Source of the DNA: Norana najaformis
Taxonomy: Eukaryota > Annelida > Clitellata > Crassiclitellata > Hormogastridae
DNA: 64,000 nt
Assembly: GCA_964023275.1 (NCBI GenBank)
Contig: OZ029914.1
Coordinates: forward strand, 39,089,424 to 39,153,423
Reading direction: 5' to 3'
A program made the translations under genes and the position numbers. Shown in pieces: positions 1-64,000 of the stretch. Within the stretch, counting starts at the first letter, position 1. Each line of letters starts with the position of its first letter. The notes under the pieces were generated by a model that saw only the letters and a program-made list of their open reading frames with translations, made no database searches and had not been told where the DNA came from.

Positions 1-170
1 CATTTAATTTCTTTTCATACGTTTTTACATTTATAAGTATTTATTAAACAAAAGTAAGGAAAACGTTTTTCGTTTGCCTGCGTGGCCGATATTTCTTTTA
101 GAACACAAAGCGACGCAGTAGAATTGTTAACAAAGCGTTCTTGTTTTTGTATGTTTTTGAATTTCTATAG

Positions 171-3100
171 GAACAAGTGAAGAATTTGGCGGATAGGGCT
201 GTGGCATATTTAAATGTTGACCTTGCTATAGAGGGTCAAGAGTCAATGAGGGCGAAAGGAGTTCCTCTACTCTATTCTGTTCTATATGACGCCGCCAAAA
301 GGGTAAGTACCTCTAAATTCAAATTTTCATCTTTATCTGATTTACCCTTTTAACATAAGTATTAATGTTATCAATTTTCCAGCTTTTTTCTCGCATCTTA
401 TGCGGCGTGCTCGTTTTTTGATACCATAGCATAAATACAGTCTAAATTATTACTTCTTTGCTAGTGTTTTACGGATTAATTATTGCTGGCATATTAGCTT
501 CATGAATGTGTCTCTTATTCATTTCATATCATGTGAACGGCTTGATTTCAAGATCAATTTAGGGCTGAATGTTTTTTGTACAATGTCATTTTTTCCGAAA
601 TCCAGTTTGGCCTAATTCTAAGAATCATTGTGTTGTTTTCTGACTAAAATCGTGTGCACAGTCGATTAGAGATAATTGTATTGGTTCATACATAATTTTA
701 ATCCCGTCTTCAAGATTAACTTTGTGTTTTTCAAAAGGGGAAATAATCATGAACTGCTCGTTTGACAGATGATAGCGTGAGTTTGCGTAACATCCAGATA
801 GCATAGTTGCTGTTCCTTTCCAGATTCCATCAGCTAACAACGATTCTTTGACCCTGTATGATGAGTGGCTCAGATACTTTCCGGACTCGGAACGTGATCC
901 ATCTGTACCACTGTAAGAAAATACTTTTAAAATTAATAATTTTTGTAGTGGCATAGGTGATTACGTTGCTGCTACTTAGACTTCTCAAACCAAACGTCAA
1001 ACCCAAAATTTCTGTCAATCATAACTAGAATTATTTTAGAGTCATTCATCCGATTACTTTGACATGTGATCCAAAATTTGTTTTGAATCTCAATTTTCAA
1101 ACTTTCTCTCAGAAATCTTGCAATCTCATTCTCATACATCTTAGATTATTCTACCATTCTCTGTGCCAAACCCTGCGTGTTTGGGACACAGAAACAGCTT
1201 ACATAGCTACTTTGACGCTCTTAGATAGAATGCCTTAACTTGCATCGTGAAGAATATAAACTCTTTTGTATTAATGTTGTCACATCAGTTAGTAGACGTA
1301 GATGTAAGTTTAACTGAGATAAAATATGTTAATATGCTGCATATACCTGTTGCCGAATGAATAATGTTCAAATTGTTTTAAATGTGTATGAACCATTGAC
1401 AGGTCTTTCTATGCAGTTGCTTTCATACGATTCGGTGTTTTAAAGCTGACATGATTCGCTAGAAATACGTTGTTTTATGTTTTTTTATATCTGAATATAC
1501 GTGCATGCAAGTGCAGTTATGTTTTATTTCAAGAGTTCGTCCGATGGGTGGTGGAAGTGACCATGTGCCGTTCATTGGGTTTGCCGGCGTTCCTTCAATA
1601 GATGTTCGCTACACCCACAACTACACGATTATCGACTACCCAATGTACCACTCCGCATATGAGACCTACGATCTCGTCAAGATGTACATGGACTCAGAGT
1701 TTAAGGTTTAAACCATGTGTAAATTTGAAAGAAATGATGACAGAAAAAAGTGGCATTCCACAGTCAAAAACATAAACACAATCCGCAATTGAACATAGAG
1801 TAACAGACCTCAGAAAATAGGAATAGAGTAACAGATCTAAGAACAGAGTTTAAGTTGCTTACCGCAGAAAACAATACAACGCCTTCTAAGTACCTCACAA
1901 AAGTGTTGCACTCATATATACCTAACGGTTCTAAATGAATGCTTTTTAAGGCAGTTTGAAAATGTTTGCTCAGAGTCGAATGCAGCAGAATACTGATCCA
2001 AGGTGATGGTCCAACTCAGTAGATGGCATGATGGGCTAGTTTTGTTGCGCAGATTACTAATGTTTATACTACTTGTGCACCAATTAATTGCAATGAAATT
2101 AATACTTCTGGTCAGTTATATTAATTCTTATGTTAAAAAGATATTGCCTTCATGAACTGCACTGGCTTCTGTTGAATGGCGTTTTGAGTTTTCATGCTTG
2201 ACTTTAAAAGCCCAGAATACCGACCTTCTTTATCTCTTAACACATTTGCTAACTCAAAATCGCCCTCCTAGACTGTTGCGTTTCTTATACATGGCTGTTG
2301 CTAGAATCGAGGCTCAGGACAATTGACGGATCAGGCAGTCGTCTACCAGAAAAGGCCCGACTTGACAACTCGCTGTCATAATTTAAATCACTTGTCAGCA
2401 TTCACTATTTTCTCTGGCTTTTGCGTGACTCCACCCTGGTTTCTAGATAACATATATGCATTCGCGCCTCAGATTTAGATTTACTGACAATGTGCGCGTT
2501 TAAGTGCTTCAAATATATAATAAATGAATATTTAATTAACAGTTTTATTTGATAACTGACTAAATTGTTGCACTACGTCTTGTAAACACTAATTAAGTTA
2601 TTCTGAATTATACCAAAAATTAATTGTAGCATTATGCTGTATTTTTAAGAGGTCTTTGGCAATTGGTTTGTACTGGGCTGAGATAGCCCGCGCACTTGCC
2701 GACCGTTTGATCCTACCCCTTAATGTCTCGACCTACTCTGAAATGATGGAGATTTACATTAGTGACCTCGACAGCGGGTACGGAGAACTCATGCGAGCCA
2801 ACAATGTGTCGCTTGGTTAGTACTGTCAAGAGCAATCACAATATGTAAACAAGTATGGTGGAAGTATGTTGAAACTGTAACTCCCGGATTCTGGCCTGGA
2901 AACTAACCTGACCAAACAATCTGGCTCTTGCGGACTTCACTTCAAATAGCGTTGGTGTATGCGCTGGTCTCCTTGACGCGGCTTTTGTATAGCGCTGAGA
3001 AATTTTTGCACTGTATTCCTTAGAATGAAATAGTTCAGATTAGTTAAGCACCCTTTTATGTCGGAGTTTAATTGGGGTTAGATATTTTATTTGCTTTAAT

Positions 3101-4897
3101 AGCAATTTTTCCTTTATAATATTTTGATGCAAGAGTCCAGAAGTAATGTTTAAATACATTTCAGATCTTAGAAATCTTGTATAATATGCAAATAATTTTT
3201 TGTTTCTTACATTATAAGCAATAGATAGAGTTGCAGTATGACTTTCCTGTTGTTCAGATGGTCTTTATGTTGCCGGTACAAACTTTTACACTGCGACAAA
3301 TTCCTTCATGGAAAGGCTATCCAAGGTCAACACCCAAAAGTAAGTACGGCAACTGGCTGTGTTCGACTGTCCTTTATTTAAAGTCTCGCCATAGTGAAGG
3401 ACAGATGTTCGACAATTCATATTCAATTTCTGAATTGCTGATGTAATCAACAGGTTAGAATATAAATATGTTTAATTACAGATTGCATCTTTAAGGTTTT
3501 GGACGAATGAAAACAAGTGGAATGAATAAGCAGTAGTATTTATAACCCGAAAATTCTTCAAAACATATTTTATGGTTTGTTATATACATATCTACTTTGA
3601 ACATTAAAAGGATATATCTCTATTGTTCCCTGAGTTGTACAATGTTTTATTGTCAGTCCGATTGAAATGCGTATGTACAACGATCAGCTGATGCGACTTG
3701 AGAGAGCCTTCATCAGCTTCGACGGTCTACCACTCAGACCGCTCAGCAAGTAAGTAGTTATATCAAATATCATTAAGTAAATTTAGCTCCTAATATGTCC
3801 CGCCAAGTCCTATTCAGTTTTCTTGGAGTTATAAATGCCTAATGTTTTATTTTGTTGCCTTTTTCTATCTCTGATTCTCTCTCAGCAACCAACAATCATC
3901 ACTTGTTATCTTAGTTTATTTTACTTGAGCTTATTAATTAGTTTTTCTTCATACATGCTCTCCGTATTCGTATATGTTCATCCTCATTCCTGAAGGTCGG
4001 AGACCAGAGTCCTCGATATCAGCCCTCTCCATTCCGTCCTGTTCCTTGTGCTCCCGATGCATTCCGCTTCTGATAGTCCAGTCCATTCTTTGATGTCGTA
4101 CATCCATCTTCGCCTCGGTCTTCCCCTTGGTCTTGATCCTTCTACATATCCCTGTAGTAGGTATGCAGAGTTTGTTTTCGCAGAGTAGGTGGCCGACATA
4201 TCTCAACTTCTTGCCCTTCACTACATGCTCTATTCCACCTATATTCCCTTAATGATACCTTTTCAGTCCAGTTTATTTCTACTAATTTCATTTGGTGAAC
4301 TCTTCACGATTCTCTCATCTGCCGTTTGATCAAACCAATAAGACCCCTACCTGCAAACTATCAAATCACCTCTGGAACAAAGAGTTTGAGAGCATAAGTC
4401 GTATTTGAAGGTATAATGACTCTATCAGCATGCATACAACATTTATCTTGACATTTAATCATGCCACAAAGTACAGTCTCAACCTTCAATCAAATTCCAA
4501 GTTTTCATCCTTTTCTGAAGTTTAATTTTCAGTTGTATCTATTTAGCTTTTTCAGAATAAGTAAAATGGCTCAATATATAATGTTCATATTGATCTTGAA
4601 GCTATATGTCACTAATTATGTGACTAATCTTCGAAGACTCTTTGATCTAAAGTACTCACCAAAGATGTTGATATATTTTAAACTTTTTTTAGACACGTCG
4701 TATTTGCGCCTAGTTCCTTCGATTCCTACGCTGGAGCTACATTTCCTGGTCTTGTGGACTTGCTGTATGGAATTGAGAAGCTGGAGGGTGAAGCGAAAGT
4801 TGAGCAGTGGGAAAAAGTAAAGGAACACCTTGCAACGATCATCTTTTGTGTGGATTCGGCAACTTTTGGCCTAAAGCCGTGGACATCATTCGACTAA
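171..4897 (+). CDS. Glutamate carboxypeptidase II / NAALADase-like M28B peptidase, 3' part (7 exons)
   Basis: Seven exons read in phase: 171-302, 824-912, 1534-1705, 2650-2815, 3258-3339, 3657-3749 and 4693-4897 (TAA at 4895). Each has AG before it and GT after it, and the phases agree at every junction. The product matches the C-terminal half of membrane M28B peptidases such as glutamate carboxypeptidase II, which remove C-terminal glutamate from peptides or folates at the cell surface. Exon 1 gives VAYLNVD...IEG. Exon 3 gives RPMGGGSDH and YPMYHSAYETYDLV, whose His matches the last zinc-ligand His of the family. Exons 4-7 encode the helical dimerisation domain, including YNDQLMRLERAFI and HVVFAPSSFDSYAG. 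The signal anchor, PA domain and remaining zinc ligands lie before base 1, so activity cannot be judged. FOLH1, NAALAD2 and NAALADL1 types are not distinguished. Intron 6 carries a LINE relic. The family is well supported and single exon edges slightly less so. Confidence 0.9.
2459..2540 (+). repeat. 3' end of an L2/CR1-like LINE (fragment)
   Basis: This intronic stretch matches 54510-54590 closely: CGCCTCAGATT, then TTTACTGACA, then GCGCG, then AAGTGCTT and an A/T-rich tail. At the second site the segment follows a LINE-like C-terminal reading frame and ends in an (AAAT)n tail, so this copy is read as the same element's 3' end. Confidence 0.4.
3949..4240 (-). mobile_element. Degenerate RTE-type LINE, C-terminal ORF relic in intron 6
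   Basis: Translation on the minus strand gives the signature of the region after the reverse transcriptase in RTE-like LINEs: RGRPRRRWMYDIKEWTG followed by RTEWRGLISRTL. The same block in the intact element at 48-51 kb reads RGRPHREWVDDIEEWCG and RIEWRHIVKRA. Two overlapping frames are needed to follow the match, so the copy is frameshifted and dead. It is clearly diverged from the young RTE copies elsewhere in the window. Confidence 0.7.
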
Positions 4898-5376
4898 CCG
4901 TGGAAGCATATTTTAATAACCAGGCATTCTTCTTGCAATTTTTACTTCTATAAATTAACATAAAAGAAACGTTGACGACAAATTTAAGAAAATATAACGT
5001 ATAATTCAGGCAGCCACCACCTGCTGATTAAAACCAATGCAATCGCTGTGCACAAGTTCTTGTCATGTACTGACTGAATTATGGATGTTCAGTTTCGTCA
5101 AAAATCTACCAAAATTTTTGAGCAGCTAAAATACCGAAGAATTAATAGGTACACTGTATATATCATATATAAATGCTACGCATATGGATATTTGTATGGC
5201 TTTTTTTGAGTGTGCCGATGTCATAAACATCAATTTTATGTTTGTCATCTTTTGCTCACTTGTTAGACTAACAGAAAATTCTGAACCCGTTCAAGAAAAC
5301 CAAACTGCGAAGATTGTATCGCGAGGCATAATGCTACACAGTTACTGAATGATCGATTACTCGTCTTGTTTGCTGA

Positions 5377-5382
5377 AATAAA
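5377..5382 (+). terminator. Possible polyadenylation signal of the M28B peptidase gene
   Basis: AATAAA occurs about 480 bases after the TAA stop on the coding strand. It is the clearest canonical signal in the 3' flank. The cleavage site itself is not visible. Confidence 0.35.
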
Positions 5383-6587
5383 CTAAATAACAAGGTCCTT
5401 ACTATGCTAAAAACTGATATCACCTTATCAGTATTTCAAAACATACACAGAAGCAGGTAACATACACCTTTTACTTATTTCATTGAACAAATTGACCATC
5501 ACGCAAAACACGCAAGGAATTATTGCAGTTAGTGTGATTTAATGATGTGTTTTTCCATGGCCTGTGATGTAACTCGATCCTTATAAAGTTGTCTAACTTC
5601 TAGCTACTCTTAAAGATGCTTTAGTAACTTTGGTTTTGTTTTCGGTTATAAAGAACTTGGCCGAATTGCTGACCAAGGAATTCGCAAAACTACAGATAAA
5701 ACTTAGCTTTGTTAAAGTATTTTCGTCATAAATTAATGAGCAATATTTTGAATATGCCTCTTGTATTCAAAAGCGACAGGGAATGGCTGGAAAATGCTGA
5801 CCGTGAAATGCTGACGTTTTACCCTTATTAGACCGTTAAAGGGTCATTGAATTTAAACTTAAAACGTGGACATACAACCAAATGAAATGTGTGTTAAGAC
5901 GAGTGCAGCAGTCATTGTTGTTGATTAGTTGAGTCCTGGGATCAAATTAGCTATTAAACATTTTAATTTTCCGCTACCTCTATTTATCTTGATACCAATT
6001 TTGAAAGAGGCTTTGGAAAGCAAAACCATATATGCATTCAGCTAAAATTAAACATTTGAGACTTAATTGAGAGATTGTATTCAAAATGTTGAAAGTACAT
6101 TTTTATTAATTTAAGAGTTAATTGAATAATGAAGAATTTAGAACATTTTCCAAAACTGATAAGATATTTGATTTCCTGATACCTTTTTCAAAACTGATAG
6201 CTTCAGTGATAGACTTCGCACGAAAAGGCAAAATAATGCGCCATAATTATATGATAGAGTGTCAGGAATAAAATATCCACCAACAAAAGCATTATCCTGC
6301 TTTGTACATTCATTTATTCGACAGTTAAAATCAAAATCAATGAGATGCAAGATTCAGAGTTAATTTATGCATGTTTTAAACTACAAGTTACGAGAGATTG
6401 CGTATTGACACTAACTTTTAATTCCACAAATAACAATAGCAAATATAACAAAGTTTGTATAACAAACTCTGAAGAAATCACTTAAGAGTTGAGAATCAAA
6501 ATACTAAATTTATTTTTGATCATCAAGATTAATCTTTGGAAGTTCCATGTTTTATAAATCTTTGTGAGCGCGTTTTTAAGCCCGATT

Positions 6588-6598
6588 TTTATTTTATT
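6588..6598 (-). terminator. Polyadenylation signals for the unit 1 B cassette
   Basis: Two overlapping TTTATT hexamers on the plus strand give AATAAA on the minus strand, about 190 bases after the tail stop codon at 6787-6789. Confidence 0.4.
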
Positions 6599-6786
6599 TG
6601 TGCAGTAATGCGGCACTGTTTTCTGATGTTAGTACATCAGGCAATTGTAAAAGGTAATTCTCAAATTGATAAATGATTATAATTGTAAGATTTCTGATTG
6701 CTTAATACTTATATTATGCGGAAAGTATAGAGAGTTGCAAGATCGTGTCTAATGCGTTGCACGATCAACATCCGCGATCGATGGTT

Positions 6787-8303
6787 TCACTCTGCAGCAC
6801 GCAACTCCTCAAAATTGTGATACGTGTTCTGCGGGTCTTCAAAGTCGTCAATGAAATATGTCTCCCTAGACTTGTCGGGCGTCGTTTTTCCGTCATCCGG
6901 TTGTCCTCCCACGGTCATAGTTGGAGCGGCAGTGTAATGCCCAGGTGATTCTTCCGTAGCGTCTCTTTTCTGTCTCATGTTGACGGCAACTTCTGTCGAA
7001 AACGGAGCAGTGTAGAAACACGTGCCTTGTTTGAGATTTGAGTAAGGGAGCTATTAACTATTGAGTGAATGAATGAGCGAGTGATCGAGCATAATATAAA
7101 CTGATCAACTAGGCATACGTCAGATAATTAGACGATCAGTTTAACAGGCAACAGGCGGACAGTGGAAGACGATCTGAAATACAGATCACGGAAACTGGGC
7201 AGTCCGTTGTCGAGACCTCAACGCGTTAGGTTTTTTTTGGCACAAGTATTGGCGTGAAGAAGAAGTCAACGTTAGAACAATAGCTGACATGTGAAATGTT
7301 GTTTTGTTACAGAGAATATCGTTAATGAAATTTCGCCTATATGAGCCTATTAGTAAGGCGCTCATCTATTGTAATGCATTTTCAAGCGACACGAAGGCGT
7401 GCCTACCGAGCCAACATTGAGCGCATGGGTTTGAGTCTCCCTTTGTAGGGATCTTGAGTAAGACCTCAACATGCAGTTTCTGCGCCATCGGTGAAGCCTC
7501 GTTGTCATTAGGTATTAGCTCAGAAATTAAAAGGTGCGCACATGTAGAACATCCGTTACAATATTAATAAATAGTTTAGAACTGAATACGTAAAATTGCT
7601 TTTGTTAAGATGATAAAGGAAACTTAATAATCGTGATTCATACCATAATTTGCGTTGCTACGTGTTGATCTGCATTTGTTACGGACGACCATTACTGCCA
7701 CGAATAGAAGAGTGAGAAAGAAGAGAAAAATAAGTCCTAGTACCAGCAAAGCGGTAGTGTATAGACCCAAACCCAAAGCTACAATTGATAAAAACGAAAC
7801 AAACTTCTTAACTCGTTCCTCTGAATTTTATTCACAGTCTTCATTCAATAATTTTTTATCAATATTAGTCTGTGAGCAACTCTACATACAAATATTTATT
7901 CCAGTATAAAATATTGGCTTTTAACTTACGATGCAAATGCTTTTAATATCTCGGATCATAAGAGACGATCAGAAAATGGAACCTTCGGGAATTTAGATGA
8001 CTCCAACTTTGTGTACTTTGTATTTACCCTACCCCATATATATTTGTTTTGCTAGTGCTTGGAAAAGCAACTCCGCTTGTGATATTTGAAAGCTTATTTA
8101 GTAGCAATGCATATATGATCTCATTGTACCTCTGGAAATAGCTTGGAGAACAGTCTCGAGCGGAGCAGTGGGAGTGAAAGTGGCTGTAGGCGACGATGTC
8201 GATGTCGGTCCGTAAGTTGGGATCGATGTCAATGTCAGTTTGTCAGTTTGGTTCGATGTCAAGTGTGTAGTCACACTTGTGAACACTTCAGGTGTAGTAG
8301 AAT
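6787..8303 (-). CDS. Unit 1 B cassette: stalk, transmembrane and Y-x-N tail exons (no own CUB)
   Basis: Three phase-1 exons on the minus strand. The stalk is 8130-8303 (58 codons, starting DSTTPEVFTS; Thr/Ser/Pro-rich, with a possible N-glycosylation site NQT). The membrane exon is 7644-7778 (45 codons: LGLGLYTTALLVLGLIF, then basic RNKCRSTRS). The tail is 6787-6992, ending ETYFIDDFEDPQNTYHNFEE plus LRAAE and a TGA stop. Acceptors TTTTCAG, ATTGTAG and CGACAG and donors AG|GTACAA and TG|GTATGA are good. No CUB or signal exon lies between here and the A-tail exon at 13.3 kb. The cassette is therefore either an alternative 3' end for the unit 1 CUB exons or an orphan of a broken gene. Joined to those CUB exons it would give an open frame of 312 codons. 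Membrane and tail differ strongly from the other B cassettes, while the stalk start nearly matches units 2 and 3. Confidence 0.65.
7343..7560 (+). repeat. Possible tRNA-derived SINE relic
   Basis: A GCGCATGGGTTTGAGTCTCCC stretch resembles a pol III B box and is followed by non-coding sequence. No clear A box or tail is visible. The call rests on that resemblance alone. Confidence 0.2.
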
Positions 8304-9822
8304 CTGAAAATTAAATTTCAAAAATTGTTTGTCGCAACATACAGTGAACGCGTGCAACCAGCAAAACGCCTTGGTTGTTTTTTTCAACCTGCTCTGAATA
8401 TTCATCACTGCGACTGCTAGAGGATGGAAACAATAGCTGCCGAAAGATTCATAAAGAAACGAGAACTGTATATTAAACTTTTGAATGTGAAACAAGCCCT
8501 AAAATTCTCGCATGTTTGCTTTTTGGTATTGTGTCTCGTGAAAACTTGCATGTGAAGCACCTTCTGAAAAAGTATTTGGCTTTCAAGTAGAGCGTTTATA
8601 TTGCGAAATAAGTACAATAGCACTTTGTATCATGTTAAATAAAGGCTAGAAGAATTAAGGATACGTGTAATTAACCGCCATAAACAGCTTCATTTACATA
8701 TTTACCGGTTCCTTTGACAGGAAATTCGACCAAATCCATCGCCATCGTTACGAACAAAACTCGATTTAGCCAGGATGAATACATCTTCGCTTGATAACGT
8801 TTCCTGTGTCTATATTTTCCGCAAAATAGGCCTATGCTTCCTTAAAAGGATCAGTGTAAAATCTGTTACCCAATCAATGCTAACGTCCAATAATATATGA
8901 AAGAAAGAGTTGCATTAAAATGTGTGCTATTACTATACAGTTTAACCTTAATCCCTTCAGACAGGAAAATGCATTGTCGTTCATGTGGGAAGAAGGTTCA
9001 CAGAATAAAGCCTTTTTCATGTTGTTGCTAGATAACATGATAGGCTATTGATATCATACAGCTGTTTATACGGCACTTGTTAACATGATAGGCTTTTGAT
9101 ATTTGACGTCACTTGTTCCCCTCAGTTTAACTGGTATACAGGCGGCACAGCTGATGTATGAATATCCTGATTGTACAACAAAATTTTGTTTGCCTAAAAG
9201 CATTTGCCTTCGTCATATATGATTCGGTGATTCCAAGAATAACCATATCCTAAAATTTTATGAAAGATTAAATGTCATAACACGCGTCAGCATATTCTAT
9301 TTCAATAACTTACACACCCTAAGACCTGGTACTGAGAGGAATATTCAAGCATCAGCTGTGCCGCCTACCAGTTAGAACCAGGGGAACAATTGCAGAGCCT
9401 ATGAAACAGGATGTTGAAAGAGAAAGTATAAAATTAATTTGTATTAAACCAGCCGTCAACATTTGTCAGTTTGTTTTGAAGCGCCAAACATTTGATGGCA
9501 AATGCAAACACGACTGTGGAGGATGAGGCTACTTTGGATGAGGCTACATCCGTTAGCTGATAGGCGACCTAGTTCATATCAATTTATTGCATGCTACAAC
9601 CGCATTTCAAATGCGATTCAGGGCTATACACAATGTTCATCGTACGCAATCGGGAATCGTATCAAAGCTTTTTCTTTGGTTTCCAACATAAAGCGGGCTT
9701 TGCCGTGACATGCTCGGTTTTCTTTTTTATGTGACAAATTTTGTCTGCCTCTGTTGAATGTAGTAACAACATCATGACACATGAATATAGCGCACTGAGT
9801 ACTCCAGAACATTGCTGCCGAC
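8304..9822. other. Non-coding stretch with the empty LINE site and a fold-back repeat
   Basis: 8304-8890 is the unit 1 copy of sequence also present at 24732-25300 and 39220-39785. At about 8871-8882 it keeps the uninterrupted site (CCCAATCAATGCTAACG) that holds a truncated LINE in units 2 and 3. From about 8893 to 11605 the sequence has no counterpart in units 2 and 3. No exon was found. Confidence 0.6.
9113..9389. repeat. Fold-back (inverted-repeat) element
   Basis: The left arm 9113-9156 (TTGTTCCCCT...AACTGGTA...GGCGGCACAGCTGATG) is matched in reverse complement by the right arm 9350-9389 with few differences. About 190 bases lie between them. The arrangement suits a small non-autonomous DNA element. 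No clear target duplication was found. Confidence 0.5.
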
Positions 9823-10692
9823 TATAGAGTGACACGGAGACAAAAAGTTTCTCCATCCCCATCGCATACACGTGTGTCTGTTCCCATTCCAACCCCATCC
9901 CCATCAGGCCTGTCCCCATCCCCATTTCGTCCCCGCCAGGGGTTTCCCCATCCCCACTCCGTCCCCATCAGGTTTGTACCCATCCCCGTCCCCATTTCCG
10001 TCACAGTGAAGCAAAAAACAATTAACTGTTCACACATATGTGACCCGCCGCTGACAAAATAAGTTTTAAGACCTAAACCCAATTTTTTAGAAACTGACAT
10101 TATCTCCGGAACTACAATATTTGAATATTTATATAAATGATATACCAATTTAAACAAAACTGAATTCACTATTTGACAACAGAAATATATGAAAATGTGA
10201 AAATGCCACTTGATTCTTGTTGTTAGAGTGAGTAACGTATTATATGTAGATATTGTAATCTTAATCGGTCATATAACAGATAATACTTGAAAACTGTTCA
10301 TCATTTATTTGGTCGTTACATTTGGTTATAGTAAAATATCACTGCAATAAAGAGTGGTCTAACTGGTCTTATTTCTTAGGTCAAATATCAAAGCAATAAA
10401 AAGTGTTCTTAGATACTTTTTAACCTATATTGAATATTCAAGAATTCATGAATATTCAACAATTTCAATATTGCGCTTTATTAGTGACATTGAATAAGCA
10501 CAACAATTTAGAGCAAAAAGCAATTATCTGATGTAGTGGGGATTTTTGGTAATGCCACAACAGTTACCGCGGGAATTACCGTGCTCGTATTTCTATTCCC
10601 ACGGTATTACCGTCGCTTCTGACACCATTACCGCAGTAAAATCCGCAGTAACCTCGGTATTACCGCATTCCCCATTACCGTGTCACTCTCTA
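9823..10692. mobile_element. hAT-like non-autonomous DNA transposon (MITE) with 8-bp TSD
   Basis: The ends are TATAGAGTGACACGG (9823-9837) and the complement of TAGAGAGTGACACGG (10678-10692), a 15-bp inverted repeat with one mismatch. They are flanked by perfect 8-bp direct repeats CTGCCGAC at 9815-9822 and 10693-10700. An 8-bp duplication and TAGAG-type ends are typical of hAT elements. Inside the left end is a CCCCAT-rich array (about 9853-10000). Inside the right end is a GGTAAT/ATTACCG-rich segment (about 10560-10680). There is no transposase ORF. The element is found only in unit 1. Confidence 0.85.
9853..10002. repeat. CCCCATYC-type minisatellite inside the hAT-like element
   Basis: Imperfect repeats of CCCCATCCCCAT with interspersed GTCCCCATCAGG units. 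The open frames across it (Pro/Ser-rich forward, Gly/Met-rich reverse) are low-complexity by-products, not genes. Confidence 0.8.
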
Positions 10693-10700
10693 CTGCCGAC

Positions 10701-12039
10701 CTAACAGAACCGAAGCGCCATCAAATAATATGCTTCCTATCTGAAACACTCTTTGCGAAAATGAAGGTTCAACAGGTCCTCGCCAAGTCACCAGCTAACC
10801 CGCTTCAAGGTGACTGGTTATCTGATTAAATATTACAATTTTGAAGATGTTTAAAGGTCAAATTTAGTTTTGAAACAAGAAGTATTCCCTCTAGTCTGTC
10901 ATTTCACATATTTTGAAAAGGTCTGCACAGTACAAAACCTAAGCGCATGGGAAATTAAAGAGTATTTGCCAATTTTTTAGCAAAAGTTTATTTTATCAGT
11001 AAATTGTCCATTCTTCTTAGTGAAAACAAATTACACCGGGTAGTAGAGTGAAGAGATCCTCGCCATAGTGTGTGATTGAACATAGTTGTACAATTGTTAG
11101 GTAGGCCTACAATAACTTGCTTTTCAGCTACAAACAGCTACGCGTGGCTTATAAATGGATAGAATCGATTTGTGTGTGTGTATGTGTGTGTGGAAAATTA
11201 GTGAAGTGTATCAATCGTGAAACCAGTTCAATTACCTGTTTGATAATATTTTCACGCCATTCATGTCAATCTCACAATGCCACTTTAGTGTTACTAAATG
11301 TTAACAATGACATGATTCATGCACACGAATGGCGACTTTAGCCAACTGTGAATCCTAAACACCTTAATTTGATAAGAGTGAATTATATTACCAGAAACTC
11401 TGCCAAACAAGTAATAGGGCACCAGTCGAATTACACGCGGCACTCTGCGGCATCAGCCAAATACATCCTTTGGTATTTGTTTGTTGTCGTGTTCTCGGAC
11501 CAACCTACGGTTCATAATCCTTTACTGATTTTTACATTCTATCACTAATTCGATAGCCAATCGTCTATGAGCGTGCCTTTCTATTTCAAAACTTTCAGCT
11601 AGGTTAAAAATTGTTCTATAACAAATTTAAATTAATATAAACAAATTTCCAATCTGGCATTTTGGCAGGTTTTCACTATACAAAGCAATTTGGGCATGGA
11701 AAATTTGAGATTACTGTACTTGCAGAATAAAATTTTGTATTCATTTTATTCTTATTGAAATATTAGAAATCAGACACTAAGAACAATTATTATGTAAGAA
11801 TACCAGAGACTGTGAGCGGTGTGAAGATACGGTTAACACTTTAGCTGTAGCAGCCACTGTATGACAAAACCTATGTATGGAGCATACTGCGCTCATTAAA
11901 TTCGAAATCTTTTAACCCATTGTCTTAAAAATAATAATGAATGGTTATTAGTTTGACAAGATCGTCAAACAAGCAGTGCGGTATCATTTTGATTTTTCAA
12001 GAGTATCCACGAACACAAAAATGAACGGATGATATTAGT
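10701..12039. other. Non-coding, mostly unit 1-specific
   Basis: Up to about 11605 the sequence is absent from units 2 and 3. After that it matches 26283 and 40770 onwards (TTGTTCTATAA...). A short (TG)n run lies near 11170-11190. No exon or RNA gene was seen. Confidence 0.55.
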
Positions 12040-12260
12040 TAAGTTAGTTAATCTGTTTGGTATCATTTATTTGTTCTATTGTTCTGATTCTTGTAACTGG
12101 TATTTCTCAGATTACTCATTCACCATTATATGTTGTGTCTTCATTTAGCGGGATTTTATCCATTCGAAGCTGCCTTTTGCTTCCTGTATCTGAGAATGTA
12201 TGTAATCTAAGTTTATTTGTTGTTACTGGTAGCAATAAAAAATGATTGATTGATTGGTGA
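12040..12260 (+). repeat. LINE 3' end with (TGAT)n tail, unit 1 copy
   Basis: A sequence of about 220 bases ends GCAATAAAAAATGATTGATTG. Copies occur at 26702-26932 and 41189-41419 with longer TGAT tails. A short 3' region closing in a tetranucleotide tail fits the end of a CR1/L2-like LINE. The 62-codon frame inside it is not considered a gene. Confidence 0.45.
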
Positions 12261-12639
12261 TAAAACGCCGACATCAAATATCACCTCTGCTTATAACATG
12301 CAACTTTTTATGTCATTCTTTTCCTCATTCTTTCACTGGTGCATTAAATTAAAAAATTATTGCCTGGATGACTACCATCTTTCTCTGCCTCAAACTTTCA
12401 AAAATAAATTTGCTAATAATTATGTCTTTGCGAACAACTAAACAAACTTAACTACCCTCCTGACCTTACTGAAAAGAAGTCCACCTCACGTGCAACTCGC
12501 GCTTCTGCACAATCCGTCGTTAACTGGACAAAAATCTAACCTCACTTGCTCGCACTAATTCCATGCATATTCGTTACCTACTCAGAATTCGCCTTATGCC
12601 TGATTACAAAGCCGCTTTTGCAATATTCAAATCATCATC

Positions 12640-12711
12640 ATTTTCTTCTTCTTCTTCTTCTTCCTCCTCTTCTTCATCATCACCATCTTCTTCTTCTTCA
12701 TCATCATCATC

Positions 12712-12744
<33 letters not shown>

Positions 12745-12777
12745 TTCTTCTTCTTCTTCTTCGTCACCATCACCACC

Positions 12778-12827
<50 letters not shown>

Positions 12828-12828
12828 A
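12640..12828. repeat. (TCA/TCT/CAC)n trinucleotide microsatellite, unit 1
   Basis: Nearly pure TCT, TCA and CAC triplets. They create poly-Ser, poly-His and poly-Met open frames in several frames; these are artefacts of the repeat. Homologous tracts occur in units 2 and 3. Confidence 0.95.
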
Positions 12829-13316
12829 ATTCAGAGGCTAGCCATTTGGCAGCGACGGGTTTAAATTAATGATCTTCATCGTTTTTCATTATTCATCATG
12901 TCCAGTATTCTTCTAGATGTGAGTTAAGTTTTGCATTATCTTCGTTTATATTGTCGAAGTACATTTATAATATATTAAAGCTGAAGCTTAGCCTAGTATG
13001 CTTATACAAGCCAACATATAGCCCTACCCTCACCAGCTTTGCTTTTATGAGCCCTTGCACCAAGCCATAGCAATCTTCGTGACCATTTTCTGAAATTAGG
13101 CATCAAAATAAATCTGTTCCTGGATAAATATCTACTTAAGTTCAGTACTATTCTGGAAACAAGCATTGTTTACGAATTTGACGCTCATTGTAATTATTAT
13201 AATTATACTGCATATATAATTTAGTTCTAAATACGTTTAGATACATTTTCAAGCGGGTTTATGCGGGCAAAACTACTGTGCAGTTCATGTCACATGATTT
13301 AAAGTGTAGCATCCGT

Positions 13317-16300
13317 TCAGCGTCGGCCGATTCTACCAGCGTTAATTTCATCGGCATTCTCATAGTCTTCCTCAGGTTGCTCATAAATATCATCACTGAA
13401 ATAGCTCTCCCGAAAATTATCTGCTCTTGCACCTGTTTGTCCTCCTCTTTCCTCCGTTGGATCTACTGAATAACGGTCTATTGATTGATCCGGCACATCT
13501 TGTCCGCACTGTTCCGTACTTGAAAATATATACAAAAAAACAAATCAAACTAAGAAGATTCGCTCTGATAGATTCTGCATCAGTTTGATTGGGTGTCATG
13601 TTAAGCAAGTAAGTAAATAGCCTTTACTTACATCTGACAAGCACATACGTTACATCGCATGCAGCAATTACATACTATACATAAAAGGATTATACTGTAC
13701 CATTGGCACATATAACCGACGGACATGCGCAACTAAAAGTAACAGTTAAAACTGCTAAATATAACTTCTGCTGGTAAATGCATATGTCTACTGTAAGTAC
13801 GCATAGGACACGCGGTATTGAATTTTTATAAATCAACTTCTCAATATTCGGAATAAAGCAGCTTAGTTAAAGCTCGCTTCACATAGAGAAGCTGTCGAAG
13901 TGTTTAACTTCACCTACTTGTACTCTCCCGGCAAACCAGTCGCTAAAAATCTCCAATAGTGTTAACAATCTGAGACTGTTATTCAGTTGAGTCCTCAGAC
14001 AGGACCGGTTAAACCGTTTTTGTTATTATGATTTGAGTTTCGCATGTCTTGATAACGTATCGTGTATATTAATAGCAACAGATATGGAAACACTGAAACC
14101 AATTTTACACCATTTGGCCGATTGTTTGAATACAGTTATTTAAATACTTTAAGCTCAGCCACAGACGCTGAACACAAAAAAATATGATTAATATCACTAA
14201 AAAAATTGGTCGTGACAAATGATTTTGATTGTCAAATAGGATTCTTACCTTTGAATGCCCTGTTTTGTTCTTTTCTGCACTTCAATGCAATAATGAAGCC
14301 TACTATAACTAGAAGACTGAAACCCAAAAGGCCAACGAGAGCTAATATCAGCAGAGCGGAAGTGTTTGGACCTAAAGCTATAATAAATATAATAATAAAA
14401 TTACATAGGCCATTCTTGTAAATGTGCCTTACCATAATTACAGTATAATTAATTCTGCATGTATTAAGCGCTGCTATCTAATGATTAAGCAACAATCGAT
14501 GGCGCTGAGCAACTGAGAGTGGAGGACTTCCACACGGTTCCTACAGAGTAACTGTCTGAGGGGAGGTTCGAATCCGTACTCTACGCGTTACAAATCGAGC
14601 TCTCTAACCACTCGGCCATCGTGCCACACATGAGCTCATTTTGGGACAAGGCGATAAAAAGTGCAAACAGCTTAATAGAAAAAAGATTATTTGTGAACAG
14701 TCAGCAAAATGGATGTTATTAATAATAATGAGCTCCAGATGATTATCATTATCCGAGCTGCAGTAAAATAGTTCCATAAATTAATATAAATTTATTGGCA
14801 GAACAGTTATGATAAAGGTACTTTTATTTTAGTCCTGTTGTGCTTTCATTTTCAGAAGCTGGCAAATTTTATATGATTTGGTATTTTGTCTTTATTCAGA
14901 AATCCTTAGCCACTCACCTATATATAATGAAATTGTTTTTTAAAGAACACGTACTTTTTCTTTGAAATCTCTCTGCCACTAGGCTTTTCAAGCACTGAAC
15001 TAAACGAACCTCTGGCGATGTTGCTGAGAACGTCATTGCTATCGGAAACTTCTGTGACAATGATCGATGTGGAGCTGGCTTCGGTTGAAGTTCTCAGCAC
15101 TGTTGTTGTTGGTGGTATCGTTGTCGGTGTCAAAGTTGTTTTTCTCGTCGAAGTTCTTAGCATTGTTGTTGTTGGTGGCATCGTACATAAAGCTATGACA
15201 TATAAAGGACCCAAATGTTGATTATAAAAACAAAAACCGTTAGTTTAAATTACCAAAGCTAGAGAATCGTTAATGTGCTTCGATAAGTCTGATATGAGAT
15301 TCTTCTATAGTCGTTACATAAATTTTTGGCAGTGCATTCATAGAGTCAGCATTGATTGACCGACAAAACTGCAACGACTTTCATCAATAACTTGCATGCG
15401 TTTCCTTCCATATCATGCGCACCTACACCAGAACATTATGAACATTGTGAAGAACAGAAGATGCAGTATATTACTTCTATGTAGCCAAACTCCGCATAAC
15501 GTAAGAAATAGGTGTACATAAAGCACCTGAAATACAGATTTGTTAGCAGGTATCTCCAAACCTTTAAAGGTAGTCATAATGAGATTGGAAATCAGCTAAA
15601 CACTATGCGACTTTCACAAAGCAATAGTACAACAGAAATTTGAGTTCTATTAAGTTCTAAGAAGCCTCATAAGAAAATTCACTGCAATGTAGTGCATTTT
15701 ATTGAAAAGGAATGTTACATCCCAATTCAAAACTGTGGGTCTGAAAAATTCCTCATAAAGCAAATTTGGGTTTCTTCTTTTCTTCTTCTTTCCTCTCGTC
15801 CGTCAGGCTATAGCCGACGATGAGGCCTGAACAAAATGCCTCCACGCTTCTCTGTCCTTCGTCAGCCCTACGACTAATTTGGGTTTCTAGTAAATTCTAA
15901 AAAATCTTCGAGAAATCTCAACAGAGAATTTACTGCAATTTATATTTCATTTAAATTTTAAATTAAGGAGCGTTCTTTAAAGAAATTTTATTCCAATGCG
16001 CTGTCAAGACCTTGAAACAGAAGGTTTTCAGTGGAGGCAGAAGGTGCCATTTCAATGATAAGGACTAAGGACAAGGCGATACAGACGAGATGGTGCCAAT
16101 GCCTAAGACAGATTAAGCGATTTAGTGCATATTAGCAGTGCAATTATAATTTACAAAAAAATCATAATAGTTATGACACATAGAAACTGCATTAATGTTA
16201 TGAATGTCAACGAAAAAAGAAAATCTGCAAACTCGCATTAGTGCTTCTATATGATATTTAAATAATAACAGTAAGCTACCGAATTCAACGATAAATAATA

Positions 16301-17994
16301 CTTATGTGGACCAGGATGACGGAAAAGCATTTGGACGGCACAGCTTTTGACGGAAAACTGCATGGAAAAGGTATCAGGAGAGGATGGCGAGGCAAAACAT
16401 CACAACTTGCCCTCACACAACTACCCTCACTTGAGTACATCCGTAGAGAGAGAAAGGTAGCTTAGGATTCTGCAACTTATTATTTCTGCCATTGCATCTA
16501 TATTTATTAGACACCATTATCTAACGACTAAACATATTTCTATGGCGCTGAGCAGTATTATTGTGCATGAAGAACTTGATCAAGGTCTTTACACCGTCAC
16601 CATCCGGGGAAGGCTTGAGCCCGTACACTCCGCGAGCACTAAAACCAATTGGCCATCGTGTTAAGTTTTCAACTTAAGCGCCAAGTACCATTTATTATAT
16701 TCTAAGTAGCAATAATTGAATAGGCCTATATGTAAGTGAAATGGAGTTTAACAGGTTTCATATTTACCTCGTTGAAAAGCGTAATAAAACCTGAATCCTC
16801 TTCTAGACTCTGACCCATCTGTACGAAATCGTATTACAGCGTGGTTACAAGACGCATAAGAAATAACACGTGCTTCTCCTAACTGGCAAATCTTTTGCTT
16901 GTTTCCAATATCTGATGAGCACCATATCTGAAAGTATATTAATTACAATGGCACTCCAGAAGACAGTGTACTCAGTGAGTACTAAATAATCTTGCAAGTT
17001 CTGTATTCGTGGAAAGCATTCAGCTGAAAATGCAATATCCTGACACTGAACATCGAATATCGTGAAAAACAGATTAGTTATCATACATCGTTCCTAAGGC
17101 TCAGTATCCAATTTTTCTGTCCCAATCCCGATTCACACTGTCTCTGCATCTTAATTAGTGTGCATATATTTAAAGTAAAGTTGTTCAAATCAACCTTACT
17201 TACATATATTCATAACAAACGATTTCTTGTTAGCAGTAAACCAACCAATTATACATATAATGTTGTCACAACGCCTCTTTTAAGAATTGACATACTTACC
17301 TCGACATAGTCGTAGGCACAGGCAGAATGTAATTCAAGATCAATTGTTTCATAAAAAATAGTCAAAGAAGTTTGTCCATAAGTCCTAAGGTTATAAGTGC
17401 AGTCGAGATTATGGGCGTAAAGGTTCGGAAAGCCTGGAGAAGAGACAGATCCCACAGGAGCATAATATTCCGTTCCATCACAAACTGAAAACAACAATAA
17501 ATTAAAATTTTTTAAATATATTGGCTTCTTCTGGTTTAAACCAGTAAAAATAAATCGTCAGAAATCAGGTCAGGTTTCATTTTTTCTCATTATGTGTAGT
17601 GGTATTCAATTTAAAATGTTAAAATACATCGATCAATGTTTTATCACCGCGTTCTGGATTTATTTCTGAAGCGTCATTTTAATAGGTGAAGTATTTTCAG
17701 TCAATTATGTTAAAATTAGGATTGTTCAAATACTACTGGCACGCCCTAACTTCAACTAAAGAACTTTCAACCTCGTGCCTTCACAAATTAACTGCTTGGA
17801 AACAAATGCACAAAATATTAATTTACATTGTCCTGTCTTATACTGCGTAACGGAGGCGGTGACATTCACAAAAGTAATATCTATTACAGGCCTATTCCTA
17901 CACGTCACTTTTTACCTTGGGCATGACACTGAACAAAACAGCTTGTCAACGCTAACGTCATGACCAATGCCTTATTTATCCAGATGCTTTCCAT
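13317..17994 (-). CDS. Unit 1 CUB receptor (signal, CUB, stalk, TM, tail) with damaged tail acceptor
   Basis: Exons on the minus strand: signal peptide 17916-17994 (MESIWINKALVMTLALTSCF), CUB halves 17300-17484 and 16768-16927, A stalk 15010-15192, membrane 14249-14377, tail from about 13519 to the stop at 13317-13319. The CUB has DYVE, a GF.FYYAF end and six Cys. The stalk is Thr-rich, with PPTTT.LRTST twice. The membrane exon (ALGPNTSALLILALVGLL) is followed by KCRKEQ. It is probably a type I cell-surface protein; the ligand is unknown. At the tail exon the acceptor is TTTTCAAG where units 2 and 3 have CAG|GC or TAG|GC. Using the displaced AG shifts frame, and the product stops 13 codons later (13478), losing the tail with DYENADE. 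That would give about 258 residues against 312 for unit 2. The unit 1 B cassette downstream could supply another tail. Confidence 0.75.
14457..14632 (-). mobile_element. tRNA-derived SINE, copy in unit 1 intron
   Basis: The minus strand reads GGCACGATGGCCGAGTGGTTA, a strong pol III A box of tRNA-Leu/Ser type. A B-box-like GGATTCGAACC follows, then an unrelated body ending GCGCTTAATAC. Five relatives lie in the same orientation at matching places in units 1-3. Confidence 0.65.
15780..15882. repeat. Unclassified dispersed repeat, unit 1 and 2
   Basis: A CTTCTT-rich start is followed by CTCTCGTCCGTCAGGCTATAG and GCCTCCACGCTTCTCTGTCC, then a resumed copy of the flanking words AATTTGGGTTTCT. The repeated flank (15766 and 15876) suggests a small insertion with a target duplication. 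It recurs at 30349-30470 and seems absent from unit 3 near 44970. Confidence 0.4.
16500..16662 (-). mobile_element. tRNA-derived SINE, second copy in unit 1
   Basis: Same family as the copy at 14.5 kb: the head reads CACGATGGCCAATTGGTTTTA, then GGGCTCAAGCC, then a body with CTCAGCGCCAT and a tail TGTCTAATAAATA. It is more decayed in the A box. Confidence 0.55.
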
Positions 17995-18975
17995 TTCCGA
18001 CTTAGAGGTATAACCTTGATTTTGTCGATATCACTGATGTTTCTGAAATTAAATAGTTTATATATTTGTATAAACACAACATGGTACATTGCGACAGTTT
18101 AATTTACTATCGTACGACAATTCATTGACAGTTGACTCTTAACTATCGCATACTTGCGCAAAAAAGAGGAGCTACAAAATGATCTCGATTGCATGATAAC
18201 CGAGAAGAGAGTATGAATAAAATGACATGGATCTGTTTCAAGACATTGAATGATCAATAGGACGTCGAAGCATGATGTAGAATTATTTGTCTTTCTTTGG
18301 ACGATAACTCCAACTTGGCTTCAGTTTGGTTTGCTAAAGCTTACGCATTCATATACAGCGTATAGCATGACCGTGAACTGTGTGTGGGGAATTTAAATTA
18401 TTTCATTTAGATAACATCACATACTGTATAGCCAAATAGAGAGGCCTGATATTGAAGCAGGATATAAAGTTAAACACAGTTTGGGAATGAATCCTGTTTG
18501 GCAGCAACTGGTCTGATAATACTGACGCATAGACAAAGCACACCGCCTCATTCATGAAATAACCATGAAACATTGTATAGCTGGTGGTATATCACATTAC
18601 AGCCACAGTTCCTTTATTCAGTTCCCGGGTACATGGAGGAGAAATTGCCAGTCGTGTGTTTACTTTGTACAGCAAAAAAACTTTGAACCGCCCATCTAAT
18701 ATTGCGGTATTATGTTATAGTGCCAGATTATAAAACGACCATGTGTTAGTCAATTAGTTATCTAGATACTCAGCTTATCGTCGTTTTGTACTTTCATTAT
18801 CACTATCATTATCATTATCATTAATCACATAGGGTCTGTGCGTTGCCTTCGCCAGCCTAATTAACCACACCATTAAGGAAACAGCTAACTAGGACAGTCA
18901 CCGCTGACTGCCTGGTATCCAAACACACGTATAGCACAACGAACGGAATCCCATTCAGAGTTAACAGTTGACACA

Positions 18976-19380
18976 ATGTACAGAATTCCTGGACAGCGCT
19001 GTATCGAGGATAAGGAACAACGACAGCCGACGAAGTCCGCAACACTCGATGTATGTGTGTTACTTCACAGGCTAACACCCCATCGTAGATGGCAGAAAAC
19101 GCAGCGTCCAGATGTCATTCGAGCCACAGGGTCTGTGCGGGATAGACATTCGTTACCTGCCGGCCGATTGCTTTTCGAACTTCTTTGTGATTGGCGGTCA
19201 GTGTCATTTCAAAGACTTGTTGTGCCTCGTACCAGAACAGAGTTGTGTTCCCGAGTCTTCTCGGTGGCTGGTCCAATATTTCTGAATTCGCTGCCCACTT
19301 CTGTTCATTCTATCAGTTTCTTGACGTCATTTAGGTGTGAATATAATACTGTTTTAAATTGCTTACCAACCATCGCATGA
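18976..19380 (+). mobile_element. CR1/L2-like LINE C-terminal relic, unit 1
   Basis: The frame contains VPRTRTELCSRVFSVAGP, then NSLPTSV, then LTSFRCEYNTVL. This is the arrangement usual at the C-terminus of CR1/L2-type LINE ORFs. Only this end is present and no catalytic domain remains. Homologous copies lie at 33524-33928 and 54180-54590; the last is frameshifted but keeps a 3' (AAAT)n tail that the first two lack. Confidence 0.6.
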
Positions 19381-20345
19381 CTTCCATGCTAATTGTCTCC
19401 AATATCGAACCTGGATTTTCCAACGGATAATGATTTTTGATTACGATTTTACTTAAAACGACCATGGATTGATGCTTTGGGCATTATGATAACAGCGCTA
19501 TTTATGTCATTAATTTAGATTAGATTAGACTACACTCTCCTCATCCGTCCTTCAACGAGTCCAAGATTTTCCCGACTATGACTAGACAGCATCTAACCAT
19601 CTGAGGCTCGACACTGTCCAGATGTAACCTGTTCACCTTGTATAGGGTTACGGTGTATCGGTACAAATCGTCGATCACGCTTCGATCACATGTAACCAAC
19701 CACCCTCCAAAATCACACTCAGTCCACGGGGCAATCGAGCAACAATTCCGAAACTCAGATATAGTCACAGTAGAACTCCGAGCATACAAATATTACCGAG
19801 CAAATTTCTGTTCGAAGAAATAATTCATTGACTTCACACGATAGGCAAAGCAACGATCATCTTGGCCACAAGCATGCACAAAACTAGTATGCTTAGATAG
19901 CCGGCATAAATTTAATAGGCCTACGAAATTATATTCTGTTTTGTTTGATTTAAGAATATTTTCAAGCCGCAATCTACCTAGCTGCAATGAACACGCTTAG
20001 CTTTGAGTACTTCAATTATTTATAATTACAATAGTTTGTCATATGCAATAACAGTATTTACCTTTTATTAATTCTGCTCATGCTTAAATAAATATCGTAG
20101 TTTCATTCTTTTGTGCTAGGTAATAGCAATATACTTGTTTCTCTATAGCGACCCTATGGCCTCAACCCTGTTCATTTTTCAATGAAGTTATCGGGTGCGA
20201 TCCTTCACCATCGCTGCCCGTTTGAATGGGCGCCAACGCCTTTCAAGGTTCCCGGACAGACATAGCCCGAGATTCAAATCCTTGAAATAATTATAGCCAC
20301 TATCGCAATGCGAATCAGCATCCTCGCGCACTAAGATATGCACAG

Positions 20346-20624
20346 TTACTGATTTCTCTTTTTCGTAAACCTGTGTGTTACTGGCTCATGTTCGGAATAG
20401 TTTAAATTTTTGCCTAGCCTACAGATCACGTGTATAGTTCTGTTTAACTTACGTGAAAATAAATTTAAAGAACTCTGGAATATAGTTCTTGGACAAGTTG
20501 AACGAAGCGACGAATTTGATGCAGACTGACCGTAACGGGTATTGTCGATATCTTTATCTTCCTGTGGCTTTAGGTCACGAACGGCAATTATGGTATCGCA
20601 TTGCATACTGTACATATTCATCAT
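20346..20624 (-). other. Unassigned open frame kept in two units
   Basis: A minus-strand frame with AVRDLKPQEDKDIDNTRYG, followed by LRSTCPRT and a GTAAGT after TTTTCAC, is also open at 34969-35178. In unit 3 (about 56050-56215) it is frameshifted. It could be a 5' exon of the array genes, an exon of an unknown gene, or chance conservation caused by recent duplication. I do not recognise it. Confidence 0.2.
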
Positions 20625-21775
20625 TCTAATTAACGCTTAATGCTTGCTAACAGTGTTTGGAATAAGACTTTTATACACAGCGCGCTCTTGCTATACGTGT
20701 ACCACATTAAAATTAGAAAATATTCCAGTATGCCACTTAATACTTAGCTCGCTAATATATAAGCACGTTCAACAATAGGCTGTGACTTAAGGAAAAATCA
20801 AGAAGATGCATGCACTGTGCAGGCTATAGGACTTAACGCTTTTAAACAGTCTGACTATCTTTTCCAATAATTTCAAATTTCTCGGGTATTCATTATCTAT
20901 ATACCAACATACAAATATCAAATTCTAAAAGCTGACCGTATGTCTAAGACATATTGCAAGTTTAGGAAGTTTTTATCGTGACTTACAAGCAGCATCACAA
21001 ATATCACCAAATGTTACATTAGACTTAAGTCAAATGTTAAATTACACTTACGTACAACGAATTGAAACAACAGATTTCTTAATGCAATCCAACTCTGGAC
21101 GTTACTTAAAGCATCAAAATGTATGTCCCATTTGCACAGGAATTAAAGTTCAATGCTCTAATAACAGTCTAGTTTTTAGTACGTTAGAGAGTTTAAGAGC
21201 TCTTTTTATTTAGGATATTGTGTAGGACATAATGGCTCAAAGCATCTGGTACACAATGCATAATTACGCTGTCTTTTAATTAACGTGCAGAAGATAAATG
21301 AAGGTTATGCTAATAGTTAAACCGCATGAGGAAGTAAGTCTGGTTATTTGTTAGGGTTTTCTGAAACTCGTGACAGACTTTAACTGCTGACTCTCATGAG
21401 CAGTTAAATTACATTGTTACTGGGAATGTAGTTTCAACAACTCTCGAATACTAAATGTTTCTGATGTTCTGAAAGCTAACACTAGATAACTTAGACTTAC
21501 ATCTGCAATATACATGTTCGAAGAAACCGTTTTATTTCATAGCAGGTCGTCAAAATCACACTAAGTGGAAACACGAAACTTGCTTTTCCCACAGATTAAA
21601 CGAATGAGAGCAACTAGTTTTAATTTAAACCTTTTAGCTACTGCCCTTATACCTCTGCCGTATACTGAGAGGGTTAATGTATACAAATGAGAAATACATA
21701 AGTTTATTTGAGTCATTGGTGGATAATAAAGTGTTTGCAATGTACTTTATCTGATTTTGTGGTTATTCCGCATTC

Positions 21776-21896
<121 letters not shown>

Positions 21897-22096
21897 TAAT
21901 CACAGTGTAGTCACTACCCCATCTCATCCTAATAATCTATTAGTGGTGGATGCATAAAGTTTAGTCACTTGAGCAGTAAATTCTTTGAAGTGTGCTTGTT
22001 TTGAGTCTGCGGTTACTGTGCACTATATATTCATGTATACCCAACATATATATTATAAACTATATATAACATATTATTGTATAATATTTATTATAT

Positions 22097-22140
22097 TATA
22101 TTATATTATATAAACCACATGGTTTATATAATATAATATA
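22097..22140. repeat. AT-rich palindrome (21-bp arms, 2-base centre)
   Basis: Arms 22097-22117 and 22120-22140 are perfect reverse complements around CA. The sequence sits next to a (TTATA)n tract that is expanded differently in unit 2. It can form a cruciform or hairpin. Confidence 0.85.
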
Positions 22141-23671
22141 TTATATAAACCATATCCACCGTACTATGGTACATGGTCAAAATAGCTAAATAAACAAAGA
22201 AAGAGACAGGAATTCAAAGAATGTCAAGGTACTTACGGTTTGTAATTACACTTCAAAAATACAGTGCCCGAATATAATGTGTTTACTCAATAGTGATCAC
22301 TCAACATGATTTTTTTAAAAATTAGCTTTAGATATTGTACTGACATCTCTGCATAGATGTTTACAATTTTTCTGTTTATGATATATCTATTGTTGCATAG
22401 TATTTGCGAAATAACTCTCCTGCTCCTCATTATTTTCTCCATCTTCAGACAACTCGATATCAGGCTACTCCCTCTCCTCCCCGAAGAGCACCGGACGACT
22501 TGTTCAGTGCTACTTGCTTAGCTGCATGTTGGCGACATCAGTTGCAATCTCGTCCAGCGCATCCACATTACATTCAATAACTCTTTGGTGCTATAACCAC
22601 GCTTTTTACAGGAAGTTTGTCTCACTTGCCGAGCAGCCATTTTGACGTAGTGTCATATGAAAGTTACTGTATTGATAGGTTTTTAAAGCCGCCTGTAGGC
22701 CGACTGCCAATTATTGAATTCAGTGTAAATTCTAGCAGTGTGACCCTCATTCAGTACACATATGCTACCTATGTAACATACGTTAAGTCAGCTTGAAAGG
22801 GTTAAGTGCTAGGCGATGGTCTGTGACCCCTTCGGTCCGAATGATTACATGGGAAAAGGGTTACATTTCTAGAATGTTAAGGTCTTATCCGGTTTAATAA
22901 GTATTTCTAATTTAATAATTACGAGTTCATAAGTTTAATGCAAGTTTATATCACTAACTTGTTGACTGGTTTTATTCATTTAATTGAATACCATTGTAAA
23001 GCGTCGCTCATGTTTCTGTCTCAATGGGGTTTTCACAAGGATGGCTTGCCTTTTGCGACAGAATTTTAAGGTACTTACGGTTTGTAATATAGATTACGGT
23101 TACAGTCGAATTCACAACTCAAGTTAAGAAACTGTCATTATGCTATGTCATGTCTATTTTTAGAAGGCCTAAATTGTTAACATTTGTTGTATTAGTCATG
23201 AACAAGTAGAAATATAGTTGCACAGACATTATATTATGATGATGGTTTAGATCTCTTAGTCCTTTAATATGACTATTGAGGTTTTCTTATCGAAGAAATT
23301 CATGGAATAGACAAGGATATAATATAAATTTTAAGCACTGCATACAGGAATTCAGCATATAAAATCAAACACGACAAAATTTCTACTTCAACAAACACAT
23401 GCATAAAGACTACTTGTTTTATGCAATCACCCAGTACGATGCAATATGCCAAATAATGAAATATGTGATAAATAATGATAATATGTTGATTTAATTAACC
23501 AGATGAATACTTCCTTGTAGTAAACTATAAGAGATTTCTTCACCAATTATGGCATTCGAGATGTCAGAATCTTTGTTATCGAGCGAGAGCTGTTTCTGAA
23601 TAAATGCTCTAAGCTGTATTACTTATCTGACTAAGGCAAACATTCCACGTATCTTATTTCTACAGTTCACC

Positions 23672-23677
23672 TTTATT
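23672..23677 (-). terminator. Polyadenylation signal, unit 2 B cassette
   Basis: AATAAA on the minus strand, about 76 bases after the tail stop codon. The same signal is kept at 38162-38167 and 58980-58985 in the other B cassettes. By contrast, no AATAAA was seen within about 350 bases after the A-tail stop of unit 2. Confidence 0.6.
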
Positions 23678-23752
23678 GTTTTCTTCTACATATGCGTATA
23701 CCTAGATTAATAAGCCGTATAAGTGCTTGTCTTATGTTAATATAGTTGCAGA

Positions 23753-24335
23753 TTAACACTGGCGACTGATAGTTTCGGCTTTCATCTCGCTCATATTGAG
23801 ATAGTCGTTTCGAGTATCATCAAAGTCGTCGTCGAAATCGATCACCCTAAAATTGTCGAATCCTCCAGCTCCATTAGCTGTTTGTCCTTCTCTAGCTTCG
23901 TTTGAATGACATGTGTAACACTCAGCCGGTGGTTCTGCAACACCCTCTTCTCGTGCATCTTTGCTGATAACTATTTATCAAAACAGAGCGTGCTTATAAA
24001 CATGTACATCGATCATGCAGCCTTAAGGTTGGAAAAGTTGTTGGATTTACACTTTTAGGTTATAACAGCTACAACAAATTTGAGATTTTCAGTGCTAAAT
24101 GTGCATGCACCATATTCTAAAGCGTTTCAGAGGCAGTACACACTGAAACACGAATAAGTACAAGTCGTAGGCCTATTTGTGACGCAGTAAATTGAACAAG
24201 AAATACCAAATGTCTTCTTGCCTCTTTTTCTTCCACGCGTTTGGCAGACAGTCAGAGCCAACACAAACATACAACTGAGACTCAACAGACCAATCAGTCC
24301 TACTATCAGCAGTGCCGAATAGTTTGGGCCTAGCA
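23753..24335 (-). CDS. Unit 2 B cassette: transmembrane and Y-x-N tail exons
   Basis: The membrane exon 24207-24335 (43 codons, LGPNYSALLIVGLIGLLSL, then basic RGRKRGKK) and tail exon 23753-23970 (ending DYLNMSEMKAETISRQC and TAA) are phase 1 at every junction, with acceptors TTTGTAG and ATAAATAG and donor TTTG|GTATTT. The tail holds CYTCH, FDNFRVIDFDDDFDD and the Y-x-N motif. The cassette has no usable stalk: the stalk-like exon above it (24565-24731) has lost its donor. These exons could be expressed only by splicing from another phase-1 donor, such as the A stalk or the second CUB exon of unit 2, or may be dead. Frame and splice sites are intact, but duplication is too recent for that to prove use. 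Confidence 0.6.
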
Positions 24336-24564
24336 CTACAAATGATATCACCATAAAAGTATTTCAGAATAAGAATCATGCACTATCAGAAACCTATATA
24401 AAATATTTAATTCCCGGTATTTGAATCATAACTTAGTTACATTTGAGTGGTTTTTAAAAATATTGTCAAATTTGATCTAATTCTCTGAAAGATTTATTGC
24501 TTTCTGCTTAAATGAAGATTTAACCAGTTTTAAACTGGTTCTTAAAATTTTTATTATTACTCTG

Positions 24565-24731
24565 TTACACATAGCTGCTGTCATATATGTAAAACTGAAT
24601 GGCTGAAGTGGCCGTAGACGTCGATGTCGATGTCGGTCCGTAAGTTGGGATCGATGTCAATGTCAGTTTGTCAGTTTGGTTCGATGTCAAGTGTGTATTA
24701 ACACTTGTGAACACTTCAGGTGTAGTAGAAT
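24565..24731 (-). pseudogene. Unit 2 B stalk exon, truncated at a recombination joint
   Basis: The exon starts normally (TTTTCAG, then DSTTPEVFTSVNTHLTS, nearly identical to the unit 1 B stalk). Near 24605 it changes into sequence that matches the stalk-TM intron of unit 4. The AG|GT donor of the intact exon is lost, and the frame runs to a TAA at 24565. It could act as a terminal exon giving a secreted CUB-stalk form, but no polyadenylation signal was checked experimentally. Confidence 0.65.
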
Positions 24732-25312
24732 CTGAAAATTAAATTTCAAAAATTGTTTGTCGCAACATACAGTGAACGCGCGTGCAACCAGCAAAACGCC
24801 TTGGTTGTTTTTTTCCAACCTGCTCTGAATATTCATCACTGCGACTACTACAGGATGGAAACAATAGCTGTCGAAAGATTCATAAAGAAACGAGAACTGT
24901 ATATTAAAGTTTTGAATGTGAAAGAAGCCCTAAAATTTTCTCGCATGTTTGCTTTTTGGTATTGTGTCTCGTGAAAACTTTCATGTGAAGCACCTTCTGA
25001 AAAAGTATTTGGCTTTCAAATAGAGCGTTAACATTGCGAAATAAGTACAATAGCACTTTGTATCATGTTAAATAAAGGCTAGAAGAAGTAAGGATACGTG
25101 TAATTAACCGCCATAAACAGCTTCATTTACATATTTACCGGTTCCTTTGACAGAAAATTCGACCAAATCCATTGCCAACGCCACGAACAAAACTCGATTT
25201 AGCCAGGATGAATACATCTTCCCTTGATAATGTTTCCTGTTGTCTATATTTTCCGCAAAATAGGCCTATGCCTCCTCAAAAGGGTCAGTGTAAAATCTGC
25301 TAACCAATCAAT

Positions 25313-26254
25313 CATCATCATCAATAACCGTGGGCTCAATGCCCGTAGGTGTCCGATGCCCGTTTCACAATGTGTCTCCACTCGATTCTGTTTTGAGCCG
25401 CATGTCCCAGTCTCTGCAAGTCCGCGCCACACCACTCCTCAATGTCATCCACCCACTCTCGATGTGGTCTGCCTCTTTTGTTCGTACCTTCCATAATTCC
25501 AAACATCAGAGTCTTAATATTTCTGTCATCCTTCATTCTACAGATATGTCCAAACAATCCAAGTTTTCGCTGAATAACCTTCTGCAGTAGATTCTCGGTT
25601 ATAACCACTCTTTCGTAAACCTCTTCATTCCTAATCTTCTGAGTCCATCCGATCCTTAGGATTTTTCTGTAACATTTTCTCTCAAATGCCAAGACTCTCC
25701 GTCGTGAGTCTTTTGTCAGGACCCATGTCTCACATCCATACATCATGGTGCTAAATACACATGTCTTTAATACCTCCAGTTTTGTTTTCATGCTGATTGC
25801 TCTGCTCTTCCAAGTTTTATCCATTGCTTTCAACACTGCTATTCCCCTCGTTATTCGTATCATTATTTCACTTTTGCAATCTAGGTCATATCTCATATTA
25901 CTTCCAAGATAAGTGAACCTCTCTACATTCTCCAGCTGCATTCTTTCAACCACTATCTGCTGGGTGATATTTTTGTCGCCAAATACCATTGTTTTTGTCT
26001 TATCAAAGTTCATGTACAGTCCATATTTCTTTGCTTCTTCATTCAGCATTTGTGTTGTGCACTCCAGCTCTGTAGGTCCCTCCTCCAATATGTCCACATC
26101 ATCTGCAAAACGTAAATTGTTTATGCATATTCCCTGAACTGATATTCCTTTGCTCTTGACCTTGTCCATTGCTCTTTCCAAATCTGTTATAAACACCATG
26201 GGCGATATTGAATCGCCCTGTCTCATACCCCTGTTGGTTCTAAACCACGGTCCC
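25313..26254 (-). mobile_element. 5'-truncated RTE-type LINE in unit 2
   Basis: The minus strand carries the last third of an RTE ORF, from WFRTNRGMRQGD through the catalytic LRFADDVDIL to the end SDTYGH, then a very short 3' region ending in (TGA/ATG)n. Direct repeats AACCAATCAAT flank it at 25302-25312 and 26255-26265. Apart from a few substitutions it matches the full-length element at 47.9-51.1 kb, so it is young. It lacks the endonuclease and half the reverse transcriptase and cannot move by itself. Confidence 0.92.
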
Positions 26255-26701
26255 AACCAATCAATGCTAACGTCCAATAATAATTGTTCTATAAACAATT
26301 TAAATCAGCATAAAGAAATGTCCAATCTGACATTTTGGCAGGCTTTTACTGTAAAAAGCAGTTTGGGCATGGAGAATTTGAGAGTACTGTACTTGCATTC
26401 ATTTTATTCTTATTGAAATATTAGAAATCAGACACTCTAAAAATGATTAATATGTAATAATACTAGAGACTATAAGCGATGTGAAGATATGGTTAACACC
26501 TTAGCTGTAGCTGCCACTGTATGACATAACCTATGCATGGAGCATATGTCGCTCATTACATTCGAAATCTTTTAACCCATTGTCTTGAAAATAATAATGA
26601 TTGGTGATTAGTTTGACAAGATCGTCAGTTAAGCAAAGTGTGGTATCATTTTGATTTTTCGAGAGTACCCACGACCACAAAAATGAACGGATGATATTAG
26701 T

Positions 26702-26932
26702 TGTTAGTTAATCTGTTTGTTATCATTTATTTGTTCTATTGTTCTGATTCTTGTAACTGGTATTTCTCAGATTACTCATTCACCATTATATGTTGTGTCC
26801 TCATTTAGCGGGATTTTGTCAATTCGAAGCTGCCTTTTGCTTCCTGTATCTGAGAATGTATGTAATCTATGTTTGTTTGTTGTTATTGGTGGCAATAAAA
26901 AATGATTGATTGACTGATTGATTGATTGATGA
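26702..26932 (+). repeat. LINE 3' end with (TGAT)n tail, unit 2 copy
   Basis: Homologue of the segment at 12040-12260, with a longer tail TGATTGATTGACTGATTGAT. Confidence 0.45.
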
Positions 26933-27317
26933 TATAACACCGACATCAAATATCACCTCTGCAAATAGCATGCATCTTCTTATGTCATTCTTTCCTCAAT
27001 CTTTCACTGATGCACTAAATTTTCAGCATTAAGAAATCATTGCCTCTATGACTACCATCTTTCTCTGTCTCAAACTTTCAAAAATAAATTAGCTAATAAT
27101 TTGTCTTTGCGAACATCTGAACAAACTTAACTACCCTCCTGACCTTACTGAAAAGAAGTTCACATCACGTGCACCTCGCGCTTCGGCACAATCCGTTAAC
27201 TGGACAAAAATCTAACCTCACTTGCTCGCACAAGTTCCATGCATATTCGTTACCAACTCAGAATTCGCCTTATGTCTGATTACAAAGCCGCTTTTGCAAT
27301 AATCAAATCATTAACAT

Positions 27318-27437
27318 CATCATCATCATCGTCTTCTTCTTCTTCTTTTTCTTTTTCTTCTTCATCATCATCATCTTCTTCTTCATCGTCATCATCATCA
27401 TCATCATCAACATCATCATCATCAACATCATCATCAA
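27318..27437. repeat. (TCA/TCT)n microsatellite, unit 2
   Basis: Triplet tract matching units 1 and 3, with AACATC interruptions shared with unit 3 only. The poly-Ser frame is an artefact. Confidence 0.95.
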
Positions 27438-27908
27438 GGCGTTACTCATTTGGCAGTTTAAATGAGTGAACTTCAACGTGTTTGGTTATTCGTCATGTCC
27501 AGTTTTTTCTAAATGTTAGTTAAACTTTGCATTATCTTCGTTTATATTGTCGAAGTACATTTAGAATATTTAAAGCTGAAGCTTAGCCTAGTATGCATGT
27601 ACAAGCCAACATATAGCCCTACCCTCACCAGCTTTGTTTTTATGAGTCCTTGTACCAAGCCATAGCAACTTTCGTGACCATTTCCTGGAATTAGGCATCA
27701 AAATTAATCTGCTCCTGGATAAATATCTACTTAAGTTCAGTACTATTCTGGAAAGAATCATTGTTTACGAATTTGAAGCTCATTGTAATTATTACATGCT
27801 GTATATATTATTTAGTTCTAAATACGTTTAGATACATTTTTCAAGCGGTTTTATGCGGGCAGAGCTATTGTGTAGTTCATGTCACATGATTTAAAGTGTA
27901 CCATCCGT

Positions 27909-30900
27909 TCAGCGTCGGCCGATTCTACCAGCGTTAATTTCATCGGCATTCTCATAGTCGTCGTCAGGTTGGTCATAAATATCATCACTGAAACAGCTCT
28001 CCCGAAAATTATCTGCTCTTGCATCTGTTTGTCCTCCTCTCTCCTCAATTGGATCTATTGAATAACGATCTACTGATTGATCCGGTGCCTCTTGTCCGCA
28101 CTGTTCCTTGCCTGAGAATATATACAAAAAACAAATCAAACTAAAAAGATTCGCTCTGATAGATTCTGTATCAGTTTGATTGGGTGGCATGTTAAGCAAG
28201 TAAGTAAATAGCCTTTACTTACATCTGACAAGCACATACGTTACATCGCATGCAGCAATTACATACTATACATAAAAGGATTATACTGTACCATTGGCAC
28301 ATATAACCGACGGACATGCGCAACTAAAAGTAACAGTTAAAACTGCTAAATATAACTTCTCCTGGTAAATGCATATGTCTACTGTAAGTACGCATAGGAC
28401 ACGCGGTATTGAATTTTTATAAATCAACTTCTCAATATTCGGAATAAAGCAGCTTAGTTAAAGCTCGCTTCACATAGAGAAGCTGTCGAAGTGTTTAGCT
28501 TCACCTACTTGTACTCTCCCGGCAAACCAGTCGCTAAAAATCTCCAATAGTGTTAACAATCTGAGACTGTTATTCAGTTGAGTCCTCAGACAGGACCGGT
28601 TAAACCGTTTTTGTTATTATGATTTGAGTTTAGCATGTCTTGATAACGTATCGTGTATATTAATAGCAACAGATATGGAAACACTGAAACCAATTTTACA
28701 CCATTTGGCCGATTGTTTGAATACAGTTATTTAAATACTTTAATCTCAGCCACAGACGCTGAACACAGAAAATATGATTAATATCACTAAAAAAATTGGT
28801 CGTGACAAATGATTTTGATTGTCAAATAGGATTCTTACCTTTGAATGCCCTGTTTTGTTCTTTTCTGCACTTCAATGCAATAATGAAACCTACTATAACT
28901 AGAAGACTGAAACCCAAAAGACCAACGAGAGCTAATATCAGCAGAGCGGAAGTGTTTGGACCTAAAGCTATAATAAATATAATAATAAAATTACATAAGC
29001 CATTCTTTTAAATGTGCCTTACCATAATTACAGTATAATTAATTCTGCATGTATTAAGCGCTGCTATCTAATGATTAAGCAACAATCGATGGCGCTGAGC
29101 AACTGAGAGTGGAGGACTTCCACACGGTTCCTACAGAGTAACTGTCTGAGGGGAGGTTCGAATCCGTACTCTACGCGTTACAAATCGAGCTCTCTAACCA
29201 CTCGGCCATCGTGCCACACATGAGCTCATTTTAGGACAAGGCGATAAAAAGTGCAAACAGCTTAATAGAAAAAAGATTATTTGTGAACAGTCAGCAAAAT
29301 GGATGTTATTAATAATAATGAGCTCCAGATGATTATGATTATCCGAGCTGCAGTAAAATAGTTCCATAAATTAGTATAAATTTATTGGCAGAACAGTTAT
29401 GATAAAGGTACTTTTTATTTTAGTCCTGTTGTGCTTTCATTTTCAGAAGCTGGCAAATTTTATATGATTTGGTATTTGGTCATTATTCAGAAATCCTTAG
29501 CCACTCACCTATATATAATGAAATTGTTTTTTAAAGAACACGTACTTTTTCTTTGAAATCTCTCTGCCACTAGGCTTTTCAAGCATTGAACTAAACGAAC
29601 CTCTGGCGATGTTGCTGAGAACGTCATTGCTATCGGAAACTTCTGTGACAATGATCGATGTGGAGCTGGCTTCGGTTGAAGTTCTTAGCATTGTTGTTGT
29701 TGGTGGTATCGTTGTCGGTGTCAAAGTTGTTTTTCTCGTCGAAGTTCTTAGCATTGTTGTTGTTGGTGGCATCGTACATAAAGCTATGACATATAAAGGA
29801 CCCAAATGTTGATTATAAAAACAAAAACCGTTAGTTTAAATTACCAAAGCTAGAGAATCGTTAATGTGCTTCGATAAGTCTGATATGAGATTCTTCTATA
29901 GTCGTTACATAAATTTTTGGCAGTGCATTCATAGAGTCAGCATTGATTGACCGACAAAACTGCGACTTTCATCAATAACTTGCATGCGTTTCCTTCCATA
30001 TCATGCGCACCTACACCAGAACATTATGAACATTATGAAGAACAGAAGATCAAGTATATTACTTCTATGTAGCCAAACTCCGCATAACGTAAGAAATAGG
30101 TGTACATAAAGCACCTGAAATACAGATTTGTTAGCAGGTATCTCCAAACCTTTAAAGGTAGTCATAATGAGATTGGAAATCAGCTAAACACTATGCGACT
30201 TTCACAAAGCAATAGTACAACAGAAATTTGGGTTCTATTAAGTTCTAAGAAGCCTCATAAGAAAATTCACTGCAATGTAGTGCATTTTATTGAAAAGGAA
30301 TGTTACATCCCAATTCAAAACTGTGGGTCTGAATAATTCCTCATAAAGCAAATTTGGGTTTCTTCTTTTCTTCTTCTTTCCTCTCGTCCGTCAGGCTATA
30401 GCCGACGATGAGGCCTGAACAAAATGCCTCCACGCTTCTCTGTCCTTCGTCAGCCCTACGACTAATTTGGGTTTCTAGTAAATTCTAAAAAATCTTCGAG
30501 AAATCTCAACAGAGAATTTACTGCAATTTATATTTCATTTAAATTTTAAATTAAGGAGCGTACTTTAAAGAGATTTTATTCCAATGCGCTGTCAAGACCT
30601 TGAAACAGAAGGTTTTCAGTGGAGGCAGAAGGTGCCATTTCAATGATAATGACTAAGGACAAGGCGAGACAGACGAGATGGTGCCAATGCCTAAGACAGA
30701 TTAAGCGATTTAGTGCATATTAGCAGTGCAATTATAATTTACAAAAAAATCATAATAGTTATGACACATAGAAACTGCATTAATGTTATGAATGTCAACG
30801 AAAAAAGAAAATCTGCAAACTCGCATTAGTGCTTCTATATGATATTTAAATAATAACAGTAAGCTACCGAATTCAACGATAAATAATACTTATGTGGACC

Positions 30901-32581
30901 AGGATGACGGAAAAGCATTTGGACGGCACAGCTTTTGACGGAAAACTGCATGGAAAAGGTATCAGGAGAGGATGGCGAGGCAAAACATCACAACTTGCCC
31001 TCACACAACTACCCTCACTTGAGTACATCCATAGAGAGAGAAAGGTAGCTTAGGATTCTGCAACTTATTATTTCTGCCATTGCATCTATATTTATTAGAC
31101 ACCATTATCTAACGACTAAACATATTTCTATGGCGCTGAGCAGTATTATTGTGCATGAAGAACTTGATCAAGGTCTTTACACCGTCACCATCCGGGGAAG
31201 GCTTGAGCCCGTACACTCCGCGAGCACTAAAACCAATTGGCCATCGTGTTAAGTTTTCAACTTAAGCGCCAAGTACCATTTATTATATTCTAAGAATCAA
31301 TAATTGAATAGGCCTATATGTAAGTGAAATGGAGTTTAACAGGTTTCATATTTACCTCGTTGAAAAGCGTAATAAAACCTGAATCCTCTTCTAGACTCTG
31401 ACCCATCTGTACGAAATCGTATTACAGCGTGGTTACAAGACGCATAAGAAATAACACGTGCTTCTCCTAACTGGCAAATCTTTTGCTTGTTTCCAATATC
31501 TGATGAGCACCATATCTGAAAGTATATTAATTACAATGGCACTCCAGAAGACAGTGTACTCAGTGAGTACTAAATAATCTTGAAAGTTCTGTATTCGTGG
31601 AAAGCATTCAGCTGAAAATGCAATATGCTGACACTGAACATCGAATATCGTGCAAACAGATTAGTTATCATACATCGTTCCTAAGGCTCAGTATCCAATT
31701 TTTCTGTCCCAATCCCGATTCACACTGTCTCTGCATCTTAATTAGTGTGCATATATTTAAAGTAAAGTTGTTCAAATCAACCTTACTTACATATATTCAT
31801 AACAAACGATTTCTTGTTAGCAGTAAACCAACCAATTATACATATAATGTTGTCACAACGCCTCTTTTAAGAATTGACATACTTACCTCGACATAGTCGT
31901 AGGCACAGGCAGAATGTAATTCAAGATCAATTGTTTCATAAAAAATAGTCAAAGAAGTTTGTCCATAAGTCCTAAGGTTATAAGTGCAGTCGAGATTATG
32001 GGCGTAAAGGTTCGGAAAGCCTGGAGAAGAGACAGATCCCACAGGAGCATAATATTCCGTTCCATCACAAACTGAAAACAACAATAAATTAAAATTTTTT
32101 AAATATATTGGCTTCTTCTGGTTTAAACCAGTAAAAATAAATCGTCAGAAATCAGGTCAGGTTTCATTTTGTCTCATTATGTGTAGTGGTATCCAATTTA
32201 CAATGTTAAAATACATCGATCAATGTTTTATCACCGCGTTCTGGATTTATTTCTGAAGCGTCATTTTAATAGGTGAAGTATTTTCAGTAAAATATGTTAA
32301 AATTAGGATTGTTCAAATACTACTGGCACGCCCTAACTTCAACTAAAGAACTTTCAACCTCGTGCCTTCACAAATTAACTGCTTGGAAACAAATGCACAA
32401 AATATTAATTTACATTGTCCTGTCTTATACTGCGTAACGGAGGCGGTGAGATTCAGAAAAGTAATATCTATTACAGGCCTATTCCTACACGTCACTTTTT
32501 ACCTTGGGCATGACACTGAACAAAACAGCTTGTCAACGCTAACGTCATGACCAATGCCTTATTTATCCAGATGCTTTCCAT
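27909..32581 (-). CDS. Unit 2 CUB receptor, intact six-exon gene
   Basis: Exons: 32503-32581 (signal peptide MESIWINKALVMTLALTSCF, probable cleavage near CHAQ), 31887-32071 and 31356-31515 (CUB), 29601-29783 (stalk), 28839-28967 (membrane), 27909-28111 (tail). Together they are 939 bases, 312 residues plus stop, with matching phases and canonical splice sites. The CUB contains VSSPGFP, DYVE and six Cys, one pair more than a usual CUB. The stalk has PPTTTMLRTST twice, which suits O-glycosylation. The membrane segment is ALGPNTSALLILALVGLL, then a KCRKEQ basic stop. The tail contains FRESCFSDDIYDQ and DYENADE, a Y-x-N site. The predicted product is a type I membrane protein; ligand and pathway are unknown. 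It is the most clearly intact gene of the array. Its CUB exons match unit 1 almost exactly, whereas the DNA left of its tail matches unit 3. Confidence 0.85.
29047..29222 (-). mobile_element. tRNA-derived SINE, unit 2, first copy
   Basis: Near-identical to 14457-14632, at the same intron position, so inherited by duplication and not a new insertion. Confidence 0.65.
31090..31252 (-). mobile_element. tRNA-derived SINE, unit 2, second copy
   Basis: Near-identical to 16500-16662, between the stalk and the second CUB exon. Confidence 0.55.
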
Positions 32582-33523
32582 TTCCGACTTAGAGGTATAA
32601 CCTTGATTTTGTCGATATCACTGATGTTTCTGAAATTAAATAGTTTATATATTTGTATAAACACAACATGGTACATTGCGACAGTTTAATTTACTATCGT
32701 ACGACAATTCATTGACAGTTGACTCTTAACTATCGCATACTTGCGCAAAAAAGAGGAGCTACAAAATGATCTCGATTGCATGATAACCGAGAAGAGAGTA
32801 TGAATAAAATGACATGGATCTGTTTCAAGACATTGAATGATCAATAGGACGTCGAAACATGATGTAGAATTATTTATCTTTCTTTGGACGATAACTCCAG
32901 CTTGGCTTCAGTTTGGTTTGCTAAAGCTTACGCATTCATATACAGCGTATAGCATGACCGTGAACTGTGTGTGGGGAATTTAAATTATTTCATTTAGATA
33001 ACATCACATACTGTATAGCCAAATAGAGAGGCCTGATATTGAAGCAGGATATAAAGTTATACACAGTTTTGGGAATGAATCCTGTTTGGCAGCAACTGGT
33101 CTGATAATACTGAACCATAGAAAAAGCACACCGCCTCACTCATGAAATAACCACGAAACATCAATAAGCTGGTGGTATATCACATTACAGCCACAGTTCC
33201 TTTATTCAGTTCTCGGGTACATGAAGGAGAAATTGCCAGGCGTGTGTTTACTTTATACAGCAAAAAAACTTTGAACCGCCCATCTAATATTGCAGTATTA
33301 TGTTATAGTGCCAGATTATAAAACGATTATGTGTTAGTCAATTAGTTATCTAGATACTCAGCTTATCGTCGTTTTGTACCTTCATATATAAGCGTTGCCT
33401 TCGCCAGCCTAATTAACCACACCACTAAGCAAACAGCTAACTAGGACAGTCACCGCAGACTGGTATCCAAACACACGTATAGCACAACGAACGGAATCCC
33501 ATTCAGAGTTAACAGTTGACACA

Positions 33524-33928
33524 ATGTACAGAATTCCTGGACAGCGCTGTATCGAGGATAAGGAACGACGACAGCCGACGAAGTCCGCAACACTCGATGT
33601 ATGTGTGTTACTTCACAGGCTAACACCCCATCGTAGATGGCAGAAAACGCAGCGTCCAGATGTCATTCGAGCCACAGGGTCTGTGCGGGATAGACATTCT
33701 TTACCTGCCGGTCGATTGCTTTTCGAACTTCTTTGTGATTGGCGGTCAGTGTCATTTCAAAGACTTGTTGTGCCTCGTACCAGAACAGAGTTGTGTTCTC
33801 GAGTCTTCTCGGTGGCTGGTCCAATGTTTCTGAATTCGCTGCCCACTTCTGTTCATTCTATCAGTTTCTTGACGTCATTTAGGTGTGAATATAATACTGT
33901 TTTAAATTGCTTACCAACCATCGCATGA
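33524..33928 (+). mobile_element. CR1/L2-like LINE C-terminal relic, unit 2
   Basis: Same frame and length as 18976-19380, with a few substitutions. It was copied with the unit. Confidence 0.6.
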
Positions 33929-36540
33929 CTTCCATGCTAATTGTCTCCAATATCGAACCTGGATTTTCCAACGGATAATGATTTTTGATTACGATTTTAC
34001 TTAAAACGGCCATCGATTGATGCTTTGGGCATAATGATAACAGCGCTATGTATGTCACTAGATTAGATTAGACTACACTGTCCTCATCCGTCCTTCACCG
34101 AGTCCAAGATTTTCCCGGGCTGTGACTAGACAGCATCTAACCATCTGAGGCTCGACACTGTCCAGATGTAACCTGTTCACCCTGTATAAGGTTAGGGTGC
34201 ATCGGTACAAATCGTCGATCACGCTTCGATCACAGGTAAACAACCACCCTCCAAAATCACACTCAGTCCTCGGGGTAATCGAGCAACAACTCCGAAACTC
34301 AGATATAGTCACAGTAGAACTCCGAACATACAAATATTACCGAGCATATCTGTGTTCGAAGAAATAATTCATTGACTTCACACGATAGGCAAAGCAACGA
34401 TCATTTTGGCCACAAGCATGCACAAAACTAGTATGCTTAGATAGCCGGCATAAATTTAAAAAGCCTATGAAATTATATTCCGTTTTGTTTCATTTAAAAA
34501 TATTTTCAAGGCGCAATCTACCTAGCTGCAATGAACACGCTTAGCTTTGAGTACTTCAATTATTTATAATTACAATAGTTTGTCATTTGCAATAACAGTA
34601 TTCACCTTTTATTAATTCTGCTCATGCTTAAATAAATATCGTAGTTTCATTCTTTTGTGCTAGGTAATAGCAATGTACTTGTTTCTCTATAGCGACCGTA
34701 TGGCCTCAACCCTGTTCATTTTTCAATGAAGTTATCGGGTGCGGTCCTTCACCATCGCTGCCCGTTTGAATGGGCGCCAACGCCTTTCAAGGTTCCCGGA
34801 CAGTCATAGCTCGAGATTCAAATCCTTGAAATAATTATAGACACTATCGCAATGCGAACCAACATCCTCAAGCACTAAGATATGCACGGTTACTGATTTC
34901 TCTTTCTCCTAAACCTGTGTGTTACTGGCTCATGTTCGGAATAGCGTAGCGTTTAGCGTCAAGTGATATTAATATATTTTTTTGCCTAGCCTGCAGATCA
35001 CATGTATAGTTCTGTTTAACTTACGTGAAAATAAATTTAAAGAACTCCGGAATCTAGTTCTTGGACAAGTTGAACGAAGCGACGAATTTGATGCAGAATG
35101 TCCGTAACGGGTATTGTCGATATCTTTATCTTCCTGTGGCTTTAGGTCACGAACGGCAATTATGGTATCGCATCGCATGCATATTCATCAGTCTAATTAA
35201 CGCTTAATGCTTGCTAACAGTGTTCGGAATAAGACTTTTTACACAGCGCGCTTTTACAGTGTGGTACATTAATATTAGAAAATATTCTAGTATGCCACTT
35301 AATACTTAGCTCGCTAATACAGAAGCAAGTTCAACAAAAGGCGGGGACGTAAGGAAAAATCAAGAAGATGCATGCACTGTGCAGGCTATAGGCTCCTGCT
35401 CTAGTGAACAGTCTGACATTATCTCTTGGAATAATTTCGAATTTCTCGGGTATTCCTTTTCTATATACCAACACACAAATATAAAATTGTGAAAGCTCAC
35501 GGTATTTCTAAGACAGTGAGTAAAGAACATATTGCAAGTTTAGAAGCGTTTTACCGTGACCTACAAGCAACATCACGAACATCACCAAATGTTAAATTAG
35601 ACTTAAGTCAAATGTTAAATCACACTTACGTGCACCGAATAGAAACAATTTCTTAATGCAATTCAACTTTGGACGTTAATTAAAGCATCAAAATGTATGA
35701 CCCATTTGGACAGGAATTAAAGTTCAATGCCCTAATAACAATAGTTTTAAGTTCATTGGAGAGTTTAAGAGCTCCTTTTATTTAGGATATTGTGTAGGAC
35801 ATAATGGCTCAGGGCATGTGGTACACAATGCATAATTACACTGTCTTGTAATTGCGTGCAGAAGATAAATGAAGGTTATGCTATTATTAAACCGCATGAG
35901 GAAGTAAGTCTGGTTATTTGTTAGGGTTTTTCCGAAACTCGTGACAGACTTTAGTTGCTGACTCTCATGAGCAGTTAAATTACATTGTTACTGGGAATGT
36001 AGTTTCAACAACTCTCGAATATTAAATGTTTTCTGACGTTCTGAAAGCTAACACTAGATAAGTTAGATATACATCTGCAATATACTTGTTCGAAGAAACC
36101 GTTATATTTCATAGCAGTCGTCAAAATCACACTAAGTGGAAACACGAAACTTGCTTTTCCCACAGATTAAACAAATGAGAGCAACTAGTTTTAATTTAAA
36201 CCTTTTAACTACGGCCCTTATACCTCTGCCGTATACTGAGAGGGTTAATGTATACAAATGAGAAATACATAAGTTTATTTGAGTCGTTGGTGGGTAATAA
36301 AGTGTTTGCAATGTACTTTATCTGATTTTGTGGTTATTCCACATTCTATCACTATAGTATAATCACAGTGTAGCCACTACCCCATCTCATTATAATAATA
36401 ACAACCTATTAGTGGTGGATGCACAAAGTTTAGTCACTTGAGCAGTAAATTCTTTGAAGTGTGCTTGTTTTGAGTCTGTGGTTATTGTGCACTATATAAT
36501 CATGTATACCCACCATATATATTATAAACTATATATTACA

Positions 36541-36655
36541 TATTATTGTATAATATTTATTATATTATATTATATTGTATTGTATTATATTATATTATAT
36601 TATATTAATTATATTATATTATATTATATTAGTGATATTATATTATATTATATAA
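36541..36655. repeat. (TTATA)n pentanucleotide tract, unit 2
   Basis: Repeats of ATTAT/TTATA with a few variants; longer than the corresponding tract in unit 1 (22085-22112) and lacking the palindrome found there. Unit 3 has almost none (about 57510). Confidence 0.9.
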
Positions 36656-38161
36656 ACCATGCATATCCACCGTACTATGTTACATGGTCAAAATAGCTCT
36701 ATAAACAAAGAAAGCGACAGGAATTCAAAGAATGTCAAGGTACTTACGGTTTGTAATTACACTTTAAAAATACAGTGCCCGAATATAATGTGTTTACTTA
36801 ATAGTTATCACTCAACATGAAATTTTTAAAACTAGCTTTAGATATTGTACTGACATCTCTGCATAGATGTTTACAATTTTTCTGTATATGATAGCTATTG
36901 TTGCTTAGTATTTGCGAAATAACTCTCCTGCTCCTCATTATTTTCTCCATCTTCAGACAACTCGATATCAGGCTATTCCCCCTTCCCCCACCGAAGAGCA
37001 CCGGACGACTTGTTCAGTGCTACTTTCTTAGCTGCATGTTGGCGACATCAGTTGCAATCTCGTCCAGCGCATCCACATTACATTCAATACCTCTTTGGTG
37101 CTATAACCACTCTTTTTACTGGATGTTTGTCTCACTTGCCGAGCAGCCATTTTGACGTACTGTCATATGAAAGTTACTGCATTGATAGGTTTTTAAAGCC
37201 GCCTGTAGGCCGACTGCCAATTATTGAATTCAGTGTAAATTCTAGCAGTGTGACCCTCATTCAGTACACATACGTTGTCAGCTTGAAAGGGGTAAGTGCT
37301 AGGCGATGGTCTGTGACCCCTTCGGTCCGAATGATTACATGGGAAAAGAGTTACATTTATAGAATGTTAAGGTCTTATCTGGTTTAATAAGTATTTCTAA
37401 TTTAATAATTACGAGTTCATAAGTTTAATACAAGTTTATATCACTAACTTGTTGACTGGTTTTATTCATTTAATTGAATACCATTTTAAAGCGTCGCTCA
37501 TGTTTCTGTATCAGTGGGGTTTTCACAAGGATGGCTTGCCTTTTGCGACAGAATTTTAAGGTACTTACGGTTTGTAATATAGATTACGGTTACAGTCGAA
37601 TTCACAACTCAAGTTAAGAAACTGTTATTATGCTATGTCATGTCTATTTTTAGAAGGCCTAAATTGTTAACATTTGTTGTATTCGTCATGAACAAGTAGA
37701 AATATAGTTGCACAGACATTATATTATGATGATGGTTTAGATCTCTTAGTCCTTTAATAAGACTATTGAGGTTTTCTTATCGAAGAAATTCATGGAATAG
37801 ACAAGGATATAATATAAATTTTAAGCACTGCATACAGGAATTCAGCATATAAAATCAAACACGACAAAATTTCTACTTCAACAAACACATGCATAAGGAC
37901 TACTTGTTTTATGCAATCACCCAGTACGATGCAATATGCCAAATAATGAAACATGTGATAAATAATGATAATATGTTGATTTAATTAACCAGGTGTATAC
38001 TTCCTTGTAGTAAACTATAAGAGATTTCTTCACCAATTATGGCATTCGAGATGTCAGAATCTTTGTTATCGAGCGAGAGCTGTTTCTGAATAAATGCTCT
38101 AAGCTGTATTACTTATATGTCTAAAGGAAACATTCCACGTATCTTATTTCTACAGTTCACC

Positions 38162-38167
38162 TTTATT
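38162..38167 (-). terminator. Polyadenylation signal, unit 3 B cassette
   Basis: AATAAA on the minus strand, the same distance after the stop codon as in unit 2. Confidence 0.6.
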
Positions 38168-38242
38168 GTTTTCTTCTACATATGCGTATACCTAGATTAA
38201 TAAGCCGTATAAGTGCTTGTCTTATGTTAATATAGTTGCAGA

Positions 38243-38825
38243 TTAACACTGGCGACTGATAATTTCGGCTTTCATCTCGCTCATATTGAGATAGTCGTTT
38301 CGAGTATCATCAAAGTCGTCGTCGAAATCGATCACCCTAAAATTGTCGAATCCTCCAGCTCCGTTAGCTGTTTGTCCTTCTCTAGCTTCGTTTGAATGAC
38401 ATGTGTAAAACTCAGCCGGTGGTTCTGCAACACCCTCTTCTCGTGCATCTTTGCTGATAACTAATTAACAAAACAGAGCGTGCTTATAAATATGTACATC
38501 AATCATGCAGCCTTAAGGTTGGAAAAGTTGTTGGATTTACACTTTTACGTTATAACAGCTACAACAAATTTAAGATTTTCAGTGCTAAATGTGCATGCAC
38601 CATATTCTAAAGCGTTTCAGAGGCAGTACACAGTGAAACATGAATAAGTACAAGTCGTAGGCCTATTTGTGACGCAGTAAATTGAACAAGAAATACCAAA
38701 TGTCTTCTTGCCTCTTTTTCTTCCACGCGTTTGGCAGACAGTCAGAGCCAACACAAACAGACAACTGAGACTCAACAGACCAATCAGTCCTACTATCAGC
38801 AGTGCCGAATAGTTTGGGCCTAGCA
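38243..38825 (-). CDS. Unit 3 B cassette: transmembrane and Y-x-N tail exons
   Basis: Membrane exon 38697-38825 and tail exon 38243-38460, near-identical to unit 2 (for example CLFVLALTV in place of CMFVLALTV, and EFYTC in place of ECYTC). The DYLNMSEMKAE tail end is unchanged. It shares the missing stalk donor of unit 2. The nearest upstream CUB exons are those of unit 3, about 13 kb away across the nested transposon. Whether transcripts reach that far cannot be seen from sequence. Confidence 0.6.
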
Positions 38826-39070
38826 CTACAAATGATATCACCATAAAAGTATTTCAAAATAAGAAGCATGCACTATCAGAAACCTATATATAATATTTAA
38901 TCCCCGGTATTTGAATCATAACTTAGTAACATTTGAGTGGTTTTTAAAAATATTGTCAAATTTGATCTAATTCTCTGAAAGATTTATTGCTTTCTGCTTA
39001 AATGAAGATTTAACCAGTTTTAAACTGGTTCTTAAAATTTTTATTATTACTCTGTTACACATAGCTGCTG

Positions 39071-39219
39071 TTATATGTAAAACTGAATGGCTGAAGTGGC
39101 TGTAGACGTCGATGTCGATGTCGGTCCGTAAGTTGGGATCGATGTCAATGTCAGTTTGTCAGTTTGGTTCGATGTCAAGTGTGTAGTCACACTTGTGAAC
39201 ACTTCAGGTGTAGTAGAAT
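39071..39219 (-). pseudogene. Unit 3 B stalk exon, truncated at a recombination joint
   Basis: As in unit 2: good acceptor, 48 codons beginning STTPEVFTSVTTHLTS, then the joint near 39095 and an in-frame TAA at 39071. The donor is missing. The joint is the same as in unit 2, so it predates their separation. Confidence 0.65.
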
Positions 39220-39796
39220 CTGAAAATTAAATTTCAAAAATTGTTTGTCGCAACATACAGTGAACGCGCGTGCAACCAGCAAAACGCCTTGGTTGTTTTT
39301 TTCAACCTGCTCTGAATATTCATCACTGCGACTGCTAGAGGATGGAAACATTAGCTGTCGAAAGATTCATAAAGAAACGAGAACTGTATATTAAACTTTT
39401 GAATGTGAAACAAGCCCTAAAATTCTCGCATGTTTGCTTTTTGGTATTGTGTCTCGTGAAACTTTCATGTGAAGCACCTTCTGAAAAAGTATTTGGCTTT
39501 CAAGTAGAGCGTTAACATTGCGAAATAAGTACAATATCACTTTGTATCATGTTAAATAAAGGCTAGAAGAAGTAAGGATACGTGTAATTAACCGCCATAA
39601 ACAGCTTCATTTACATATTTACCGGTTCCTTTGACAGAAAATTCGACCAAATCCACTGCCAACGCCACGAACAAAACTCGATTTAGCCAGGATGAATACA
39701 TCTTCCCTTGATAATGTTTCCTGTTGTCTATATTTTCCGCAAAATAGGCCTATGCCTCCTCAAAAGGGTCAGTGTAAAATCTGCTAACCAATCAAT

Positions 39797-40741
39797 CATC
39801 ATCATCATCAATAACCGTGGGCTCAATGCCCGTAGGTGTCCGATGCCCGTTTCACAATGTGTCTCCACTCGATTCTGTTTTGAGCCGCATGTCCCAGTCT
39901 CTGCAAGTCCGCGCCACACCACTCCTCAATGTCATCCACCCACTCTCGATGTGGTCTGCCTCTTTTGTTCGTACCTTCCATAATTCCAAACATCAGAGTC
40001 TTAATATTTCTGTCATCCTTCATTCTACAGATATGTCCAAACAATCCAAGTTTTCGCTGAATAACCTTCTGCAGTAGATTCTCGGTTATAACCACTCTTT
40101 CGTAAACCTCTTCATTCCTAATCTTCTGAGTCCATCCGATCCTTAGGATTTTTCTGTAACATTTTCTCTCAAATGCCAAGACTCTCCGTCGTGAGTCTTT
40201 TGTCAGGACCCATGTCTCACATCCATACATCATGGTGCTAAATACACATGTCTTTAATACCTCCAGTTTTGTTTTCATGCTGATTGCTCTGCTCTTCCAA
40301 GTTTTATCCATTGCTTTCAACACTGCTATTCCCCTCGCTATTCGTATCATTATTTCACTTTTGCAATCTAGGTCATATGTCATATTACTTCCAAGATAAG
40401 TGAACCTCTCTACATTCTCCAGCTGCATTCTTTCAACCACTATCTGCTGGGTGATATTTTTGTCGCCAAATACCATTGTTTTTGTCTTATCAAAGTTCAT
40501 GTACAGTCCATATTTCTTTGCTTCTTCATTCAGCATTTGTGTTGTGCACTCCAGCTCTGTAGGTCCCTCCTCCAATATGTCCACATCATCTGCAAAACGT
40601 AAATTGTTTATGCATATTCCCTGAACTGATATTCCTTTACTCTTGACCTTGTGAATTGCTCTTTCCAAATCTGTTATAAACACCATGGGCGATATTGGAT
40701 CGCCCTGTCTCATACCCCTGTTGGTTCTAAACCACGGTCCA
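39797..40741 (-). mobile_element. 5'-truncated RTE-type LINE in unit 3
   Basis: Same truncation point, orientation and flanking AACCAATCAAT repeats (39786-39796 and 40742-40752) as the unit 2 copy. It descends from one insertion that was later duplicated. Confidence 0.92.
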
Positions 40742-41188
40742 AACCAATCAATGCTAACGTCCAATAATAATTGTTCTATAAACAATTTAAATCAGCATAA
40801 AGAAATGTCCAATCTGACATTTTGGCAGGCTTTTACTGTAAAAAGCAGTTTGGGCATGGAGAATTTGAGAGTACTGTACTTGCATTCATTTTATTCTTAT
40901 TGAAATTTTAGAAATCAGACACTCTAAAAATGATTGATATGTAATAATACTAGAGACTGTAAGCGATGTGAAGATATGGTTAACACCTTAGCTGTAGCTG
41001 CCACTGTATGACATAACCTATGCATGGAGCATATGTCGCTCATTACATTCGAAATCTTTTAACCCATTGTCTTGAAAATAATAATGATTGGTGATTAGTT
41101 TGATACGATCGTCAGTTAAACAAAGTGTGGTATCATTTTGATTTTTCGAGAGTACCCACGACCACAAAAATGAACGGATGATATTAGT

Positions 41189-41419
41189 TGTTAGTTAATC
41201 TGTTTGTTATCATTTATTTGTTCTATTGTTCTGATTCTTGTAACTGGTATTTCTCAGATTACTCATTCACCATTATATGTTGTGTCCTCATTTAGCGGGA
41301 TTTTGTCCATTCGAAGCTGCCTTTTGCTTCCTGTATCTGAGAATGTATGTAATCTAAGTTTGTTTGTTGTTATTGGTGGCAATAAAAAATGATTGATTGA
41401 CTGATTGATTGATTGATGA
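41189..41419 (+). repeat. LINE 3' end with (TGAT)n tail, unit 3 copy
   Basis: Homologue of 12040-12260 and 26702-26932, closer to the latter. Confidence 0.45.
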
Positions 41420-41802
41420 TATAACACCGACATAAAATATCACCTCTGCAAATAGCATGCATCTTCTTATGTCATTCTTTCCTCAATCTTTCACTGATGC
41501 ACTAAATTTTCAGCATTAAGAAATCATTGCCTCTATGACTACCATCTTTCTCTGTCTCAAACTTTCAAAAATAAATTAGCTAATAATTTTTCTTTGCGAA
41601 CATCTGAACAAACTTAACTACCCTCCTGACCTTACTGAAAAGAAGTTCACATCACGTGCACCTCGCGCTTCGGCACAATCCGTTAACTGGACAAAAATCT
41701 AACCTCACTTGCTCGCACAAGTTCCATGCATATTCGTTACCAACTCAGAATTCGCCTTATGTCTGATTACAAAGCCGCTTTTGCAATATTCAAATCATTA
41801 AC

Positions 41803-41922
41803 ATCATCATCATCATCGTCTTCTTCTTCTTCTTTTTCTTTTTCTTCTTCATCATCATCATCTTCTTCTTCATCGTCATCATCATCATCATCATCAACAT
41901 CATCATCATCAACATCATCATC
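41803..41922. repeat. (TCA/TCT)n microsatellite, unit 3
   Basis: Same triplet pattern as 27318-27437, including the AACATC interruptions. Confidence 0.95.
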
Positions 41923-42401
41923 AAGGCGTTACCCATTTGGCAGTTTAAATGAGTGAACTTCAACGTGTTTGGTTATTCGTCATGTCCAGTTTTTTCTAAA
42001 TGTTAGTTAAACTTTGCATTATCTTCGTTTATATTGTCGAAGTACATTTAGAATATTTAAAGCTGAAGCTTAGCCTAGTATGTATGTACAAGCCAACATA
42101 TAGCCCTACCCTCACCAGCTTTGTTTTTATGAGTCCTTGTACCAAGCCATAGCAACTTTCGTGACCATTTCCTGGAATTAGGCATCAAAATTAATCTGCT
42201 CCTGGATAAATATCTACTTATTAAGTTCAGTACTATTCTGGAAAGAAGCACTGTTTACGAATTTGACGCTCATTGTAATTATTATAATTATGCTGCATAT
42301 ATAATTTAGTTCTAAATACGTTTAGATACATTTTCAAGCGGGTTTGTGCGGGCAAAACTACTGTGTAGTTCATGTCACATGATTTAAAGTGTAGCATCCG
42401 T

Positions 42402-44291
42402 TCAGCGTCGGCCGATTCTACCAGCGTTAATTTCATCGGCATTCTCATAGTCTTCTTCAGGTTGGTCATAAATATCATCATTGAAATAGCTCTCCCGAAA
42501 ATTATCTGCTCTTGCACCTGTTTGCCCTCCTCTCTCCTCAGTTGGATCTAGTGAATAACGATCCGTTGCTTGATCCGGAACCTCTTGTCCAAACGGTTCC
42601 TTGCCTAAGAATATAAACAAAAGACAAATCAAATTAAGAAGGTAGATTCTGATAGATTCTGCATCAGTTTGATTGGGTGTTATGTTAAGTAAGTAGGCAA
42701 ATAGCCTTTATTTGCATCTGACAAGCACATACATTGCGTTGATTACAGCGATTACATTTTATATTTAAAATGGATTATAACATGAGCAAATATAATAATC
42801 GATGGGCATGTGCAACTAAGTACAACTGCTATAATTGCTAATTTAGTTCTAAATATGTTTAGATGCATTTTCAAGCGGGTTTCTTGTGTTTTGCGGTCAG
42901 AGCTATTGTGTAGTTCATGTCTTGCTAGCAACTGCATGTGTCTACTGTATAAACAACGCATATTATACGCGATATTGTATTTTGATATATTTACCTATCA
43001 GGATTCGAATAAAACAGCTTATTTAAAGCTTTCCTCACACAGAGAAGCTGCCAAATTGGTTGATTTTACATACTAGTACTCTCCCGGCCAACCGCTTTTG
43101 AATACTTACCTTACAGGATGGACTCGACGAGCCCTTCATTCGAGTGGCTCTTTCCAGTCCGTTAGTGCTAACAGTCTGAGGTTGTTATTCGATTGAGTCC
43201 TCAGACAAGACAGGTTCGACAGTTTTTGTAATTAGGATTTGAGTTTAGCATGTCTTGATGACATATCCTGTATATTAATTTAAAAAAGTATGGAAATACT
43301 TAAACACTGAAATCAAATTGTATACCATTCGGTAGATTGTTTGAACACAGTTTGTTTAAGTACTGTAACCTCAGCCACAGGCGCTGAAATATAACTATGA
43401 TTTATAGCACTAATAATGTTTGTCGTGACAAGTGATTTAGAATGCCAGATAGGATTCTTACCTTTGATTGCCTTGCTTTGTTTTGTTCTGCACTTCAGGG
43501 CGATGATCAAGGCTACTATAACTAGAAGACTGAGACCCAGAAGACCAACGAGAACTAATATCAGCAGAGAGGAAGAGTTTGGACCTAAAGCTACAATAAA
43601 TATACTAATAAAATTACACAAGCCATTCATGTAACTGCGCTTCGCCATATGTTAGTATTGATCCGGCATTTATTAAGTGCCGCTATCTAATGACTAAGCA
43701 TCAGTCGATGGTGCTGAGCAATTGAGAGTGAAGGACTTGATCACGATCGCTACCCAGTAACTGTCTAAGGGAATGCTTGAACCTGTACTATCTGCGTTAA
43801 AAGCCCAGAGCTCTAACCACTTGGCAGCCGCGCCACATGTGAGCTCGTGGGTAGCCAAGAATGGTAATAAAATGCAAACAACTTTATAGAAAAAGATTAT
43901 TTGTGAACAGTTAGCAAAAATGGAAGTTATTAATATTATTGAGCTCACGATGACTATCATTATCTGAGCTGCAGTTAAATAGTTCCATAAATTATAATGA
44001 ATTTATTGGCAGAATAGTTAATATAGTTCTATCGTGCTTTTATTTTTTGAAGCCGGCAAACATTGGTATTTTGGATATCTTTGGTCACCTGCAAGTATGT
44101 GTAATATAAATGCTTTATAAAGAATGTGTACGTTTGTATCCTTGAATTAAGCGCACCTGTTGCGATATTGCTGAAAATGACGTTGCTATCGGAAACTTCT
44201 GTGACTACGATCGAAGTGGATATGGCTTCAGTTGTTGGCATTAGAGTAGTTCTCCTCTTCGAAGTTGTAAACATTGTCGTTGTTGTTGTTT

Positions 44292-44323
<32 letters not shown>

Positions 44324-47300
44324 GGTGGTGTCGTACATAAGGCTATAACATAAATTGGACCCAAATATTACTTAGAAAGGCAAAACCTAAAGGTTGTTTA
44401 GAAAGAAAAAACCCAAATGTTGTTTAGAAAGACAAAACTCTCAATTTAAATTACGTACCAAATCTAGCAGAATGGTTTATGTGTTTCGATAAGTCTTACG
44501 TCAGATTCTACTACTCGTTATATAATCTTTTGGAGAACAATCTAGATGGAGTCAGCAGTGATTGAACGATAAAATTACAGCCACATTCATCGATAACTTG
44601 TACGAATCTTCTTTCATATTATGCGCACCTACATTCGAAACTCTAACTACCGAAAGAAAGAAGATGTAGTCTATTACTATTATGCAACCAAATTCCACGT
44701 AACATAGTAATCAGGCCAATATGAAGGACCACGAGCAGCGGATTTGTTAACAAAATAACACTGCACCTTCAGAAGGTAGATATTGAGAGATTGAAATCAA
44801 CTAAAAATGTACATTCTTTACAACGCAATAACAACAGAAACTTTGGGATCTTAGTAAATTCTAAGAAAGTTCAACAGTAAATTGGCTGCAATGTAGCGTG
44901 TTATATTGGAAAGAACTGTTAAATTATAATTCAAAACTGTAGGTCTACAGTCTACACAAAGCAGTACATTAGCAACTTTGGGTTTCTAGTAAATACTTAG
45001 AAATCTCAAAGAAATCTCAACTGAGAATTTACTACATTGTAATGAAAACGAATGTTATATAAAATGTTACATTCTAAATTAATGGGCGTCCTTTAAAGAT
45101 ATGTATTCAAATGCGCTCTCAAGACTGTGAAACAGAAGGTTTTCATAGGAGGCAGAAGGCATCATGAGCAACCATTTCATTGGTCATGACTAAACAAAAG
45201 AGGGAGCGAGATTAGATATCTACAAAAGACAAGGGGTATAATGCACAGCAACTGTGCGAGAATAAGGTAGAAATAATTTATATTAGCCACGAAGCATAGA
45301 AACTGCAGTAATGTTATTAATGTCAAATAAAACGAAAATTTGCAAAATAGCATGAGTTCTTCTATATGATATTTACATAATAACAACTAGCATACGAATG
45401 TAACTATAAATGATATTTAATGGAAGCCAGAATGACAAACTGAACTAAACAAAAAGTGCCATGTCCTTAGATTAGATTTTGTGCCGTCTAAAACGAACAT
45501 AGATTACACTGGCCAACACATAATTTGTTGCCTCAAATGTTAGAACTGTTTCTGGGTATATTTGACCTGCTGATTCCAGAAAAGGCACCAGTTTTCTCCC
45601 AGCAGGTCTAGTTTTCGAGATATAGAACATTATGCCATATACCAGTCCTTGCCTCTGCTCGCCCATAAAACATAAGGCTATAGCTATAATTATGTAGTGC
45701 TCAATTTATTATGTGATACACTAAATAAACATAATAATACAAATACTTAAAAGAAAATGGTAGTACCTGAAACTGTACTTATATGATACCAAACAGAACA
45801 AGTTTGTTATAAAAATTTCAAGTCATTCGACACCGAAGAAGCTCCTTTTGTACGATTTCCGAGTGTGGCATCTGCCGGAACAATCGCGCATAATATTCCA
45901 GCAATAGTCTGCCATCATGTGTGCATCCCATCTTCCTTGATATCGATTTTCCATTGTTTTGATGTCTTGGTGAAATCTTTCACCTTGCTCTTCGCTGAAG
46001 TCACCAAGATTCTCTGGAAAGCGATCTAAGTGACTGTGGAGATAATGGACTTTAATGCTCATGTTGCAGCCAAGCTTGTTGAAATGAAGAAGCATATCCT
46101 CTACTAGTTGTGCATAATTGTCTGCCTTCTTGTTGCCAAGAAAATTTTTAGTTACAAGAACAAAGGAAGACCAGGCACAAGATTCGATTTCATTCATTGA
46201 TGGTATGAAAAGTGGGTCATTCATAAGTTGCCTGATCTGTGGACCATCGAAGATTCCAGCCTTCAATTTTTCCATTGTAATTCCTGGTAACTTGTGTACT
46301 ATGTATTCGAAGCATGAACCTTCTTTATTCGAAGCCCTGACAAATTGTTTCATCAGGCCTAGCTTTATATGTAGTGGTGGCAGTATGATCCTATCTCGTG
46401 CCACCAAAGATTCCTTGATTACATTTTGAGCTCCAACCACCATGTCTTTCCTCGAAGGCCAATCTTTTCTTGTCCAATGTTCATGCTTGGCTCTACTGTC
46501 CCAAAGCTGACACAAAAAGCAGGGATACTTTGTGTAGCCACTTTGTTGACCAAGGAGGAAATTTACCATCTTCAAGTCTACACAAATTACCCATTGATGT
46601 TCTTTGTATTTTATCTTTTCCAGTACTAAAGAGATGGCATTGTACTCTTCTTTCATCCTGGTGGAGTGACCGATTGGAATAGAACCAAATTTGTTGCCGT
46701 TATTTAAAAGCACACATTTCAGACTACGTTTTGAACTGTCGATAAAAAGACGCCACTCATCTGGGCTGTAATCCGACAGACCAATTTTCTTCAATAAGTT
46801 GCTGATGTCATTACAGAATACTAGGTTGTTGTCTTCGGTAAAGAATGGCAGCAAATCCTTTTCTCTGTTTCTATAAATTATAATTTTCTTTCCAGGCTGA
46901 AGTGCATTCTTTTCCTTTAGTCTGGACGCAAGCAATTCAGAGGACTCTTTGGAAAGATTTAAGTCCCTGATCAGATCACTCAACTCTTTTTGGTCAAAAC
47001 GTTCACTGTGTGAAGTTGATTGGAAATCACTGTCACTGCCCCCACTTTCTTCACTTTCGTCATCTTGTCCGATATTGGACATGCAAGTCTCATCGTCTGA
47101 GAGCTGAGGTAGTTCGCGAAAAGGTGGAACTGGTACAATATCCGAATGCGGAACAGGTCTCCTGGCTGAAGGTATATCAGAGTAAGACAACTTGTGACGA
47201 TTATTTCGATTGATGCCTATGATATTAACCATACAAAAGTAACAGTCGTCGAAGTGGTTTATCTGTTCCCTCCAAACCATCGGTACACCAAATTTCAGGC

Positions 47301-50300
47301 AGCTTCTCTTTCCAATTGTCCAGTGGCGCAATTGTTCAATACAAGTTTTGCATACTGTATGAGGAGCCCATTGCTTATCTTGATCTCCAAGTTTGACACC
47401 AAAATAACCTACATATGCTCTTTTTACAAACTCAGAAAACGGTTTCCTGTTTGCTTTTAGTGTGTATTCCCCACAAATGTAGCAGAATATGTCTGGATGG
47501 TTAATGCAGCTCCGTCTCGAAGTAGCCATAACCTTAAGGATGTTCGCATCTGAGGAATTAAATGACTAACCTAAAAAATAGTAAGAACATGTAGTTATTT
47601 AATGCTCACATTCACAGATTGTTCTTGCGACCAACTCTTAATATGCCCTAAGACGACTGCGGCTGCTCTAGCTTTCAGGAGGCGGTTTATATAGGCTATA
47701 AATGCTGACTTCAGCATAATCTATTTACATAGTTCGAAACCATGAAACGCTGTATAAGCACAAATAAATTCTAAATGAGGCCATGAATTTAGTGCTGAGT
47801 AAGCTTTAGGCTACGGAATAGTTATTTCGTTGAATCAGCAATATCTCAGGACGCGGCAAGATATGCTGATTTTACATTATAAGGATGTAGGCATTATATG
47901 AATCAGCAAGAATTATAAAACTCCGCCACAGGGGACTGCAAGCCAGCAGTCCCTTGCGCCGGTCCTAAGCCCGGATAAAGGAGGAAGGTTTGCCAGATGG
48001 GTGTCGATACTCTGGCAGTAAAAACCAAGACGATTGAAATCTGATGCCAAACAAAAAGGATGCAAGTACATGCCGGCTCGGACGTCCCCCGGTAAAACAA
48101 GGTCCGCGAAACCAATCGAGCGATCGGGGTTGGATCGACAAATTAGCTACCGAAAGAAAAAGTCTGAAGCCCGCAAGAGAAATGATATCGGTGGGCACAT
48201 GGAATGTCCGCACCCTATGGGCGGCAGGGAAGCTGGAGATGCTGGAAGAGGAAATGTCAAGATACAGATGCGACATACTTGGAATATCAGAGATGCGTTG
48301 GACACAATCAGGCGAGATGAGGAATGGAGGAATAATATGGTCTGGAGATCCCAGCAGACATGAGGCAGGAGTGGGATTTCTGCTCAGCAACAGAGCCAGA
48401 AATGCACTCATCCGCTACAGACCCGTGAACAAAAGGATGATGCTGGCACAGTTCAGTGCACAACCATTCAACATAACAACAATTCAGGTTTACGCACCAA
48501 CGGCTGAAAGCAGTGAAGAGGAGATTGAAGACTTCTACTCAAAGTTGACAGAGCTGATCGGAGAGGTACAGAAGAAGGATACACTCATAATTGGAGGAGA
48601 CTGGAACGCTAAAATCGGTACTGATAGAACGGGATGGGAAGGAGTTATGGGCAAATATGGTTTTGGAGACCGGAATGAAAGGGGTGAAAGACTACTGGAG
48701 TTTGCGGTAGACAATGACCTGACCATCTGCAATACAAGATTCCAACAAAAACAATGTCGAAAGTGGACATGGCGCTCCAGTGATGGACAAACAAGAAACA
48801 TGATTGATATGATCTTAATAAGACGAAAGTGGAACACAGCAGTTCAACTATGCCGTACTTTTCAAGGTGCTGACATAGACTCGGACCACAGCTTGGTCAT
48901 GGCAAACATCAAACTGAAGCTAAAGAAAAAGCATGAGCCATGCTTTGTGAAGCGAAGGAACATTGAAAGACTGAAGGAGGAGTCTACCAGGATCAAGTAC
49001 CAACAGGCGTTAGGAAGGAATTTAAAAGAACTTGAGGAAGAGCAGGACTTGGAAAGCAGAACAGAAAAACTAACTGCAGCAATAAACAATGCGATAGAGG
49101 AGGCGGTTCCAGAAGAAGAAAAGATCAAGCAAAAGTGGATAACACAGGAGACATTGCGGCTGATACAGGAAAAGAGGGAGCTAAAACTCAAAAGAGACAC
49201 ATCACAGGTAGCAGAACGGAAATACAAGGAGAGTTGCAACAGGGTGAGGAAGGCAGCAAGAGAGGATAAAGCACAATGGTTGGAACAGCAGTGCAGGGAA
49301 ATTGAAAAGAACTTTGGAGAAGGCAAAAGCAGAGAAGTCTACAAAATGATAAGAAATGTAAACAGAAACTGGCAACCGAGACTCACAGCAATAAAAGACG
49401 AGAAGGCTAAAATGCTAACAACAAAGGAAGATATAATACAGCGATGGACGGAATATTGCAGTGAATTATATAGCGAACAGCCAAATCAAGATCTTACTAG
49501 AGAGATAATAAAAGAACTAAAGGCTATCTCCCCTCCGACGACGGAAACAAACACAGACATATTGTTAGAGGAAGTTCAAAAAGCGATAACAAGGTTAAAA
49601 AACAATAAAAGCCCTGGTAGAGACAACATCACGGGAGAAATGATCAAGCATGGAGGAGATCTTCTGTTGGGTGAAATCCACAGGTTATGTAACATGGCAT
49701 GGGAGCAAGGACAAGCACCGGAAGAGTGGAAGAAGTCGATATTGGTAACAATCTACAAAAAGGGAAGTCCATTGGAATGTAACAACTACCGCACCATTGC
49801 GCTGATAAGCCACCTGGGCAAGGTGCTGATGATGGTATTGGCGGAAAGATTAAGGAGCCAGATGGAGGAATACTTGACGGATGAGCAGGCGGGATTTCGG
49901 AAGGATAGAAGCACGATACAACAAATCTTGGCTTTAAGACTAATAGCAGAAAAAGCAAGGCGAAAGAATAAAAAGGTATACAACTGTTTTGTAGACTTTA
50001 AGAAGGCATTTGACAGTATAGACCAGAACGTGACATGGGCCGTTCTACAATCGTATGGGGTTGACAACAAACTGATTCAGTTGTTACGAGACATAAATGG
50101 TACTTCACAAGCGGCGGTCAGGACATGTGGCAAGTTGGGACCGTGGTTTAGAACCAACAGGGGTATGAGACAGGGCGATCCAATATCGCCCATGGTGTTT
50201 ATAACAGATTTGGAAAGAGCAATGGACAGGGTCAAGAGCAAAGGAATATCAGTTCAGGGAATATGCATAAACAATTTACGTTTTGCAGATGATGTGGACA

Positions 50301-53137
50301 TATTGGAGGAGGGACCTACAGAGCTGGAGTGCACAACACGAATGCTGAATGAAGAAGCAAAGAAATATGGACTGTACATGAACTTTGATAAGACAAAAAC
50401 AATGGTATTTGGCGACAAAAACATCACCCAGCAGATAGTGGTTGAAAGAATGCAGCTGGAGAATGTAGAGAGGTTCACTTATCTTGGAAGTAATATGACA
50501 TATGACCTAGATTGCAAAAGTGAAATAAAGATACGAATAGCGAGGGGAATAGCAGTGTTGAAAGCAATGGATAAAACTTGGAAGAGCAGAGCAATCAGCA
50601 TGAAAACAAAACTGGAGGTATTAAAGACATGTGTATTTAGCACCATGATGTATGGATGTGAGACATGGGTCCTGACAAAAGACTCACGACGGAGAGTCTT
50701 GGCATTTGAAAGAAAATGTTACAGAAAAATCCTAAGGATCGGATGGACTCAGAAGATTAGGAATGAAGAGGTTTACGAAAGAGTGGCTATAACCGAGAAT
50801 CTACTGCAGAAGGTTATTCAGCGAAAACTTGGATTGTTTGGACATATCTGTAGAATGAAGGATGACAGAAATATTAAGACTCTGATGTTTGGAATTATGG
50901 AAGGTACGAACAAGAGAGGCAGACCACATCGAGAGTGGGTGGATGACATTGAGGAGTGGTGTGGCGCGGACTTGCAGAGACTGGGACATGCGGCTCAAAA
51001 CAGAATCGAGTGGAGACACATTGTGAAACGGGCATCGGACACCTACGGGCATTGAGCCCACGGTTGTTGATGATGATGATGAAGAATTATAATTAGCCAT
51101 AAATAAAGCTTATTATGACATTTTAGTTTTGTCAAAGACATCGTTTAAAGAGTGGACTGGGTTTTCTTTACAAAATCGACGATATCTCAGAAACTAGACC
51201 TGATGCACTCAATCCAATGACATTTTCTGAATCAGCGCCCAAAATTACCCCAAGAACAGGTCTAAAACCGAAGGCAACAAGAAAAAAAATTTTTTCTGTT
51301 GGCCAGTGTTATTAGACTCCCAATAGGCAAGCTTCTATTTTCCAGCTTGATGAGTGTCGTTTCTAACTTAGGATCACATGAATTATGTGGACCAGGACAA
51401 CAAAAAAGGTTTTGGACGATACAGTTTTAAGGATTGGCACACTGCATGCCTGTTTCAGGCGCTGCCATACTTGCCTCCACCCTGTCGTAGCCACAGCCAG
51501 CAGTAGATTCAAGACGGGAAGGCAAGGTACGGCGTCGCATTGTGGATACGGCTAAGCTCTCTAAAGAGAGAATGGTAGCTTAGGATTTGATCAATTATTA
51601 TTTTTGTCATAATATCTGTATTTATTAAGCGCCAATTTACAATGACTAAAGTTACTAAACATCATTCGATGGCACTGAGCAATGTTATTGTGCGTGAAGG
51701 ACTTGATCAAGATCCCTACACACTCATCGTCTCCAGAAGGCTTGAGTCCGGCACTCCGCGAGCGCTCAAACCAATTGGCTACCGTACATGTTAAGTCCTT
51801 ACATTAAGTACCAAGTACCATTTCCTGCATTTTAAGCAGCAACAATTTAATTGAATACATGTGAGTGAACTGCTGGCTTTTCATCAGGCTGGCTTCATTC
51901 TCACCTTGTTGAAAAGCGTAATAAAACCGGAAACCTGTCCTCGAAATTGAGTAATCTGTACGGAATTGAATTACAGCGTGGTTGCAAGATGCATATGAAA
52001 CAGCACGTGGTTCTTCTAACTGGCAAAGCTTTCGCTTGCTTTCAAAATTTGATGAGCACCATATCTGAACATAAATTAAAATAAATTCCAATGACACTCC
52101 AACATAGACGCTATACTTTTAGTTTGACGTCGCTAAGCACTAATATAAATAATCTTGCGAGTTCTATTTTCGTGGAAAACATTAACCGAAAATGCATTAT
52201 CATGCCACTGAACATCGTGCAAAGAGATTCATTCTCAAGCATCGCTGCTAAGGCTCAGAATTCAAGTTTCTATCCCACTCTCGATTCACACTGTCTCTGT
52301 TTCTTAAATGATGTGATATATTTAATGTGGCTCAAATAAGCCTTCTATCTAATTCACAATAAACGATTTTTGTTAGCAGTGATTCTCTCATTATATGCGT
52401 TGCTGTCACAATGCCTGTTTCAGACACTGCCATACTCACCTCCACCCAGTCGAGGCCACAGCCACTAGCAGGTTCAAGATCAATTGTTTCATAAAAAATA
52501 GTCAAGACGTTTTGTCCATAAGCTCTAAGGTTATACGTGCATTGAAGGTTATTGGGGTAAGAGATCGGAAAGCCTGGAGAAGAGACATATCCCACAGGAG
52601 CTGAGTATTCCAATCTACCACAATCTGGAAAAAACCAACATTAAAATCTGTTTATAAATGTTTTGGCTTCCGGTTTAAACCAATTACATAAATAATTCGT
52701 CAGAAATCAGTTTAGGTTTGATTTTTTCTCATTATATATAGTTTTATCCAATTTGCAATGTTAAGATACGTCTACCAATATGTCATCGCTGCGTCCTGGG
52801 TTTATTTCTGCAGCGTCATGTGAATAGCGAATTATTTTCAACCATTTAAGTATGCTAAATTTAGGATTGTTTAAGAGCTACTGATACGTCCTCCGTCAAC
52901 TGAAGAACTTTCAAACTCGCGATTTGTCATATTAGCTTCTTGAAAATTAATATATAAAATATTAATATACATTGCTACATTTTATACTGCGCACTGGAGG
53001 CGGCGACATTCACAAAAGTAATGCCGATTACAGGCCTATCCCTACACTTCACTTTTACCTTGGGCATGACACTGAACGAATCCGCTTGTCAGCGTTAACG
53101 TCACGATCAATGCCTTATTTGTCCAGATGCAGCCCAT
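42402..53137 (-). CDS. Unit 3 CUB receptor, six exons interrupted by a nested transposon
   Basis: Exons: 53059-53137 (signal peptide MGCIWTNKALIVTLTLTSGF), 52440-52624 and 51905-52064 (CUB), 44157-44342 (stalk), 43462-43590 (membrane), 42402-42604 (tail). The total is 942 bases, 313 residues plus stop, phases consistent, all sites canonical. The CUB is clearly diverged from units 1 and 2 (DCGRLEYSAPVGYVSSPGFP, GLDWVE) but keeps six Cys and the GF.FYYAF end. The stalk begins with six Pro, then Thr runs broken by one Lys, an expansion of a coding triplet repeat. The membrane exon is LGPNSSSLLILVLVGLLGL. The tail keeps FRESYFNDDIYDQPEEDYEN and the Y-x-N motif. The intron between second CUB exon and stalk is about 7.5 kb because of the inserted transposon, against about 1.6 kb in units 1 and 2. 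The role is inferred to be a type I surface receptor; the ligand is unknown. Confidence 0.82.
43666..43840 (-). mobile_element. tRNA-derived SINE, unit 3, first copy
   Basis: The best tRNA-like head of the family: GGCTGCCAAGTGGTTAGAGC, then GGTTCAAGC (B box) and a body ending CGGCACTTAATAAATGCC. It lies at the position equivalent to the first SINE of units 1 and 2. Confidence 0.65.
44270..44335. repeat. (GTT)n/(GGT)n triplet repeat inside the stalk exon
   Basis: A coding microsatellite. On the minus strand it encodes the Pro6 and Thr-rich part of the unit 3 stalk. In units 1 and 2 the same place has only GTTGTTGTTGGTGG. Confidence 0.9.
45823..47529 (-). CDS. Transposon-borne 568-residue zinc-motif protein, probable transposase
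   Basis: One uninterrupted frame, ATG to stop. It resembles a repeated family of uncharacterised animal proteins, often annotated as hypothetical, that I know from its pattern rather than by name. Visible parts are C16-x2-C19 with C60-x2-C63 (zinc knuckle of the ZAD or THAP-like kind), a second C96-x2-C99, an acidic Ser-rich linker (about 145-175), LFIDSSK at 261, ICVDLKMVNFLLG at 315, C337-x2-C340, PPLHIKLGLMKQFV near 384, and FPENLGDFSEEQGERFHQD near 504. D264, D318 and E517 could form an RNase H-like DDE triad; this is a guess from spacing and context. It lies inside a pair of inverted repeats, as a transposase would. No stop or frameshift is seen, so the copy may be recent. A captured host gene is the alternative. 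Confidence 0.7.
   Translation of the reverse strand: MATSRRSCINHPDIFCYICGEYTLKANRKPFSEFVKRAYVGYFGVKLGDQDKQWAPHTVCKTCIEQLRHWTIGKRSCLKFGVPMVWREQINHFDDCYFCMVNIIGINRNNRHKLSYSDIPSARRPVPHSDIVPVPPFRELPQLSDDETCMSNIGQDDESEESGGSDSDFQSTSHSERFDQKELSDLIRDLNLSKESSELLASRLKEKNALQPGKKIIIYRNREKDLLPFFTEDNNLVFCNDISNLLKKIGLSDYSPDEWRLFIDSSKRSLKCVLLNNGNKFGSIPIGHSTRMKEEYNAISLVLEKIKYKEHQWVICVDLKMVNFLLGQQSGYTKYPCFLCQLWDSRAKHEHWTRKDWPSRKDMVVGAQNVIKESLVARDRIILPPLHIKLGLMKQFVRASNKEGSCFEYIVHKLPGITMEKLKAGIFDGPQIRQLMNDPLFIPSMNEIESCAWSSFVLVTKNFLGNKKADNYAQLVEDMLLHFNKLGCNMSIKVHYLHSHLDRFPENLGDFSEEQGERFHQDIKTMENRYQGRWDAHMMADYCWNIMRDCSGRCHTRKSYKRSFFGVE
47919..51081 (+). mobile_element. Full-length RTE-type LINE with 11-bp target duplications
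   Basis: The direct repeats AAGAATTATAA at 47908-47918 and 51082-51092 bound an element of 3,163 bases. It has a 125-base 5' leader, one ORF, and about 26 bases after the stop ending in (TGA)n. A single endonuclease-RT ORF with a very short 3' region closed by a triplet repeat is the RTE plan. It has inserted into the DNA transposon. Confidence 0.93.
48044..51055 (+). CDS. RTE-type LINE polyprotein (AP endonuclease + reverse transcriptase)
   Basis: 1003 residues in one frame. The N-terminal apurinic-type endonuclease shows GTWNVRTLW (51-59), ISEMRW (81-86), IIGGDWN (182-188) and the SDH active-site motif (280-282). The reverse transcriptase follows, with NNKSPGRDNITGEMIKHGG, NNYRTIALISHLGK, DEQAGFRKDRST, VDFKKAFDSI, GMRQGDPISPMVFI and the catalytic LRFADDVDIL near residue 748. 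The C-terminal region has MMYGCETWVLTK, LFGHICRMKDD and RGRPHREWVDDIEEW. Reverse transcription is primed at nicked target DNA in the nucleus. All key residues are present, so the copy looks competent, and the two truncated copies in the window are almost identical to it. The ATG is the first in frame after the leader. A shadow frame at 48034-48363 is not a gene. Confidence 0.92.
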   Translation: MPNKKDASTCRLGRPPVKQGPRNQSSDRGWIDKLATERKSLKPAREMISVGTWNVRTLWAAGKLEMLEEEMSRYRCDILGISEMRWTQSGEMRNGGIIWSGDPSRHEAGVGFLLSNRARNALIRYRPVNKRMMLAQFSAQPFNITTIQVYAPTAESSEEEIEDFYSKLTELIGEVQKKDTLIIGGDWNAKIGTDRTGWEGVMGKYGFGDRNERGERLLEFAVDNDLTICNTRFQQKQCRKWTWRSSDGQTRNMIDMILIRRKWNTAVQLCRTFQGADIDSDHSLVMANIKLKLKKKHEPCFVKRRNIERLKEESTRIKYQQALGRNLKELEEEQDLESRTEKLTAAINNAIEEAVPEEEKIKQKWITQETLRLIQEKRELKLKRDTSQVAERKYKESCNRVRKAAREDKAQWLEQQCREIEKNFGEGKSREVYKMIRNVNRNWQPRLTAIKDEKAKMLTTKEDIIQRWTEYCSELYSEQPNQDLTREIIKELKAISPPTTETNTDILLEEVQKAITRLKNNKSPGRDNITGEMIKHGGDLLLGEIHRLCNMAWEQGQAPEEWKKSILVTIYKKGSPLECNNYRTIALISHLGKVLMMVLAERLRSQMEEYLTDEQAGFRKDRSTIQQILALRLIAEKARRKNKKVYNCFVDFKKAFDSIDQNVTWAVLQSYGVDNKLIQLLRDINGTSQAAVRTCGKLGPWFRTNRGMRQGDPISPMVFITDLERAMDRVKSKGISVQGICINNLRFADDVDILEEGPTELECTTRMLNEEAKKYGLYMNFDKTKTMVFGDKNITQQIVVERMQLENVERFTYLGSNMTYDLDCKSEIKIRIARGIAVLKAMDKTWKSRAISMKTKLEVLKTCVFSTMMYGCETWVLTKDSRRRVLAFERKCYRKILRIGWTQKIRNEEVYERVAITENLLQKVIQRKLGLFGHICRMKDDRNIKTLMFGIMEGTNKRGRPHREWVDDIEEWCGADLQRLGHAAQNRIEWRHIVKRASDTYGH
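51615..51790 (-). mobile_element. tRNA-derived SINE, unit 3, second copy
   Basis: Equivalent to the second SINE in units 1 and 2: head GTAGCCAATTGGTTTGAGCG, then GGACTCAAGCC and a tail GGCGCTTAATAAATACAG. Confidence 0.55.
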
Positions 53138-54179
53138 TTCCGACTTAGAGATACAGCCTTGATTTGGTTGATATAACTGATCTTCTGAAATTAAATAGTT
53201 TATATATTTGTAAGCACAACTTGGTACATTGCCACATGCAGTTTAATTTGCCATCGTACGACAATTCAGTAACAGTTGGCTCTTAACTATTACACACTTG
53301 CGCAGTGAAGATGAGCTACAAATGGTCTCGATTGCATGACAACCGACAAGAGTATGAATAAAATGACAAGGACCTAATTTATGACACTGAGTAATAGTTT
53401 CAGAGGATGTCGAAACACGATCCAGAATTTGTTGTCTTTGTTTGAACAATAATTCCAAATTAGCTGCTGTATGGTTTGTTAAATCTTGCGCATACATAGG
53501 CCTATATATGTATATATATATACAGTGTAACATGACTATGAACAGGGTTTGGAGAATTAAAATAATTTCATTTGGTTAACATCGTGTACTGCATATAGCC
53601 CAATAGAGCGGCCTGATGTTGAACCAGGATGTAAAGTTATACATAGTTTTGGGAATGAATCCTGTTTGGCAGCAACTGGTCTTATGGACGCATAAACACA
53701 TCGCTTCGCTAATGAAATAACCATGAAACATTGGAAAGCTGGTGGTTTACCACACTACAACTATAGTTTGTTTACTCATTTCTCGGGCACATTTAAATTG
53801 CCAATCGTGTGTGCTTTGTACACCAAACAGAATTTTGGACCACCCACATAATATTGCAGTATTATTCTATATTGCCAGATTAAAACGACTGTATTAGTCA
53901 GTTAGTTATCTAGACAATTAGCTTATCGCCGCTTAATATCTTCATATAAGCGCTGCCTTCGCTATAGCCCAAATCGTTTTAAAGGTCATTCTGCAAAAAA
54001 ATTAACCACTAAGCAAACAGCTAACTAGGACAGTCACCGCTGACGGGTACCCGCACACACGCATATCCCAACCAACGGAATTTCATCCAGCGTTACAACT
54101 GACTTAATGTTCAGAATTCCAGGAGAGGACTGCATCAAGGACGAGAAACGACGACAACCGACGAAGTCCGCAACACTCG

Positions 54180-54590
54180 ATGTATGTGTTACTTCGCAGG
54201 CCAGCATTCCTTCGTAGATGGCAGAAAATTCAGCTTCCGGATGTCCTGCGAGCCACAGGGTCTGTGCAGGATAGACATTCGTTACCTACCGGCCGATTGC
54301 TTGTCGAACTTCTTTGTGATTGGCGGTCGGTGTCATTCCAAAGACTTGCTGTGCCTCGTACCAGAAAAGAGTTGTGTTATCGAGCCATGCACCTCGGTGG
54401 CTGGTCCAACCTTTCTGAAGTCGCTGCCCACTTCTGTTCAATTTGTCAGTTCCTTGACGTCGTTTAGGTGTGAACTTAAGTCTGTTTCAATGTTTCAAAT
54501 TGCTTACCCACCATTCGCCTCAGATTCAGGTTTACTGACATTGCGCGCGTTACAAGTGCTTTAAATAAATAAGTAAATAAATAAATAAAT
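54180..54590 (+). mobile_element. CR1/L2-like LINE C-terminal relic with (AAAT)n tail, unit 3
   Basis: Two overlapping frames are needed to follow VPRTRKELC then SVAGPTFLKSLPTSV, so it is frameshifted. It keeps about 90 bases of 3' end and an (AAATAAGT/AAAT)n tail (54565-54590) that units 1 and 2 have lost. Confidence 0.6.
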
Positions 54591-57500
54591 CGCATGACTT
54601 CCATGCTATTGTTTCCCGTATCGGAATTTGACCTGAATTTTCCAACGGATTACGATTTCACTTAAAACGACCATCGATCGATGCTTTGGGCATTTATGAC
54701 AACAGCGCTATATATGTCATCGAATTAGATTAGATTAGATTACACTCTCTTTATCCATCCTTCACCGAATCCAAGATTTTCCTGTTTCAGACAACATATA
54801 GCGGTCTGAGGTTCGACACTGTTCAGAAGCAAACTGTTCACCCTGTATAGGTGAGTCGGTGCAAATCGTCGATCACGCTTGGATCACAAGTAACCAACAA
54901 ATCGTCCAAGATCACATTCAATCCAAGGCGCAACGAGCAACAACTCCGAAACTTAGATATAGTCACGGTAGAATTCCGAACAAATAAATATTACCGAGCA
55001 AATTTCGTGTTGGAAGAAATAATTTGTTGACGTCACACGATAGGCAAAACAACGGTCATTTGGGCCACGCTCGTGCACAAAACTAGTATGCTTAGATAGC
55101 CGTCATGAATTTAATAGGTCTATGAAAGTATATTCTGTTTTGTTTCATTTATAAATATTTTCAATGCACAATCTACATAGCTGCGATGAACATGTCTAGC
55201 TTTACCTACGTCAGTTATTTATAAGTACAATACTTTGTTATTTGCAATAATAATATTCACCTGTTATTAATTATGCTCATGCTTAATTAAGTAAAAATTG
55301 TAATTTCGTTCTTTTGTGATAGGTAATGTCTTACTACCTCTTTTAAAGACACTGTCAAACTTAACTCGGTTTACGCACCTCCTTGACTTTTAACATCTTC
55401 ACTTTTCCTTAGTTTGCTACTGTAAGTACGCATTAATTTAATAGGCAAAGTGTTTATAATGTGAACTTGTATGAAAATTTGCTCGTCTTTCAAAGATATG
55501 GCCAGGACCCCAGGGCGAATTGCGCCACAAAGGCATGCAGAAGCCACTTAAATACACAAGGAAATGTACAGAAATGAACTCAACTCATCAATATTTTGTT
55601 GCAATCGCGCGCCTTTGGATAAACCTAAATTTATATCCTCAAGAAAGTACAGAGTATACAACGATACGGAGACACTGAGATACGTTAAAAGATATAATTG
55701 TAAATGTACATATTTCCCTAGAGCGACTGTATGGCGTCGACCTTACTCTTTTTTCAATGAAGTTATCGGGTGCGATTCTTCACCACCGCTGCCCATTTGA
55801 ATGGGCGCCAACGTCATTTAAGTTTCTCGTGTATAGGACCGTCATATCCCGAGATTCAAATCCTTGAAATATAGCCACTATCGTAATGCGAACCAGCATC
55901 CTCACGCACTAAGATATGCACGTTTACTGATTTCTCTTTCTCCTAAACCTGTGTGCTACTGGCTCATGTTCGGAATAGCGTAGCGTTTAGCTTCAAGTGA
56001 TATTAATATAAATATATGGATAGCCTACAGATCACATGTATAGTTCTGTTTAACTTACGTGAAAATAAATTTAAAGAGCTCCTCGAAACGTAGATCTCGG
56101 ACAAGTTTAACGAAGCGACGAATTTGATGCAGAATGTCCGTAACGGGTAGCCTATTGTCGATATTTTTTCTTTCTGTGGCTTTAGTCACGAACGGCAATT
56201 ATGGTATATGGCATCGCATGCATATGCATCACTCTAATTAACGTTTAATGACTGCTAACAGAGTGTTCGGAATAAGACTATTTACACAGCGCGCTTTTGC
56301 TATCCGTGTAAAGCATTAACATTAGAAAATATTACTTAGCTCGTTAGTGTATAAGCAAGTTCAAAAACAGGCTGACTTAAGGAAAAATCAAGAAGATGCA
56401 TGCACTGTGCATGAACAGTCTGACTTTATCTTTTGCAATATCTTCAAATTTCTCGGGTATTTCTTATCTATATACAAATGTAAAATTGTAAAAGCTCACG
56501 GTATTTCTAAGACAGCGAGTAAAGAATATATTGAAAGTTTAGAAGCGTTTTTCGTGACCTACAAGCAACATCACAAACATCACCAAATGTTAAACTAGAC
56601 TTAAGTCAAATGTTAAATTACACTTACGTGCACCGAATAGAAACAACAAATTTCTTAATGCAATCCAACTGTTGACGTTACTTAAAGCATCACAATGTAT
56701 GTCCCATTTGGACAGGAGTTAAAGTTCAATGCCCTAATACTGTAACAGTCTATTTTTGAGTACGCTAGAGAGTTTAAGAGCTCCTTTTATTTAGGATATT
56801 ATGTAGGACATAATGGCTCAGGGCATGTGGTACACAATACATAATTATACTGTCTTGTAATTACATGCAGAAGATAAATGAAGGTTATGCTATTATTAAA
56901 CCGCATGAGGAAGTATGTCTGATTATTTTGTTAGGGTTTTCCGAAACTCGTGACAGACTTCAACTGCTGACACTCATTAGCAGTTAAATTATATTGTTAC
57001 TGGGAATGCATTTTAAACAACTGTCGAATAGTAAATGTTTTCTGACACTCTAAAAGCTAATACCAGAAAACTTAGTCTTACATCTGCATTATGCATGTTT
57101 GAAGAAAACGTTATATTTTATACCACGTCGTCAAAATCACACTAATTGGAAACACAAAAATTGCTTACTGCTCTTTCCCACAGATTAAACAAATGAGAGC
57201 AACTAGTTTTAATTTAAACCATTTAGCTATTGCCCTTATATCCCTTCAGTATACTGAGAGGGTTAATATATACAAATTAGAAATACTTAAGTTTATTTGA
57301 GTCATTAATGGATAATAAACTGTTTGCAATGCACTTTATCTGAGTTTGTGGTCATTCCGCATTCTATCACCACAAATATAACCACAGTGTAGCCACTACC
57401 CCATCTCATCATAATAATCTATTAGTGGTGGATGCACAAATTTTTGTCACTTGAGCAGTAAATTCGTTGAAGTGTGCTTGAGTCGAGTCTGCGGTTATTG

Positions 57501-58979
57501 TGCAATATATAACCATGTATATCCACCGTACTATAGTACAGTGTCAAAATAGCTCTATAAATAAAGATAGCGACAGGAATTCAAAGAATGTCAAGATGTT
57601 TGTGGTTTGTAAGTACACTTCACAAATACAGTGCCCAAATATAATGTATTTACCTAATCACTCAACATAAATGTTAAAAAATTAGCTTTAGCTATTGAAC
57701 TGACATCTCTGCACAGATGTTTTGAATTTTTCTGTATACGATAGTTATTGTTGCTTAGTATTTGCCCAAAATCTCTCCGGCTCCTCATTATTTTCTCCAT
57801 CTTCAGACAACTCGGTATGAGGCTAAGCACCCCCTTCCGAAGAGCACCGAACGACTTGCTCAGTGCTACTTGCTTAGCTGCATGTTGGCGACATCTGTTG
57901 CAATCTCGTCCAGCGCATCTAAATACATTCAATACCTCTTTAGTGCTATATCCACGCTTTTTATTGGATGTGTCTCACTTGCCGAACAGCCATTTTGACG
58001 TAGCATAGATAGGTTTTTAAAGTCGTTGTAGACCTACTGCCACTTAGCGAATTCAGTGTAAATTCGAGCAGTGTGACACTCATTCAGTACACATATGCTA
58101 CCTACCTAACAAACGTTAAATCATCCTGAAAGGGTTAGGTGCTAGACGATGGTCTGTAAGCCCTTCGGCCCCAATGGTTACGTGGGGAAAGGGTTACATT
58201 TCTATAATGTTAAGGTCTTTTCCTGTTTAATAAGTATTTCTAATTTAGTAATTACGACTTCATAAGTTTAATACAAGTTTATATCACTAACTTGCTGACT
58301 GGTTTTATTCATTTAATTGAATACCGTTGTAAAGCGTCGCTCATGTTTCTGTCTCAATGGGGTTTTCACAAGGATGGCTTGCCTTTTGCGACAGAATTTT
58401 AAGGGAAGATAATTAGATTACGGTTACAGTCGAATTCACAACTCAAGTTATTATGCGATGTCATGTCCATTTGTAGAAGGCCTAAATTGTTAACATTTGT
58501 TGTATTCGTCATGAGCAAGTAGGAATGTAGTTGCACAGACATTATATTATGATGGTGGCTTAGGTCTCTTAGTCATTTAATCAGACTATTGAGGTCTTCC
58601 TATCGAAGAAATCCATAAAACAGACAAGAACACAGCCTAATTGTTTTCATGAATTCAGCATATAAAATCAAACACGGCAAAATTTCTACTTCGACAAACG
58701 CATAATTAAAGACTACTTGTTTTAGGTCAGTGACCCCAGTATAATATAATATGCCAAATAATGAAACATGTGATAAATAATGATAATATGTTGATTTCAT
58801 TAAAAAGATGTATACTTCCTTGTAGTAAACTATAAGGGATTTCTTTACCAATTATGATGGCATTTGAGATGTCAGAATCTTTGTTATCGAGCAAGAGCTG
58901 TTTCTGAATAAATGCTCTAAGCTATATTACTTATCTGACTAAAGCAAACCGTCCACGTATCTTATTTCTACAGTTCACC

Positions 58980-58985
58980 TTTATT
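58980..58985 (-). terminator. Polyadenylation signal, unit 4 gene
   Basis: AATAAA on the minus strand, about 78 bases after the TAA of the tail exon. Confidence 0.6.
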
Positions 58986-59062
58986 GTTTTCTTCTATATA
59001 TGCGCATACCTAGATTATTAAGCCCTGTATAAGTGCTTGTCTTATGCTAATATGGTTGCAGA

Positions 59063-62000
59063 TTAACACTGGCGACTGATAGTTTCGGCCTCCACCTCCA
59101 TCATATTGAGATATTCGTTCTGAGTATCATCAAAGTCGTCGTCGAAATCGATCACCCTAAAATTGTCGAATCCTCCAGCTCCGTTAGCTGTAGCTGTTTG
59201 TCCTTCTCTAGTTTCGTTTGAATGACATGTGTAACACTCAGCCGGTGGTTCTGCAATACCCTCTTCTCGCGAATCTTTGCTGGTAACTATTTATCAAAAC
59301 AGAAAGTGCTTATAAATGTGTACATCGATCATGCAGCCTTAAGGTTAGAAAAGGTTTGGGTGTACATTTTTAGGTTATAACAACTACAAGAAATTTAAGG
59401 TTTTCAGTGCTAACTGTGCATGGAAAACATTTAAAAGCGTTTTAGAGGCAGTAAACACTTAAACATGAATAAGTACAAGTCGTAGGCCTATTTGTGACAC
59501 AGTAAATTGAACAAGAAGAAAAATAACTCATACCAAATATCTTCTTGCCTCCTTTTCTTCTACACGTTAGGCAGATAGTCAGAGCGAACACAAACAGACA
59601 ACTGAGACTCAACAGACCAATCAGTCCTACTATCAGCAGTGCCGAATAGTTTGGGCCTAGCACTACAAATTTTATCACCACAAAAGTATTTCAAAATAAG
59701 AATCATGCACTATCAGAAACCTATATATAATACTTAATCTCCGGTATTTGAATCATAACTTAGTGACGCCTACGTGGTTTTTAAAAATATTATCAACTTT
59801 GATCTAATTCTCTGAAAGATTTATTGGGTTTTCTGCTTAAATGAAGATTTAACCAGTTTTAAACTGGTTCTTAAAATTAAATTTTTATTATTACTCTGCT
59901 ACACCTAGCTGCTGTTATGTGTAAAATAGAATGCTTAATAGTAATGCATTTTAAGCGATATGAATTGGACATAAAATCTGCGTATACTTGTAGCAATGCG
60001 GAGGATGAAGTTCACATTATCTGAAACTTGGGTAACGGGAGAACTGACTTCGGTCGTAAGTGTCAAAGGCTCTGTTTGAATCCCTAACGGATTTTTCGCT
60101 GGTGCTGTACTTGAATCTGAAATTTAAATTATATCAATACTACTTATTTATTGAATAAAGCAAGTGATAGTAAAGATTGAACCAGCCTAGAATTATTTAA
60201 TATAATTTTATATTTTATAGTTACGCTGCTACATCTAGTCACACTTGTAAGTGGAGCTAAATGCTTAATAATAATAAGTTTATTTGTTTTATAACTTAAA
60301 ACAACTGAATTTTGTCAACTTGTTGCAAAGAAGCTAATAATACTTTACTGTTTGAAATTCTGGAAACAACGGATCTGCCCCGGGTTTCGGTGTCATAGTG
60401 TATAATCCCTTTTTCTGTGGGTAACATTCTTAAATCTGATGCATAGAAATATTCAGATACATGAAATTAACAGTCAACAACGTTTGCGTGAAGAAGGGAG
60501 CCTAGAACTGACACGTAGCAATAGATGACAATTTAAACTCATGGCAAGATAAGACTAAGGAACATTTAAGAAACTCTCAAAGTGCCTCTGAGATGTTTTA
60601 AAGGCATTATATAAATATTCAGATACATGTACATGTATATACACAATTACATAAACTGATTCAGAATACTCAACTCTATCTTTATAGAACTTTGGAAACT
60701 ATCTTCAAGGATAATTTTCTAAGAAGACGTACAGTATATTGACCAGCTGAAAAACATTAGGACGTCAAGGCTGGACAACAACTATAAGGTCATTTCTTTA
60801 TGACTCGCTAGATGGCTGGTAAGATGAAAATTTTATAAGTTCGGAAGGGCATAGGCTTGAATTTCGTTATTTTTCGTGGTTTTTTCTTCGCTTTTTGGCA
60901 TTCAGAGTCAATCAGCGTCAGATTTCACGTTTGGAAGTAACCCGACCTTAGATTATATGAAGTACTCATGGTATCAGTACATTTCTATGGTCACAATTTA
61001 ACACTCATAATTGTCTGAATGACATACAACTAACTCTATATGTTCTACACCCATAAGTCTTAAACCTGCACGTTTGTGCAATGCACACCTTGAGTTGCAA
61101 GTACCTGAGACCAAGAAGTCATGAAATTGCAACCATTGTTAATTACTTTGATGTGTATGTCAGTCTATGATAAGTAGATCAAGGCAATCTGCAAATTCTT
61201 ATACGCATTGTGTTAAAATGGGATGACCAGCTATGATGGTGACGACGAATATAACGATGATGATTATGATGTGGATAATCATCATCATAATCATCATCGG
61301 CAGCAGCAACAACAACATAATCTATTAAGCAACAGCAACAACATAAACAAGATCATCATTGTCAGCAAGAACATCATCACAACCATGATAAGAAAAACAA
61401 CATAGCAAGAATAATATTTGGCAAAAAACAATTCTGTAGCAATAACTAAGAAAATAAAAATTTATATAGAGCGAAACTAAACTGACTTCATGATTTTGCC
61501 ATTTAAAATAACTAAAAACGCCAAACACATTGCCAAATTAACCACAATCAGAACTATAGCGGGTTGAGATTATACTTTATGAAGTCTTTGATTTATCTTC
61601 TTCAACCTGTGATCTGCATAAACTGAATCGAAGAGCATGCATTAGCTGAAAATTACCGGATGCCCGTGAATCTGTATTCTCATTCGTTTTTATTTCAGTT
61701 GGCTGAAACTGATAGACCAACTGGAATCCTATTCCTGATTCCGACTCATCCGTGTAGAAACGCACCTCAGCATGGTTGCACGTTGCATAAGTAATGGTTG
61801 GTGGTCGGGTGGACCCACAGAACCGCTTCATGTTCTTTGCTTGCACGCATCGTATCTAAACCAATTTTTCATGAATAGGCGTATTAAGTAAACAAAAGAC
61901 ATAAATCATAACGCCATTCATACTGAACACTTGGGCTCATCTTCTAATCTTTTGTTTATAGAAGTCTCTATGCTTCATTAATTTAATCATGCTGGCCTCT

Positions 62001-62356
62001 CGTAAACATCAATAACTTTTTCGATTGTGCTGTTGACTTGAGCAATCATTTACAAATGACTTTTTAAAGGCCTAAGCAGCGAATGTGAATGAAAGTTTGC
62101 AATCAGACATATTCACAAGTAGGCTATATTGATAAGATGATTTCAAATATTACTTTCATACTTGCCTCAACCCAATCATTTTGGCATTTGATACTGGTTT
62201 CCAACCCAAATGAAGAGAATTCAATCCTCAAGGAATATTGTCCGGAAATCCTAATATTATAAATGCAATCGAGGTCTGCATGGTAACTTTTCGGATAGCC
62301 AGGAGAAGAGATTATTCCGTCAAGCATCGTGTGTTCTGTTTCATTGCAATTTTCGC
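59063..62356 (-). CDS. Unit 4 CUB receptor with B-type stalk, TM and tail (signal exon not found)
   Basis: Exons: CUB 62166-62356 and 61657-61855, stalk 59988-60116, membrane 59534-59662, tail 59063-59286 (TAA at 59063-59065). Phases agree with the other units. The CUB is the most diverged (IISSPGYPKSY, CQNDWVE, CNHAEVRFYTDESESGIGF) but keeps the same six Cys and is followed by about 15 extra residues. The donor after the first CUB exon reads GAG|GCAAGT, a GC-type donor, where the other units have GTAAGT or GTGAGT. The stalk is short (43 codons, DSSTAPAKNPLG...). The membrane segment LGPNYSALLIVGLIGLLSL and the tail with FDNFRVIDFDDDFDD and EYLNMMEVEAE match the B cassettes of units 2 and 3. 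I found no signal-peptide exon up to the window end. This gene shows that B cassettes can belong to a complete CUB gene. Confidence 0.75.
60117..61656. other. Intron of unit 4 between CUB and stalk
   Basis: Unique sequence with no homology to the other units that I can see. A triplet-rich patch at 61223-61340 is the only notable feature. Confidence 0.6.
61223..61345. repeat. (GAT)/(CAT)/(CAG)/(CAA) triplet-rich patch
   Basis: Mixed triplets that create Asp-, His- and Gln-rich open frames. This is an imperfect microsatellite, not a gene. Confidence 0.85.
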
Positions 62357-63222
62357 CTGAGAAAGTTTGACAAAATACCATCAAGTACCTCTGTTTGCAG
62401 AGCTTGTTTTAAATTACAATTAAAATGCATAACTAATTGCCCTGTCTACTAGTGGATTCGAATCCGTGAGATTAGAGTATGTGTACTTTCTGCAAATTGG
62501 CAATTTTGTGTTATAATGAGATAAGTTTTCAAAGATGGGGCATCTCAAAACTTAATACTACAGGCACTGTATTTTACCCTTGCAAAACTAGTACCCAACC
62601 ACAAGTTTTGCACTCCCTGCCAAATGCAGATTCCTAAAAGATTTTTTATTATAACTTCCGCTCCACCCTACTGTTTAGCCACATCTGTAGCTAATTTTGT
62701 TAGATAGAGTAGGAACACTGCCTCATCGTACCTCAGAGATTAGAAATTCCGGCTATCACGGCCGGGAAAGGGGCACTGAAAGTGGCAAGGAACCCATTCA
62801 AATGCACGGCGGCGAAGCAAGATCTCGAACAATTAAAAATAATCAATGGACCAAGCTATATTATGGTCGCTATAGGAAGCCATGTCATTCATTTATTACA
62901 GTTCATTGCAGTTGCTTGGCAAAGCCATGTCGTTCGTCCAATATAATACAAAACAGTATGCTATTTGGCTTAATACTGCATGTTCTTGAGCAGTAAGATC
63001 AACGATCACTCGTGAACTTAACTTCGTTGAAATGGACATTTGTTTGAGTAAATTACAAATCGATAGAGTAGGCCGTTATGGACGGAGCTAACTTTAACAT
63101 AGACATAGAAAGCCTATTGTAGCAACTATTTATTTGGTCTACCTTGACTCCTGCTTTTCAGAAGACTGCAAATGTGAAAACTGGTCAGAGAAAAACATTT
63201 CTGCAAGACGAAACCTGAATAA
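62357..63222. other. Region upstream of the unit 4 CUB exons
   Basis: The signal-peptide exon should lie here or beyond 64000. Minus-strand candidates with an ATG and a phase-1 donor were looked for. The few GT sites examined (near 62387, 62573, 62727, 63143) gave no hydrophobic leader in frame. Confidence 0.4.
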
Positions 63223-63480
63223 GTGGCGGCTATTGTACGGCACGGTGGTGTATCAGCAACGCGTATGGTCAATGATCATGAGGTCGCGGGTTTGACTCCG
63301 TGCAACAACCCTGGGCAAGTTATTTGCGCACAAGTGCCTCTGTCACCAAGCAGTATCTTTTGGTGCTTGTGTAAGCCGGGAAGTAAACGACAATTCCTGC
63401 GATGCACTGTCTCCGTGTGCAGAACCTTAGGATTGGTCCATTGCCGGTTCAAAGGCCTAGAAAAGGAGATGAGCGCCTCC
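63223..63480 (+). repeat. Probable tRNA-derived SINE
   Basis: A head with GGCACGGTGGTGTATCAGC is followed by GAGGTCGCGGGTTTGACTCC, which matches a pol III B box, and then a tRNA-unrelated body. It is a different family from the six SINEs in units 1-3. The open frame across it is fortuitous. Confidence 0.4.
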
Positions 63481-63539
63481 CCTTCGTCTCACTTGTGAGA
63501 TGTGGGATTCACCTTACTTAGATTTGTACTTATTGTGGT

Positions 63540-63850
63540 GATAGACGAGTGGGTTGCACAAGAAATATCGTGCAGCAAGCAATGGAAGGGAAATTAAATC
63601 TCTTTGGACACATCTTCAGAATGGATAGCATCAGAATGGTCAAACTAAATGTGTTTGCAATGATGGATGGCGGAGGGAGCAGAGGGAGACATAACACAGA
63701 ATGGCTGGGTGACGTCAGAGACTGATGCGGGACGTATGTGCACAGGTTGAGTCTGTTGGCCCAGGACATAACACAATAAAAATCTACAGTGAAACATGCG
63801 ATCGACACCAACTGGCGATGAACCCATGAACCTAAAGAAGAAGAAGATTT
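63540..63850 (+). mobile_element. Degenerate RTE-type LINE 3' fragment
   Basis: The plus strand reads QQAMEGKLNLFGHIFRMDS, then SRGRHNTEWLGDVRD, then LLAQD and KSTVKHA, with several internal stops, and ends in (AAG)n. The order matches the C-terminus of the intact RTE ORF (LFGHICRMKDD...RGRPHREWVDDIEEW...HAAQNRIEWRHIVKRA). It is old and diverged. Confidence 0.7.
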
Positions 63851-64000
63851 TGATGATAAAATTTAAGCGCGTCAGCCATGGTAGATGTATATAAAGTTCG
63901 GCTTTCAATCCCGTTCTCTTATGTGATACTGACATCTGTTGAACCTCTAGCAATTCCAGAAGGTACGGTTGTGCCCTCGTGGCGTTGCTTTTGTCATCAT

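Follow-up and report, generated by a model that had tools for sequence, protein, structure and literature searches.

The evidence presented here supports a family of tandemly arranged genes for type I membrane proteins, each with a single CUB and a short, acidic, tyrosine-bearing tail, and this family is turned over by duplication and recombination. The anatomy of the units, the splice-consistent frames of two genes, the tandem duplication and one recombinant unit can be read directly from the window, by which we mean the whole 64-kb stretch of DNA that was analysed (C2:39089424-39153423 of a 608.4 Mb assembly of 17 contigs). The best explanation, to which we would give about even chances on sequence grounds, is that the tandem genes encode small type I CUB receptors with a predicted tyrosine-signalling tail. 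Two features go beyond the preliminary description of this DNA and are new here, namely an extra pair of cysteines in the CUB domain and a Y-x-N motif in all seven tails.

Organisation of the receptor locus

All receptor exons found in the 64-kb window lie on the minus strand, and they make up four CUB ectodomains and seven stalk/transmembrane (TM)/tail cassettes. The four pairs of CUB exons 1 and 2 were all located by tblastn, in agreement with the four same-strand ectodomains of the preliminary description, and the outer limits given there are correct as well: position 6787 closes the stop codon at which tail A1 ends, and position 62356 is the first base past the acceptor of the CUB1 exon of unit 4. 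The total of seven cassettes also stands, but not its division into four of class B and three of class A, as the fourth CUB-linked cassette (59.0-60.1 kb) is assigned to class A (see below).

Units 2 and 3 are, on paper, complete genes. When spliced by their window coordinates, the six exons of unit 2 encode 312 aa before a stop and the six of unit 3 encode 313 aa, and all ten introns (five per gene) are GT-AG with phases 1-0-1-1-1. The coding part of the signal-peptide exon of unit 2 runs from the ATG (MESIWINKALVMTLALTSCFVQCHAQ; 32503..32581, minus strand, as for all exons of this unit) to a GTAAAA donor with exit phase 1, and it is followed by CUB exon 1 (31887..32071; acceptor TTTTCAG, donor GTAAGT, exit phase 0), CUB exon 2 (31356..31515), where the extra Cys pair reads IWC...ASCNHA, a Thr/Pro stalk exon (29601..29783), a TM exon (28839..28967) and a tail B exon with stop (27909..28111), which encodes the Y-x-N motif as DYENAD and lies at about the recombination switch described below. 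The corresponding minus-strand exons of unit 3 are found at 53059..53137 (signal peptide, coding part), 52440..52624 and 51905..52064 (CUB exons 1 and 2), 44157..44342 (Thr/Pro stalk), 43462..43590 (TM) and 42402..42604 (tail B with stop). The encoded products of both units have the order signal peptide, CUB, Thr/Pro stalk, one TM segment and acidic tail. Judged by hydropathy, they are type I single-pass proteins: a start codon and hydrophobic stretch are present, the highest 19-residue mean hydropathy is 2.99 in unit 2 and 3.21 in unit 3, and the four top-listed hydropathy windows of each product fall in the TM exon. The type I plan of 312-313 residues that had been proposed for the family is accurate for these two of the four CUB units, but not for units 1 and 4.

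Unit 1 is not intact. Its signal (17916-17994), CUB1 (17300-17484), CUB2 (16768-16927), stalk (15010-15192) and TM (14249-14377) exons occupy 14249..17994 of the minus strand, and a tail B reading frame is present at 13320..13517 on the same strand, where the acceptor of units 2 and 3 has been lost. This acceptor reads CTCAG/GCAAGG and CTTAG/GCAAGG in units 2 and 3 and TTCAAGTACGG in unit 1, so that the tail of unit 1 is not joined in the way it is in the other two units.

The CUB exons of unit 4 span 61657..62356 (minus strand), with CUB1 at 62166-62356 and CUB2 running from 61855 to an in-frame phase-1 GT donor at 61657; the CUB1 donor is of the GC type (GAG/GCAAGT). No signal exon of unit 4 was recognised by eye up to the window end at 64000. 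Its stalk/TM/tail cassette (59066..60116, minus strand; stalk acceptor at 60116, TM at 59534-59662, tail to 59066 with NEYLNM) is of class A and not B in both TM and tail. The tail DNA is 0.936 identical to that of A2 and 0.931 to that of A3, and the 2.4 kb block of this cassette matches those of A2 and A3 at 87%. For the stalk of unit 4, the only donor listed in the splice-site scan is a phase-0 GT.

The remaining class A cassettes, all on the minus strand, have no clear CUB. A1 (6787..8303) comprises a stalk (8130-8303), a TM segment (7644-7778) and a tail with NTYHNF that stops at 6787; A2 (23756..24731) a stalk, a TM segment at about 24207-24335 by analogy with A3, and a tail with NDYLNM; and A3 (38246..39219) a stalk from 39219, a TM segment (38697-38825) and a tail again with NDYLNM. 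When the window was searched by tblastn with CUB queries, CUB matches near A1, A2 and A3 were at chance level only, and the lowest E values outside the known exons were 0.19 at 595-717, which contains a stop, and 0.25 at 51475-51513. The latter could be a fragment of a CUB1 exon.

In the splice-site scan, which covered the A cassettes other than A2, the A stalk acceptors share the phase-1 entry of the B stalk, and a CUB2 exon spliced to a downstream A cassette would therefore keep the frame. The A cassettes could then serve the preceding CUB gene as alternative 3′-ends, a reading that is compatible with the best explanation and that fits the placement of A1-A3, each of which follows a same-strand B gene and lacks a clear CUB. 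We nevertheless consider it unlikely, as the same scan listed no in-frame stalk donor for A3, and as the class A cassette of unit 4 follows a CUB of its own, so that A1-A3 may instead be orphans. The earlier characterisation of the cassettes as alternative is supported in part, by the phase-1 entry of the A stalks, which would fit a CUB2 exon; for A3, a stalk donor was not found.

Duplication, recombination and divergence

Self-comparison of the window revealed a repeat unit of about 14.5 kb, with a 97% match between 12.7-18.8 kb and 27.3-33.4 kb and a 96% match between 21.9-28.3 kb and 36.4-42.8 kb, while parts of 51.6-59.9 kb match other repeats more weakly (77-87%). A LINE and another mobile-looking ORF sit inside the units, and tRNA and Rfam scans of the whole window gave no hits. 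Elsewhere in the genome, a search for COX1 gave four matches at two sites on C15, which we interpret as mitochondrial fragments in the nuclear genome (candidate genetic codes 4, 5, 9 and 13).

Compared in steps of 250 bases, units 1 and 2 are 0.98-1.00 identical in every step over 5.0 kb (18550-13551), and from the tail exon onward the identity is 0.92, 0.92 and 0.87. Between units 2 and 3, the identity is 0.82 at 28280-28031, 0.94 in the following step, 0.98-1.00 in each step of 27780-25031 and 0.93-0.99 beyond. Since the ectodomain side of unit 2 tracks unit 1 and the downstream side tracks unit 3, unit 2 is a recombinant that joins a unit-1-like ectodomain to a unit-3-like downstream part, with the switch near the tail-B exon. 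This arrangement is most simply explained by unequal crossing-over, gene conversion being the other candidate. We suggest that duplication and unequal crossing-over could keep yielding new combinations of ectodomain and tail in this way.

The preliminary description saw the cluster as fast-evolving, for which the substitution ratios offer no support. Between units 2 and 3, dN/dS (NG86) is 0.49 for the signal exon, 0.82 for CUB1, 0.46 for CUB2, 0.20 for the stalk, 0.63 for the TM segment and 0.88 for the tail, and across all comparisons with silent as well as replacement changes and unsaturated dS it lies between 0.20 and 0.89. Positive selection is unsupported, as no exon exceeds 1 by NG86 where silent changes exist, which leaves room for selection at single sites. 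In the TM exon, A2 and A3 differ from unit 4 by 7 and 6 replacement changes with no silent change, numbers too small to carry weight, and dS is saturated when CUB2 of units 1 and 2 is compared with that of unit 4. In protein, CUB1 is the most divergent exon between units 2 and 3 (0.69 aa identity; the tail has 0.82).

The window cluster could consist mostly of decaying duplicates of a larger family, with one gene or none in use. Such decay would be in line with the lost tail acceptor of unit 1, with the absence of a clear CUB from A1-A3, with the possible CUB1 fragment at 51475-51513 (E 0.25), with the A3 stalk donor that was not found and with the mobile-looking elements within the units. However, the reading frames of units 2 and 3 are open throughout and their splice sites are good, and dN/dS between their CUB exons is 0.82 and 0.46 as point estimates, and we regard a cluster in general decay as improbable.

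CUB ectodomain and cytoplasmic tail

The presence of a CUB domain, previously read from the letters, was confirmed by a profile HMM. The product of unit 1, entered by hand as the Pfam query, matches CUB (PF00431) at residues 28-137 over the entire profile (1-110 of 110), with 57.8 bits against a cut-off of 21.4 and an E value of 1.6e-15, and no other Pfam domain was found in this product at E up to 1. By eye, LE, C..D and F-x-TD are present in the CUBs of units 1-4, and we take the residues of LE...C..D and F-x-TD as putative calcium ligands (Glu, Asp, Asp) of the cbCUB subset. Among the solved structures in the PDB, the closest in sequence are the CUBs of cubilin (four stretches, 1.5e-28) and PCPE-1 (1.6e-18), and those of MASPs and neuropilins are similar as well.

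A hallmark of the four window CUBs is an extra Cys pair, I-[WR]-C ... A-[ST]-C-N-H-A, which is present in all of them and identical in units 1 and 2. The pair is absent from the cubilin and PCPE-1 alignments among the PDB sequence matches. As a control, eight other CUB loci of the same genome (8 of 150 scored matches) were compared, and the pair is absent in the six with both places aligned (L001, L003, L004, L006, L007 and L008), one of the two places being in or beside an alignment gap in L004 and L006; for L005 the alignment was limited to the first half, and for L002 there was none. L003 does have a Cys at the first extra place, and this Cys alone is therefore no mark of the family.

The tails are acidic and roughly 57-70 residues long, and an alignment of four of them indicates that the A and B tails are homologous. 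Y-x-N is found in seven out of seven tails, as DYENAD in B1-B3, NTYHNF in A1, NDYLNM in A2 and A3 and NEYLNM in unit 4; its position is the same in the four aligned tails, and the other three are close copies. In three of the seven (A2, A3 and unit 4) the motif is at the same time a Y-x-x-M (YLNM), and the remaining four have Y-x-N without it. Tail B2 has lost another tyrosine (ESCFSD). We point out that Y-x-N is a motif of three letters and that the seven tails are related copies.

Scanned from the first conserved tyrosine onward, none of the seven tails contains an ITIM pattern or Y-x-x-[ILV], and no charged residue was seen by eye in the hydrophobic cores of the TM segments. In paired receptors of the KIR, LILR and FcoR kind, inhibitory members have an ITIM and activating members carry a charged TM residue. 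Thus, the preliminary description of the cluster as paired, in the sense of activating and inhibitory members, is not borne out by either the tails or the TM cores, and the use in self/non-self or pathogen recognition that it proposed would be conjecture.

In general, Y-x-N is a motif bound by the SH2 domain of Grb2. For CD28, it is reported that the tyrosine of YMNM is needed for binding of both PI3K and GRB-2, and that loss of the asparagine stops GRB-2-dependent NF-kappaB activation (PMC4286576). We suggest that the CUB, which keeps cbCUB-type residues, would bind a protein ligand, which may be of self, gamete or microbial origin, that a tyrosine kinase would phosphorylate the conserved Y-x-N in the tail, and that the phosphorylated motif could then recruit a Grb2-type SH2 adaptor. 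The YLNM tails might recruit PI3-kinase too, much like the YMNM of CD28.

Alternatively, the locus could encode a real single-CUB membrane family for adhesion or ligand capture, such as gamete binding or clearance, in which the tail only anchors or sorts the protein and takes no part in tyrosine signalling. Cubilin, the best solved match, is an uptake receptor, which would suit such a role. CUBs also act in adhesion and fertilisation, as with CUB1 of an ascidian proacrosin, which binds vitelline-coat proteins (PMC9265791). On the other hand, units 2 and 3 are more alike in the tail than in CUB1 (aa identity 0.82 vs 0.69) and Y-x-N is kept in seven out of seven tails, although the argument from tail conservation is weakened by the position of the tail at the recombination point. 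We hold the adhesion or capture family to be possible but somewhat doubtful, and we favor receptors with a predicted tyrosine-signalling tail.

Known systems and related clusters

No named family with the CUB-stalk-TM-tail plan was found in our searches of open-licence PMC papers. Cubilin, PCPE-1, MASP and neuropilin share the CUB domain with the window proteins, but they have several CUBs together with other domains, and cubilin-like proteins carry a long tandem run of CUBs, whereas each spliced window product has one CUB, with the extra Cys pair that is absent from the cubilin and PCPE-1 alignments. CDCP1 and DCBLD are more alike in combining a CUB ectodomain outside with a tyrosine tail inside, but CDCP1 has three CUBs and DCBLD has CUB, LCCL and F5/8C domains, whereas Pfam, up to an E value of 1, finds a single CUB and nothing else in the unit-1 product.

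The ectodomain of the CD28 family is an Ig V domain, whereas a CUB is the only domain that Pfam finds in the unit-1 product up to the same E value. Immune and self/non-self recognition is usually built on receptors of this sort, which occur in clusters, recombine and combine a single recognition domain with a tyrosine tail, and the window cluster would be of this known kind, here built on CUB. What is shared with CD28 is the YLNM of A2, A3 and unit 4, which resembles the Y-x-N-M site that recruits PI3K and GRB-2 (PMC4286576), a likeness that is confined to the short motif and most likely convergent.

In the Botryllus FF/FcoR system, the type I receptor genes are clustered, the FcoR tails contain tyrosine motifs, and splicing at oligomorphic FcoR loci can exchange one tail motif for another (PMC12065747). 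The window thus resembles fester/FcoR in its clustered type I receptors with tyrosine tails, and differs in that the FcoR ectodomain is Ig and sushi, with an ITIM or hemITAM possible in the tail, whereas the window has CUB and an ITIM in none of seven tails. If such receptors, built on CUB and with a tail site like that of CD28, are expressed and also present in the other clusters, they would be an independent case beside the Ig/sushi-based one of Botryllus, and their tail peptides and ectodomains would be open to direct testing.

A CUB profile search of the genome (150 matches scored among 529 candidates, clusters tallied by eye) placed 3 CUB exon-1 matches in the window and, among the scored matches, at least 64 in five same-strand clusters elsewhere. 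These are located at C2:37.93-38.21 Mb (all minus, at least 16 matches), C2:45.62-45.84 Mb (all plus, at least 14), C6:0.69-0.85 Mb (all plus, at least 21), C1:4.55-4.65 Mb (all plus, at least 9) and C2:19.92-19.95 Mb (all plus, at least 4). All 64 cluster matches begin at profile position 1, and 62 stop at positions 59-72, which is the place of the intron in the window genes. A dense CUB array at C1:25.1 Mb shares the same intron place, which alone is therefore no proof of membership. Judged from the CUB exon-1 matches, the window cluster may belong to a larger family of recognition receptors.

A further-reaching version, which we put forward as speculative and rather improbable, is that dozens of single-CUB receptors exist genome-wide, their ectodomains being joined by splicing or unequal crossing-over to either Grb2-only (YENA) or Grb2-plus-PI3K (YLNM) tails. 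If true, a family with two such classes of tail would constitute a CUB-based, CD28-like recognition system that evolved independently of the Ig-based ones. Internal stops are present in 11 of the 64 cluster matches.

Sequences in and beside unit 3

Immediately downstream of the second CUB exon of unit 3, one of the tandem receptor genes, lies a candidate fragment of the end of CUB exon 1 (LESTAGCGYDRVE; window 51475-51513, minus strand; tblastn, E 0.25). The long intron of the same gene holds an open reading frame of 580 aa (45823-47565, minus strand), for which a Pfam search gave zero matches over the cut-off and which is perhaps derived from a mobile element.

LINE copies and a tandem repeat

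A LINE open reading frame occupies 48038-51055 on the plus strand; its 1005 aa include an endonuclease domain and a reverse transcriptase domain. Self-comparison of the window revealed inverted partial LINE copies at 25.3-26.3 and 39.8-40.7 kb, 98.7-98.8% identical, which adjoin the class A stalk/TM/tail cassettes A2 and A3. A GC-rich tandem repeat (32-base unit, 3.4 copies; 9878-9987) stands in surroundings otherwise low in GC.

Other regions of the genome

The CUB search of the own genome found matches densely packed on a single strand at 25.108-25.157 Mb of contig C1, perhaps one long cubilin-like gene. Mitochondrial-like COX1 fragments occur within the nuclear assembly at about 412 kb and 570 kb of contig C15 (loci L009-L012), and we read frames near them as ND2-like.
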